In this document: piece after piece, positions 1 through 64,000 of the stretch | How positions within the stretch are numbered: the first letter of the stretch is position 1 | Layout of the letters: each line of letters begins with the position of its first letter | Assembly: GCA_022702545.1 (NCBI GenBank) | Contig: JAHRBC010000008.1 | Coordinates: forward strand, 1,612,001-1,676,000 | From: Phycomyces nitens | Taxonomy: Eukaryota > Mucoromycota > Mucoromycetes > Mucorales > Phycomycetaceae | Direction of reading: 5' to 3' | DNA length: 64,000 bases | Notes under the pieces: generated by a model | What the model was told of the DNA's origin: nothing | The model's input: only the letters and a program-made list of their open reading frames with translations | The model's database searches: none | Made by a program: the position numbers and the translations under genes

Positions 1-468
1 ACAATCAAACCAGTAATTCTCCCAGTCCTTCAGGACCACTATACCGTACCTCTTGATGGGATCCCACCAGGAGGCCAGCTAGGTTGTTTTGTAGAAGCAT
101 AGAAGAGCTTGACAAATCACCAATGGCCAAAGACGGTCATAGAGGAGGGATTCCATGTCCAATGGACGAAGACACCACGCCCATGGAAAAACAAACCGTT
201 TTGACTGTCCGAGGGAGACCAAACGGAAGTTGATATTGCAGTCAACAAGTTCCTGCAGGCAGGCGTCATCGAAAATTCACCAAGCCAAAGCATCAACTAC
301 TTGTCAAACATGTTCATCGTTCACGAAACAGACAAGAAGCACCCCATACTCGACTGCAAATCAATCAACCAATATGTTCAATGCGAACACTTCAATATGG
401 AGGGTGTTCCCGCATTGAGAGATATGATAATGCCAAACGATTTGATTACAAAGATCGATTTAAAGGAT
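1..468 (+). pseudogene. Decayed DIRS-like reverse transcriptase fragment
   Basis: The best-preserved frame (301-480) reads like the N-terminal half of a reverse transcriptase. It has a block around SNMFIVHETDKKHPILDCKS followed by LITKIDLKD, the pattern of fingers and motif A in DIRS-type tyrosine-recombinase retroelements (normally ...IDLKDAY). Upstream of 300 the same similarity needs a different frame and crosses stop codons, so the copy is dead. It stops exactly where the terminal repeat of transposon copy 1 begins at 469. No integrase or recombinase part is visible. Family assignment is by motif memory only and a gypsy origin is less likely but possible. Confidence 0.55.
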
Positions 469-483
469 CACTGGGAAAACGGT
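469..483 (+). repeat. Left terminal inverted repeat, copy 1
   Basis: CACTGGGAAAACGGT matches the reverse complement of 6711-6725 over 15 bp. The leading CACTG is typical of the CACTA superfamily. Confidence 0.85.
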
Positions 484-594
484 CCTGAAGTACAATGATA
501 AGAAGTAACCTTTTAACCTATGCAAAACTGGAGTGATTTTGTATCTCAGAAAGTTTTTCATATTCAGGTTAAAGATAAAGCTTTACTCTATCTT

Positions 595-680
595 ATTGGC
601 TTAGACACAATAGACATATGAATATCAATTTGTAAGATTATAAAGTTGTTGAGAATAAAGTAAATGTAACACTTGTTTCC
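595..680 (+). promoter_or_regulatory. Conserved transposase promoter block, copy 1
   Basis: An inverted CCAAT box (ATTGG, 595-599) ends 112 bp before the transposase ATG. A second conserved block, TGTAACACTTGTTTCCTT, lies about 30 bp before the ATG. The same two blocks occur upstream of the transposases of copies 2 and 3, with the CCAAT box 113 bp from the ATG in both. Conservation of order and spacing in otherwise diverged sequence argues for a core promoter. No factor is identified. Confidence 0.6.
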
Positions 681-710
681 TTATTATCTTAATATTCAAA
701 AGCATACAAT

Positions 711-3700
711 ATGTCTTCTATTACTCAACTTCGCAACGAGGCCTGTTATTGCACTAAATGCAATGGTAACGCCCAAGGTTACAGTCTGGTAACAAAGAGA
801 ACCTCTCAGCGTCATAATAAGAGAGCAAGAATTGACGAACTTGAAAGAATTGTGATGGGTATGATGATTTTGGTATTGTTTTTTGGCCCTTGTATAATAA
901 CACGGTTTTTTATTAAACACAGAAAGACAAAGAGAAATGGTGGAGATTGATATTGAACGTAAGGAATATTTATTTGAAGAGCAGCAGATAGTAACAAGCT
1001 ATTGTATTCTATATGTAGCTATCACAACCCATCAATCCGGTTCTATGGAAAGACAGAATGATTTTTCCCACTCACCCGTCGTGGAATCTGAGCTGATGCT
1101 GGATGGCGATGATTCAGCTGCCAATGAGGTGAATGGCAATGACAGCAACAATGAAGAGGAGAGCAATGCCGAAGACAGTGATGGTGACGACGTCGAGGAG
1201 ATTGAAGTCGAGGATCTTAGCAGTGAAGGCGAGTGTTGAATAAAGAAAAAGAACCTGAAAAAATTGAGTGTTAATAATTATCATTTTAAAATAGACCCCT
1301 TTTCCTCCCCCGAGATGCCAGAGAATCCAGTGCACAGGTCCATTGCCATATTCGTGGTCCTGTTTGCATCCCGATACGTGGTCAACAAGGGTGCTGTTGT
1401 CTTGATCGAGTTCATCAACGAGCTCTTGAAGATCTACGAGCAGGATTTCCAATTGCCCTCTAGCCTTCCTGGTCTCCAAAAGATGACGGGTTTCTCAGCC
1501 TTGACCAAAGGAATAAAGAAATCTGTTGTGTGCCAGGATTGCCACAAGGTGTACGAGGAAGCTGGGTCTGTTCCTGAGTTCTGTAACTCATCCAAGGTTG
1601 GTTCCCGCTCTTCCTGTGGGTGCAAGTTGATGAAGGCGTCCTCTTCTGGTACTTTGGTTCCAAGACACCAATTCCACTATCAGTCCGTCAAGCAGGCGTT
1701 GAGTGTCCTTTTCCTCCGCCCGGATTTTGAGGCCAATATCCGCCATTGGAACAAAGAGCTTAAGGTCATGGACACCATGTGCGATGTGTACGATGGTGCC
1801 ATGTGGAAGGACCTGAAGGATAAGGATGGTGTCTCCTTTGTCGCTGACCCACGTTCATTGATGCTGACATTGAACATCGATTGGTTTCAGCCATTCGATG
1901 GGGTGACTTATTCCTGTGGAGCAATCTACTTGGCAATAAACAATCTTCCTAGGGCTGAGCGGTTCAAGCCCGAGAATATCATCCTTGTTGGCCTGATGCC
2001 TGGGCCGAAGGAGCCAAAATCAGACGAGATAAACAGCTACCTGGAGCCGCTGGTCAATGACCTGAACCAGCTGTACGTTGGTGTTTCCATCCCAACGTTT
2101 GAGTGCCCTTCTTCTGTGGTTGTCCGTGCTGCCTTGATGATGGTCGCCTGCGACATCCCTGCTGCCAGGAAGACTAGTGGCTTCACAGCCCATAACAGCA
2201 CTCGGGCATGCTATAAGTGCAGTCGCAGTTTCTCCCGTCTGGAAGGCACGAGCCATGTGGACTTTCGTGGGTTCGAGTTTGTCAAGTGGAGGCTTGCCAA
2301 TGGTGAAGAAAACCGGGTGCATGCTGAGGAGTGGAAGAGTGCAAGTACGCCCTCAGAAAGGCACCAGCTGGAGGTCGAAAATGGTGTTCGATGGTCGCAG
2401 CTGCACCGCCTTGGATACTTTGATCTAGTACGTGGAACGATCATTGATCCCATGCACAACCTATTCCTGGGTACGGCCAAGAGGATGGTCGAGACATGGA
2501 CCGCCAGTGGTCTGATCACAGACCGGGATCTTTGTCAGATGCAAAAGGTGGCAGAGACAATGGTGTTGCCTGTGGGATATACCATGTTGAAGACGAAGAT
2601 CGGAAAGGGGTTTCCCCGAATGAAAGCCGACGAGTGGAAGTCCTGGGTGTTGATTTACTCTCCTGTTCTGCTGCGGCCTGTTCTTTCTGGAACAAAGTTC
2701 AAGAATTGGATCAGCTTTGTTGATGCCTGCCGTCTCCTCACCAAGCCTACCATCACTTTTGACGAACTTGATGAGGCCCATAGTCACCTGGAGAAGTTTG
2801 GTCGGGAGTGTGAACAACAATACCCTAGTACCATCCTCACCTGCAACATGCACCTACACCTCCATCTTCGTGACACTGTTCGTGATTTTGGACCAGTGTA
2901 TGGTTATTGGCTCTTTGGGTTCGAGCGATATAATGGGTTGTTGAAGAATGTTGATACAAACAGGAGAGATGGGTTTGAATCAACATACATAAAAAGTTTT
3001 ACTGAAAATATGTATAAGGGTGATCTTGTGCAAAGACTTACATGTCAGAGCCAAGTCCCCTTCAAAGTACTATTGAAAAAACTCACCTCCTTGTCCAATA
3101 CTTTTATAGTAGCCCCAGCCCCAGCACCAGCACCTCAACGCCGTTTCCGTCTTGACGCATTCCTGCAAGCCTCGTTGGATGTCAGTCTTACGATTAAGGG
3201 TAACGAAGCTCTCCCTCCGTCAGCATTACCTTTACCAACAGCAACAGCAACAACACAGATGGGTGATATCGACTATCCCCATCTCCTAGAATATTACAAG
3301 AGAGCATATGACAATGAGCACCTTGTTGACTACCTCCATGCATCTTCATCACCATTCTTTGTCAATGACCGAATCACAAAGATCAAGGCCATTGATCTTC
3401 TTGGTCAGACATACAAGGGCAAAGGTGGATCTGGCAGTCGCGGGTCATATATCCAAGCTCTTTTTCTGGATTTCGAGGGTAGAAAGACAAACGCGTACAC
3501 AGGAGAAATCCAATACCTGTTCGCCCACAACTTCGTTCCTCCTCCCAGCCCCTCCAACAGCCGCCCTCATTTCCACCACAAGCAACATGTGTTTGCATTC
3601 GTCCACTGGCTTGTTCCAGATCCTGACAATCTCAGACCAGTTGAGCAAGTTGACGTCTGCCTCCCTGGTTTTGCGCCAAACACGTTCGACAGCATCTTGC

Positions 3701-3810
3701 CAGTGCACAGGATTCTCTTGGAAGTGGCTACGGCCGAATTAAAAATTGAAAACAACGCAAGGATGCTGGTCATTCCACTGCCAAAAAAATATATGCATAA
3801 ATACAAATAA
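711..3810 (+). CDS. tnp2-type (Transposase_21) DDE transposase, copy 1, four exons
   Basis: Predicted to cut and paste the element by acting on its CACTG ends. Exons joined as 711-858, 923-958, 1019-1228 and 1295-3810 give an uninterrupted 969-aa protein. The third intron uses a GC donor (GAAG/gcgagt). Exon 1 encodes a small Cys motif (CYCTKC, then HNKRAR), probably a zinc-binding DNA-contact module. Exon 3 is very acidic. Exon 4 holds the catalytic core: D327 in NIDWFQPFD, D516 in DPMHNLFLGT and E675 in FERYNGLLKN, the tnp2-family pattern. Between the first two lie ACYKC Cys pairs. Upstream is a CxxC...CxC cluster (CQDC, CGC). The start is the ATG shared with copies 2 and 3 at the same distance from the element end. 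Its 3' end faces the accessory gene across 135 bp. Confident in family; activity is inferred. Confidence 0.85.
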
Positions 3811-3813
3811 AAC

Positions 3814-3836
3814 TTTTCTCTCTCTCTCTCTCTCTT
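3814..3836. repeat. (CT)n microsatellite
   Basis: A short run of TC dinucleotides just after the transposase stop, in the convergent intergenic gap. No function is evident. Confidence 0.7.
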
Positions 3837-3945
3837 TTAAAGAAGCAAAAAACAAAACAAAGCCAAGTAAAATATACATATAGTCCAAATAGCGCATATG
3901 TGAAACAGGGTGAAAATTAAGAGAAAAAGAAAACGTTTTATTGTC

Positions 3946-5123
3946 TCAGTGACCATTGAGGAAGGGAGGAAGAAAGCCCTCAGGGACTGCTAAATCTGCA
4001 ACGCGGCCAAATACTCTTGGGAGCATTTGGCGCACGTTGACACCCAAGCCAAGGAGCGAGTACAAGTCCAACAACTCAATCAACTGATTGAACTAATATA
4101 CATTCATTAGAATATTATTTTATGATTCAAAAGCAATAAAAAAATTTATTTAAATAATATGTTACCTCATCGCTCCTCCAGCCTGGGCGTACTGTGCGGA
4201 TCATCCGCCGGCCAGGAACTCCAGGAAACTCATCCTCAGACTCACCCTCAGACATTGCTGCCTTTTGGATGAGTGCTGAGCAATCATTGCCTATTGCATT
4301 GTCAATGGCATCCTTGTTGGAGAGGTATGCCATTCGACGGCGATGGAAATGCTAATCAAACATATGTTTAATATTGTTTTTCAATCTCAAGTCTTTTAGA
4401 TGCTATACTATTACATACATCAGCTTCCCGGCCGGCTTTTCTGGCACGAGCATTTGCGGCTACCCGTGCCTCAGGAGATGCCCTCTCCTGGCGACGCCTT
4501 CCGCAAAAGTTCCGGTAGACACTGTCCCGAAGATCCCTTTGGCGCAAGCCAGTGTTGATGAACGTTGGGCCCAGGTAGGCAAGGAGTTCAAGAACCAACT
4601 CCTTGTTGGGAGATTCATTGAAATGAACCTCCGTTCTCCACCTGGGCCTGTTGTTGTTGGCTTGCACCATAGCCGGGTTGTTTGACCTGAAATTGGGCCT
4701 CCACAGATAGTCTCGTATATGTCGCTATTAAATTTTTATAAGCCAATGAATTGGTAAGCTATTGAGAATATTAATACTTACAAACGCTTCTGTGGCGGCA
4801 CCAGGGTTATACTCCACCACAGCCGGGATGATGGGAGCTGGGCCAGTGGCAGGGATGGCAACAGGACCAGGAGCAGGGCCAACAATGGTGAATAGCTCCT
4901 CACCAAAGGCAGAAGCAAGCTCGGCGGCAGGAACTGCACTGTTGTTGGCAGCCACCAACTCAGCCAAACTGTCAATAGCCTCGACAGTACTGGCGTTGCC
5001 TTCGATGCTGGTGCCAATGCGAGAATCTACCCTGACAAGGATGTTTTGAATATCCCGCAAGGTCTCCAACAATTGGAGTTGCTCATCGGTTGAGCGAGAA
5101 GTGGGAGTGGATCTTGGTGCCAT
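3946..5123 (-). CDS. Conserved transposon accessory protein, copy 1, four exons
   Basis: Not recognised as a named family. Exons 5123-4782, 4724-4419, 4351-4166 and 4092-3946 join in phase 0 to a 326-aa protein. Exon 1 encodes a low-complexity, Pro/Ala-rich region after a heptad-like stretch (LLETLRDIQNIL) that may be a coiled coil. Exon 2 (102 codons) carries the best-conserved core, WRPNFRSNNPA, then NESPNKELV and a basic RRRQER/ARARK tail. Exon 3 (62 codons) has MSEGESEDE followed by VRPGWRSDE. Exon 4 gives a short helical tail. Exon lengths 306 and 186 nt are identical in copies 1, 2 and 3. Convergent with the transposase and present in all five copies, so probably needed for transposition. 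A DNA-binding, TnpA-like partner is the simplest guess but is inference. Confidence 0.75.
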
Positions 5124-5584
5124 GGTCTATAGAATATCATATGTTTTCAAAATTAGCTTTATATTCTCTTTATAAATTATAGACTCTACTCTTTACATAC
5201 AAAATACTTGGTTTGCGAGTGCAGGAGGGTCGATTCAATTGTAAATAGATGGTCTTTATATACACAGATGAGTTTAATAAACAGATTCCTAATTACCCTT
5301 TGTATACTCTGTATAAATTAATAAAAAAATAATTTTGGATCTCTGCTTGAAATTAAATATCATTTCTTTCTTTCTTTTTGTTCTATCTTCTTATCTCTGT
5401 TGTTTTATCTCTACGTGGGTTTCTAATAAGACATTCTTTATACTAACAAATTAATGACTTCTTTATAAATGTATACTCATCCCAATACATTCTCTCTACA
5501 TTGCCCATCTAGACTAATCATGGTCAGTTACATGTGCCGGTGCCATCTTGCAAGTTATTCTGATTGTCTCTTTCTATCCTGTAG

Positions 5585-6275
5585 ACCTCTTCCACTTGTA
5601 CAGCCTATTATATGGTGCCATCATCAGTGCCAGGGTAAATAAAATCTTTTCGTGTCCAATTTCTTTTTTCTCAACGTTTGTTATTCTACAATAGGCCGCC
5701 GCCATCACTGTCTACCCCATCTGCCTCCTTCATCATCTACAACTGGTTATCATAATGGTAATGCCGTTTCTTGGTCTTTGTGCTTTTCCCTAATATTATT
5801 CTGGCTATTTACTAATACTTTTCTATATTCTTAAAAAGTTATTGTTGGCCGCCATATACCATCCCTCTACTATAATCGCCAACTCTGTTTTTGGTATGTA
5901 AATCGATTTTTCTATCACTCAATTCACCCATATTAATTTATTTTATCCCATCTCTAGTCAATCTAATCATACAAGATGCCATGCCGCACAACTCTGCCCC
6001 TCTTTGCCCATTCTTATCCAATCCTTGCAATGTAAGTATAATATCCCTTGCATCTTGAATAGCACCCGCACTTTTGAATATATGTCACTAATATGACTTT
6101 TATTATATCAGAATACTACTGCAACCACCCAAATTGCTGCCGGACCCTATTTTCAGGTATTGTTCAGTAGAGAAGTATACGATCCAAGTAATATCAAATA
6201 GGCTGGTAGAAGCGGCAAGGATAGACAGTAATAGTATTAGAGCTTGTGTATAGAACCATTCTATTCTTTCCAATA
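5585..6275 (+). ncRNA. Short-exon spliced unit (third transcription unit), copy 1
   Basis: Candidate exons of 50, 63, 55, 74 and 45 nt (5585-5634, 5695-5757, 5839-5893, 5958-6031, 6112-6156) are each bounded by consensus AG and GT(A/R)A(G/T) sites and separated by 60-81-nt introns. A conserved AATAAA at about 6270 could end the transcript. The exon sequences, splice sites and 3' block recur in copy 3 and partly in copy 2, in the same divergent position relative to the accessory gene. In this copy the joined exons can be read through in one frame for about 95 codons, but copy 3 has a TAA in the last exon and an altered exon length, so coding is doubtful. Listed as noncoding by default; a fast-evolving short protein remains possible. 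Confidence 0.5.
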
Positions 6276-6710
6276 AACACAAATATAAACCATAAACCTT
6301 TTAAGTACGGGGTATAAAATGATAGAAAGAGTAATTATTGCTTGATTATACAATAATGAGTTTCAAAGAGTGGTCAATACTGGCAGTTTGAATGGGTAAA
6401 CAATAATAAACCCTCACTATTAGCGTATGAAAAACAACAATAAGATCGCCCTTTCAAGATGTAAACACAATACCTGTACACCAAAAACATAATGTCGGAT
6501 GTAACAATTGAGTATATCAAGTCAGTTAAGCATGTCAAAAATGCTAACAAACCTTTGTTCCGTTTGCTGTCACAACTTTTACCATGTTTATTTCGAGTCT
6601 TACAACCTGATAGGAACCTAGGTTCTCCTATCTGTCATATCTGTGTTTTACCATAGAAAATTCGCGACTTTTCACATATTTATTTACAGTTTTACACATG
6701 ATCTACTTTT
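6276..6710. other. Terminal region of copy 1 without a gene
   Basis: AT-rich sequence between the 3' end of the short-exon unit and the right terminal repeat. I see no coding frame or RNA gene in it. Confidence 0.6.
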
Positions 6711-6725
6711 ACCGTTTTCCCAGTG
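6711..6725 (-). repeat. Right terminal inverted repeat, copy 1
   Basis: Reads CACTGGGAAAACGGT on the minus strand, matching 469-483. It abuts LINE ORF2 sequence. Confidence 0.85.
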
Positions 6726-6908
6726 ATTGGAGACAGACTGACCGTAGGTATGGTACTGCTGCCAAGAAGTAGAGTAATGATGGGGGGAGAGGAGCCATGT
6801 TTCGGTAATGAAGAGGAGGGAGGATGAGGAAGCATAGTGAAGGATTGAAGGTAGGGTTTGTTTGGCGAGCCCATTCGCATTCCATAACGAGATTGTTACT
6901 GGATTCAT
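6726..6908 (-). pseudogene. LINE ORF2, N-terminal endonuclease fragment
   Basis: Begins at an ATG overlapping the ORF1 stop (CTATGAA on the minus strand). The first 61 codons include LWNANGL and ITETWL, which fit the catalytic Asn and Glu motifs at the start of apurinic-like endonuclease domains of LINEs. After SVSNH the sequence is transposon copy 1. Only this endonuclease start remains, so it cannot encode a working protein. Confidence 0.65.
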
Positions 6909-8407
6909 AGGTCAGAAAAGGAGTGGGAGGGAGTGCTGGCAGTGTGGATGGAGAGATCAGGGTTGGGTTGGGTGCGGCGAGGGGGGAGGATTTCGAGCAA
7001 CTGCTCTTCACTGATCCAGCCCTGTTCACAGCAGGAACGGGCAACGGCAAACTTGACAGGGGCACGGATGAACCCAATGGCTTGAAGCATACGTTCATTG
7101 TGAACGTGGAGGGCTTTAGAGGCACGGTCCTCAGGAGAAAGAGTGGCAAGAGCAGGGTCACGGAGGTGGACAGGGTCCAGAGGGTCGAAAGTCTTGAGTG
7201 TCTCCACTCCATAGCCAGCCAGAATGGTCGTGAGTTCAGGGGCATATTCATTGTGAACCAACATACCCATAACCTTACGATCAGGGTAATGAAGGTCTAG
7301 GACACGGGCATTGTCAATCTTCAATTTCCGAAGACGTTGGCGTTGGGCACTAATGGGGAGACGGACAGCATTGGGAACGTATACGATCTGGAAACCAGGA
7401 TCTTCGTCCTTACGAATGGTCATGCCTCGCACAACCGCAGCAATAGCCTTGGCAGTGGGGGCTTTACATCTGGGCGTGGGGGAGGACTTTGCAGCAGCAG
7501 AAGCATAGCTGGGCTTCTGGGAGGAGGACGGGGCAGATGGGGAAGGGGACAAGGAGGGGAAATCGGCGAAGGCTGAGGTAGAGGGCTTGGGGGAGACATG
7601 GGCATATTTGGATGCAGCTGCACCTTGGGAGAAGTCAGGCTGTGTCTGAGACAAATGAGCAATGGTGTCCTCAGCAGCAGACAGGGCCTCCTTCAGACGG
7701 GAATTCTCCTGCAGGACATCCTCCATTGCATTTACCCAAATGGTCAGGTCATGGACCAGGGTCCAGAGGTCTTGGGTGGGAGGGGGGAGGGCTTGGGGTG
7801 GAGGGACATCATCATCCAGGATCTCCACAACATCGTCCATAGTGACAGAATCGTCCTGGACAGGGACAGCAGGGGAGGAAGGGCGGCTAGAGGCTAAGAC
7901 CTCAGGGATCTTATGCTGGACCCCATTAATAAGGGCCTGCATGGAAGAGGCATTATAGTGCGCACCACAGCGACACTTGAACTGGGGGCTGCCAGTTGAG
8001 GTGGCAGACCCATTGGAGACCATTTTGCCAGTAGCTTGGCAACGGGAACAGGTCAGGACTGGGCGAAACTTGACAAAGTCTGCCTTGAGGCCAGAGAGGA
8101 GGATGGTGGTGGGAGAGGTACCATTAGAGGGGCGGGGAACGGATTTCTGAGAGCCAATCATCAGAGGAGGAGGGGAGAAAAAATTTTCTGGGAAAATGGG
8201 AGGGGGGGGGGAACCAAATGAAAGCTCTGAAACAGGGACGAAAAAGTGCGAAGTGGAGGGTAGGAGGCCAGGAACACTTGCAGAGAAGGCAGAGAGAGCA
8301 GAAGTTGGGCGTACAGGTACGGGCAACCAAGATGATGTTGGAGATGCTAACAATCGGGAGTGATTATGGGACAGATGCGAAGATCTTGATGATGGCGATG
8401 TAGACAA
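6905..8407 (-). CDS. LINE ORF1 protein (Gag-like), start uncertain
   Basis: A 500-codon open frame. The frame opens after a TAA, and the first in-frame ATG is about 80 codons in, so either the copy is 5' truncated or translation begins at the internal ATG. The N-terminal part is Ser/Pro-rich. Next come a Cys cluster (CSRC then KCRCGAHY) likely to bind zinc, an acidic region, a predicted coiled coil near LQENSRLKEALSAAEDTI, an Ala/Ser/Pro-rich linker and a better ordered C-terminal third (from about MTIRKDEDPGFQIVYVP). This resembles ORF1 proteins of fungal LINEs, which bind their RNA. It overlaps ORF2 by 4 nt, suggesting coupled reinitiation. Confidence 0.55.
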   Translation of the reverse strand: MSTSPSSRSSHLSHNHSRLLASPTSSWLPVPVRPTSALSAFSASVPGLLPSTSHFFVPVSELSFGSPPPPIFPENFFSPPPLMIGSQKSVPRPSNGTSPTTILLSGLKADFVKFRPVLTCSRCQATGKMVSNGSATSTGSPQFKCRCGAHYNASSMQALINGVQHKIPEVLASSRPSSPAVPVQDDSVTMDDVVEILDDDVPPPQALPPPTQDLWTLVHDLTIWVNAMEDVLQENSRLKEALSAAEDTIAHLSQTQPDFSQGAAASKYAHVSPKPSTSAFADFPSLSPSPSAPSSSQKPSYASAAAKSSPTPRCKAPTAKAIAAVVRGMTIRKDEDPGFQIVYVPNAVRLPISAQRQRLRKLKIDNARVLDLHYPDRKVMGMLVHNEYAPELTTILAGYGVETLKTFDPLDPVHLRDPALATLSPEDRASKALHVHNERMLQAIGFIRAPVKFAVARSCCEQGWISEEQLLEILPPRRTQPNPDLSIHTASTPSHSFSDL

Positions 8408-8587
8408 TGTGGCAAAAAGTTATCGGAATTGGATAAAAATTGGAGAGGATGTATAAAAGACAATGACGATCAAGCCTGCTGCAAAAAACAATAGGGTTGA
8501 TAGACTAGTTAAAGAGGTATGGGCTAAAGAAGTATTTTATCGGTGTTTGAATCCAGAACATTGATCTTTACACGGAAGAAGTGTGTC

Positions 8588-8661
8588 GGTTTCTTGGTGT
8601 AGTTGGTTATCACGTCTGTCTAACACACAGACGGTCGCCAGTTCAAGTCTGGCAGAAATCA
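8588..8661 (+). tRNA. tRNA-Val(AAC)
   Basis: 74-nt cloverleaf. The acceptor pairs GGTTTCT with AGAAATC (one G-T), the anticodon loop is CTAACAC on a TCTGT/ACAGA stem, and the T arm is GCCAG-TTCAAGT-CTGGC. No intron. A TTTT run 3' of the gene can end Pol III transcription. A solo LTR and the gypsy array lie immediately downstream. Confidence 0.9.
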
Positions 8662-8698
8662 TTTTGTTTTTTGTTGTTCTTGTCATGTGTCGTGCCTA

Positions 8699-9025
8699 TG
8701 TCGTGCCTGAATTAATGTCAGCCAATCAGGATGACAATTACACAGAGTTCTCTTTTGAGAACGACGACCGAATTGATTCCCTTTTGCTCTCTGAAGACCT
8801 AGAAGACATTAGTTATAACAAAAGTAGATTAGAAACCAAAACAGACATTTATGATGGCTGAGTGGGTTTAGAAAAGATATAAAAGAGGACAATATTTCAT
8901 TGAATAAAAAGTATCTATCTTCTATCCTCTTTTTACTCTTTTATCCTCGTTTACGATTCCCAGTGGGTTTGACCAATATTGGCTGTGTTATAGCATTGGA
9001 AGAACAACCCAGATCCAAAACGACA
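8699..9025. repeat. Solo LTR downstream of tRNA-Val
   Basis: 327 bp beginning TGTCG and ending CGACA, flanked by the direct repeat CCTA on both sides (8695-8698 and 9026-9029). Length and terminal bases resemble the 311-bp LTR of gypsy C, and it holds a TATAAAAG motif near 8878. It starts 37 bp after the tRNA. It was probably left by recombination between two LTRs. Confidence 0.6.
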
Positions 9026-9045
9026 CCTAATTTTGGTGAAACAAG

Positions 9046-9429
9046 TGTCAGAGTTGACATCGGTGACCGAAATTGGCTCTTAATAGGTAACCAGTAATGG
9101 TTGACCTTGTTGGGTAAACACTCAGACCTTGCCGATTGGTCTTCTTGCATATGTTTTGGAAAATGTCTCAAATGTCTCAAATGTCTTAGATTGCGAATAT
9201 CTTGTCAGTATATCCTACTGGACAATCATCATCTAAGACATATTAACGTAGCTATACATTTAGCCTTAAATCCAATTATATTTTGTATAAATAGTAAAAG
9301 GATTTGTATCAATAAAAAGTATCTATCTATTACCTAAAAACTATTCTTTGAACTTGACGATCCCCAGTGGTATTGATTCTGCGACTTAGTTACAAGTGCC
9401 AGAAAAGAAATACCAGATCGATACCTGAC
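9046..9429 (+). repeat. 5' LTR of gypsy A
   Basis: 384 bp, TGTCAG...CTGACA. Contains a TATAAATAG box (about 9286) and an AATAAAAAG signal (about 9310). It is nearly the same sequence as 14212-14587 and 19360-19718 but with several differences and a small duplication, so A is not a very recent insertion by this measure. Confidence 0.9.
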
Positions 9430-9430
9430 A

Positions 9431-9442
9431 ATTGGTAGCTGA
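9431..9442 (+). other. Primer-binding region of gypsy A
   Basis: TTGGTAGCTGAA immediately after the LTR, in the place of a minus-strand tRNA primer site. The same block follows the 5' LTRs of B and of C, showing the three share a priming system. The leading TGGTAGC resembles sites complementary to an initiator-Met tRNA end, but only over 7 bases. Confidence 0.65.
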
Positions 9443-9832
9443 ATGACCGAGTCTTCCAACCTGAAAAATACAGAAATACAGTTTACAGACGCTCAAAAGA
9501 AGTCCTTTGAGATTGAAGAACGAGTTCAGGCCTTGCTTCCTGACAAATTTACTCGTACTGTTCCTCACATTCCTTTGGACCAGCATCTCCGATCTTCTCC
9601 TGCTCAAGTAGCCTTCTGGGAAGCCCAAGCCAGCCTTATTGTTGCCAAATTGACCGGTGTACCTGTTTCTACACCTACGGACCCAGATTCGCCCATCTAC
9701 GTACCTGTTCCCAGTTCTTTGCCTGCTCCACAGATGAGCAATCAACCGGCTCCCGCCCCTGATGCTCCTGCCGTGGTATCCATGCCTGATCTCATCGCAG
9801 CTTTTACTGCTGCCCTGCGCAGCTCCCAGCCA

Positions 9833-9864
<32 letters not shown>

Positions 9865-12800
9865 GGCTGCCAGCCATGTTTCGCTGCCATCCTCTGTTCG
9901 TATTGAACGTCCCAATTTTTACCGTGGAGAACGTTCGGCCAACGCCATTGATGGATGGATCCGCTCGGTGGAGCGTTTTGCTGAACTCCATCGCATTGAT
10001 TACGACAGCTGGACCTCGTACGCCATCACCCTTCTGCGTGATCGTGCTGATGTTTGGTGGCGTCGTCTTGAAGACAATGGTACCTGCTCGTCGGATTGGC
10101 GTACTTTCACTCGTTTGCTGAACAATAATTTCCGCCCGGTTCACTCTATCCAGAATGCCCGCGACCGCATCCGCTCATTGCGCCAGACTGGTTTGGTTGA
10201 AACATACATCGATACCTTCCAGGATCTGCACATGGACATCCTGTCCATGACCGAAGACGAGGCCCTTGACAGGTTTACCAATGGTTTGCGCCCCGAAACC
10301 CGTAGCCAGGTTCGTTTCCAAGAACCTCTAAATGTTGGTGAAGCCGCCCGCACTGCCCTTGCGTTTGAGAATGGCCGTCGCCCCGTTCCTGTTTTCCGTC
10401 CTGAGATTGTCCCACAGTATGCTCACGACAATGGTCCCACTCCAATGGACCTTGACGCTATGGAGGGAAGGGGGTCCATGCGGACCAATCACCGAGGACA
10501 TTGGGGACAACGCAGTGGCCGGAATTCCGCTTCCCACTCCGAGCAGAAATCGAACCAACAGAGGGGTCAAGATAACCGCGAGTGTTTCTGGTGTGGCCAG
10601 ACTGGCCACCTTAAGCGTTTTTGCCAAGACCGTATTGCCGCCATCTGCCAACTTGATGAAGGACGGGTAAAGTCCCAAGGCCGCAGGGAGATGTCGTTCA
10701 ACACAACCGAGTTGAGAGGGGACCAAGTGCACGAAGCACAAAGTCCCAATAACAGGGATGTAAATGATTACGATAGTGTTAATTATAAAGAACATGTTAA
10801 TAAAGCTTCATCTCACCAGTATCCTGATGTCCCTGCCCTTGTACATGAAGACTTGATGCATCTAGAGCAACTTAACTCTACTGTCAGCACTGACCTACCA
10901 CTGTATAAAGCCACCTATGAAGGAAGACAGATATCAGTCCTGATTGATAGCGGTGCCAGTGCCAACTATGTGACACCAGAAATTGCCAAGAATGCCACAC
11001 AGGTCACCGAGGTCCGTGATCGACAAGTCGAGACAGCTGGGGGCCACAGAACACCAATCACCAAGAAAGTCAATATGCCAATCTTGCTCAATGGATATGA
11101 AGACATAATCGAAGCGTATGTATTCCCGATGAAGTTCGATGTAATCCTGGGTCGCACATGGCTCCAACAAGCACAGCCAATACCTGATTGGTTTGACGAT
11201 AGCTGGAAGCTGCAGAGAGGAAAGGAAGAGTACATCATCAAACCGTACAATACCCGAACCGATACACAGCACCTTGGTTATCTCGTGTCACACAAGCAGG
11301 CGAAAAAGTTGATGGAGAAAGCCGAAGCCGATAGCTGCTTGCTGTATGTGAAAGAGGATGTAAAGAAGAATAGCGACAATCTGGATTGGGACAACCTTGC
11401 CAAGGACTTCCCTGATGTGTTCCGTGATGAGCTCCCTGGCGTACCACCAGACCGCGATGTGCAACATGTAATCGACACAGGAAATGCAAGGCCAATAAGC
11501 AGAGCACCCTTCAAGATGAGTCCCCTGGAGCTGGACGAACTCAAGCGTCAGCTCAAAGAACTCCTGGATCTTGGGTTGATCAGACCTAGTGCGTCGCCTT
11601 GGGGTGCTCCTGTTTTGTTTGTCAAGAAGAAAGATGGTGCTATGAGAATGTGTATTGACTACCGTGCCCTGAACAAAGTGACCGTAAGAAATAACCACCC
11701 GCTCCCCAGAATTGATGAATGCCTTGAACGTCTCCGTGGATCCGCACATTTCACCAGCCTCGACTTGAAAAGCGGTTACCACCAAGTCAAGATCCAGTCC
11801 AGTGATGTTCCCAAGACGGCGTTCAACACCCGGTATGGCCAATACGAGTTCCTCGTACTCCCGTTTGGTTTGACCAATGCGCCCCCAACGTTCCAGAGCC
11901 TGATGAACCGTGTCCTTGGTGACTGCCTGGATAAGTTTGCGCTAGTGTACCTGGATGATATCCTCATATTCAGCAAGACCGAGGAAGACCACCACCGCCA
12001 TGTCCGACACGTCCTGGAAAGGTTGCAAAAGGAGAAGCTCGTGGCCAATCTGAAGAAGTGTGAGTTCAACAAGAAAGACCTTATCTTTGTTGGATTCCAC
12101 ATCTCGGCACAAGGCATTCTACCGGCACCTGGAAAGGTTACGGCTGTCAAGGAATGGCCTGCACCGACCAACGTTCAAGAGGTCCGCCAATTCTGTGGGT
12201 TAGCCCAGCACTACCGGAGGTTCATTCCCAGTTATGCTAGCATAGCATCTCCCCTGACAGACTTGACCAAGGGTACTGGTGCCAAGAGACGACCGATTGT
12301 ATGGATGGAGGAGTGCCAAAGGAGCTTCGACCTGATCAAGGAAAAGCTGACCTCGCCTCCTGTCCTACAAGCTCCTGATGTGCACAGACCCTACCGCATA
12401 GAGACCGATGTGTCTGACTTTGGTGTTGGCACAGTATTATTACAAGAAGGCAAGGACGGTTTGTGGCACCCATTGGCATATGAGTCCAAGAAGTTCTCTT
12501 CGGCGGAGCGATCCTACCCAGCCCAAGAAAGAGAATTACTCGGGATCATGCACGCTCTCCGCACCTGGCATTGTCTCATTGACGGTAGACCGTACACTGT
12601 GTTCTCGGACCACCTGCCCCTCAAGTACTTCAGGTCTCAAGTAACACCAACCCCGCGTTTGGTCAGATGGATCGCCGAGTTGGAGCTGTATGCCCCTGAC
12701 ATCCAGTACAAGCCTGGTAAGGAGAACGATGTACCCGATGCCCTGTCCCGCGTTGGAGGTCCCGAAAGCAAGAGCGCTGCAGACTCCATCGAACCTGAGT

Positions 12801-14263
12801 ACCTGTATGCCACACCGCTGACCCACGCGACTGACTGGCCAAACTACTATCTCTTCCGACCAGATCAAGTACCCCTTGAGGCCAAGCAAATCGTCGAGAA
12901 GAACCAAGAGCACTTCGTCACAAGGGATCGAAAAGTATTTCGAAGAGTACTGGTGAAAGAAGACGAAGTACCAGAAGTGCCATTCCTGCCTTTTGCCCAC
13001 CGCGCCGATACTGTCCAATCGTTCCACAAGGGTTTTGGCCACTCAGGACTGGTAACCATGATGGATATGTTGAAGCCCCATTACTGGTGGCCTACTATGC
13101 GCAATGACTTGAAAGAATGGTTGAGCTCATGTCCAGAATGCCAGTTGAACGCAAGAAAAGATGGACAGCACCACGATGAAATGCACCCACTGAAAGTCCC
13201 TGAAGCATTCCAACGATGGCACCTAGATTTCATTGGTAGGCTTCCCGCAACACTGAAAGGCAACCGGTGGATCCTTGTCGCTGTAGATTACACGACCAAC
13301 TGGCCAATTGCCCGCGCTGTCCCAGTAGCATCTGCTGAAGCCGTGGCCGACTTCATTTATGAAGAGATTGTGATGCGTTTTGGGTGTCCAGGGGAGATTC
13401 TGACAGACCGTGGGGCCAATTTTACAAGTAAACTCGTAGCCGCCTATTTAAGCCATATCAAGACCAACCACCGCCTCACCTCTGCCTTCTACCCACGCAC
13501 CAATGGTAAGTATGAGCGCCTCAACGGAACCCTCAAACAAATGTTGCGCAAATACACGAATGGTGCTCTCCACTGCTGGGATGAATTCCTGTTTGCTGCC
13601 CTGTGGGCCTGTCACATTTGCACCCACTCTACTACTGGCTACAGTCCGTTTTTCCTCACGTATGGCCGCCATCCTGTTCTCCCTGGGGATCCACAACTTC
13701 CTTATTTGGACATCGCCACTTCTGAAGACCCTCGGGCCATTGCTGATAAGACCGCCGATCAACTTGAAAACGTAGGTAGAGCACGTGAAGCTGCAGAGCT
13801 ACGCATGCGAGTGATGAGTGAGAAGGATAAAGAAAAATGGAATGCCGTGATCAAGAAAGTGTCGTTTGAGATTGGCGACCATGTCAAACTCACGCACGAA
13901 GGCCGCTTTGGTTTGGAACCTCAGTTCAAGGGTCCTTTTGTCGTCATGAACAAGAACGACAATTATGGGACATACCAGTTGAAGACCATGGAAGGCAAGC
14001 CTCTCGCGTCCTGGGTCCATGTTGACCGCCTGTACAAGACCCACGGTGACACCCCTCATGACACATGGTACAACCCGACCGCCTCTTGTTCAGCTTGGCA
14101 CGCTGCGATGCAACTTCTGGATACTGAGGTCCCCAACGATGCCATTGACCCTGTGGCGTCTCCCGACGATATTAGTGCTCGTGGACGATCACAAAGCCAG
14201 GAGGGGGGTAATGTCAGAGTTGACATCGGCAACCAAAATCGGCTCTTGATAGGTAACCAGTAA
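9443..14263 (+). CDS. Gag-Pol polyprotein of gypsy A (single ORF, 1606 aa)
   Basis: One continuous frame replaces the usual gag/pol pair. The Gag capsid region (around residues 150-300) follows a Pro/Ala-rich stretch made of PAPA repeats. A CCHC zinc knuckle (CFWCGQTGHLKRFC) lies near residue 380. The retropepsin active site is D502 in IDSGA. RT has YLDD at 836-839. RNase H starts with IETDVSDFG. Integrase carries an H2C2 finger (HKGFGHSG...CPECQ) and the triad D1262, D1322, E1358 with 35 residues between the last two. No chromodomain. The frame runs 52 nt into the 3' LTR, so the last 17 residues are LTR-encoded. With no stop or frameshift, Gag excess must come from protein processing or another route rather than from recoding. 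Confidence 0.9.
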
Positions 14264-14587
14264 TGGTTGACCTTGTTGGGTAAACAATCAAGACCTTGCC
14301 AATTGGTTTCCATCTATATGTTTCTAAATGTCTCAAGTGTCTTAGATTGCGAATATCTCTCAAGTATATTCTACTGGACAATAGCTATCTAAGACATATT
14401 AACGTAGCTATACATTTAGCCATAAATCGAATTACATTTTGTATAAATAGTAAAACGATTTGTATCAATAAAGGATCATCTATCTATTACTTAAAAACTA
14501 TTCTCTAAACTTGACAATCCCCAGTGGTATTGATTCTGCGACTTAGTTACAAGTGCCAGAAAAGAAATACCAGATCGAGATTTGACA
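14212..14587 (+). repeat. Shared middle LTR (3' of A, 5' of B)
   Basis: 376 bp. The gag frame of B starts 12 bp beyond it, after the same primer-binding block as in A, so one LTR serves both elements. The third LTR has the same 376-bp length once its interruption is removed. Confidence 0.9.
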
Positions 14588-14599
14588 ATTGGTAGCTGA

Positions 14600-17500
14600 A
14601 TGACCGAGTCTTCTGACCTGAAAAATACAGATATACAGTTTACAGACGCCCAAAAGCGATCTTTTGAGATTGAAGAACGAGTTCAGGCCTTGCTTCCTTC
14701 CAAATTTGCTCGTACGGTTCCTCACATCCCTTCGGACCAGCGTATCCGTTCCACCCCTGCTCGAGTAGCCTTCTGGGAAGCCCAAGCCAGCCTTATTGTT
14801 GCCAAATTGACCGGTGTACCTGTTTCTACACCTACGGACCCAGATTCGCCCATCTACATACCTGTTCCCAGCTCCATGCCCGAGCCTCCAATGAGTGAAC
14901 CCGTCTCCCCCACTCCCAATGTTCCTGCGAACATCTCCATGCCTGAGTTAATCGCAGCTTTCACTGCTGCTCTCCGTGAATCACAGCCGCCTGCTTCCTC
15001 TCCTGTCCCTGCTCCTACCCATAGCCCCGTTTCGTTGCCTGCATCTGTCCGGATTGAGCGCCCTGATTTCTACCAGGGAGACCGCTCCGCCAATGCCATT
15101 GATGGTTGGGTCCGTTCCGTTGAACGATTTGCAGAACTGCACCGAATGGAGTACGAGAGTTGGACCTCCTATGCCATCACTCTCCTCCGTGATCGTGCCG
15201 ATGTTTGGTGGCGCCGTCTCAAAGACAATGGTACCCGTACGTCGGATTGGCGCACCTTCACTCATCTACTCAATGACAATTTCCGCCTGGTCCATTCCAC
15301 CCAAAATGCCCGTGACCGCATTCGCTCGTTGCGCCAAACCGGATTGGTGGAATCCTACATCGATACTTTCCAGGACCTCCGTATGGACATTCCATCCATG
15401 ACGGAAGACGAGGCTCTTGACCGTTTCACTAATGGCCTGCGACCTGAAACCCGCAGCCAAGTCCGTTTCCGTGAACCTTTGGACGTCTCCGAGGCCGCGC
15501 GCACTGCCCTCGCTTTTGAAAATGGTTGCCGCCCTGCCCCAGGACCTCATCCTGAGATGGTCCCCCAGTATGACTATAATAATGGCCCCACACCTATGGA
15601 CCTTGATGCCATGGAGGGGAGGGGGTCAGTGCGGACCAATAACCGAGGATGATGGGGGCAGCGAAATGGCCGGAATTCCGCATCACACTCCGACCAGAGA
15701 CCAGCCCAACAGAAAAGTCAAGACAACCGTGAGTGTTTCTGGTGTGGCCAGACGGGACACCTGAAGCGATTCTGCCAAGACCGACTTGCCGCAATCCGCC
15801 AGCTCGATGAAGGGCGTGCAAGAACCCAAGGCTGCAAAGACATGAACTTCAACGCAGCCGAACTGAAAGGGGACCAGTTGTGTGAAATGCAAAACCCCAA
15901 GAACAGGGATGTAAACGATTACAATAGTGTTAATTATAAAGAATATGATAATAAAACCTTGTCTCACCAGTATCATGATGTCCCTACCACTGTAAATGAT
16001 GACCTGATGCATTTGGAGCAGTTAAACTCCACAGTCAACACCGACTTGCCACTATATGAAGCCATATTTGAAGGAAGGCCGATATCAGTGTTAATTGACA
16101 GTGGCGCCAGTGCCAATTATGTCACCCCAGCAATCGCCAAGAACACTGACCAGGTGGTGGAAGTCTGAGATCAACAAGTGGAGACAGCTGGTGGCCATTG
16201 CACAGCAATCACCAAGAAGATCACCATGCCCATTGCTCTTGGTGGATATGCAGACACAATTGAGGCCTACGTGTTCCCCATGAAATTTGACCTTATCCTG
16301 GGTAGATCTTGGCTCCAGCAAGCACAGCCCATTCCAGATTGGTTTGATGACAGCTGGAAGTTGAACTCTGATGGACAGGAGTTTGTCCTCAAGCCACAGA
16401 ATGCACGAACCAACGACAATCACCTAAATTACCTAGTGTCACACAAGCAAGCCAAAAAATTGATGGAGACAACTGGTGCCGACAGCTTCCTACTGTATGT
16501 CAAGGAAGATATGGTTGATGACACAAGCGACACCGAGTGGAACAATCTGGCCAAGGATTTTCCTGATGTGTTCCGTGATGAGCTTCCCGGTGTACCACCG
16601 AACCGCAATGTACAACATGTCATTGACACTGGCGATGCAAGACCGATTAGCCGACCACCATTTAAGATGAGCCCCTTGGAGCTAGATGAGCTCAAGCACC
16701 AGCTCAAGGAACTTTTGGATCTGGGTTTGATACGCCCTAGTGCGTTACCATGGGGTGCTCCTGTGCTGTTTGTTAAGAAGAAAGATGGCACGATGAGAAT
16801 GTGCATTGACTACCGAGCATTGAACAAAGTAACTGTCTGCAACAACCACCCTCTGCCTAGAATCAATGAATGCCTGGAGAGGCTCCGTGGATCCGCCCAT
16901 TTTACCAGCCTTGACTTGAAAAGCGGATATCACCAAGTAAAGATCCAGCCCACCGATGTCCCCAAAACCGCATTCAATACCAGATACGGCCAATATGAAT
17001 TCCTTGTCCTCCCATTTGGCCTGACCAATGCGCCCCCGACCTTCCAAAGCCTCATGAACTGCGTCCTTGGTGATTGTCTGGATGACTTTGCACTAGTGTA
17101 CCTCGATGATATCCTCATCTTTAGCAAGACCGAAGAAGACCACCGCCGCCATGTCCAACACGTCCTGAAAAGGTTGCAAGAGGAGAAGCTCATGGCTAAT
17201 CTGAGGAAGTGTGAATTCAACAAGAAAGAACTTATCTTTGTTGGGTTCCACATCTTGGCACGAGGCATTCTACCTGCACCTGGAAAGGTTACGGCTGTCA
17301 AGAAATGGCCTGCACCGACCAATGTCCAAGAGGTCCGCGAGTTCTGTGGTCTTGCCCAACACTACCGAAGGTTTATTCCCAACTATGCAAGTATAGCATC
17401 CCCGCTGACAGATCTGACCAAGGGTACCGGTGCCAAGCGTAGACCAATTGTATGGACAAAGAAGTGCCAAAGGAGTTTTGACTTGATCAAAGAAAAACTG

Positions 17501-19411
17501 ACCTCGCCTCCTGTTCTACAAGCCCCAGACGTGCACAGACCATACCACATAGAAACTGATGCATCCGATTTTGGTGTTGGTGCTGTATTGTTGCAAGAAG
17601 GCAAGGATGGTTTGTGGCACCCTCTAGCATACGAGTCAAAGAAGTTCTCTTCGGCGGAGCGATCCTATCTGGCCCAGGAACGAGAACTTCTCGGAATCAT
17701 ACATGCCCTCCGTACTTGGCGTTGTCTTATTGATGGTAGACCATACACCGTGTTCTCCGACCACTTGCCCCTCAAGTACTTCCGTTCTCAAGTCACACCA
17801 ACTCCCCGCTTAGTAAGATGGATTGCAGAATTGGAACTGTATGCACCGGATATCCAGTACAAGCCCGGCAAAGAGAACGATGTGCCAGATGCCCTGTCCC
17901 GTGTTGGTGGCCCTGAGAGCAAGAGCGCTGCAGACTCTATTGAGCCAGACTATCTGTATGCCACACCGCTGACTCACGCCACAGACTGGCCCAATTATTA
18001 CCTGTTTCAGCCTGATCAAGTGCCACCCAATGCGAAGCAAATCGTGGAGAAAAACCGTGTGCACTTCTTGGTGAGAAACCGTAAGGTATACCGGAAGGTG
18101 GAGATCGCTGGAGAGGCCCATGAGGTACCATTCCTCCCTTTTGCCCGCCATGCTGACACCGTGCATGCGTATCACAAGGGTTTTGGCCACTCTGGACTTG
18201 CTACTATGGTTGATTTACTGAAGCCTCGTCACTGGTGGCCCACTCTGCGTAACGATCTAAAGGAATGGCTAAGCTCGTGTCAAGAATGCCAGCTGAATGC
18301 CCGCAAGGATGGCCAGCACCATGACGAGATGCATCCACTGAAAGTTCCAGAAGCCTTCCAACATTGGCACTTGGACTTCATCGGCCGCCTACCATTGACC
18401 CTGAAAGGTAACCGGTAGATCCTTGTCGCCATGGACTATACAACAAACTGGCCCATTGCCCGTGCAGTCCCTGTTGCCTCTGCTGAAGCCGTAGCAGATT
18501 TCATCTACGAAGAAATAGTAATGCGTTTTGGATGCCCCGCTGAGATCCTCACTGACCGCGGTGCCAACTTCACCAGCAAGCTAGTAGCAGCATACCTGAG
18601 CAGGATCAAGTCCAATCATCGCCTTACCTCTGCATTTCACCCAAGAACAAACGGTAAATGTGAGCGACTCAATGGCACCCTCAAGCAGATGTTGCGTAAG
18701 TATACGAATGGTGCTCTCCATCGTTGGGATGAGTTTCTGAATGCCGCGCTTTGGGCCTGCCGTATCCGCACCCACTCGACCACTGGGTATAGCCCATTCT
18801 TCCTCACATATGGCCGCCACCCTGTACTCCCTGGTGATCCCTAGCTGCCCTATATGGACAAGACCATCTCTGAAGATCCTCGCGCTGTAGCTGACAGAAC
18901 TGCTGACCAGTTGGAGAACGTGGGTAGAGCTCGTGAGGCTGCCAAACTGCGTATGACCGTTGCCAGCACCAAGGACAAAGAGAAATGGGATGCCGTTATC
19001 AAGAAAGTGTTGTTCGAGATTGGCGATCATGTCAAACTCACGCACGAAGACCGTTTTGGTTTAGAGCCTTGGTTCAAGGGCCCTTTCGTTGTCATGAACA
19101 AGAATGACACTTATGGTACGTATCAGTTGAAGACAATGGAAGGCAAGCCTCTCACGTCCTGGGTTCACGTCGACCGGCTATACAAGACCCATGGTGATGT
19201 TCCCCAAGATACCTGGTACAACCCCACCGCCTCTCACTCTGCTTGGCGTGCTGCAATGCGACTTTTGGACAGTGAAGTCCCTAACAATGTCGTAGACCCC
19301 TTGGCCTCTCCCGATGACGTTGGTGCTCGTGGACGATCACACAGCCAGGAGGGGGGTAATGTCAGAGTTGACATCGGCAACCAAAATCGGCTCTTGATAG
19401 GTAACCAGTAA
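14600..19411 (+). pseudogene. Gag-Pol of gypsy B with four in-frame stop codons
   Basis: Colinear with the A polyprotein and in one frame throughout. Stops are at 15650-15652 (TGA), 16166-16168 (TGA), 18416-18418 (TAG) and 18842-18844 (TAG). The third replaces TGG by TAG, and the second and fourth sit where A has CGT and CAA, so C-to-T and G-to-A changes dominate. The zinc knuckle, the protease IDSGA, RT YLDD, RNase H DASDFG and the integrase finger and catalytic residues are all still recognisable. RNase H keeps the usual DASDFG where A has DVSDFG. The absence of indels suggests point decay, not deletion. Confidence 0.85.
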
Positions 19412-19718
19412 TGGTTGACCTTGTTGGGTAAACGATCAAGACCTTGCCAATTGGTTTCCATCTATATGTTTCTAAATGTCTCAAGTGTCTTAGATTGCGA
19501 ATATCTCTCAAGTATATTCTACTGGACAATAGCTATCTAAGACATATTAACGTAGCTATACATTTAACCATAAATCGAATTACATTTTGTATAAATAGTA
19601 AAACGATTTGTATCAATAAAGGATCATCTATCTATTACCTAAAAACTATTCTCTAAACTTGACGATCCCCAGTGGTATTGATTCTGCAACTTAGTTACAA
19701 GTGCCAGAAAAGAAATAC
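19360..19718 (+). repeat. Third LTR of the A/B array, left part
   Basis: 359 bp of the LTR, ending at AGAAATAC where gypsy C begins. The missing 17 bp are at 31578-31594, giving 376 bp in total, the same as the middle LTR. Confidence 0.85.
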
Positions 19719-19986
19719 TGTCGTTCCTGATCTGGGATGGTCTTCCTTTTACTATAACAAAGCCAAAAGGTCAATCCCACTGGGGAAACAGGAGTATACG
19801 TAAAATCAAAGAGAGGATAAAAGATCCTTTTTTATTGTTATGACTTTGGTTATCTTATATAGTTTTCTAACTAATACTGCGCATTATCCGCAGTAGCTAT
19901 TATATGGTATTTTAATAAAAGAAGAGACATTGTACTGTGGTTAATCATCTTCAGATTTTATGGATTCATCAAAATAATGTCTGACA
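19719..19986 (-). repeat. Extra LTR of the gypsy C family, short variant
   Basis: 268 bp, same family as 19989-20299 but lacking about 43 bp that contain a second copy of the GTACTGCGGTTAA motif. It is separated from the next LTR by only two bases (AT). It could be a solo LTR or the remnant of a tandem copy. Confidence 0.75.
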
Positions 19987-19988
19987 AT

Positions 19989-20299
19989 TGTCGTTCCTGA
20001 TCTGGGATGGTCTTCCTTTTACTATAACAAAGCCAAAAGGTCAATCCCACTGGGGAAACAGGAGTATACGTAAAATCAAAGAGAGGATAAAAGATGCTTT
20101 TTATTATTATGACTTTGGTTATCTTATATAGTTCTCTAACTAATACTGCGCATTATCCGCAGTAGTTATTATATGATATTTTCATAAAAGAAGAGACATT
20201 GTACTGCGGTTAATGCTCAGGAAGATGTTACTGCGCATAAAGAAGTACTGCGGTTAATCATCTTCAGATTTTACGGATTCATCAAAATAATGTCCAACA
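19989..20299 (-). repeat. 3' LTR of gypsy C
   Basis: 311 bp, same length as the 5' LTR. In element orientation it begins TGTTGG (5' LTR: TGTCGG) and ends CGACA, preceded by a purine-rich CGGGAGGGTGA tract. Confidence 0.85.
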
Positions 20300-21288
20300 T
20301 CACCCTCCCGAAACTGTTGATAGTCCTCGATCAACCACAGAGGAATCCACAAGGGAAAACGGCAAGGCAGAAGAGGCATCCAAGACAAGGTCACGGCGCA
20401 TCTGGGCACGGGCAGGGGTTGGGTGATACCAGGTATTGTGAAAATCATCGGATTTGGCAATCTTGAGGCGATCGGCATGGACCCAGGAGGTATAAGGCAC
20501 ACCCTCCATGGTAGTGAGCTTGTATATGTTCTTTTCAAAGTTCTTGTCAACAACAATGTACGGTCCCATCCAGTTGTACTCTAAGCCAAATTTGTTCTCA
20601 TGTCGTAGCAACAAATGCTCACCAATTGCAAACTGATGCGGTTTCATAATGGAGTCCCATCGTTCCTTGTCTTGTTGACTATTGGCGGCTACTCGAGCAT
20701 CAGCATCTATGCGAGCTTGTTGGAGATTACAAAGAAAAGGAATGGCACCATCAGAAACAAGAGCAGGATCATTGGGAATCGATGTATCCATGAATGGGCG
20801 CAAGGGATCACCGGGAATACGGGGTTCGCGACCATATGTCAAGAAAAACGGGCTAAACCCAGTCGTGCGGTGCTTTCTGATTTGGCAAGCCCAAAGTGAA
20901 GTCTCCAGATATTCGTCCCAACGATGTATAGCTCCATGGACATATTTGCGCAACATTTGTTTGAGGATACCATTTAATCGTTCACATTTCCCATTGGTCT
21001 GGGGGTGAAAGGCAGAAGTCAACTTGTGGTGCAGCTTGATCTTTTGAATGTAGAATTTTAGGATATGCGACATAAAGTTGGCACCACGATCAGTGAGAAT
21101 TTCGTCAGGGCAGCCAAAACGCATAACGATTTCTTCGTACAGGAAGTTGGCGATGGCTTCACCAGTGGCAGCAGGGACAGCACGGGCAATGGGCCAGTTA
21201 GTGGCATAATCAACTGCAACAAGAATCCAACGGTTTCCATTTACGGTAGTGGGTAGTTCTCCAATGAAATCGAGATGCCAGCGTGAGA
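20300..21288 (-). pseudogene. Gypsy C integrase part, out of frame with pol
   Basis: Continues the polyprotein after a frame change near 21241-21290. It encodes the integrase core after the first catalytic Asp (TDRGANF and GKCERLNG blocks) and the C-terminal region (HLLLRHENKFGLEYNWMGPY), ending at a TGA that touches the LTR. The upstream H2C2 finger lies in the preceding pol frame. A one-base indel would account for the break. No chromodomain. Confidence 0.75.
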
Positions 21289-23808
21289 ATGGGGAGGAAT
21301 ATCCAGTGGCTCCATCGGTGCATGGTGGATGTTACGTTCCGCGTTGGAAGCCAATTGGCATTGAGGGCACTTTTCCAGCCATTCTTTGATCTGACTTCGC
21401 ATGCCTGGCCACCACCAACGTTTCTTTATGAGATCGTATACCGTGGTTTCACCAGCATGTCCAAAACCATTGTGGAAGTTGTTTACCAGATCGGCACGCT
21501 TTGTGAACAGTGCAAATCGAATCTCTTGAACGGTGTCACCAATCTTAACCAGTCTGAACACCTTCTGTTCCCGGACTACGAACTTATTGCGTTGTCGATT
21601 TAGTAACTCTTTGATATCTTCTGGCCATTCATCTTCGGTACGAGCATAGAATTTCGGCCAATCGGAAGTCTGTGTGTCTGGCATAGTGTACAAGTATTCG
21701 GGTTCCATGGAGTCAATCGCAGAGGCATCAAATTCGGGACCGTCCATTCGGGAGAGTACATCGGGAACACCGTTATCCTTGCCTGGCTTGTATTGAATGA
21801 TAGGGTCGTATAGTTCAAATTCAGCAATCCATCTTACTAGGCGAGGAGTTGGCTTCACTTGGCTGTGGAAGTACTTGAGTGGGAGGTGGTCTGTGTATAC
21901 CGTGAACGGCTTTCCTTCGATCATACACCGCCATGTACGCAAGGCGTGTAAGATACCCAGTAGCTCGCGTTCTTGGGCCGGATACGATCTTTCAGCAGTA
22001 GATAACTTCTTCGATTCAAACGCCAATGGTTTCCAAATTCCTTCCTCATCTTCTTGCATTAGAACAGCACCAACACCGAAATCCGAGGCGTCAGTTTCAA
22101 TACGGAACGGTTTGTCCATATCAGGGGCTAGGAGTACCGGTGCTGTACTAAGTTTTTCCTTGAGGATGTCAAAACTTGCCTGACATGTGTCCGTCCATAC
22201 AATAGGGCGTCTCTTCGGCCCTGTGCCTTTGGTGAGATCCGTTAATGGGGCAGCAATTCCAGCAAAACCAGGAATAAAGCGTCGGTAGTGTTGTGCGAGG
22301 CCAATAAATTGCCGGACTTCTTGTACATTGGAGGGGGCTATCCATTCTTGTATGGTCTTGACCTTGTCCGGTGAGGGAAGTATGCCTTGTGCTGACACGT
22401 TGAAACCAAGGAAAGTTAGCTCCTTCTTGTTGAATTCACATTTCTTGAGGTTGGCAATCAACTTGGCTTCACGGAGGCGGTTCAACACATGGCGTACATG
22501 TTTAGCATGTTCTTCGGGGGTCTTGCTGAATATGAGGATGTCGTCCAAATATACCAAAGCAAACTGGTCTAAGCAATCTCCAAGAACCTTATTCATGAGG
22601 TGTTGGAAAGTTGGCGGGGCATTTGTCAGACCAAAAGGCAGGACCAGGAACTCGTATTGACCATATCGGGTGTTGAATGCGGTTTTCGGCACATCAGAGT
22701 CTTGGATACGTACTTGGTGGTAACCACTCTTCAAATCCAGACTTGTGAAATGGTTTGACCCGCGGAGCCGTTCCAAACACTCGTCAATTCTTGGTAAGGG
22801 GTGGTTGTTACGGACAGTAACCTTGTTCAAGGCACGGTAGTCAACACACATTCTCATTTCGCCGTTCTTCTTTTTCACAAACAATATAGGTGCACCCCAA
22901 GGTGATGAGCTTGGACGGATGAGGCCGAGGTCTAAGAGTTCTTTCAATTGTTTCTTGAGCTCGTCGAGTTCGCGCGGGCTCATCTTGAACGGTGGTTTGT
23001 TAACAGGGTATGCATCGCCAGTGTTTATTACATGTTGAACATCACGGCTTGGCGGTAATCCGGGCAAACCATCTTGGAAAACGTCATCAAACTCTTTCAC
23101 CAATGATGTCCATTGCTCGTCTTTTGTCATTTCACCTTTCTCGCTCTTGATGTGCAACAAAAAGCATTCAGCCTCCTCCCTCCGAGAGAGTTTCTGGACT
23201 TGCTTGGCAGATATGAGGTAGCCCAGGTGAGGCTTCATCGGGCGGTTACCATAAGGATGCAGGACAAATTCATAGCCATCACGCAAGAGTAACCAGCTGT
23301 CACTATGCCAATCGGGAACGGGTTTGGCATTCTGCAACCATGTGCGTCCGAGGATCAGGTCGAATTTGGTGGGGAACACGAAGGCATCAACAACATCATT
23401 ATAGCCGTTAAGAGAGAGAGTTAATGTGGCTTTTCGATTAATATTAATGCTGTGTCCGCCGGCAGTTTCAACTGATCGCCCAGGGATATCCGTGACAAGT
23501 GTGGCTAAATGAGTGATTTGCGGGGATACGTAGTTTGCACTAGCACCACTATCGATGAGAACCAATATCTGTTGTCCATTGAGTGTAGCAGCATACAGAG
23601 GGAGATCGGTATCCACAGCAGAGTGAAGATCTTCAAGAAAACTTTGATCGGCGGTGAGACAAGGGTCACAGTTCTCTTCAGAAATAGTCTTGTTCTCTTC
23701 ATTGGTAACAACTTTATACTGGTCACAAGTTTCTTTATTACTCAAATGTTCAATAGGCTCATTATTGATACTGGCCTGTGGGGAGGAATTTTCTTCCATT
23801 GTACACAA
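21241..23808 (-). CDS. Gypsy C Pol: protease, RT, RNase H, integrase N-terminus
   Basis: About 850 codons. The protease has IDSGASANYV, RT has the YLDD box in LVYLDDILIFS, RNase H has ETDASDFGVG, and the integrase finger reads NGFGHAG...CPQCQ. The frame then ends in an unrelated tail (HSHAGISIS...) where A and B have the first integrase catalytic motif, so integrase is split. Pol lies in the -1 frame relative to the gag 3' part and the two frames overlap upstream of 23820. A gag-pol -1 shift is possible, but no canonical heptamer is visible. About 55-60% alike to A by eye in the RT. Confidence 0.8.
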   Translation of the reverse strand: MCTMEENSSPQASINNEPIEHLSNKETCDQYKVVTNEENKTISEENCDPCLTADQSFLEDLHSAVDTDLPLYAATLNGQQILVLIDSGASANYVSPQITHLATLVTDIPGRSVETAGGHSININRKATLTLSLNGYNDVVDAFVFPTKFDLILGRTWLQNAKPVPDWHSDSWLLLRDGYEFVLHPYGNRPMKPHLGYLISAKQVQKLSRREEAECFLLHIKSEKGEMTKDEQWTSLVKEFDDVFQDGLPGLPPSRDVQHVINTGDAYPVNKPPFKMSPRELDELKKQLKELLDLGLIRPSSSPWGAPILFVKKKNGEMRMCVDYRALNKVTVRNNHPLPRIDECLERLRGSNHFTSLDLKSGYHQVRIQDSDVPKTAFNTRYGQYEFLVLPFGLTNAPPTFQHLMNKVLGDCLDQFALVYLDDILIFSKTPEEHAKHVRHVLNRLREAKLIANLKKCEFNKKELTFLGFNVSAQGILPSPDKVKTIQEWIAPSNVQEVRQFIGLAQHYRRFIPGFAGIAAPLTDLTKGTGPKRRPIVWTDTCQASFDILKEKLSTAPVLLAPDMDKPFRIETDASDFGVGAVLMQEDEEGIWKPLAFESKKLSTAERSYPAQERELLGILHALRTWRCMIEGKPFTVYTDHLPLKYFHSQVKPTPRLVRWIAEFELYDPIIQYKPGKDNGVPDVLSRMDGPEFDASAIDSMEPEYLYTMPDTQTSDWPKFYARTEDEWPEDIKELLNRQRNKFVVREQKVFRLVKIGDTVQEIRFALFTKRADLVNNFHNGFGHAGETTVYDLIKKRWWWPGMRSQIKEWLEKCPQCQLASNAERNIHHAPMEPLDIPPHSHAGISISLENYPLP

Positions 23809-23819
23809 CTGACCTCCCG

Positions 23820-24007
23820 CTACGGTTGTGTTTCGCGAAAATCCTGCTTCTTTCGGTGCTCCTCATCCAACTGCTTAATCACAGCCATGCGTTGTCTGCA
23901 ATTCCTCTTGATATGGCCGGGCTTGCCACACCAATGGCAAGTAGCACTGGTTCGTGCTGGCTGGGGACGGGACTGGTAGTTGTTGCGGCGGCCATTGATT
24001 GCATCCA
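23820..24007 (-). pseudogene. Gypsy C gag, 3' part with zinc knuckle
   Basis: Encodes the end of Gag after the transposon insertion, including CHWCGKPGHIKRNC, and ends with TAG at 23820. Joining to the 5' part across copy 2, minus one target duplication, gives GPEPMDLDAINGRRN, which aligns with GPTPMDLDAMEGRGS of A and so proves the interruption. Confidence 0.8.
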
Positions 24008-24036
24008 CACTGGAAAAATGGGCTTGATTACCAGTG
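24008..24036 (+). repeat. Terminal inverted repeat, copy 2 (accessory-side end)
   Basis: Starts CACTGGAAAAATGGGCT and ends CCAGTG at 24036, so the repeat itself carries an inverted CACTGG/CCAGTG pair 29 bp across. It matches the other end at 25 or more of 29 positions. Confidence 0.9.
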
Positions 24037-24339
24037 TGGAAAGATAAGTAAACAATAGTGTAATTACCTGAATTATGATAGACTCTACATATAATTCCGC
24101 TTGAGAACAACCTGGTCTTAGCTGCTAGCAGTATGTCGTGATAATTGCTAGCATAATTATTGAAAGAGGTGCTGCAGCTGAGGTCCAGTAGCACTTTCGG
24201 CGGGTATATCTAATTAGGTTATGGGGGGATTAAGCATTTAAATGTGCGGTTCCGTTTTGAAAGAATCTATTTTGAGAGAATAACACTGTAGTATTTTACA
24301 TATTTACTACACTTTTTTCATCCTCATAGTGTAGTATTT

Positions 24340-25480
24340 AATCTTCTTTATTCTTCTTGACCAATAATATATCACCCATTATTTGATTTCCCGTTTATAA
24401 TTGATTGGTAATGTTTTACGTTTTTATTTTTATTAGAAAGAATAGAATGTTTCTAGGTTTAGGGTCTACTATTACGCCTATTCCTATGGCCTAGCCGTTT
24501 CTACCCGGTTGCCTGCTGCTATTTGGATGGAATATTTTTCTACATAAAAAATACCTGCAAAAATATGAATATCCAGTGATTTTTTGGGCTGCGGGAGTGT
24601 TCTGTAAAAGATAAAGAAGTGTTATTGATATGGGGTACAAAGAGAAAATTTTTGTGTGTCAAAAGATACTTACATTGCAAGAGATGGGCAAGAGTGCGCA
24701 AAGGGGACTTGAATTTTAAGGCTGGATGGGCTGTGTGGCGGGTTTTACTATAAAAAAGGGAATAAAAATTAATATGGGTGAACAGAGTGATGATATATTT
24801 AATTTACATACCAGGAGCCGAATGGGTTATCAAAGTAGGGGGTATGGTGTGCAAAGGAAGACCAAGTGAGTCTATAAAGCACATAATAATAATTATTAAT
24901 AAATAGTCTGAATAATATTTTGGATAAGCAAAAGAGATTTATAAAGAATATTACCTTTATGATTACAATCACGAATGATGGAGGAGGCCGATGGCGTGAA
25001 TAGAAAGGGCAGTCTACAATGGAATAGAGTCAGAGAGGGAACAAGTATGATTGAAAGAAAATTTTTTACCTGGTGCCGATGACATCCTTACATAAGTTGT
25101 TTGGCCAATCTAAGAGAGAAAGTGAAAATAATTTTTATCAAGATGATGATACCAGTGAATGCGGCCAGTGAGTATTTGTCTAGATGGCCATTGTGGAAAG
25201 GATGAGTTGCAATGGGAGCGCACATCTATGAAAAAGAGATTAATTTGTGTGTATAAAGAGGTATAAAAAATGTCTTACCAGAGAAAGGCGCCAATATCAA
25301 AAAAGCAAGGAAAAGGAAAAATAAAGGGAACCAAAAAAAAGGAGAGAGTCTGAAAAAATTTTCACCTTTGAAGCATGCTGCGGAAAGCATGATGGATTGA
25401 GCCCAAAAACAATATCAAGGCCGATTTGCATCTCAGTGCTTCAAGACAATAGAGGAACATCTTTATAGTCATTCAAAATG
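24340..25480 (-). ncRNA. Short-exon spliced unit, copy 2
   Basis: Minus-strand series of short C/T-rich segments bounded by AG and GTAAG-type sites, for example an exon ending TTGCAAT/GTAAGT near 24675. It ends in a conserved AATAAAA and CATTCTATTCTTTC block near 24430-24450. The 3' block and some exon edges align with copies 1 and 3, but exon sequences are more diverged and no common reading frame is found. It lies divergent from the accessory gene, as in the other copies. Individual exon limits are less certain here. Confidence 0.4.
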
Positions 25481-25656
25481 CCTATATATAATGACCTTTT
25501 TGATATTCAACCTCTCTTACCTTTACACACACACACACACACACTTACTCACTCACTCACCCAAACAGTTTTTGTATGTATATGGTATTTATTTTTATTT
25601 CAATTGAACAAAAACTAATAATTATAATCGAAATATACTTTACCATATTCTAGAAA

Positions 25657-26828
25657 ATGGTTAACCAAAGAAGAACAATTGCTCCTCGTCCCACTCCTGC
25701 TGGTCCTGCTCCTGCTCCTGCTCCTGCTCCTGACATGGAACAGATTATGGCAAAGCTTTCCGAGATGGAAGGCAAAATGACAAACGTCGAAGTGCAAGTG
25801 GGGTCTGTAAAGGCTCAACTCAACGTTGTTGTGGCTGGTAATGCTTCAGCCATTAGAGCAATCGGTGCATTGGGTAGTGCCCATAACACTGCTCTTGTCA
25901 ACTCTCCTGCCATTCCTGTTGCACCTGTTGCTCTTCTACCAGTTGTGCCAACCAAGCAGACAAACAACGATGTCTATGTAAGTAGCAAATTATATAGTAT
26001 GTTATCAATTCATTATCTCATATACTGTGTCAGACGGCAATTCGCAAATTTATGTGGAAGCCAAAGTTTTCGTCGAGAATAGCTGCAGAGATGTTGGCAA
26101 ACAATAATAAGCCAAAGTGGAATACAAACGTTCCTTTCAACCAAAGTCCAAACAAGGAGTTAGTTGTTAGGATCCTCAACTACTTGGAGCCCAAGTTTGA
26201 GAGCAAGGGAATGAGGAGAAGCGATCTGTACAAGAATCTTCACACCAACTTCAGGAGCCAAAGTTCCAGAGACAAGAAGTCTTCTTCGGAGAAAGCTGCC
26301 GTGAACACTCGTTCAAGAAGGGCAAACCGTGCAGGCGAGGTAAGATATACTTTAAATAACTAATAAATATTTAATATCAAAGAAGCAGTATTAACTGAGA
26401 ATTTTAGAGCCTTTCTCGGCGCTTGAATGCTTACCTTGACAATGAGGACACAATCAATGAGATGATGGGCAAAGATTGTGCCAACATGATAATAAAGGAG
26501 GCAATGTCCGAGGGTGAATCTGACATAGAGACATCTGAAAGTGGTACCAAACGTGTCATCCGTACTGTTCGCCCAGGATGGAGAAGTGATGAGGTAAATA
26601 ATAATAAGGCAATAACTGGGTTACGTGTCTGAATTGTTATATAAAATATTAATACTTGTATTTCAGTTTAATAGACTCATCACTATTGTTGACTCTCATG
26701 TCCTTGATGGAATGGGTTTGCATTCCCATCAATTCTTGCCTCGGGTTTTTAAGAGTGTGTCAAACTCAGCGGCCCCAAATGACGTGGTTTCCCGCCTCCC
26801 ACAGTGGGCTTTTAGAAACGATGTATAA
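25657..26828 (+). CDS. Conserved transposon accessory protein, copy 2, four exons
   Basis: Family unknown. Exons 25657-25977, 26034-26339, 26408-26593 and 26667-26828 join in phase 0 to 324 aa. Exon 1 encodes a Pro/Ala-rich start and a possible coiled coil (MAKLSEMEGKMTNVEVQVGSV). Exon 2 (306 nt, as in copies 1, 3 and 5) holds MWKPKFSSRIAAEM, NQSPNKELV and a basic RSRRANR tail. Exon 3 (186 nt) has MSEGESDIE and VRPGWRSDE. Exon 4 encodes a hydrophobic/helical end. The stop is 129 bp from the transposase stop, tail to tail. The acidic SEGESD box next to an Arg/Trp box (RPGWRSDE) is the family signature. Role in transposition is inferred from strict linkage. Confidence 0.75.
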
Positions 26829-26957
26829 ATAAAGTTGTTGTTTATATTTTCTCACCCACTTCCCCAAGAACGTAATACCGTCAATATATATAAAGTATAT
26901 TTTTTGGTGCCTTAATTTTGGTTATCTTTAAAAGAAGAAGATATTTTTTATTTTATA

Positions 26958-29900
26958 TTAGGCGCAGATTTTTTTGGGAAGAGGGATGACGAGCATTGTT
27001 TTCCTATTAGTTCGAGTGATTTGCTGTCCAATGGCAACTTCTAACAAAATCCTATGCACTGGAAGAATACTGTTCAAGTCATCTGGAGAATGCCTTGGGA
27101 GATACACCTCAACACCTTCATTCTCTCGCGTTCTATCACAGGTTGTGACAAACCATTTAACAAATGCGAAAACATGTTGATTGTCATGAACCATGCGAGT
27201 CGGGTGGAGATCATCAACTGGTGGTGGCACGAACTTGTGTGTAAAGAGATACTGAATCTGGCCTGTATATGCATTTACAACGTCCTCATTGCTGCCAACA
27301 AACAGTGCTTGTATAAACAACCCTCCATTTCCTTGTCTGTTTGAACCGCGATATACTTGGCCAAGTAAGTTGATGGACTTCAACTTTGTGATCTCGTTAT
27401 CAACAAAGGAAAACGGGGAGAAGGCGTGCTGATAGCTGGTAAGACTGGGAAGGTCATAAGCATGCTTATAATAATCCAGCAAATGTGGATAATCGATATC
27501 ACCAATTAATGTTTTCATTCCAACTTGCAGAGGAAAAGCCGAAGGAGGAAGAGGCTCGTTACCCTTTGCAGAATCCATTGTGGTCAGAGAAGCATTTACA
27601 AAATCTTGCAAGTTGAACTGAGGATGATTGATTGGCGAAGTTGTGGCTGGAAGTGTGGGTGTAGATACGAGCATGGCAAAGACAGAAGAGAATGGGATCT
27701 TACTGGAGTATCCAAGGACTGCTTGCACATAATCGGCCTTGTATGCTTCTTCTACGAAATTCCTCATGTAAGTTGCCTCAAAACTATCCTTTCTGTTAGT
27801 GCTCACGTTCTTTAGCAAACCGTTGTATCGCTCGAACCCAAAGAGCCAATAGCCATACACTGGTCCAAAATCACGAATGGTCTCGCGAAGATGGAGGTGC
27901 AGATGCATATTGCAGGTGAGGACACTAGGAGGGTAAAGACGCTCGCACTTTTGACAGAATTTTTCAAGGTAGTCATGGGCATCGTCAAGTTCTTCAAATG
28001 ATAGGGATGGCTTTACAAGGAGATGGCAGGCATCGACAAAGTCCATCCAGTTTCTGAACTTGTCATCATTGAGAACATCTTTCAACAAGACGGGAGAGTA
28101 CACCAGCACCCAGGACTTCCATTCGTCAGCTTTCATAAATGAAAATCCCTTTCCAATTTTCGCTGTTAATGAAGTGTATGAAGCTGGCAGGATCATTGTC
28201 TTGGCGATTTGCTCCATGTCATTAAGTTGTCCATTATTAATATCGCCACCAGCGATCCACTTGTCCACCATCCTCTTCGCCGTACCCAAGAATAAGTTGT
28301 GCATGGGATCAATGATCGTTCCACGTACTAGATCAAAGTATCCAAGGCGATGCAACTGCGACCATCGAACACCATTTTCGACCTCCAGCTGATGCCTTTC
28401 TGAGGGCGTACTTGCACTCTTCCACACCTCAGCATGCACCCTGTTTTCCACACCATTACGAATAGACCACTGCGAATAGTCGAAACCACGGAAATCCACA
28501 CTGCTTGTCCCAGCAAGACGACTGAATTGACGGCTGCATTTGTAGCAGGCGTTAGTGCTATTGTGGGACGTAAATCCGCTTGTTTTTCTGGCTGCTGGAA
28601 TATCACATGCCACCATAAGGAGCGCAGCACGGACAGTTGTTCCAGATCCACATTCAAAGGTTGGAATCGTCATTCCAACGTACAACTGCTCAAGGTCATC
28701 CACCAACGGCTTGAGATAGTTGTTGATCTCATAAGATTTGGGTTCCTTTGGTCCAGGCATTAACCCAACCAAGACGACGTTCTCTGGTTTGAATCTTTCA
28801 TCTCTGGGCAAGTTGTTGATTGCCAAATATATAGCACCAGAGGAGTGTGTTACACCATCGAACGGCTGAAACCAGTCGATGTTTAGAGTCAACAGAAGAG
28901 AACGAGGGCGGGCAACAAATGAAAGACCATCACTGTCTTTCAACTCCTTCCACATCTTGCCATCGTAAATGTCGCACATGGTGTCTGTCACCTTCAGCTC
29001 GTCGTTCCAGACGCCGATCTTCTGCTCAAAACCAGGACGAAGAAAGAGAACCTTGAGTGCATCTTTGATGGACTGATACACAAAGATTTTCTTTGGCACC
29101 ATGGCACCAGACGTCGACTTCTTTGTCAGCTCACAGTTACAAGTTATATTTGCGCCTATTTTCACAGAGCTGCAGAGAGGGGGAACGGAAATAGATTCTT
29201 CGTATATTTGATGACAATCTGGACATGACACGAATCGTTTGATATCTTTGGTGATATCACTAAAACCCGTCATCTTCTGAAGACCAGCAAGACTTGTTGG
29301 GAGCTGAAAGTCTTGTCCGTAGACTGTCAAGAGCTCATTGACAAACTGGATCAATACAACGGCGCCCTTGTTGACTGCATAACGGGATGCAAAAAGAACA
29401 ACGAAAATGGCAATGGCCCTGTGCACTGGATTTTCGGGCATACCAGGAGCACCAAAGGGTTCTGTTTTAAAAAAGGAAAATTATTAACACTCAATTTTGG
29501 CATGCTTCTTTATGATAGTTATTCAATACTGACCTTCGCCGTTGAACTCCTCAACATCAATCTCCTCGACATCACTCTCCACATTGTCGCCATTGTTGCT
29601 GTCATTGACAATCTCGGTGTCATCGCAATTGACCTCATTGTCAACCAAATCATCGTCAGACATCGGGACGGAATCCAAAAAAGGTAGGTTGGCCTGACCG
29701 CCCATTGTTTCCATGGATTCAGATTCAAACATCGGGATTGCTACAAATATGGAATAGATTAGTTTATTGCCCTTAAACTGGTTTTCAAATAAATATTTTT
29801 TACCCTCAACATCAACATCCATAATGACACTTTGTGTGCCTGAGGTTCAATTAAAGAATAATGGTTATTATTGCGCAGTAAATATAAAATTAATACATAC

Positions 29901-30045
29901 TACTCTCAGTTCGTCCAGCCTCTTCAATTCTTGCTCTTTTGGCATGACGCTGATAATTGCGTCTGGATACCATAGAGAACCCTTCTTGGTTACCATTGCA
30001 TTTGTTACAGTAACAGGCAGTGTTGTTTTGGGAAGCAGAAGACAT
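26958..30045 (-). CDS. tnp2-type (Transposase_21) DDE transposase, copy 2, four exons
   Basis: Exons 30045-29904, 29839-29804, 29740-29534 and 29461-26958 join to an open 962-aa frame. Exon 1 has the CYCNKC motif and HAKRAR. Exon 2 is 36 nt, as in copies 1 and 3. Exon 3 is acidic (NDSNNGDNVESDVEE). Exon 4 carries the catalytic motifs NIDWFQPFD, DPMHNLFLGT and FERYNGLLKN and the Cys pairs CPDC and ACYKC. The start is 242 bp inside the element end. All introns are GT-AG, unlike copy 1, which has one GC-AG. Predicted nuclear endonuclease/strand-transferase of the element. Intact, so a candidate source copy. Confidence 0.87.
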
Positions 30046-30114
30046 ATTTTGTGTGATTCGATTGTAAGATAAAAAAGGAAACAAGTGCTTCATATGTTTT
30101 ATTTGCTGTCAATT

Positions 30115-30162
30115 TATAGACAAAAAAAAACTATTGTATTTTACTTGTTTGCCCGAACCAAT
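30115..30162 (-). promoter_or_regulatory. CCAAT-box promoter region of copy 2 transposase
   Basis: CCAAT at 30158-30162 lies 113 bp before the ATG (inverted with respect to transcription). The flanking CGAACCAATAGGAT is shared with copy 3. A conserved CACTTGTTTCCTT block lies nearer the start, at about 30075. Confidence 0.6.
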
Positions 30163-30258
30163 AGGATCTGTTAAAAAGTCTTTTTTTATTTGAATAAAAA
30201 AAATCTTCTGAGTTGAAAAAAAGGCCTATATTTCCTACACCTTCAAGTACTCTTGGTG

Positions 30259-30287
30259 CACTAGTAATCCAGCCCATTTTTCCAGTG
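30259..30287 (-). repeat. Terminal inverted repeat, copy 2 (transposase-side end)
   Basis: On the minus strand begins CACTGGAAAAATGGGCT, with a mirror CTAGTG 29 bp in. It is followed by target duplication CCA at 30288-30290. Confidence 0.9.
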
Positions 30288-31221
30288 CCAGGTCCATGGG
30301 CTCGGGTCCACTATACTGCTGGTATTGTGGTTTGTACTGTGGCTGGTATTGTTGAGGCAATGGGGCAGGCGTGTACATTTCTTGTTGACCAAGCTGGAGA
30401 CCACTGGCATATGCCAAGGCAATGTTACAGGCATCGTCAACGTCGACAGGGCGGGCAGCAAGGACATTACCACGCACACTTGGGTGGAGACCTCGGACAA
30501 ACTTGTCAAGAGCTTCTTCGTCGTTCATCCCAGGAAGCTCCAACTGGATGTCTTGGAAGGCATCGATGTACTCGGCCACAGTTCCTCTTTGGTATAGTCT
30601 TGCGAGGCGGTCCCTAGAGGTCTGTAACGAGTATACTGGGCGGAATTCTCCTGAAAGAGCAAGTCTAAATTCGTCCCAGGTTGTTGGATGCTTCTCCTTG
30701 AGTTCCATTCGTCGCCACCAAGTGTTGGCTCGGTCACGCAGCAGGTTCACTGCAAAATCACAGGCTCTGGTGGGGGTGAAATTGTAGTACTTGGTGTAAC
30801 GTTCGACTGCGCGCAGCCAACCATCGACAACTGCGGCAGATCGTTCTCCTCTAAAACAATCTGGTTGTTTTATACGTTCTGCTCGCGAGTCTTGCTGTGC
30901 AGTTACTGCCTTCATCGCTTCAGCCACAGCTGCTGCTATGGCTTCGGCTGTGACTGTGACAGGTGGAGGGGCCATTTCTTCTGGTTTTCTGTTCTTTCCT
31001 GTTAGTGTCGCGGCAAGGTGTTGGGCAAGTTCGGACCACTTTTCTTCTCGTGCAGGAGTACTCTTGATTCTTTGTTCTTCGGGTACGTATGGTACACGCC
31101 GGTTCTTCTTATAGTCGGTTACTAGTTCGCTGGGTAACAAGTTCTGGACTCGTTCTTCAATCTCGAACTGGCTAAGTGTTTTGTTGTCAAGTGTTTCTTG
31201 GTGTCTTTCAACCGGATTCAT
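30288..31221 (-). pseudogene. Gypsy C gag, 5' part, interrupted by copy 2
   Basis: Starts at the ATG at 31221, about 40 bp after the primer-binding region. The capsid region (QPDCFRGERSAAVVDGWLRAVERY, DRANTWWRRM, FQDIQLELPGM) is alignable with A and B Gag. It then has a Gln/Tyr-rich linker (QPQYKPQYQQ) before the insertion. With copy 2 in place the frame ends in transposon sequence after MDLALEKWAG. Otherwise the coding is undamaged in this part. Confidence 0.8.
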
Positions 31222-31260
31222 CAAAATTTATTAGGAGGAAAAATAGCTTCAGCTACCAAT

Positions 31261-31571
31261 TGTCGTTCCTGATCTGGGATGGTCTTCCTTTTACTATAAC
31301 AAAGCCAAAAGGTCAATCCCACTGGGGAAACAGGAGTATACGTAAAATCAAAGAGAGGATAAAAGATGCTTTTTATTATTATGACTTTGGTTATCTTATA
31401 TAGTTCTCTAACTAATACTGCGCATTATCCGCAGTAGTTATTATATGATATTTTCATAAAAGAAGAGACATTGTACTGCGGTTAATGCTCAGGAAGATGT
31501 TACTGCGCATAAAGAAGTACTGCGGTTAATCATCTTCAGATTTTACGGATTCATCAAAATAATGTCCGACA
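31261..31571 (-). repeat. 5' LTR of gypsy C
   Basis: 311 bp, TGTCGG...CGACA in element orientation, followed by ATTGGTAGCTGAAG. Almost identical to 19989-20299, so C is fairly young. Confidence 0.88.
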
Positions 31572-31572
31572 C

Positions 31573-31594
31573 AATACCAGATCGAGATTTGACA
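31573..31594 (+). repeat. Right remnant of the A/B array third LTR
   Basis: AATAC followed by CAGATCGAGATTTGACA, the exact 3' end of the A/B LTR. It completes the LTR split by gypsy C, with AATAC duplicated at both edges. Confidence 0.8.
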
Positions 31595-31636
31595 CGACAA
31601 TTACACAACACAGATCCAAAACAAAAAAATAAATTA

Positions 31637-31708
31637 CTCTCCGACCGGGAATTGAACCCGGGTCTCCCGCGTGACAGGCGGGGATACTCACCACTATACT
31701 ATCGAAGA
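31637..31708 (-). tRNA. tRNA-Asp(GTC)
   Basis: 72-nt cloverleaf on the minus strand. The acceptor pairs TCTTCGA with TCGGAGA (one T-G), the anticodon loop is CTGTCAC, and the T arm is CCGGG-TTCAATT-CCCGG. No intron. LTR element E begins 9 bp upstream of its 5' end, and the remains of the gypsy A/B array end 42 bp downstream. Confidence 0.93.
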
Positions 31709-31717
31709 GGTCTTGTT

Positions 31718-32811
31718 TGACACGGGTGTTGTAGTTTTTCCAGCTTCGCCCACTTTCGCAAGCAACGTCATCCTTTTCCAGACTGCCTTGCCAGAAAGAG
31801 TGACATCGTGTCCAGTCAATATGGCGACGTCACTCATATCGCATCGCAAGTCACTTTTTACCCATATACCTCTTTACACTTCCATCTTTATCTCCCATTA
31901 TCTGCATTTCAATTATCATTCTTGTGTCCACCTTTTGTCATCTATCTCATTTTCTCTTTCCCCATGTTCCTGTCTGTGCGCATTTATCCTTATCTTCACT
32001 CTACATTTTTCTCACATATCTATATTTTCTTTATCATTATTGTCACCCATTTTTACATTATCATCCTTACTGCACATCTTGTTTTCTCACATTTTCATAT
32101 CTCATTTTTTCTTATCATATTTGTCCTCCATTTTTATATTATCACCTTCACTGTATATCCCATTTTCTCATACTATCATATCTTATTTTGTCTTATCATC
32201 TCATACCTCTCCCCCCAAAGTCATTATTATTCTTATCCATTATCTCATATACTGTTCTATTTTTCATTCACACACCCAATTCCTATATTTTATTATTAAT
32301 CAATTCACCACTTATCACTAAGTAACATTTTACGAAGTCTATATAAGAGACTAAAAATTCAATCAATAAACATGATCAGTTATCTCTCTCTTATTTTCCG
32401 TCCCTGAATTAGTGAATTGTCTTGTATAGAAATTCCTAAACATACTTCGTGCCAAGATTGATTTTTCTTTTCATCCTTTTCCCTTTTTCCTGATTTTGTA
32501 ACTTCCCAGTACCTTGCTGTCAACTTGATTAATTGTCCTGAGCGAAATTATCTAGTTCTCTCTCCCTCTTTGTATCCCTATCTTTGTATCCGTTGCTGCC
32601 AAGAATATATTTAACTGTCCCGAGTGAAGTTCATATATCTCTTTCTATTCTCTCACCTTCTTTCTTTCTTGTCCTCTTGCTGTCTTTGAATCGCGGTTTT
32701 ACCCCCGTTATATTCATTCTTTATCGCACCCTCGTTATTGTCAACGAAGTGGTATTCAAATTAATATATTTTCTGACTCGTTATCACACACAACAAACTC
32801 AACACGCGTCA
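31718..32811 (+). repeat. 5' LTR of element E
   Basis: 1094 bp, strongly C/T-rich on the plus strand, with TATATAAGAG near 32340 and AATAAA near 32365. Compared with the 3' LTR it has about 80 bp more in the CT-rich part, so the two copies have diverged by indels. Confidence 0.85.
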
Positions 32812-32943
32812 GTGGAGGTCGTGCCGAGGATTAATCAAATACAACGTGTTGAGCATCCTCTACCAATTTTTCTTTCTTATTATCTTTATTATCTTTATTA
32901 CCCCTTTTTTCTTTCGTTCTTTAAAAAAATCAATTTTCTTGCC

Positions 32944-33774
32944 ATGAGTGATTCTACCAAGATATCCAAGTTTCTCTCCCCTCCCGAGACGTTTTCCGGT
33001 ACCGCCCAACCAGACCCGTTGACATGGTTGCAACATCTGAACCGTATCCGTAAGGCTATCGGAATGACCGATGAGGAAGCCCTGATTGTTGCCGCTTCGC
33101 ACTTCAAGGGCAATGCCATTCGTTGGTGGAACATCTATGAGAAGCACACCACGAAGTGGGAGGACTTTGAATTTGCTTTCAAGAGGCAATTCATCTCCCG
33201 TCATCTTGAAGATTTGTGGTGGGAAGAGCTTGAGACGATCAAGCAGTTGCCGTCGCAGTCGGTCGACGATCTGGCTCTCCGTCTTTGCGAGTTGTTCTCT
33301 TTTCTGGACGTCCATAGTGAAACCCAGAAGATTCGTATCTTTCTTCGTGCGGTTAACGACCGTATTGGGTACCTCCTCGAACAACAAGGTACCAAATCCG
33401 ATTTTGACGGGGTGATTTCTGCTGCCCGCAAGTTGGAGATTGTCGAGGAAAAGTACCGTTCCGTACAACTAGGAGCAAGAGTTCCTTTGGACGAGTTGTC
33501 CTCTGTGTCTCGACGCACCTGGCCAACTGCTCCCCCATCAGACCAGTCGGTATATCCAGAGTCTTTCCACTCTACCCTCACCCAGTTGGCCCAAGGCATC
33601 GATGCCATCCGCGCTCGCCTGAACGAAGTCCCGGTCAATGTTGTTGCCCCAGTCGGGAACAGCGGTCCAAGAAGGCCACCTACATGTTTTGGTTGTGGCC
33701 AAGAGGGCCATCTGAGACCAGACTGTCCGGTCAAGCAAGGCGAACCGTCGGGAAAAGCCAACGGGCGGCAATAG
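32944..33774 (+). CDS. Gag protein of element E
   Basis: 276 aa from the ATG at 32944, 132 bp after the LTR. A retrotransposon capsid region (PETFSGTAQPDPLTWLQHLNRI, GNAIRWWNIY, FEFAFKRQFI) is followed by a CCHC knuckle, CFGCGQEGHLRPDC, near residue 245. The end overlaps the next frame, and a GGGAAAA heptamer lies 15 bp before the TAG. Intact; expected to form particles that package element RNA, with polymerase supplied elsewhere (inference). Confidence 0.85.
   Translation: MSDSTKISKFLSPPETFSGTAQPDPLTWLQHLNRIRKAIGMTDEEALIVAASHFKGNAIRWWNIYEKHTTKWEDFEFAFKRQFISRHLEDLWWEELETIKQLPSQSVDDLALRLCELFSFLDVHSETQKIRIFLRAVNDRIGYLLEQQGTKSDFDGVISAARKLEIVEEKYRSVQLGARVPLDELSSVSRRTWPTAPPSDQSVYPESFHSTLTQLAQGIDAIRARLNEVPVNVVAPVGNSGPRRPPTCFGCGQEGHLRPDCPVKQGEPSGKANGRQ
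33750..33756 (+). promoter_or_regulatory. -1 ribosomal frameshift heptamer, element E
   Basis: G GGA AAA in Gag phase (codons GGA 33751-33753, AAA 33754-33756), the canonical X XXY YYZ form. A -1 slip continues as GKSQRAAIERD into the protease frame. The frame then meets a TGA at 33894, before the protease. Confidence 0.65.
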
Positions 33775-33896
33775 AGAGGGACGTTGCCGCCCCCCAAACT
33801 CAAGTTAGTCCCTCTAACCAAGTCAACGTTGTTGAAGTTTTCGCTGCGGAGAAGCGAACCCCTATGAGAGCAACACCGGCCAACCCAATGGCCTGA

Positions 33897-35615
33897 AAGG
33901 CGAAGGAGGTGGATAGGCCTATCCAACAAGGTGCCCAGGGTGCGTTTTACCCAGTCCCCATGGAAGGAGTTGGTGGTTACCAGCAGCAGGTTGGTCCCCA
34001 AGGCGCTCCGTTTGTTATGTCGGGTGCCCAACCCCAGGGAAGTATTCCCATCCAAGGTCCCTACCAAGGTGGTCCGTCAGGCGTGCAATACCAGGGAGTT
34101 GCTCCCATGCAAGCTGAGCACTCAGGTGGTCCTCCAGTTCCACAGGTCCAAGGTGGTTTCCCAGTTGTTGGTGGTGTGCAGGAGGCACAAGGTGTAGATG
34201 GTGTTGTCCGCGGTGGCGGTCAAGATGTGCAAGGTGTGCACAAGGAGTCTAGAAGGAAGAGAACTCCCCCTCGTCGTCTTCCTGTTGAGCTGAAGAAGAA
34301 GGACTTTTGGGAGCGTCTACAAGCTCTAGACTCAGGCCTGTCGATGGCAGATTGGCTAGCATTGGATAGGCGTGCGAAAGATGATGTGAGGGACGGTTTG
34401 CGGTACATTTACGGTCGCAAGGACCCTCAGCACAGTTCTGCAATGGTGCACATGGTGAAAAACAAATCCGAATCTTGGGATTCAGAGTCCGAGTTTGAAA
34501 ACTCTTCAAACGAAGACAATGGGTCTTGGGAGGAGGAGGAGTCGTTTGTTTCTGAGGCTGCGTCTGCTAGTTCTGGTTCCGAGGCCGGATATGATTCCGA
34601 TGATACCGAGTACAGTTATCGGTATAACTACCAGAAGTTCTCCCGCAGTCAACCCCTCAAGGCGCCCATCATGATCAATGGCCAAGTAATCGAAGCAATC
34701 TTTGATTCGGGGGCAAGCGTGTCGGTGATCAGCAAGTCGTTGGCCGAACAGCTGAACCTCATGCCCAATGGTGACCAGTTGCCGATTTCCTCTCTCAATG
34801 GTATCCCGCACAGTCCATGCGAGATCACCATTGATGTTCCTGTACGAGTTGGTGGGAAGCTTCGTCCGGAAGCGATGTGCATCCAAGATACCCATCCCAA
34901 CCGCAATTTGTGTCTTCTGGGCATGACTTGGTGCCGCGCCTATGGTGTCCAGTTGAGGCTCCAAGATTCGACCATCATTGTCCCCACCAAGCACGGTGCC
35001 GACTCCATTGAGGTCCAGGGCCGATCTGAGGCGATGAGTGAGTGGAAGAGTGGTGCGCCTGGAGTGTTTTTTGTGGCGAGCAGGGAAGAAGATGTCCCAA
35101 CTGAAGTAGTGCCAGTTGTGGATGAAGGTCCCCAGTTGTCGCCAGTCCATGACAAGGAAGTCATGATTGTTCCCGGTTTGGAGGAGGAGCCTCCAGAGGT
35201 GATCCAGCCGTTGGTTCTGGTGAACCAAGATGTCTGCGTGGAGAAGTCTGGTCCTGGTGTTTGTCCTGTTCTGGTCCACGAGATCCCTGTTGCCAATTGT
35301 GTTCCCGTTTGGCCATGTCCGTCTTCGTTGGCCAGGGAAGAAAAGGAGGTCTTGGACAAGAAGCCTGTCCGGTTGCTTGAGCTTGGGCTCGCAAGATCTT
35401 CTCGAGGTACTTGTGCCTCACCCGTTGCCCCTGGTGTTCCCATGTCCGTGGACATCAGTGGTCCGTTTAGTTCTCTTGATGGTGTTTCTGCTTCTCGGCC
35501 TTGGAGAAAGCCAGTGGTTCCTGGCAAGTGTCTCCCGGAGAAGAGTCCACCCAACGTACCTGTTTCGTCCCGAAATAGAGGACGTTTGGGCTTTCAGCCG
35601 TGCCCCTTGGTCTGA
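33897..35615 (+). pseudogene. Protease-containing ORF of element E
   Basis: The -1 frame after Gag is open from 33684 to a TGA at 33894-33896, then open again to 35615 (568 codons from 33909). It is listed as broken because of that TGA, although readthrough cannot be excluded. A Gly/Gln-rich N-terminal region and an acidic Ser/Glu block are followed by a retropepsin-like domain, with PIMINGQVIEAIFDSGAS as flap and active site (Asp in DSGA) and LLGMTWC near its end. The remaining 200 residues are Pro/Val/Glu-rich and unlike RT. The missing polymerase is a real absence, because the LTR follows directly. Confidence 0.7.
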
Positions 35616-35937
35616 TTCCCACGCCCGTAGTCTTCCTGAAGAGTTAGCCTACTCGTTCTTGGCGCCGCTTCCTCAGCGACCTTTTTTTTATTTTTACCAA
35701 TGATTTATCATTCCCCTGAATATATGAAGACCACTGCAAGTATCTCGCCTTGGTTTTCAGCCCGAATATCACTTTTCCTTTTTCTTCCTTTTTCTCTGTC
35801 CTGTCACACAAACCCAAGCATTCTGTCACCGCAATCAAATCCAAAGCCAGCCCCATTTCTTCTCTCGCCTGGATGGATCCTCTTCCTTTCTGTTGCCCTT
35901 GCTTTCTCTTTCGTGGCCTTGCTTAGTGGGGGGACCC

Positions 35938-36949
35938 TGACACGGGTGTTGTAGTTTTTCCAGCTTCGCCCACTTTCGCAAGCAACGTCATCCTTTTCCA
36001 GACTGCCTTGCCAGAAAGAGTGACGTCGTGTCCAGTCAATATGGCGACGTCACTCATATCGCATCGCAAGTCACTTTTTACCCATATACCTCTTTACACT
36101 TCCATCTTTATCTCCCATTATCTGCATTTCAATTATCATTCTTGTGTCCACCTTTTGTCATCTATCTCATTTTCTCTTTCCCCATGTTCCTGTCTGTGCG
36201 CATTTATCCTTATCTTCACTCTACATTTTTCTCACATATCTATATTTTCTTTATCATTATTGTCACCCATTTTTACATTATCATCCTTACTGCACATCTT
36301 GTTTTCTCATATTTTCATATCTCTGTCTTGTCTTATCATTTTACATTTTACACAATCTCTCATTATCCGTATCCATTATCTCATATTACTGTTCTATTTT
36401 TCGTTCTCACACCCATTTTCTATAATCCATTATTAATCAATTCATAATTATCTACAAAGTAATATTTTACGAAGTCTATATAAGAGACTAAAAATTCAAT
36501 CAATAAAATTATCAGTTATCTCTCTCTTATTTTCCGTCCCTGAATTAGTGAATTGTCTTGTATAGAAATTCCTAAACATACTTCGTGCCAAGATTGATTT
36601 TTCTTTTCATCCAATTCCCTTTTCCGTCCAAATCTGTATCTTCCCAGTACCTTGCTGTCAACTTTAATAATTGTCCTGAGTGAAATTATCTAGTTCCCCT
36701 CTCCTATTATATCTCTTCCTCCCTGTTTCCATTGCTGTCAAGAATATATCTAACTGTCCCGAGCGAAGTTCATATATCTCTGTCTATTTCTTCATTTTCT
36801 CTTCTTTTGTCCTCTTGCTGTCTTTGAATTGCGGTTCTACCCCCGTTATATTCATTCTTTATCGCACCCTCGTTATTGTCAACGTGAGGTATTCAATTTA
36901 CTATATTTTTCTGACTCGTTTTCACTCACAACAAACCCAACACGCGTCA
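35938..36949 (+). repeat. 3' LTR of element E
   Basis: 1012 bp, TGACAC...GCGTCA, colinear with the 5' LTR apart from the indels around 36320-36400. Confidence 0.85.
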
Positions 36950-36955
36950 TGTTGT

Positions 36956-37707
36956 TGACACATGTGTTGTGGACAGGTTCGGTTTTGACCATGAAGCCGG
37001 ACCAAGGGCCCGGGCATAGACGTAGGAGGTGTCAGAGGCCGGGCTAGCCCGAGTAAGAAGTCCGAGCCGAGTAAGTTGGGCGGGTTTCCGGTGAGGTGAC
37101 GTTGGCAGGGCGATCCCCGAGTTTCTATATTTTTCTTTCTTCCTAGTCTTTTCCCGTTTTTATTTTATCACATTTATTTATTTTCTTTTTTATATTATTT
37201 CCTTTTCTATTTCTTTTGTGAATCCTTGACACCTTCTTGCAGGATTGCACCATTTAACACCTCTTTAAACAATTGTCTTTGTACAATGTACTTCTTCCAT
37301 TTTTACCTTTATTATTTTTACAATATTTTTATACTATACTTTATCACACTTGTCTAGGATTGCATCATTTTATTCACTTATTTCTTTATTCTTCGTTTTA
37401 CATTGACTGCAATGACACAATTCCATCCAGTTATTTTATTATTTTTGGTTATTCTTTTTCGATTCTGAATGTCTATAAAAGACATTCAGTTTTCAATCAA
37501 TAAAACATATCTTTCGTTGGGTTTAATACCGGTTCTATTTTATTTTATTTGTACTTTTCGATCTCTGAAGAGCAGTGATATTTTGCCCGGTTACATTTTG
37601 GGAATATACTGTTAAGTTTTGTTAGTCATTTTCTTTATCTTTATTATCGTTTTATTATTTGCCGTCGTTCGTCACTATACACAACCGTATACACACATCA
37701 CGCGTCA
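36956..37707 (+). repeat. Solo LTR 1, related to the E family
   Basis: 752 bp, TGACACATG...CGCGTCA, flanked by TTGT on both sides (36952-36955, 37708-37711). Contains a C/T-rich strand and AATAAAA near 37500, like the E LTR. It has no coding interior. Confidence 0.65.
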
Positions 37708-37710
37708 TTG

Positions 37711-38692
37711 TGACACGGTGTGTTGTGGTGTTGTCAGCCTCAGTCACAACCCGATTTTTGGGCCGTTTTGGGTAGCCAAGGTCACTGACGGTGCAGGTAG
37801 TCGTGACGTAGTCCTCAATTTATTTCATTTGCCGACGGCGGGCGAGGACCTTTGCACCTTTTCCATTTGACATTTTTTTCTTGCCTCTCAATTTTTCTAA
37901 TTTTTCCTTAACAAAACCTTTTCCCCTTTCTTTCGATTTCTACTCATACTAAAATTTAGTGTTGTGTTTTGTTGCACACTTCTTTAACAATTTTGGTAAA
38001 GAATCTCTCGTTAGTCAAGTCTACAAATCTCCCAACAATTTTTTCACTTATTTAGTTTTATTATTATTTTTATTTTTATTGATTCTATTCTATCCAATCT
38101 TCTGTCAACTCTTCCGTATGTTATTTTATGATTTCATACAACATCTTTCTATTATTTTATTGTATATTATTTTATCCAACAATTAGTATAAATATCTCAA
38201 AATCAAACACTCAATAAACAATGTCAAATTCTGATACAAGTTTCTTCTCTGACAAAGTTGTCTGAATCTTTATTCTTTCTTGTGAATTTCTTCCGTTATA
38301 TTTTGTTTCTTACCAAGTCTTCGTAGAAGATTGGTTGTTCTTTATATTTTTATTTGTATTAGTCTAGTTTTCTTAGAAGATTGACTACCCCCTTTTTTTT
38401 TATTTCTCATTTGTATCCCTGTGCTATATTTCGTTATTAATTCACCTGTGGTGAAATTAATATCATATATTTGTATTCATCCTATTTGTACCCCCTTTGC
38501 TCTCACTTTTGTGAAAGCATTTCTTATTCCTGTTCTTGTAGTCACTTTGGTAACAAAGCGACTATCTTATTTGTACCCGTTTCCCCCTTTTCGAACCTAT
38601 TCTTCCTCCATTCCGGATTTCGATCCATATTACTACCCGTACCTTTCTTTTCTCGTCCACCTCCTACACACAACAAAGTACCACACGCGTCA
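37711..38692 (+). repeat. Solo LTR 2, related to the E family
   Basis: 982 bp, TGACACGGTGTG...CACGCGTCA, with AATAAA near 38213. Its first 124 bp are repeated at 38697. Same orientation as E. Confidence 0.7.
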
Positions 38693-38696
38693 GTTG

Positions 38697-38834
38697 TGAC
38701 ACGGTGTGTTGTGGTGTTGTCAGCCTCAGTCGCAACCCGATTTTTGGGCTGTTTTGGGTAGCCAAGGTCACTGATGGTGCAGGTAGTTGTGACATGGTTC
38801 TCAATTTATTTCATTTGCTGACGGCGGGCGAGGA
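38697..38834 (+). repeat. Truncated LTR 3
   Basis: The first 138 bp of an LTR like solo LTR 2 (TGACACGGTG...GGCGAGGA); similarity then stops abruptly. It starts 5 bp after the end of LTR 2. Confidence 0.7.
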
Positions 38835-39447
38835 GCATCTCCTTATTTTCTATTGTCTGATGTTTAAATTTTGAGGAATAGCAGGAACTTGTGACAGCTT
38901 TTACTTTTACAAATTCTTGTAGTGTGATTTATTTACATTTTTTAAATACTTCTTTTTGTTACAAAATCTATTATGAAAAAGATTGATTTTTATTAACGTT
39001 GAGTATTTATATTTTGGAAATAGAGAGGTTTGGGGATTTTATTTTCACTTTCGCATTCCCATAAAAGGCTATTTTTCGATGGTTTAAGCTCCGGGTAGCA
39101 CAAAAAAGGGAAAATAACTCGCGTTAAAAGTACAAAATGAGAAAATAATTCTCTTATTTTCCCTTTGGTATTTAGCCGAAACATCCAATAATATTACAGA
39201 AAAGGATAAATCTGACGAATTGGTTTTTGCCTTGGTAATTTTGACAGATACAATTGATAAATGATAGTTTCCAACAAGTTCAAAAGGCAAAACGTATACA
39301 ATAGAAGGGATAGGACACTGTGATAGTGCTCAGATATATCTAAAAGTAAAAAAAATATAGTAAAATGCATATATAAAAGATAAATATATCAAAAAGTATA
39401 TGTATAAGTATTGCTAAGAGTGATTACAAGTTGGTGACAGTGGGATA
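38835..39447. other. AT-rich region without recognised gene
   Basis: Between the truncated LTR and the putative end of transposon copy 4. Only short open frames occur, and none resembles a known domain or repeats elsewhere in the window. Confidence 0.6.
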
Positions 39448-39463
39448 CACTGCAAAAGAAGGG
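39448..39463 (+). repeat. Possible terminal repeat of copy 4
   Basis: CACTGCAAAAGAAGGG; compare CACTGCAAAAATACCC at 58671 (copy 5). No opposite end was found in the window, so this rests on similarity and on the total length it predicts. Confidence 0.4.
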
Positions 39464-39656
39464 TTGTATTAGCCAGAATTAGAGATTTTGAATTATTATG
39501 AATTTTTAAAAATGAATTCTAACTCCATCATTTTGATGATTTTTTAATGATGAGACCTAATTTCGCATTTTATTTCATATATGAGTTCTAAATCGCAGAT
39601 TTGATGCAAAATAGCACACATTTTAAATGACTTTGCAAAACAAATAAATAAAATTG

Positions 39657-39872
39657 TGTAGTGAGGCAAATAGGATAGATTCTCAGGTCATGGGAGTTCC
39701 TGTCCCGTGATCCAAGAAAGCTCATTAAACGATGTAAAATGTAATCCAATAAAGACGAGTCCCTTTTACTGCAAAATCATGTATTTTGATAAATTGTGTT
39801 AGCTGCGGTTAACCTAGAAGAGCTCAAGAGACAACGATAAGCCTTACATCCATATAAAATCGATCCCTAACA
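39657..39872 (+). repeat. 5' LTR of gypsy D
   Basis: 216 bp. Followed by TTTGGTGGAGAAGCTGGG, the likely primer-binding region. The polyadenylation-like AATAAAG lies near 39750. Confidence 0.9.
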
Positions 39873-39996
39873 TTTGGTGGAGAAGCTGGGCGGTTAAATA
39901 ATTAAACAAAAAAAAAATCAAAGCATAATACTATCACCAAGAGGACTTGCGGTCTACCCAAGTAGTCAAAGAAACAAGAAGCAAGAAAGCGGTACG

Positions 39997-40971
39997 ATGA
40001 CTAGTGGAGACTCGAGCAACCCCAAGACAACTGTCATCATCCAGCAAGAACAAGTGGTTAAATGGCCACCCACGTTCTCGGGAGAATACGGCCAACTGGA
40101 TCCTTTGGAATTCCTATACACCTTTGAACAGACCTGCATCCTAAACAACTGGACCACAGATACTAGGAAATTTGAAATTCTAAGCATTTGCCTAGTTGGA
40201 GCAGCAAAAATGTGGCAAGACACAATGGTTGATGTGGACAGCTGTGTCTTCAAGGATGACTCGGAGACCTGTTGGGTCGCATTATTCAAGCAAGAGTTTG
40301 TAACTGAAGAAGTTACAGAACGCTATTACGAAGAATATACCCAGCGGATTCAAAAAGTAGGCGAACCAGGAGTGATGTTCCTGGCAGAGAAGATGAAGAT
40401 GTCCAGACGACTAGCCAACCCAGAGGACAAGAAGGAAGAAGCGATTGCGCTACAAGTGAAAAGGGGGCTAACGGCAGAGTACAAATTCTATATCGCTAGA
40501 GAAAAGGCGAGGACCTTGCAAGACATCAGAAAGGCGCTTGTGTACGCGGAGGAGTGCATACGATTACAACAAGAAGCCAACACCTTTCAAATCAGCGAGC
40601 AGCAGGGCGGCCCTAGCAACCAAAGACCTCCAGTCCAACCAACGTACCAAGGAGTCTTTCCACAGATGGTGGGAGTTCATAGCATAGGACAGAGCTCATC
40701 TCAAGACATCTCGGCCATGATTGAAGCAGCAGTAGCCAAGGCCATGGCCAACATGAACCTCACGGGGGTTACACAAGAAACGCCCAGACCAAGTCCAAAG
40801 TACAAACAGCCTCAAGTGGAACCCACGTGCTACAATTGCCAGCAGAAAGGGCACAAATCGTATCAATGTCCCCAAGCACAGGCCCAGCAACAAGGAAAGC
40901 CTCACGGTGGGACCCCAGGGACTCAATCAAAGCCAGAGGCCTATCCGGGTTTTCGTCAAGAGCCCCTCTAA
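39997..40971 (+). CDS. Gag of gypsy D
   Basis: 324 aa. The capsid region begins near residue 25 (KWPPTFSGEYGQLDPLEFLYTFEQ) and includes AAKMWQDTM and a charged helical part (FLAEKMKMSRRLANPEDKKEEA). A CCHC knuckle, CYNCQQKGHKSYQC, is at about residue 278. The start ATG follows the LTR by 124 bp. The stop TAA at 40969 comes 15 bp after a GGGTTTT slippery heptamer, and the pol frame is already open here, so Gag-Pol is probably made by -1 frameshifting. Confidence 0.9.
   Translation: MTSGDSSNPKTTVIIQQEQVVKWPPTFSGEYGQLDPLEFLYTFEQTCILNNWTTDTRKFEILSICLVGAAKMWQDTMVDVDSCVFKDDSETCWVALFKQEFVTEEVTERYYEEYTQRIQKVGEPGVMFLAEKMKMSRRLANPEDKKEEAIALQVKRGLTAEYKFYIAREKARTLQDIRKALVYAEECIRLQQEANTFQISEQQGGPSNQRPPVQPTYQGVFPQMVGVHSIGQSSSQDISAMIEAAVAKAMANMNLTGVTQETPRPSPKYKQPQVEPTCYNCQQKGHKSYQCPQAQAQQQGKPHGGTPGTQSKPEAYPGFRQEPL
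40947..40953 (+). promoter_or_regulatory. -1 ribosomal frameshift heptamer, gypsy D
   Basis: G GGT TTT with GGT and TTT as Gag codons (40948-40953), a canonical X XXY YYZ site. Slipping gives GFSSRAPLTGEVAP in the pol frame. ACAGG at 40971-40975 can pair with CCTGT at about 41001-41005, a possible but weak downstream stem. Confidence 0.7.
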
Positions 40972-43900
40972 CAGGTGAGGTGGCTCCAATCACAGAAAAG
41001 CCTGTCAATCATACTACCGTGGAGGAGGTCAGAAAAGCGTTTGACATCAATAACTCAACATACACAAAAAAGAGAAAAGTAAAGGGGGAAAAGGAGGAAA
41101 AGAGGAAGGAAGGAGGGGGGAAGAGAACGGAGGAAGAGCTGAGAGAGATAAGACTGGAGAACTTAGCAAAAGGAAGGGCAAAGCAGGCAGAGTTGGCAAA
41201 GATAGATCGAGAAGCAAGAGCACGAGGGGAAGTGGCACCGTCCGTACTTGCCAAACAAGTGCGCAAGTTTCCGCTAGTCTTGGATGGCAATAACCAGGTG
41301 CAACCTTTCGACATCAAGAAGGCCCTATGGGGTACCGAAATAAAGATGCCAATCCCACAACTGTTCTACCATGCCCCGTCCTTACTAGATGCGATGCTAG
41401 AATCATTGGGAGCAGCGAGTGCCAAGAGACCTAGCAAGGAATCCGGTGGGATGGAGATGGACACCAACCTGGCAGAAACCGCTGGAGCAGAGGACAGCAT
41501 TGTAATTGATACGGGAGGCCACCCCGAGATCCAAAAGTTACAGTCCGTCTTAGTTGTTATTGGAGAAGAACCGGTGGAAGCGCTAATCGACGGAGGAGCT
41601 CTCGCGTCAGTCATGCCAAAGTCAATCATGGACGAAGCTGGATTAACTCCATACCTGAAGCAGTCCACCAGGATCTTGAAGTTTGCAGGAGGAACGACAG
41701 AGTTGTGCATGGGCGAACTGGAGGGAGTACCCGTTATCTTCTCAGAGCAACTGGAAGTCAAACACAGATTTGTTGTCACAGCCAATCCCTTCACGCCAAT
41801 GATCTTGGGACTCGACTTCTTGGTCAAAGCCGATGCGATCCCATTACCCAAACAACATAGGTTACGCTTCAACATTCCAGGAGACACACGATCTAGCCCA
41901 AGAACCATTGACATACCCACTCACGAAGGCAATGGGCATCGAGGAGGAGAGAGATCCACAAGAGAAGAACAAGAGCCACAGGCTACAATCAACCCCATAA
42001 CGTCAGTACGGGTTGTGCGTAGGGAGGATGGGCTTATGGTGGTAGCCACAGATGAGAAGATTGAGTTACAACCGGGAGAAATGAAGTATGTCCAACTTCC
42101 AGCGAGCAAGGGAGACGTCCCACACTTGATTGAGGCCACCATGACCAGCATTATGGGAGGGGCATATGTCATGCCAACTGTCACCATCCCGCAGAAAGCC
42201 ACAACTATGGTTATAATGAATGTCAATAAGGGCCCCATTGAAGTACCAAGGGACATGATTATTGCCGCGGTACAAGAGGAACCTCACGAGAATGGATTGC
42301 ACAGAGTGTCCACTGCGGAAGAAGTACTCGTTCACCTTGGAAATGTCATGTACAATGTTCCAGACGAGGAAATGGAGTACCGACAAAGGCACCCAGTGTG
42401 GAAAGAACAAGACAAACCAATCGACCAAGTGTTACAAGAATATCAAAAGGAAAACATCAATACGGTCGAGGTGGTCAACAAGGAAGAAGAGCAGACCCAA
42501 GTAGCCAAATATGATATCAACCATACCCTATCAACCGGTCAGAGGAGAGCAATGGAAATGCTGATCGAAAAGCACAAAGCAATCTTTGTATCCTCTCTCC
42601 ATGAGGTTGGTAGAGTACAAGCAGAACCGTTCAGGATCATCTTGAAGGAGGGTGCAAAGCCAATAGCCACTGCACCGTACCCCAGCCCACATGATGCGAC
42701 TCAGTGGTTGGGGCCATACTTGAACGAAATACGCGCCTTGGGTCTCATCGAGCCTTGTGATGGCCCTTGGGCAGCAGGAACTGTAATTATACCAAGTGAT
42801 CGAGAGAAAGTGCGACCAAGAAAAAGGATTAAGAAGGTTCAGGCGAGGCCGAAACTAGTACAACGAGAAGGGGTCAATATCCTCATGGTAGAAGTAGCCG
42901 GAGACCAGGAAGAATCCTCAGATGAAGACTTATTTGAACCGTCCAACATGGAACTAGGTACACAAGCACCCTCAGCCGAATGGAAACCGGTACCGGAGGT
43001 GCGAGAAACCACTGTGGGGACAAGGACAGCAAGTTTTACCAGCGCGGCGCCAGTGACCACGAGAAAGGCTGGAGAACAAGATAAATACAGACTATGCTTA
43101 AATTATCAGCCTATCAATCGTTGCAGCGTATCCACTGGATATCCCATTCCCAACATAAATCATCTGTTCACAGTTCTGGGAGGAGCAAAGTACTATACTA
43201 CTTTCGACTGTTTAAAAGGATATTGGCAGCTGCCATTACATGAAGAGGACAGAGATCTGACGGGATTCACAACTATCTTCGGCCAATTCAGGTGGACGGT
43301 GATGCCGATGGGACTAAAGGGAGCACCTGGTGGCTGGCAGAAGATAATGGATGAGATATTCCGTCCCATGTTATACAAGACAATGATTGTGTACATCGAC
43401 GATGGAGTCATATTCTCAGCAACATTCAAAGAACACCTGCAACATCTAGATGAGGTATTCACCAGGGCAGGAGAGTACAATCTGTCGCTGTCAAGGAAGA
43501 AGTGCCATTTCGGATACCAAGAAGTCAAGGTGCTAGGGTACAAAGTGGGAGTAAATGGGTTTAAAACCGATCAGACCAAGATTTCTCGAATTCAACAGTG
43601 GCCAAGGCCGTGCACTGTCACAGAGGTCAATAGCTTCGTAGGACTCATTCAGTACTATAGGAGATTTGTACCTGGGTTTTCCGAAGTAGTGGCGCCATTG
43701 AACGCACTGCGCAAGAAAGGAGTGGTCTACAGGTGGGGCGAAGCAGAAGAGACATGTTTCCAGAAATGCAAGGAGTTACTAGCATCGTCCCCAATTCTAC
43801 AGCATCCGGACTTCAATCGAGAGTTCATCTTGTACACGGATGCGTCAGATATTGCAATCGGAGGGATATTATCCCAAGCGACACTACAAGACAAGGATGA

Positions 43901-45596
43901 GGTGCACCCCATTTACTATGGTAGCCGAGCCTTGACCAGTGCTGAGAAGAATTACTCGGTATATGAGAAGGAATTCCTAGCCATCGTATATTTCATCAAG
44001 TTCTTCAGACTGTACTTAATGGGAAAGTTTTTCAAAGTGTATACTGACCATCAAGCCTTGCGCTTTCTGATGACAATCAAGGATACAACATCGAGTCGCA
44101 TTGCTAGGTGGATGCTAAGTATTCAAGACTACGACTTTGATATCTACTATCGACCAGGTCCTACAAATGGGAATGCAGATGCGTTGTCAAGACTACCAGC
44201 TAGGGCATTTGAACATGAATTACTACAAGACTTCTTGGTCGATGAGGATGACTATCTCCCCTTGTATCAAATCGACGATGACCAGCACGAGAGTCAATCG
44301 GAACAGACTGAAGGAATGACAGCAGACGAGTATCGCTTACTGTGGGCATACTTAAAGCTATTATCCTATCCAGATAACATGACAGACAAGGAACGAATCC
44401 GTCTGAGAAAAGTGGCCCTTAAGTATTCTCTTGGAGCCGATAACCGATTGTATCGGAAGGCCAATAACAAGCATGGCCCTCGCAGAGTTCTCAAGGCAGA
44501 CGAAGTACCGGTCATCTTAAAAGAATTTCATGATCACGTTTTGGCAGGACATCAAGGAGTGTCGCGAACTGTAGCGCGAATTAGTGAAATGTATTATTGG
44601 CCAGGATATTATGACACCATTAGAAGATACGTCTTATCATGCCCAACTTGTCAACACTTTGGACCAAGACCAAGAACATCGGCCCCTCTAGTGCTGCTCA
44701 TCGTACCAAAAGAAGGACCAATGCACACAATTATGATAGACTTCTTGACCGTACCAGCAACAGCTGCAGGCAACAAGACCATCATTTTAGGAGTCGATTG
44801 CTTTTCTGGACGGCTAGATGCTCGAGCAGAAGCAAACGCCGTGTCAGAAGCCACTATCAAGTTTCTATATGAATGGATATGTCAGTATGGCCTACCAACA
44901 AGAGTCATCAGTGATGGAGGTACCCATTTCTCCGCCTATTTGGTAAAAGAGATGCTGAACGCATATGGGTTAACCATCGAGATCAGCACACCAGCGCACC
45001 CCCATCGACAAGGACAAATCGAGCGATCGGTTCGAACCATAAGAGACACGTTGAAAAGGTTATGCTTGGCATACACTGGAGACTGGGATACTTGGCTCCC
45101 AGCCGCATTGTACACCCTCAGGATGGCACGCACTAGTCGGCACAGGTATTCACCTTTCCAATTAGTGTATGGGCGCACTCCGAGGATTGCAGACATGGGA
45201 ATTGAAGGACACACCCAACCGCCAACCACAATGACCGAGGAAGAGGCTCTGGCCCAAAGGATTCAAGAAATCGATCAACTGAGGTACCGATACTTACCAC
45301 TGGCTTACCAACGGCTGGAGGTATACAAAGAGACGATGAAACGACAATACGATTTGAAGAGAAGGGCAAAGCCTCCACAGTACCAAATTGGTGATCGAGT
45401 ACTAGTCATGAACAGGGCCTTGCACGAGATGAGTTCCGCCCTAGTTCCCAGTTGGCTGGGACCTTACTACATCTACCAAGTCAGACCAGGACACACATAT
45501 ACTCTCAAGGATCAAGAACTAGTCCTGCCTGGACTATACCACGCGGATCAGCTAAAAATGTTGGTACCCAGGGTTAGAGGACGAGGCCCACAATAG
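40950..45596 (+). CDS. Pol of gypsy D (protease, RT, RNase H, integrase), -1 frame
   Basis: The frame is open from 40827 to 45596; translation by frameshift would enter at 40950. Residues below count from 40827. A Lys/Glu-rich helical stretch (about 80-150) precedes a retropepsin-like domain whose active site reads D255-G-G-A rather than DSG/DTG, with ILGLDFL closing the domain. RT has YIDD at 856-859 and an insertion of roughly 90 residues (about 660-750) between VIIPS and YRLCLNYQ in the fingers. RNase H has YTDASDIAIGG. Integrase has the finger HDHVLAGHQG...CPTCQ and the triad D1305, D1363, E1399 with 35 residues between the last two. No chromodomain. The stop is 69 bp before the 3' LTR. 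Confidence 0.88.
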   Translation, partial: FSSRAPLTGEVAPITEKPVNHTTVEEVRKAFDINNSTYTKKRKVKGEKEEKRKEGGGKRTEEELREIRLENLAKGRAKQAELAKIDREARARGEVAPSVLAKQVRKFPLVLDGNNQVQPFDIKKALWGTEIKMPIPQLFYHAPSLLDAMLESLGAASAKRPSKESGGMEMDTNLAETAGAEDSIVIDTGGHPEIQKLQSVLVVIGEEPVEALIDGGALASVMPKSIMDEAGLTPYLKQSTRILKFAGGTTELCMGELEGVPVIFSEQLEVKHRFVVTANPFTPMILGLDFLVKADAIPLPKQHRLRFNIPGDTRSSPRTIDIPTHEGNGHRGGERSTREEQEPQATINPITSVRVVRREDGLMVVATDEKIELQPGEMKYVQLPASKGDVPHLIEATMTSIMGGAYVMPTVTIPQKATTMVIMNVNKGPIEVPRDMIIAAVQEEPHENGLHRVSTAEEVLVHLGNVMYNVPDEEMEYRQRHPVWKEQDKPIDQVLQEYQKENINTVEVVNKEEEQTQVAKYDINHTLSTGQRRAMEMLIEKHKAIFVSSLHEVGRVQAEPFRIILKEGAKPIATAPYPSPHDATQWLGPYLNEIRALGLIEPCDGPWAAGTVIIPSDREKVRPRKRIKKVQARPKLVQREGVNILMVEVAGDQEESSDEDLFEPSNMELGTQAPSAEWKPVPEVRETTVGTRTASFTSAAPVTTRKAGEQDKYRLCLNYQPINRCSVSTGYPIPNINHLFTVLGGAKYYTTFDCLKGYWQLPLHEEDRDLTGFTTIFGQFRWTVMPMGLKGAPGGWQKIMDEIFRPMLYKTMIVYIDDGVIFSATFKEHLQHLDEVFTRAGEYNLSLSRKKCHFGYQEVKVLGYKVGVNGFKTDQTKISRIQQWPRPCTVTEVNSFVGLIQYYRRFVPGFSEVVAPLNALRKKGVVYRWGEAEETCFQKCKELLASSPILQHPDFNREFILYTDASDIAIGGILSQATLQDKDEVHPIYYGSRALTSAEKNYSVYEKEFLAIVYFIKFFRLYLMGKFFKVYTDHQALRFLMTIKDTTSSRIARWMLSIQDYDFDIYYRPGPTNGNADALSRLPARAFEHELLQDFLVDEDDYLPLYQIDDDQHESQSEQTEGMTADEYRLLWAYLKLLSYPDNMTDKERIRLRKVALKYSLGADNRLYRKANNKHGPRRVLKADEVPVILKEFHDHVLAGHQGVSRTVARISEMYYWPGYYDTIRRYVLSCPTCQHFGPRPRTSAPLVLLIVPKEGPMHTIMIDFLTVPATAAGNKTIILGVDCFSGRLDARAEANAVSEATIKFLYEWICQYGLPTRVISDGGTHFSAYLVKEMLNAYGLTIEISTPAHPHRQGQIERSVRTIRDTLKRLCLAYTGDWDTWLPAALYTLRMARTSRHRYSPFQLVYGRTPRIADMGIEGHTQPPTTMTEEEALAQRIQEIDQLRYRYLPLAYQRLEVYKETMKRQYDLKRRAKPPQYQIGDRVLVMNRALHEMSSALVPSWLGPYYIYQVRPGHTYTLKDQELVLPGLYHADQLKMLVPRVRGRGPQ

Positions 45597-45665
45597 CAAC
45601 AAACATATAACACTACGGTACTGAACACTAGCTGAGGACATGCCAAGTATCCAGTAGGCCCTAAA

Positions 45666-45881
45666 TGTAGTGAGGCAAATAGGATAGATTCTCAGGTCAC
45701 GGGAGTTCCTGTCCCGTGATCCAAGAAAGCTCATTAAACGATGTAAAACGTAATCCAATAAAGACGAGTCCCTTTTACTGCAAAATCGTGTATTTTGATA
45801 AATTGTGTTAGCTGCGGTTAACCTAGAAGAGCTCAAGAGACAACGATAAGCCTTACATCCGTATAAAATCGATCCCTAACA
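45666..45881 (+). repeat. 3' LTR of gypsy D
   Basis: 216 bp, differing from the 5' LTR at only a few positions. Confidence 0.9.
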
Positions 45882-46964
45882 ATTGGTACTATTTTTTTTC
45901 ATTTTTATAAACTATATAAATTTTTACGATTCTTGCTTTTTTATTGATTTTATAGACAAAACATTCAATATATTTAAGATGAATCAATGTGTACATAATA
46001 ATAATGACCAATATTTTAAAATAAAAAAATAATATTCAAGGATAATTAATAATTTCGGCACCATTAGTAATCCATCAATTTTTTTTGAATTTAACAGAGA
46101 TTGGGTTTGTAATGCTTATAAATATTAAGGGAGATTGATTCAAAGCCCAGATATCAAAAGACGATGATGAATAAATGGTGTGTTTGATGATAGGATTAAT
46201 AATATATATCGTCTCGCTCTGAAATATGATTCATATAAAAAAGAGCCAAATATAATACCTCTTGCTCATATAATCTTTATTATGAATAACATTAAAAACG
46301 AAACATACAACCTCCTGTGCAAATGTTCGGCCTGTACCAAATATACAGCCGATGGAATATTGCAGAATGCACAGACATTCATGTGCCATAAGAATTCTGA
46401 TAATGTGTCAAGCATTGGTCCCAAGGATAGAGATGATTGTAAGTGAAATTGTATATCGTTATTCATAATCTAATAATGTTTGTTGTTAATTATTACAGCC
46501 AATGTCAGAAGCACAGTTGAAGAAGAGTCAGATATCATAATGCCTGATGTTTCTAATGAGTTTATTGATTGTAAGTGCGATATATTTTGGCTATCAATTA
46601 CAGGTACTAACTTTTATTTTATTATAGATGAAGACAACTTTTCTATCATGTCAGTCAAAACTACTGGACAACAGATACCTTTCTTGAGAGAAGACAATGT
46701 TTTTGACGTTGAGGAGGAATCAGATGTTGAGTCATCACTCATTGCAGCTGACAATGAGGATTCCGATTCAAATGATGAATCTAGCGATGAAGATGAGACT
46801 GAGATTGATGGCGGCAATGGTTTTGAACAAATGATGGCTTCAAGTATGTATACATAAAATACAAACATATTTAATTGTATACAAGTTATTTATCATATAC
46901 TTTCCTTTGTAGTTGGATCCTTGAAGATTCATGACATGTCCCAAACTAGCCAGTTCATGGCCAT

Positions 46965-46995
46965 CACTGGGAAAACCATTTGATATACACTGGTA
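46965..46995 (+). repeat. Left terminal repeat, copy 3
   Basis: CACTGGGAAAACC, then a second CACTGGT about 23 bp inside. The right end has the same two-copy arrangement. Confidence 0.85.
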
Positions 46996-47399
46996 TATAG
47001 GTAGGTATATTCCTGGACAAAGGTAAGGTATATACTGGAGTTTATGTGAACAAATGCCTAGTGCACAAGGTACCTTTGGTGCCTGAGCATTTTCGCGCTA
47101 AACACTGGTGTTTAGTCCACTAGGGGTGATGCTAGTAAGGGGAGTTAGTATTCTTAATATGTCAACTTGAAGTGAATACCAGAATTACCTATGCAAATCT
47201 CAGTTTTAATTTTATTATATTCAATAAGTCTATTAAAAATAGAATGGTGAGGTTCCTTTGCCTACACCCTTGAGAAGTCACATAACTGTAGTATAAGGTA
47301 CTTTGCCTACAGTAGATAGCCCATTATTTATTGATTTTGGTATCCTCTTTATTACTCTCGACCAGTGATATACTCTCAATTATTTTATATCCCGTACTT

Positions 47400-48640
47400 A
47401 TTAGGTTGTTTATGGTTTATATTTGTGTTTATTGGAAAGAATAGAATGGTTCTATACACGAGTTCTAATACTATTACGGTCTATCCTTGCCGCTTCTACC
47501 AGCCTACTTGATACTACTTGGATCGGGTGCTTCTCTACTGAACAATACCTGAAAATAGGGTCTGGCGGCAATTTAGGTGGTTGCGGTAGTGTTCTGATAT
47601 AATAAAAGTTATATTAGCGATATATATTCAAGAGTGCGGGTGCTATTCAAGATGCGAGGGATATTATACTTACATTGCAAAGATTGGATAAGAATGGACA
47701 AAGAGGGGCTGAATTGTGTGACATGGCATCTTGTATGATTGGATTGACTAGAGATGGGATAAAATAAATTAATATGGGTGAATTGAGTGATAGAAAAATT
47801 TATTTACATACCAAAAACAGAGTTGGTGATTATAGTAGAGGGATGGTATATGGCGGCCAATAATAGTGTCTTGTTAAGAGTATAGAAAATTATTAGTAAA
47901 TAGCCAGAATAATATTATGGAAAAGAATAAAGGCCAAGAAACGGCATTACCATTATGATAACCAGTCGTAGATGATGAGAGAGGCAGATGGGGTGGACAG
48001 TGATGGTGATAGCCTAAATTAGAATAAGCAACGTTAGAAAAGAAATTTTTTTTTTTTGACACAAAAAAGTTTTTTTACCTGGGCACTGATGATGGTGCTA
48101 TATAATAGGCCATGCGGGTGGAATAGGGCTATAAGATAAAAAGAGCAAACGGAAATAATATTATAGAAAAGTATAAAGAACAAGAAACGGCATTACCATC
48201 ATGATAGCAGCCGTAGATTATGGAAGAGGCAGATGGGGTGAATGGTAGGGGTGGTCTATTGCAGAGTAAACAAAGTCAGATAAGGAAAATTTTGATTTGA
48301 AAAGACTTTTTTACCATGGTCCCGATGACAGTATAATATAATGAGATGTGTGAGTCAAAGAGGTCTATAAGATTGATAGAAAGAGAGAGAGTCAGAATAA
48401 ATTATAAGATTACAGAGAGTTTAACTGATGATTGTTAACCTGGATGGGCAATGTGGAAAGGATGCATCGGAATCAGCCTGTGTTTATGGGAGTGTAAAGA
48501 GAAAAGTAAATTGGCGCGGATATAGGGAAAAAGAGAGATTAATTACAAGGGCCCACATCGAATTTGAAATAGAGACAGAATAGGTGTAATGGATGGAATC
48601 CAAAATATATCTTGAGCGATTAATATGCTTTGCTAGGTTT
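47400..48640 (-). ncRNA. Short-exon spliced unit, copy 3, with duplicated exons
   Basis: On the minus strand, exons of about 50, 59, 50, 63, 57, 74 and 45 nt are flanked by consensus splice sites. The first two pairs (near 48330/48240 and 48115/48020) are repeats of one 50+63-type exon pair, including the intron start GTAATGCCGTTTCTTG. The 57-, 74- and 45-nt exons match copy 1 closely, as does the terminal block with AATAAACACAAAT near 47425. A TAA in the 45-nt exon and the odd exon length break the frame seen in copy 1. A structural or regulatory RNA fits better than a protein. Confidence 0.5.
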
Positions 48641-49197
48641 CAGTCTGCTGTTTATTATTTTCTTGGGCTTACAATAAAGGCGCAGAATCAATGTGAAAAA
48701 AAAAAGCTGTGTAATCAACACTATCAAGAATCGTTTGGTTCAAAGAATAAGGTTTTCGGGATAGATGGATAATGTTTATTGTTAAAGAGCCTGTATAATT
48801 TAAACAGAATAAAATATATAGACAAATAGATTTAAAGCTAAATGAATAGTAATATTAATTGTGTTATAGAATAAACCCAAAGTATATATATATAAAAACC
48901 GATTTTACAAAGTCTTTTTCTTTATCCAAAGAGACCAACTCACTAGTTAATTAATAAAGGACAATTTTGATTGCCGATATCAACTCTGATAGTCTACAAG
49001 AAGTCTTTTTGGATACAGCCATGTATATGGCTATTAATATATAATATGCTTTTCGTATAATTGACTTGTTCTTTCTCACTCTTTTGTGTTCTCATCATCT
49101 TATTATCTTTTTAGTTACAAGTAAAGAATATCATTTATATTAAATCCAGACACAGTATAATATAATTGACACTGACTATTTTAATATTCTTTAGACA

Positions 49198-50327
49198 ATG
49201 GCAAACAGACGCGCACTCGCTCCTCAGCCCAATGCAGAGAATCCTCGGATGATGGAGGAGATAATTGCTATGAAGCAAACTGTCTTGACAATAAGCAACG
49301 ACGTAGGCTTTCTCAAACAAGCATATACCACCATGAACGGCCAAAGTGGTGCCAATGTTGGAGGCAACACCAACACTGGTCAGCCTTCAAATGCTGGGCC
49401 AGTGGTTCCTGTTGCTGTGGCCCCAGTTGTCAGCACTACTGGCAATGTTCTTCCTGAGCCAAAACCAAAGGACCTCACGGAAGTGATTGTAAGTAACAGA
49501 GTAATAATAATTCACTAATTTAATGCTATAAAATAGAGACTTATTCATGGCTACATGTGGACGCCAAGGTTCAGGTCGAATGACCAGGCCGAAATTGAGG
49601 CCAACAACAGGAAGCCCAGGTGGAACACCAAGGTCTTCTTCAACGACAGTCCAAATAAAGAGTTGGTGGACAACCTAATGGCCTTCCTGGTGCAAAGGTC
49701 TCGGGACCCCAGGTTGCGAAACAGTGACATCCGTGAAAAGGTTCACAACCACTTCCGCAGTCGGTGTCACCTGGAGTCCCAGACTTCTAGCAAGAGTGAT
49801 GCCGCAAAGGCAAAGACACGGCGCTCTTCTCGTGAGGGTGATGTAAGTTGTGTTTTATATTCTAATCAGAGCTTAGTTTTAAGAGTAATATTAATACCAA
49901 TTGATCTATAGCACCTCAAACGCCGTGGCCTTACCTATGCCAAGAACAAGGCTGCCATTGATGCTGCAATGGGTAGGGATTGCTCCAATCTCATTCAGAA
50001 AGGAGCAATGTCTGATGGCGAGTCTGGTGATGAGACACCTGGGACTCCAGGTGTGCGCATTGTTCACATCAAGCGCCCAAGTTGGCAAAGCAACGAGGTA
50101 AATTGTTTTCCAGCCAAGTTTATTGTTTTTGAAATATAATAAATAGAAACTAATTGTCCTTTTAGTTCAACCATTTCCTCGAAATGGTTGACTTGTATGC
50201 CCGTGTCGACTTGGGCAACAATTCTCGACAGCTGATGGAAAGACGCTTCCACAGTGTCGTGACCAAACCAGTCCCTGACAGCATGCTCCCCCCACCACCA
50301 CAGTGGACCGTCAGAGATGACGAATAA
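49198..50327 (+). CDS. Conserved transposon accessory protein, copy 3, four exons
   Basis: Exons 49198-49488, 49537-49842, 49912-50097 and 50166-50327 join in phase 0 to 314 aa. Exon 1 has a possible coiled coil (MMEEIIAMKQTVLTISNDVGFLKQ) and a Gly/Pro/Val-rich linker. Exon 2 (306 nt) has MWTPRFRSNDQAEIEANNRK, NDSPNKELV and a basic end. Exon 3 (186 nt) has MSDGESGDE followed by KRPSWQSNE. Exon 4 ends PPPPQWTVRDDE. It lies tail to tail with the transposase (126-bp gap). Exon lengths match copies 1 and 2 exactly although the sequences differ at many residues, so the protein appears to be under constraint. Confidence 0.75.
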
Positions 50328-50453
50328 AAAATTAAACAATTAAAAAATTAAAAAAAAAATCTCTTCTTAAGCTGATTGTTACAGTTTGTCTTAATAACAT
50401 ACTTAGAAGGTAAAATTGTTTGCCTTGGAGGAAAGATGTTTTTATTTATTTAT

Positions 50454-53400
50454 TTAAGCATATTGCTTTTTTGGCAGAGGAATGACTAGTGTTGTCGTCT
50501 CATTGTTCTTTGTATATTTGGCAGTGGCCACCTCAAGCAAGATGCGATGAACAGGCAGGATGCACTGATAGTCATCATCTGAAAATTCAGGCAGGCAAAT
50601 GTCCACACCATCATCTTCTCGTGATCTATCTGAAGACAGAGGAAGCCATCGGACAAATGCAAAAACATGCTCGGTGTGCTGGATTCCATGACTTGAGCAG
50701 ATTGTCTGGTTGGTTGGTGGCATGAAGGAATGAGTAAACATATACTGGATTTGGCCAGTATACGCATTTGCATGGTCGCCGTATCTGCCAAGGAACAGTG
50801 CCTGGACAAAAGACCCACGACTGACAGAACTATTCTTGCCAACGTATGTTTGGCCTAGAATATCAATTGATTTCAGTTTGCCAATCTGATTATCAACGAA
50901 AAACGGCGAGAGGGAGGCGTGACGATAGTCCACTAGGTCTGGAATGTCATACTGCTTCTTGTAATACTCCAACAAAAAAGGATAGTGGACATCACTTATT
51001 GAGGAAGGCTTACTGGTCAAGAGAGGAAATGCAGATGGAGGGAGCGGTTCATTGCCTTTGACAAGAATTGTTGCATCGTTGGAGAGTCGAAGAAAGTCTT
51101 GCAAGTCAAATGTGCAGTAGGTTGTAGAGGGAGAGGAGAGGATGGTGGGTGTGGTGGACGTGAGTTTCTGGAGAACAGGAGAAAAGAGGACTTGGCTCGA
51201 ATTGGGAAAAACGGCATTGACATAGTCACTCTTGTATGCATCTTCCAGGAAGTTTCGCATATAGGTCATCTCAAACCCATCTCTTCTGTTCGTGTTAATA
51301 TTCTTTAACAAGCCATTGAATCTCTCAAACCCAAAGAGCCAATAACCGTACACGGGTCCAAAATCACGAACGGTGTCGTGAAGATGGAGGTGCAGGTGCA
51401 TATTGCAGGTGAGGATTGTAGCAGGGTAAAGCGTTTCGCACGATTGACAGAATTGCTGGAGATGGAGGTGAGCTGACTCGACATCATCATACGTTATTGT
51501 TGGCTTGACCAGAATACGACATGCGTCCACGAAATCGATCCAGTTGGCAAAGTTTGCTGGTGGAAGAACGTACTTCAGCAAAACCGGAGAGTACACCAAT
51601 ACCCACGACTTCCATTCGTCAGCTTTCATCCTGGGGAACCCCTTGCCAATCTTCGTCTTCAGCATGCTGTAGCCAACAGGCAGTACCATGGTCTCGGCTA
51701 TCTTCTGCATCTCGCGAAGATCCCTGTCTACGATCAGACCACTGGCAGTCCACTTTTCCACCATTCTTTTTGCCGTGCCCAGAAAGAGATTGTGCATGGG
51801 ATCGATGATTGTTCCACGTACTAGATCAAAGTATCCAAGACGATGCAGCTGCGACCATCGAACACCATTTTCGACCTCCAGCTGATGTCTTTCTGAGGAT
51901 GTACTTGCACTTTTCCACACCTCAGCATGCACCCGGTTTTCAGCACCACTCGCAAGCCTCCACTCAGCAAACTCGAAACCGCGGAAATCTACACTGGTCG
52001 TGCCTTCCAGACGAGAGAACTGATGATTGCATTTGTAGCATGCGCATGTGCTGTTGTGGGCGGTGAATCCACTGGTCTTTCTTGCTGCTGGGATGTCACA
52101 CGCCACCATCATTAGTGCAGCACAGACACTGGCACCAGTTGGCCTCTCAAATGTTGGAATATTCATTCCAACATAGAGCTCGTTCAACTCATCTACCAAC
52201 GGCTCCAGGTAGTGGTTGATCTCCTCTGACTTTGGCTCTTTTGGTCCAGGCATAAGACCAACGAGGATAGTGTTTTCTGGCTTGAATCGCTCCTCCCGAG
52301 GTAGATTATTGATGACCAAATAAATGGCACCACAAGAGTACACCACACCATCGAAAGGTTGGAACCAGTCGATGTTGAGAGCCAACATGAGGGAGCGCGG
52401 ATCCGCTGTAAACTGGGCGCCGTTGATGTCCTTGACGTCCTTCCACATGGCGCCGTCGTAGACATCGCACATTGTCTGTGGAATCTTGAGATCTGAGTTC
52501 CAGTGTCTGATTCTGGCCTCAAAGCCAGGGCGAAGAAAGAGTGTCTTCATAGCATGCTTGACGGATTGATAGACAAACACCCTTTTTGGGGCCAAGGCAC
52601 CAACAGACGACTCCTTCACCAACTTACACCCGCAGACAGAGTTGGATCCAAGCTTCTGGAACACACAGGTGGGAGGAACTGTCATGCATTCATCGTAGAT
52701 TTGATGGCAATCTTGGCATGCTACAAATCTGTGGATTCCCTTGGATATCTCGGAAAATCCAGTCATTCTTTGGAGCCCAAGAAGACTTGTTGGAAGCTGG
52801 AAATCCTGCTCGTAAATCTTCAAGAGCTCATTGATGAACTCGATCAAGACAATGGAACCCTTGTTGACCACGTAGCGGGATGTAAAAAGGACCGTGAAGA
52901 TGGCGATAAACTTGTGAACTGGGTTCTCAGGCATACCAGGGGCTTCAAAAGGGGCTATTGTAAAAAAAAAGAGAAAATATTAATACTCAATTTTTCAGGC
53001 TTTTTCTTTTATTCAATGATTATGTACAAACCTTCGGCATCCAACTCCTCAAGCTCAAGCTCAACAACATCTTCATCATCACTGGCGCCATCGTCATTCT
53101 CAACTGAGATCTCATTGTCATCATCGCGATTCTCAATGGAGACATCGTTGGCAGGCATGGACTCAATTTCCAAAACAGGAACATTTGTTTGGCCGCCCTC
53201 TTCTACGGGACCAGGTTGGTAAGTCATGACAGCTACAAATATAGAATATAATAGTGTGTTAGACACCATTGACATTTAAATAAATATATTTCTTACACTC
53301 AGAATCAACTTCCATCATTTCTCTTTGAGAGTCTTTATTTATAATATAATATTAATATACAAGTATACTCTGTTGTTTTAAATAAAATACCCCTTGAAGA

Positions 53401-53538
53401 TGTGAATACTGCATCTACTCTGGCTCTTTTGTTATGATGTTGGACAGTTCTTCTTGTCACATAGGTGAATCCTTCTTCATTATCACCGCATACAGTGCAA
53501 TAGCACTTGGTGTTGTAAATACTGTTGGAAGAAGACAT
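50454..53538 (-). CDS. tnp2-type (Transposase_21) DDE transposase, copy 3, four exons
   Basis: Exons 53538-53391, 53332-53297, 53232-53032 and 52954-50454 join to an open 961-aa frame. Exon 1 has CYCTVC and HHNKRAR; exon 2 is 36 nt; exon 3 is acidic (ENDDGASDDEDVVELELEEL). The core has NIDWFQPFD, DPMHNLFLGT and FERFNGLLKN with CQDC and ACYKC Cys pairs. The ATG is 243 bp inside the element end. It is closer to copy 1 than to copies 4 and 5. Intact and flanked by a perfect 3-bp duplication, so it probably moved relatively recently. Confidence 0.87.
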
Positions 53539-53567
53539 GATGTTTGTGTTTGTAATATTATTATTAA

Positions 53568-53655
53568 AAGGAAACGAGTGTTACATGTATTTTATTTGCT
53601 ATACTTTTATAATAATAAAAAGTAATATTCTAATGCTCATTGTATCCGAACCAAT
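53568..53655 (-). promoter_or_regulatory. Conserved transposase promoter block, copy 3
   Basis: CCAAT at 53651-53655 (within CGAACCAATAGGAT) lies 113 bp upstream of the ATG. TGTAACACTCGTTTCCTT lies about 30 bp upstream. Both match copies 1 and 2 in order and spacing. Confidence 0.6.
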
Positions 53656-53744
53656 AGGATGTAGTAAAATTATATTTTCGAAATAAAAAAAAGGAAAACT
53701 GTGGAGTTGAAAAATAGACTAGCTTTCACACCAGTTCAGGGCTA

Positions 53745-53781
53745 CTATACCACCAGTGTATTCAGGGCCATTTTTCCAGTG
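53745..53781 (-). repeat. Right terminal repeat, copy 3
   Basis: Minus strand CACTGGAAAAATGG, with a second CACTGGT about 23 bp inside. Target duplication CAT follows. Confidence 0.85.
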
Positions 53782-56767
53782 CATCTTTGGTGTTATCTTC
53801 CAAGCATTCTACTTGGTGCAAACGGGAGGATCAGCCATGCTCAAATTCTTCCGCCATCTTCTTGTTGCCTTTGAGAAGGATGCTGACCTGCCTATTACTG
53901 TCAACGCCTTGAAAGCAATGACCGGATTTGATACCATGACCAAAGGCATTGTAAAGTACACCGTTTGCAACAAGTGCTTTCCAATTTACTTGCCAGACAA
54001 TCACTAGCCAGCATGCACCTTCAAGAAGTACTCGACCACACAAGCCCAAATTTGCAACAATCCTCTTTTCCACGATCAATCTGCCAGAGATCCTATTCCG
54101 TTCATGGTGTTCCCATACAATTCGCTCAAGAACACTTTGACACAGTATCTCTGTAAGCCTGGATTTGAGGACAAGATATTGCAATGGAGATCAAGAGAGA
54201 CCATGGAGAACACCTTCCTTGATATATACGATGGTGCAATGTGGAATGAGTTGCTGGATGATAACGATATGCCATTTGTTGATGATAACTATTCCCTCAT
54301 GTTGACATTGAACGTGGATTGGTTTCAGCCATTCGATGGGCGCACTCATGCCAGTGGTGCGTTGTATCTGTCGATCAACAACTTGCCCAGGGAAGAAAGG
54401 ATGAAGCCAGAAAATATCATTCTTGTTGGTGTCATGCCAGGGCCAAAGGAAGCAAAGACCGATCAGATGAACAACTTTCTTGAGCCTCTTGTTGACGAAT
54501 TGGTTGAATTTTACACTGGAATGACAATCAAGACGGCTATGTTCCCTGGTGGTGTTCGTGTTCGTGCTGCTCTCATGTGTGTTGCCTGTGATATACCTGC
54601 TGCAAGAAAAACCGCGGGATTTACAGGACATGCAAGCACCAACGCCTGTCACAAGTGTGCACGTCAGTTTTCGGTGATCGATGGATCAAGCAAGATTGAT
54701 TACTCTGGATTTGACGTTGAGAATTGGACACCAAGAGAACAGGCAACCAATGCTGTGCATGCCAAAATGTGGTTCAATGCAGAATCAGACGTCGAGCGAG
54801 CAGAGTTGGAGAAGCACAATGGTACCCGGTATTCAGAATTGCACCGCCTACATTACTTTGATCCTGTTCGGTGTAAAATTGTGGATCCTATGCACAACTT
54901 GTTTCTTGGCACAGCCAAACGGATGGTCAACATTTGGAGAGACCTTGGCTATTTTCCCAGTACCACTCTTGCCCGCATGCAGCATCTGGCAGATTCAATC
55001 CTTGTTCCTCCTGGATATGCTGTATTGTCCAACAAAATTGCTTCTGGGTTCCCATACATGAAGGCAGACGAGTGGCAATCGTGGTGTCTTGTGTATTTGC
55101 TGGTTGTCCTGGAGAATGCTTTGCCAGAAACAGACTACAATAACTGGCTAGTATTCGTTGATGCATGCTGTCTATTGACAGGACCATCTGTCACGACTCA
55201 GAGTATAGACGAGGCACACCAGCTCCTTGACAATTTTGGCAAAAAGTGCAAGATTTTGTATGGAACTGTCAGCATCACACCAAACGTGCATCTGCATATG
55301 CACTTACATGAGTCTATGCTTGACTTTGGCCCTGTCTATGCATTCTGGTTGTATAGCTTTGAACAATACAATGGCAAGCTCAAGAACATCAAGACAAATT
55401 GCCGCACTGGCTTTGAGATTACTTTCATGAAGGTCTTCTTGGAAAAGGCGTTTATCAGCAACTTTCTTCAGTTTTATACTGCCAAACTTTCACCGCCCAT
55501 GGTAGAATTTCTCCAAGAAGTTGCTCAAATAGCACCGACGCCTGTCAGATCCTTGGTGAATTCTGAGTACGGCCACCCTCCACATCTGCAATTCAGCCTC
55601 AATATGTTTCTCCAAGCCGCCACCAATCCATGGTTTAATGTCACTGGAAGTGAAGCCCTGCCATTGACCTCGTTGCCATTGAAATTGTCGCCTTTATCTA
55701 TAATGACTGGCAATCATTATAAGTACTTGGTCGAATTCTATAACAAGGCTTACCAAGACACCGGCATTTCCTTCTGTGCCACGGATAGCATCCCACTTGG
55801 AGGGCATGTCTATATCAACGACCGGATTCGCAAGATGAAGAAGATTTTGTTGCTAGGACAAGAGTATTGGAGTGGTGAAAAGAAAAAGCGTGGTTCTTTT
55901 GTACAAGTCTTGTTTCTGGACAATTTGACAAGTGAATTTGTTGCATTTCCCGGCCAGATTGAGTATTTATTTACTCATGTTTTCAAGATTGGTGGAATCG
56001 AAAGAGTTTCTACTTTTGCTTTCATCAAATGGTTTCCGACGTATAATGCTGGCAGATATCAACCATTGATCAACCAAGGTCTGGAGCTGTGGGAGAAGGG
56101 GTTTTTAGAGGAGACCGTTGAGTGTATTATTCCAGTACATTGTCTGCATTCTTGCTTTGCATTGACAACTCACAATCTCCAACAAGGGTCTCAAAAACGC
56201 CTGATTATTCCATTACCTAGAAAAGTCGTCACTTAATAAAAAAAATTGCGTTTTTGACCACAAACATCAGCCACGTAATGCTTATTTTTCTTGTTTTACT
56301 TTACTATCTGCTCTTTTATCAATACATTTTTAAGATTGATTAAAATAGTAAATTGATATATACAAGTTATGTCCTTTAAAACAGATATCAAAACAAATAT
56401 TTATTTTTTCCAGCTCATTATGCGATAAGCCAAGTAGTTGTTTATTTAATATCCGATGATCAGCTATATTTTAAAGTTTATACTACATAATATACTAAAA
56501 ATTTTCATTCAAATTCCAAGTTTATAAAGCCGATGAAAATATTTTATTTTGCTATTAAATATTTGTTTTGCAATAATTACGACTAAAATAAAATAACCAT
56601 TAAAAATAACATTGTTTCTCACCATCTTGTCTTTCTTTATTTTTTGATGCTTCAACAATACAAAAACGAGTAATGCCAATCCTACCACCATCATCTTCCA
56701 GCCCAACAACTTGTTTCAACTTATTCAATAAAGACCATTATATCAAGACAACCAAATACAAATATTT

Positions 56768-57866
56768 TTATTGCTGTGTTGCAATCCACTTGGCAACACG
56801 CGCCTTCTGCTCTTTTGACAATTCAATATGTCTACTTTCAACAGGACAAGAAGAAAAGTCAATGACCTTCATCTTCTTTTCCTTGCTCCTCTGGGCTTTC
56901 AACTCGCCCAAGTACTCCTCGACCTATATCATAATCAAATTAATTAATTATATTAAGCACATCAAATTTGCCCGAACAATATCTTACCAAAGGATGTCTA
57001 TTGCTGGGAGTATAAACAGTATACTCCCGTTGCTCATCATCAGACTCAATGTCGGACAACATCTCTTTGTCCAAGAGATCCTCGACGGTCTCTCCATACT
57101 TGGACTCCAAGTTTGCCTTGTCTGCCAAATGCAGCCTCTTGTAGGCTTCGAGGATCTATTTCAAAATCAAGTATTAGAAGTATGAAAACAAATATTATAT
57201 TATACTAACTCTTGTTTTTCTCGTACGTCTACGAGAAGACTGGTTTCGCTTAGCTAACTTTTCTGGCGAGGTGTTAGCTCTGTTTAGCTTGTACGAGATG
57301 TGCCGTCTTGTTTTTTCCTCTATGACTGCAGACGCAAGAGGCTGTCCTTCGGGCTGTTGATGGATATACATCCGGACCTTGTCTGCAATAGGCCGGTTGA
57401 ACGAAGAGAGCGCCCCCTCATTCATTGTCAATGGTGTAGACACCAAGACATTCCTTGTCTCTGATCGTATGAGGTGCTATATGATATAGGGTAAGTAATT
57501 CATCAATATAAAATTAATATTTATATATAGATATCCTACCGAGACCGATGGAAGTCGATACTTCATATACATCTGTGGTGGTGGAGCTTGATGGGGGGAA
57601 ACTTGGCTACTGTTGCCATTCGAGTTCTTGAGGGATTCCATCCCTTGATGGACCTGCTGCAACAGGACATGCAACTCATTCAGTCTTGTCTGAAGAGCCG
57701 ACAGGTTTGACAACACTGCATCGTCCTGTTCAGCATTGTTGCTTGGAGCAGGAAGGATCGTCTGCATCACGGTTCCTGCTGGTCTAGTGCCACTAGTCTT
57801 ACCAATCGACTTCTTGGTAGTCAACTTGTAGGTCTTTTTAGAGCTTGATGATATAAATTGAGACAT
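56768..57866 (-). CDS. Conserved transposon accessory protein, copy 4 subfamily, four exons
   Basis: Exons 57866-57540, 57476-57210, 57155-56988 and 56923-56768 join in phase 0 to 305 aa. The layout is the same as in the other copies: a first exon with heptad-like LSALQTRLNELHVLLQQVHQG, a second ending in a very basic SRRRTRKTR, a third with an acidic MLSDIESDDEQ box and a short Lys-rich fourth. Exons 2 and 3 are shorter (267 and 168 nt), and sequence identity with copies 1-3 is low, so homology rests on position, phases and motif order. It is 531 bp from the transposase stop. No lesion is seen, although its transposase partner is dead. Confidence 0.6.
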
Positions 57867-58199
57867 TGAATACTAGAAAAATATATTAAAGTGTGAGGTT
57901 CGTTGATTATGAATATCTATTTTCCAATAGATTTTGAAATATTCCGTAAATAATACATACATGAGAAAGTAATTAAAAGTAATTAAAAAGTATACTTCTT
58001 TCTAAAGAGGTTTTATAGTATTTTGATCTTTGCTTACATTATGCTGTCAGGTATACTTAGTAATCTGCTTCAACTGGCTAATCCATTTAATTTGCTTGCA
58101 CTGACTAATCCATTTGTAATATTTGGGCTCTGTTTCAAAAATACAAATCGTTTTATTAAGTGGGCTTATTAGTTCCACGTCACATTTGGGACACTCAAT

Positions 58200-58660
58200 A
58201 TCGCCGTTGATCTCTATTGGATTTTTGCTTTCAACCTTTGTTCTTTTCTTTTCTTTTCCTTTCCTTTACTTTTTGGCATGGTAAGCATCATTCTCTTTTA
58301 AATTTTTTTTTACTCATCATGACTTTATATTTGTCCAGATATTCTTTTCTATATCCATACAAGGGCTGCTGGTTTATGTCAATAACTCTGGTATACTGGT
58401 AATGTTCTTTTTTATTATCCCATTCAGTTTCCACAAGCTCATTGCTCTGCTTAGTAATTCACGGCCTTCCATTACAAACAAATACAGAGGAGCACTTTGC
58501 TGTATATTATGGTATGATGACACTCCTTTATACACTAGACATGCTTTATTAACATTCGTTCCATTCATTAGAATTTTTTCGGTCATCTGGTATGTGCCAA
58601 TTCCATGTCATCTGGTCAGTAATTGTGTCCGTTATACCCATTACCAAGTAAGTATACAAC
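58200..58660 (+). ncRNA. Short-exon spliced unit, copy 4 (truncated)
   Basis: Segments such as 58340-58400 and 58431-58510 are bounded by CAG or TAG and GGTAA or GGTATG junctions, with introns as short as about 30-60 nt. It lies divergent from the accessory gene, as in copies 1-3, and ends where copy 5 seems to begin. Exon limits are tentative and no shared sequence with copies 1-3 is obvious. Confidence 0.3.
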
Positions 58661-58859
58661 CTTTCACACTGCAAAAATACCCCCGATTCCCATATGTGAT
58701 AGTATGTAAAATTCTGAGTGAAATAAAAAACAAATTCTAGAATTAAATTGAAATGTTATCTTGCATATATAAAAAACAACACATATAAGATAATGAAGTA
58801 ATTCGGTGGATATAAAGCTCTGCTTTTGGACGTGTAGGCTTGTTAAACTCAAGAGTGTA

Positions 58860-59900
58860 CAGAACTATAACTGAAAGTGTTATCTTATTTCTTTTTAGTC
58901 AAACGTTACATGAATTATTTTTTCAATATCAATAAAAAAATCTATTTTTTAATAGATCAAGATGCAAACTTTTTGACTATTTTCTGCAAACTATTCACCT
59001 ATGTTCTAAAGGACGTATATTTATTGGTTGTTTAATCCATTTGACACTTTAAACGCTTTCAATTGGGGGTTTATTTTATACCTCTTTATAAATAGGCCAT
59101 GGAAAATAGTTTACAAATAGATTTTTATTGATAAAATATTTTCTCATAATATACAGTCTAGTAATCTGGTCTAGATTCATGGCTATAGCTATATTGATAC
59201 TAATTTTTTTTTACCTTTTGAAACACGGGTAGAGAACATGACTGATTCATTGACTATCATCTTGAATAACTGGAAAAGTAGTTGCTCAAACAGAGTAGAC
59301 AACCAAGACTTTGAAACCGAATTTTCAGGTATACCAAACAGTATTTCAAGATAGATAATGATATAGCAATCAAAAAATATGTATGCGTAATAGAAAATAT
59401 ATCTATATTTTTCTGTTAGAAAAGCAATAGGAATGACTGATTACTTACCAAGACAAACTGGCTTGTTGGATATTCCATGTCTTTGTTAAAACGCGGCAAT
59501 TTTGTTTAATATAAAGAGCTGATAGTAAAGACAGAATATATTAGTATTAATAGGGATAGAATATTTAAACATACCAAGTACATTCTGTCCATTCAACTTC
59601 ATCATTGTCATCTTTGGCCATTGCGATTGAAATGAGTTGTTCTGAATCTACAAGATGAAGATTACTGATTAGCAACAGCAATAAAAAATAGTGCGCCTAT
59701 TTACCTTTTTCTTGTGTAAGCATGAATAAAAGTGACTATAGGATGTCTTTTAGATAATTGAAAAAATGTTAAAGGTTGTCTTTAATTGCGTGAAAATTTT
59801 TAAATACTTACCAGAAAGTATAAAGGAAGCAAAAAGTAAAAAGAAAGAGAAAAAGGGAAAATCGGGAAAAAAGAATTCATATGCATTTTTAGATTATAGT
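58860..59900 (-). ncRNA. Short-exon spliced unit, copy 5
   Basis: Minus-strand candidate exons, for example about 59648-59577 (beginning ATTCAGAAC and containing ATGGCCAAAGATGACAATG) and about 59515-59450, separated by 50-70-nt introns with GTATG or GTAAG donors. A reading frame from that ATG ends soon after the next splice, so no sizeable protein results. Position relative to the accessory gene matches the other copies; sequence similarity does not extend beyond splice-site style. Confidence 0.35.
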
Positions 59901-60162
59901 AAGCCCTAATAAATTATGAGAATAATGGGATTATGAAAACTGTGTACCCAAGACTCTTTTTTTATTGTACTCCAGATATTGTTTTTAAAGATATAAATAC
60001 AGTCTTTTATATATATATATAATACTATTGTTCTTATTTGACACTATACCTTATACTGCAAATTATTATGTACGTTTATGTATTCAAAGAAATATATGTT
60101 AATATATATGGATTTATTTATGCTTATTATTTTATTTTATTTTAAAAAAAAATATTTAGAAA

Positions 60163-61375
60163 ATGTCTTCAAACCAGAGAAACTCAGGATGCAAAGCCAG
60201 AGCAAACCCAACTGCTCCCATTCACCGTGTTGCTGCTGGCCGTATTAGCCAGCGTGAAATCCTTCCAAGGGCCCCAGTAGCAGTGAGGAAAGTAGTCAAG
60301 GACAGACAGAAATGGCCACTGTCCTTGAAGACTTGAGGTTCCTCAAGTCAAGAATGGGAATGGTATACGATATCGCTGGCAAGACCAACCAGACCATGAG
60401 TACGTTCATGGAAGCCCATGCCAGTAGTGCCCAGAGCCAGCTCCCTCTTGGCCAAGCTGGTCCCATTGGAATGGCTCCTTCTGTTGGCCCCTTCAGCTCA
60501 CTTGGTACCAGTGATATGAGTGCAATTGTCTTGGTATGAATATTATTATTATTATGTTAAAAAATATTTTCTAATAAATTATATCTAGGAATTCATTAAT
60601 GAGAAGATGTGGAAGAAGAACTTCACGTCTAACAATCCTGCTCTGATTGCCGAGAATGAAGGCAAACAGAAATGGAATAAGGACAAGAAGATCAACCACC
60701 CAGACAATGTCAGAGTCATCAACTACTTGAGAGACTACATTCTCTCGCAGCCTCGTGCTGCTGGTTTTTGGCCTGGCATGGTAGTGCAAAAAATTAAAAA
60801 CAATTACAAGTACTACCATCTCACTTCAAACATGAGTGAAGAGCAAGCTTCTGCCAAGAAGAGAAAGGTTCGGGCTAATACCAGGCTCATCGAGGTTAGT
60901 ATAAAGACGATTTGATATTTTTAATTTAATCTGAAAATTTTTATAGATCCACTTGCGCAGGGTGGAGGCCTACAAACGTCACTGGAGGGCAATCGATGAG
61001 GAGATGGGCCATAAGCCTGAAAACCCTGATGAGATGGCCTATCTCCATGTCCTCCAGAAGGATGTGATGTCTGATGGTGAATCAGACATGGAAGACGTTG
61101 CGCCTGGTATTAGCATGCGTGTTCTTTGTGTTGCTCGTCCCAGTTGGAGAAGCGATGAGGTAATTAATATTTTGTAGAGTGATGTGCTGATTGATGAGAA
61201 AAGACTGATAAATTTAATATAGTTGAACCGGCTTCTGGAGGTCATTGACCGTCTTGCAAGAGAGGATGACCTGAGATGGTCATCAACAAAGACAAAGACA
61301 AGAATGCCCAGACAGCAAAAAACGATCAAGGAGATTCCTGCCCCAAGTCACCTGACTTTGAATTTGCCTGCCTGA
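60163..61375 (+). pseudogene. Accessory protein gene, copy 5, with a frame break in exon 1
   Basis: Exons end at 60533, then 60589-60894, 60947-61159 and 61223-61375. From the ATG at 60163 the frame stops after 57 codons. Downstream coding is in another frame from the ATG at 60312 (MATVLEDLRFLKSRMG...), so either one base was lost near 60300 or translation starts at 60312 (297 aa). Exon 2 is again 306 nt, with MWKKNFTSNNPALIAEN, and exon 3 has MSDGESDMED and ARPSWRSDE, so family membership is clear. It is convergent with the transposase, 113 bp apart. I list it as broken, with moderate doubt. Confidence 0.6.
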
Positions 61376-61488
61376 GTATTCAAAAATGAATAAATCTTTG
61401 TTTTTGTCTTTTTTACTTTTTAAACACATGATTCGCAAAACAAACTATGAAGTTATGATTAAGAAAAAGAGAGATAAGATAAATATAT

Positions 61489-63968
61489 TTAGGCAGAAAC
61501 CTTTCTAGGCAAAGGGACAACTAGTTTTTTGTTAATGTTACTACTAGATTTATAATCCACAATTGCAACAGGCAGGAGAATCCGATGGACAGGAAGAATG
61601 CTTTGAAAGTCAAGAGCCAAAAATTCATCCTTGTGAACCTCAATTCCTTCAGCCTCTCTGGTGGTGTCTGATGTGGTCTTGAACCAGTTTACAAAAGCAA
61701 AGGTGTGTTGACTGTTGTAGGCATTTCCACAATGCGAAGAAGAAACAGCAGGACTAAATGTGTGAACAAATAGATACTGAATCTCTCCAACATACGCGTA
61801 CACTGCCTCGGGCTTTTCCTCAACAAACAATGCTTGGATGTATGACCCATTTCGACGTTTACCACTCCTTCCTTTGAATATTTGGCCCATGATGTTGATT
61901 GATGCAAGCATTTCAATCCAGTCATTGACAAAAGTGGTCGAGGCCATGGTGTCTTTGCAGCTGTTAATGTTTTTGTCCCCATGGACAACCTGGTAATACT
62001 CCACTAGACAATTGTATTCCAGTCTAAGCATCATGCTCATTGGTTTCTTTTTCAATGGCAGAGTTGACAGTGGCAAAGGCTCATTACCACAAATTGTTAA
62101 CAATGGGTTCTCTGCAAATTCAAGAAATTCTGGCAATGAGAAGGCAGACAAGTCAAGGCATGGAATTTGGGCTGTGGTGATGTTTGGACGGATGGTCAAC
62201 TTGCTGAATACGTCTGAGAAATATTGTCCATTTGGTGTGCTTAGGAAACCACGAACAAAATCTCCCTTTCTTGTATCCTCAACGAAACTTCTCATATACG
62301 TGACCTCAAACCCACTTCTCCTGTTGGTGTTGATATTCTTGAGTATACTATTGTACCTCTCGAAACCAAAGAGCCAGTAGCTGTAAACTGGACCAAAGTC
62401 CAGAACGGTTTCACGAAGGTGAAGATGTAAGTGCATATTGGGGGAGAGGAGGTCAGGCTCATACAGTTGCTCACAACCTTTACCAAACTGCTCCAAGTTC
62501 TTGTGCGCGTCTTTGATATCATCCTCTGAGATACTTGGTTTTGAAAGCAAACGGCAGGCATTCACAAAGAACATCCAGTTTTTGAACATTGGCAGTGGCA
62601 ACACGTTCTTCAACACCACGGGAGAGTACACCAAGCACCACGACTTCCACTCGTCAGCCTTCATGAATGGGAACCCCTTCCCAATCTTTGTCTTTAGTGC
62701 TGTATAGTCGGCTGGCAACACCATTTTCTCCACCATCTTCTGCATGGCAACGAGTTTCCTACTGTCAATTAGACCATCTGCAACCCATCTCTCCATCATT
62801 CTCTTGGCAGTGCCTAAGAAAAGATTGTGCATTGGATCGATGATCGTGCAGCGGACAACGTCAAAGTACTGGAGACGATGCAGTTTGGACCAGCAAACAC
62901 CACTGGCAACTTCAAGGCGCTGCCTCTCAGCTTGAGTGGCTGCATTTCTCCAGACCTCAGCATCCTTATGATTATCATCTCTAGTGCGAAGGAGCCACTT
63001 TGAAGAATCAAATCCAGAATAATTAACAGAGCTCATTCCAGCTAACTGAGAGAATTGACGATTGCATTTATGACAGGCATTGGTACTGGTATGGGATGTG
63101 AATCCACATACTTTTCTTGCAGCGGGGATGTCACAAGCAACAACAAAGAGAGCAGTGCGGATTCTCACACCAGATGGACATTGGTGGGTCTTGACCTTGA
63201 TACCCAGGTACAGCTCTTCCAATTCGTCAACAAGAGGTCTGAGATAGTTATTGATTTCTGATGTCTTTGCTTCTTTAGGTCCAGGCATTAATCCCACGAG
63301 GATGACGTTCTCCTTTTTAAACCTGACATCGCGAGGAAGATTGTTTACTGCCAAGTAAATGGCACCACACGAATATGACACACCATCAAATGGCTGAAAC
63401 CAGTCAATATTCAGCGTCAGCATTATAGAGCGGCTGTCATCAACAAAGAGGTCACCATTGATGTCTTTGAGACTGTTCCACATCGCACCATCATAGACAT
63501 CAAACATTGTCTTTTCCACTTTGGGACCACGATTCCAAGAGTTGATTTGGGTTTCAAAATTGGGCCAAGAAAAGAGAGTCTGCAGAGAGTGTTTGACAGA
63601 TTGGTACACATACGATTTCTTTGGGATTGTGGACGAACTGGACTTGAACAAGCTATGGCCACACAAGGCGCTGTTTCCAAACTTGTTAAAGGTACAGAAA
63701 AAAGGTGCACCATCATTCTCATAAATACTGTGGCATTCACCACATGCAACATATTTTTTGATTCCCTTTGTCAAGGTGTTCATTCCTGCCATGCTTTTGA
63801 GACCAGAGACACTTGATGGGACTCGGAAAGAATCGCCAAAAAAATCCAGGATCTTGTTTACAATTGCAATCAAGATAATTGCGCCTTCATTGACAACGTA
63901 AAAGGAAATGAACAGGGCAAGAGCCTTGACCACAAAGCCGTGAATGAAACTCAATTCTGAGTTGAATT
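61489..63968 (-). CDS. tnp2-type transposase, copy 5, last exon (5' exons outside window)
   Basis: The exon begins after a TTTTTCAG acceptor at 63968 and is open to the stop at 61489, about 826 codons. It contains CGEC and ACHKC Cys pairs and the three catalytic motifs NIDWFQPFD, DPMHNLFLGT and FERYNSILKN. The first residues (EFNSELSFIHG) correspond to the MPENPVH region of copies 1-3. The N-terminal Cys-motif and acidic exons would lie beyond 64000. No lesion is seen in the visible part. Confidence 0.82.
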
Positions 63969-64000
63969 CTGAAAAATATCAACACAAAACACTTCATTAA

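Follow-up and report, generated by a model that had tools for sequence, protein, structure and literature searches.

In plants, CACTA elements depend on a second protein that evolves fast, and to our knowledge the counterpart of this protein in other kingdoms is hardly known. In the En/Spm system of maize, neither TNPA nor TNPD is dispensable, and the interaction of TNPD with TNPA stabilises the binding of the latter to DNA (PMC1636069). A similar organisation was described for SmTRC1, a CACTA element of Schistosoma mansoni that encodes a Transposase_21 enzyme together with a second protein, PrA; the latter was proposed as a TNPA analogue, and the available text of that report states that no PrA relatives were found in other elements and that the SmTRC1 enzyme has matches in Rhizopus oryzae (PMC1636069). 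CNIRT6 of Cryptococcus neoformans is a fungal CACTA element with a CACTG motif at its ends (PMC12810828), and Plavaka transposons, which belong with EnSpm to the wider group CMCT, make target duplications of 2 or 3 bp (PMC12730594).

Here we analyse a stretch of 64,000 nucleotides of Phycomyces nitens DNA (the window, in whose numbering all positions are given), which holds five elements, E1 to E5, each with a transposase gene and a partner gene; two further families, F4 and F5, were found elsewhere in the genome. These elements resemble En/Spm in their CACT termini, their tnp2-type enzyme and their two element-encoded proteins, but differ from it in three respects. First, TNPA arises by alternative splicing of one transcription unit, whereas the partner has a gene of its own, convergent with that of the transposase. 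Second, no dense subterminal repeats were found: when six elements were scanned over their terminal 260 and 420 bp for exact, non-degenerate 6- to 8-mers, only A-runs in E2 and F4 rose above shuffled sequence. Third, no sequence similarity was detected between the partner and a described TnpA family. SmTRC1, which can be set against the partner by description only, differs in that its terminal inverted repeats (TIRs) begin with CCC and its second protein is made by alternative splicing (PMC1636069). CNIRT6 belongs to a different fungal phylum, and the portion of its description available names one transposase gene (PMC12810828). Plavaka termini, given as TGT..ACA or CATCA..TGATG (PMC12730594), are absent here.

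Five CACTA families in the window

E1 to E5 represent five different families and not copies of one element. The preliminary description had taken them for a single five-copy family; however, the partner proteins of E2, E3, E5 and E4 are only 40%, 40%, 26% and 19% identical to that of E1, respectively, and E1, E2 and E3 are each represented elsewhere in the genome by numerous near-identical copies of their own. Three elements are complete within the window. E1 (469..6725, 6257 bp) carries the TIR CACTGGGAAAACGGT at both ends (469-483 and 6711-6725), and its flanks, GAT and ATT, have 2 bases in common, short of a full 3-bp duplication. E2 (24008..30287; TIR CACTGGAAAAATGGG) is inserted between open reading frames (ORFs) of gypsy-type retrotransposons and is flanked by the target duplication CCA. 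E3 (46965..53781; TIR CACTGGGAAAACCAT / CACTGGAAAAATGGC; target duplication CAT) is inserted in the transposase gene of E4, an element whose own ends were not found. E5 (TIR CACTGCAAAAATACCCC; target duplication TCA) lies just downstream of the E4 partner gene and runs from 58667 to the window end at 64000 and beyond it, to 64831 in window numbering. The region 46282-64000 is thus one of nested insertions, with both E3 and E5 in E4 or immediately beside it.

Three lines of evidence identify E1 to E5 as CACTA (EnSpm) transposons, namely their ends, their target duplications and their enzymes. First, CACTG stands in inverted repeat at both termini of E1, E2, E3, E5, F4 and F5, in keeping with the CAC..GTG ends of CACTA/EnSpm. 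Second, target duplications are overall of 3 bp, as in this superfamily: both termini fell inside the fetched stretch for 13 of 20 loci of the E1 family, and 11 of these 13 show a 3-bp duplication, as does F4 (TTT), while none was seen at the flanks of F5. Third, the enzymes of E1 and E4 match Pfam Transposase_21 above its curated cut-off (E 6.8e-20 and 2.1e-15, respectively); those of E2, E3 and E5 are assigned to it by ORF similarity only. The earlier label of CACTA/Plavaka-like therefore stands in its first half, and its second half is contradicted by the CACTG termini, the 3-bp duplications and the Transposase_21 match.

The transposase gene of E1 (711..3810, + strand) begins with short 5' exons and then has a long exon, the frame of which is open from about 1303. 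Those of E2 (26958..30045) and E3 (50454..53538), both on the - strand, have open main exons (29480-26958 and 52979-50454, respectively), and that of E4, on the + strand, is cut by E3 into a 5' part (46282..46964) and a 3' part (53782..56236), the latter giving the Transposase_21 match. In E5 the main exon occupies 61489..64000 (- strand) and continues past the window end. An acidic N-terminal segment of the transposase has a net charge of -19 to -22.

Besides these elements, the window holds long gag-pol-like retrotransposon ORFs (9443-14263, 14600-19411, 20300-23862 and 40725-45596) with reverse transcriptase motifs in their translations, one being a single frame of 1606 codons, and, just to the right of E1, an open frame of 504 codons (6905-8419, - strand) with a CxxC zinc-finger-like start.

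The partner gene, its relatives and its linkage to the transposase

Each of the five tnp2-type transposase genes stands tail to tail with a four-exon partner gene, as had been reported, and F4 and F5 hold the same pair. The genes are those of E1 (3946..5123, - strand; exons 5123-4782, 4724-4419, 4351-4166 and 4092-3946), E2 (25657..26828, +; 25657-25977, 26034-26339, 26408-26593 and 26667-26828; open, 324 aa), E3 (49198..50327, +; 49198-49488, 49537-49842, 49912-50097 and 50166-50327; open, 314 aa), the divergent E4 (56768..57866, -; 57866-57540, 57476-57210, 57155-56988 and 56923-56768; open, 305 aa) and E5 (60163..61375, +; 60163-60533, 60589-60894, 60947-61159 and 61223-61375; frameshift in exon 1). 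The first three pairs had been described as fully open, which is correct for the partners and main transposase exons of E2 and E3 and incorrect for the E1 partner, whose last exon carries in the window a one-base frameshift that is absent from 12 other aligned copies. Exon 2 has exactly 102 codons in phase 0-0 in six of the seven families examined (E1, where it spans 4419..4724 on the - strand, E2, E3, E5, F4 and F5), and 89 codons in E4.

From N- to C-terminus, the partner protein consists of an N-terminal helix, an Ala/Pro-rich linker, a basic helical core, which is encoded by exon 2, an acidic MSxGES box, an RPxWRSDE segment and a C-terminal tryptophan motif; the motifs named at the outset, namely W-x-x-x-F, NxSPNKELV, SEGES and RPxWRSDE, were all recovered. 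Structure prediction gives a long N-terminal helix, predicted to form a coiled coil, and an all-helical core (pLDDT 86.9, pTM 0.70). The core has a net charge of +9 to +15 and the acidic box of -4 to -5.

The partner is present in seven divergent families (E1-E5, F4 and F5), and even the E4 protein aligns with the partner profile (hhalign probability 97.5, E 6e-12). Searches of a set of 5.8 billion proteins returned 28 relatives, 7 from Mucor saturninus, 2 from Phycomyces nitens and 19 from P. blakesleeanus; since these searches need five-residue words in common and scored about 7,000-8,000 candidates each time, more distant relatives may be missed. The E1 partner is 99% identical to one of the Mucor saturninus proteins. 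In addition, a P. nitens protein of 195 residues shares 84-87% identity with the E3-type partner, where partners from separate families of a single genome reach only about 40%, a likeness for which transfer of an element between genera, or contamination, is a possible explanation.

No significant match to the partner was obtained among the sequence families of Pfam, NCBIfam or PDB. In Pfam, the E1-E3 partners and 12 homologues gave only weak rows to unrelated families (up to E 10 or 1), which places none of them in a described TnpA or plant transposase-associated family, and open-licence literature, mainly titles and abstracts, yielded no publication on the partner. As the preliminary description had suspected, the partner thus appears to be a lineage-specific family that matches no named one in the libraries searched.

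We searched the genome (48.98 Mb in 11 contigs) with exact motif patterns, obtaining 612 matches for the transposase (0 in the control) and 376 for the partner (1 in the control). DNA searches with parts of E1, E2 and E3 matched at least 48, 41 and 47 places, respectively, counts that include fragments and some other families and are lower bounds because 40 candidates were scored per search. For E1, 29 of the 47 matches listed outside the window start within 2 bases of the position corresponding to 469, at 96-100% identity.

Linkage was counted on contig C1, the sole contig for which both motif patterns were listed in full. There, 41 of 53 partner motifs have an opposite-strand transposase motif 2.09-2.45 kb downstream, that is, tail to tail, far above the chance expectation (mean 0.214, maximum 3, in 1000 random placements). 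Other evidence pairs three of the 12 unmatched motifs, and nine remain without a detected transposase, one having its nearest transposase motif 227 kb away. The same contig has 84 transposase motifs against 53 partner motifs, which implies that some elements carry a partner that escapes the pattern, as in E4 and E5, or carry none. Most of the 84 lie in clusters at 0-0.52, 3.87-4.15, 6.17-6.37, 8.36-8.48 and 9.4-9.92 Mb, which are possibly centromeric or subtelomeric.

An intron-rich cassette shared between families

Between the partner start and the right end of E1, E2, E3, F4 and F5, on the strand opposite to the partner, lies an intron-rich cassette. In E1 (5561..6290, + strand) it is divergent from the partner gene, has at least four introns with conserved donors and ends with AATAAA; in E2 it spans approximately 24430..25110 and in E3, where a two-exon module is present twice, approximately 47430..48340, both on the - strand. 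Other intron-like chains were seen, by eye only, at this position in E4 and E5.

Compared in blocks of 60 columns, the cassettes of E2 and F4 show 90-100% identity over about 900 bases, and those of E1, E3 and F5 are mostly 83-98% identical from column 360 on, whereas in the genes of the same pairs about two thirds of the synonymous sites are different. This likeness stops abruptly about 450 bases before the terminus. Because the cassettes are far more alike than the genes and their likeness ends so abruptly, our alignments suggest that the cassette may be exchanged between transposon families as a module.

Introns of the cassette are as conserved as its exons (0.64 versus 0.59 between two sequence groups). 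Rfam returned one tRNA only over the window, so the cassette corresponds to no catalogued RNA. With the acceptors of the second intron, which differ between elements, placed by hand, the spliced exons read in frame 2 without a stop in E1 and F5, with a single stop in E2 and E3, and with a stop at the first codon in F4; nonsynonymous/synonymous ratios are 0.49-0.69 in frame 2, 0.61-0.98 in frame 0 and 0.74-1.08 in frame 1. The cassette may represent a spliced RNA, a small gene or a regulatory region.

Selection and the role of the partner

Both the partner and the transposase are under long-term purifying selection between families. Among E1, E2, E3, F4 and F5, dN/dS is 0.11-0.44 in nine of ten partner pairs, E2-E3 being undefined, and 0.09-0.17 in all ten transposase pairs, values that are rough because synonymous sites are near saturation (pS 0.60-0.77). 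In a set of 13 recent E1 copies, from which a longer copy with both ends was omitted, variants in the partner number 14 synonymous and 39 nonsynonymous, a ratio of 1.01 with no visible constraint, and those in the transposase 46 and 86, a ratio of 0.63; these ratios are as expected if most inserted copies drift. A dN/dS near 1, named beforehand as evidence against a role for the partner, is therefore what recent copies show and the opposite of what families show; taken together, the gene is conserved in the long term and its present copies mostly drift.

Being element-borne and retained next to the transposase across several divergent families, the partner is likely part of the transposition machinery, as proposed earlier, and the best reading is that it is a functional analogue of TnpA. 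On balance we think it probable that these are autonomous-type CACTA elements of Mucorales encoding a tnp2 enzyme and a lineage-specific accessory protein for DNA binding and assembly. We infer that the partner would bind DNA, recognise element ends, contact the transposase and be needed in transposition, as follows. It would multimerise through its N-terminal coiled coil, use its basic helical core to bind the ends of the element, and recruit or position the transposase, whose N-terminal region is strongly acidic where the partner core is strongly basic, into a cut-and-paste complex; the transposase would then cut at CACTG and join the element to a staggered 3-bp target.

Alternatively, the partner may act outside the cut-and-paste step, protecting or regulating the element, for example by countering host silencing, activating the element's own promoters or repressing transposition at high copy number. 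Such roles, besides transposition, are described for maize TNPA in the text available (PMC1636069), and with the E1 exon bounds the partner frame has no stop in 7 of 12 other E1 copies, whereas the main transposase exon reads to its end in 2 of 12, in keeping with a partner that acts independently of the enzyme. However, the partner is a shorter target than that exon, which bears on this difference, Pfam searches found no silencing-related domain in it, and the fixed arrangement of the two genes fits joint function equally well. We regard such a role as rather unlikely, though worth serious attention. Another reading, which we hold to be improbable, would have three-component transposons made of the tnp2 enzyme, a new end-binding protein with coiled coil and basic core, and a cassette, passed between families, giving a trans-acting spliced RNA or small protein directed, for instance, against host silencing.

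We consider it decidedly improbable that the partner was captured from the host, or is carried as a passenger, without a role in the element: the lack of constraint in recent E1 copies and the nine of 53 C1 partner motifs without a detected transposase would agree with it, but the presence of the partner in seven divergent families, with dN/dS between them well below 1, and the 28 relatives found, all from Mucor saturninus and Phycomyces, argue against it, although some of these relatives, known as protein sequences alone, may be host copies. Finally, it is most improbable that the elements are Plavaka transposons, since, despite the kinship of the Plavaka and EnSpm enzymes and the matches of certain EnSpm elements to Plavaka proteins (PMC12730594), the ends here are CACTG..CAGTG and the Pfam match is to Transposase_21, with no Plavaka model among the matches.

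What is new here is the accessory protein family, the type of element being already known. The partner may also represent a new DNA-binding domain. The Mucorales partner family, of which a single genome holds seven divergent families and many near-identical copies, is a natural test set for asking whether transposon families are kept separate by an end specificity that stems from their accessory proteins and not from their transposases.
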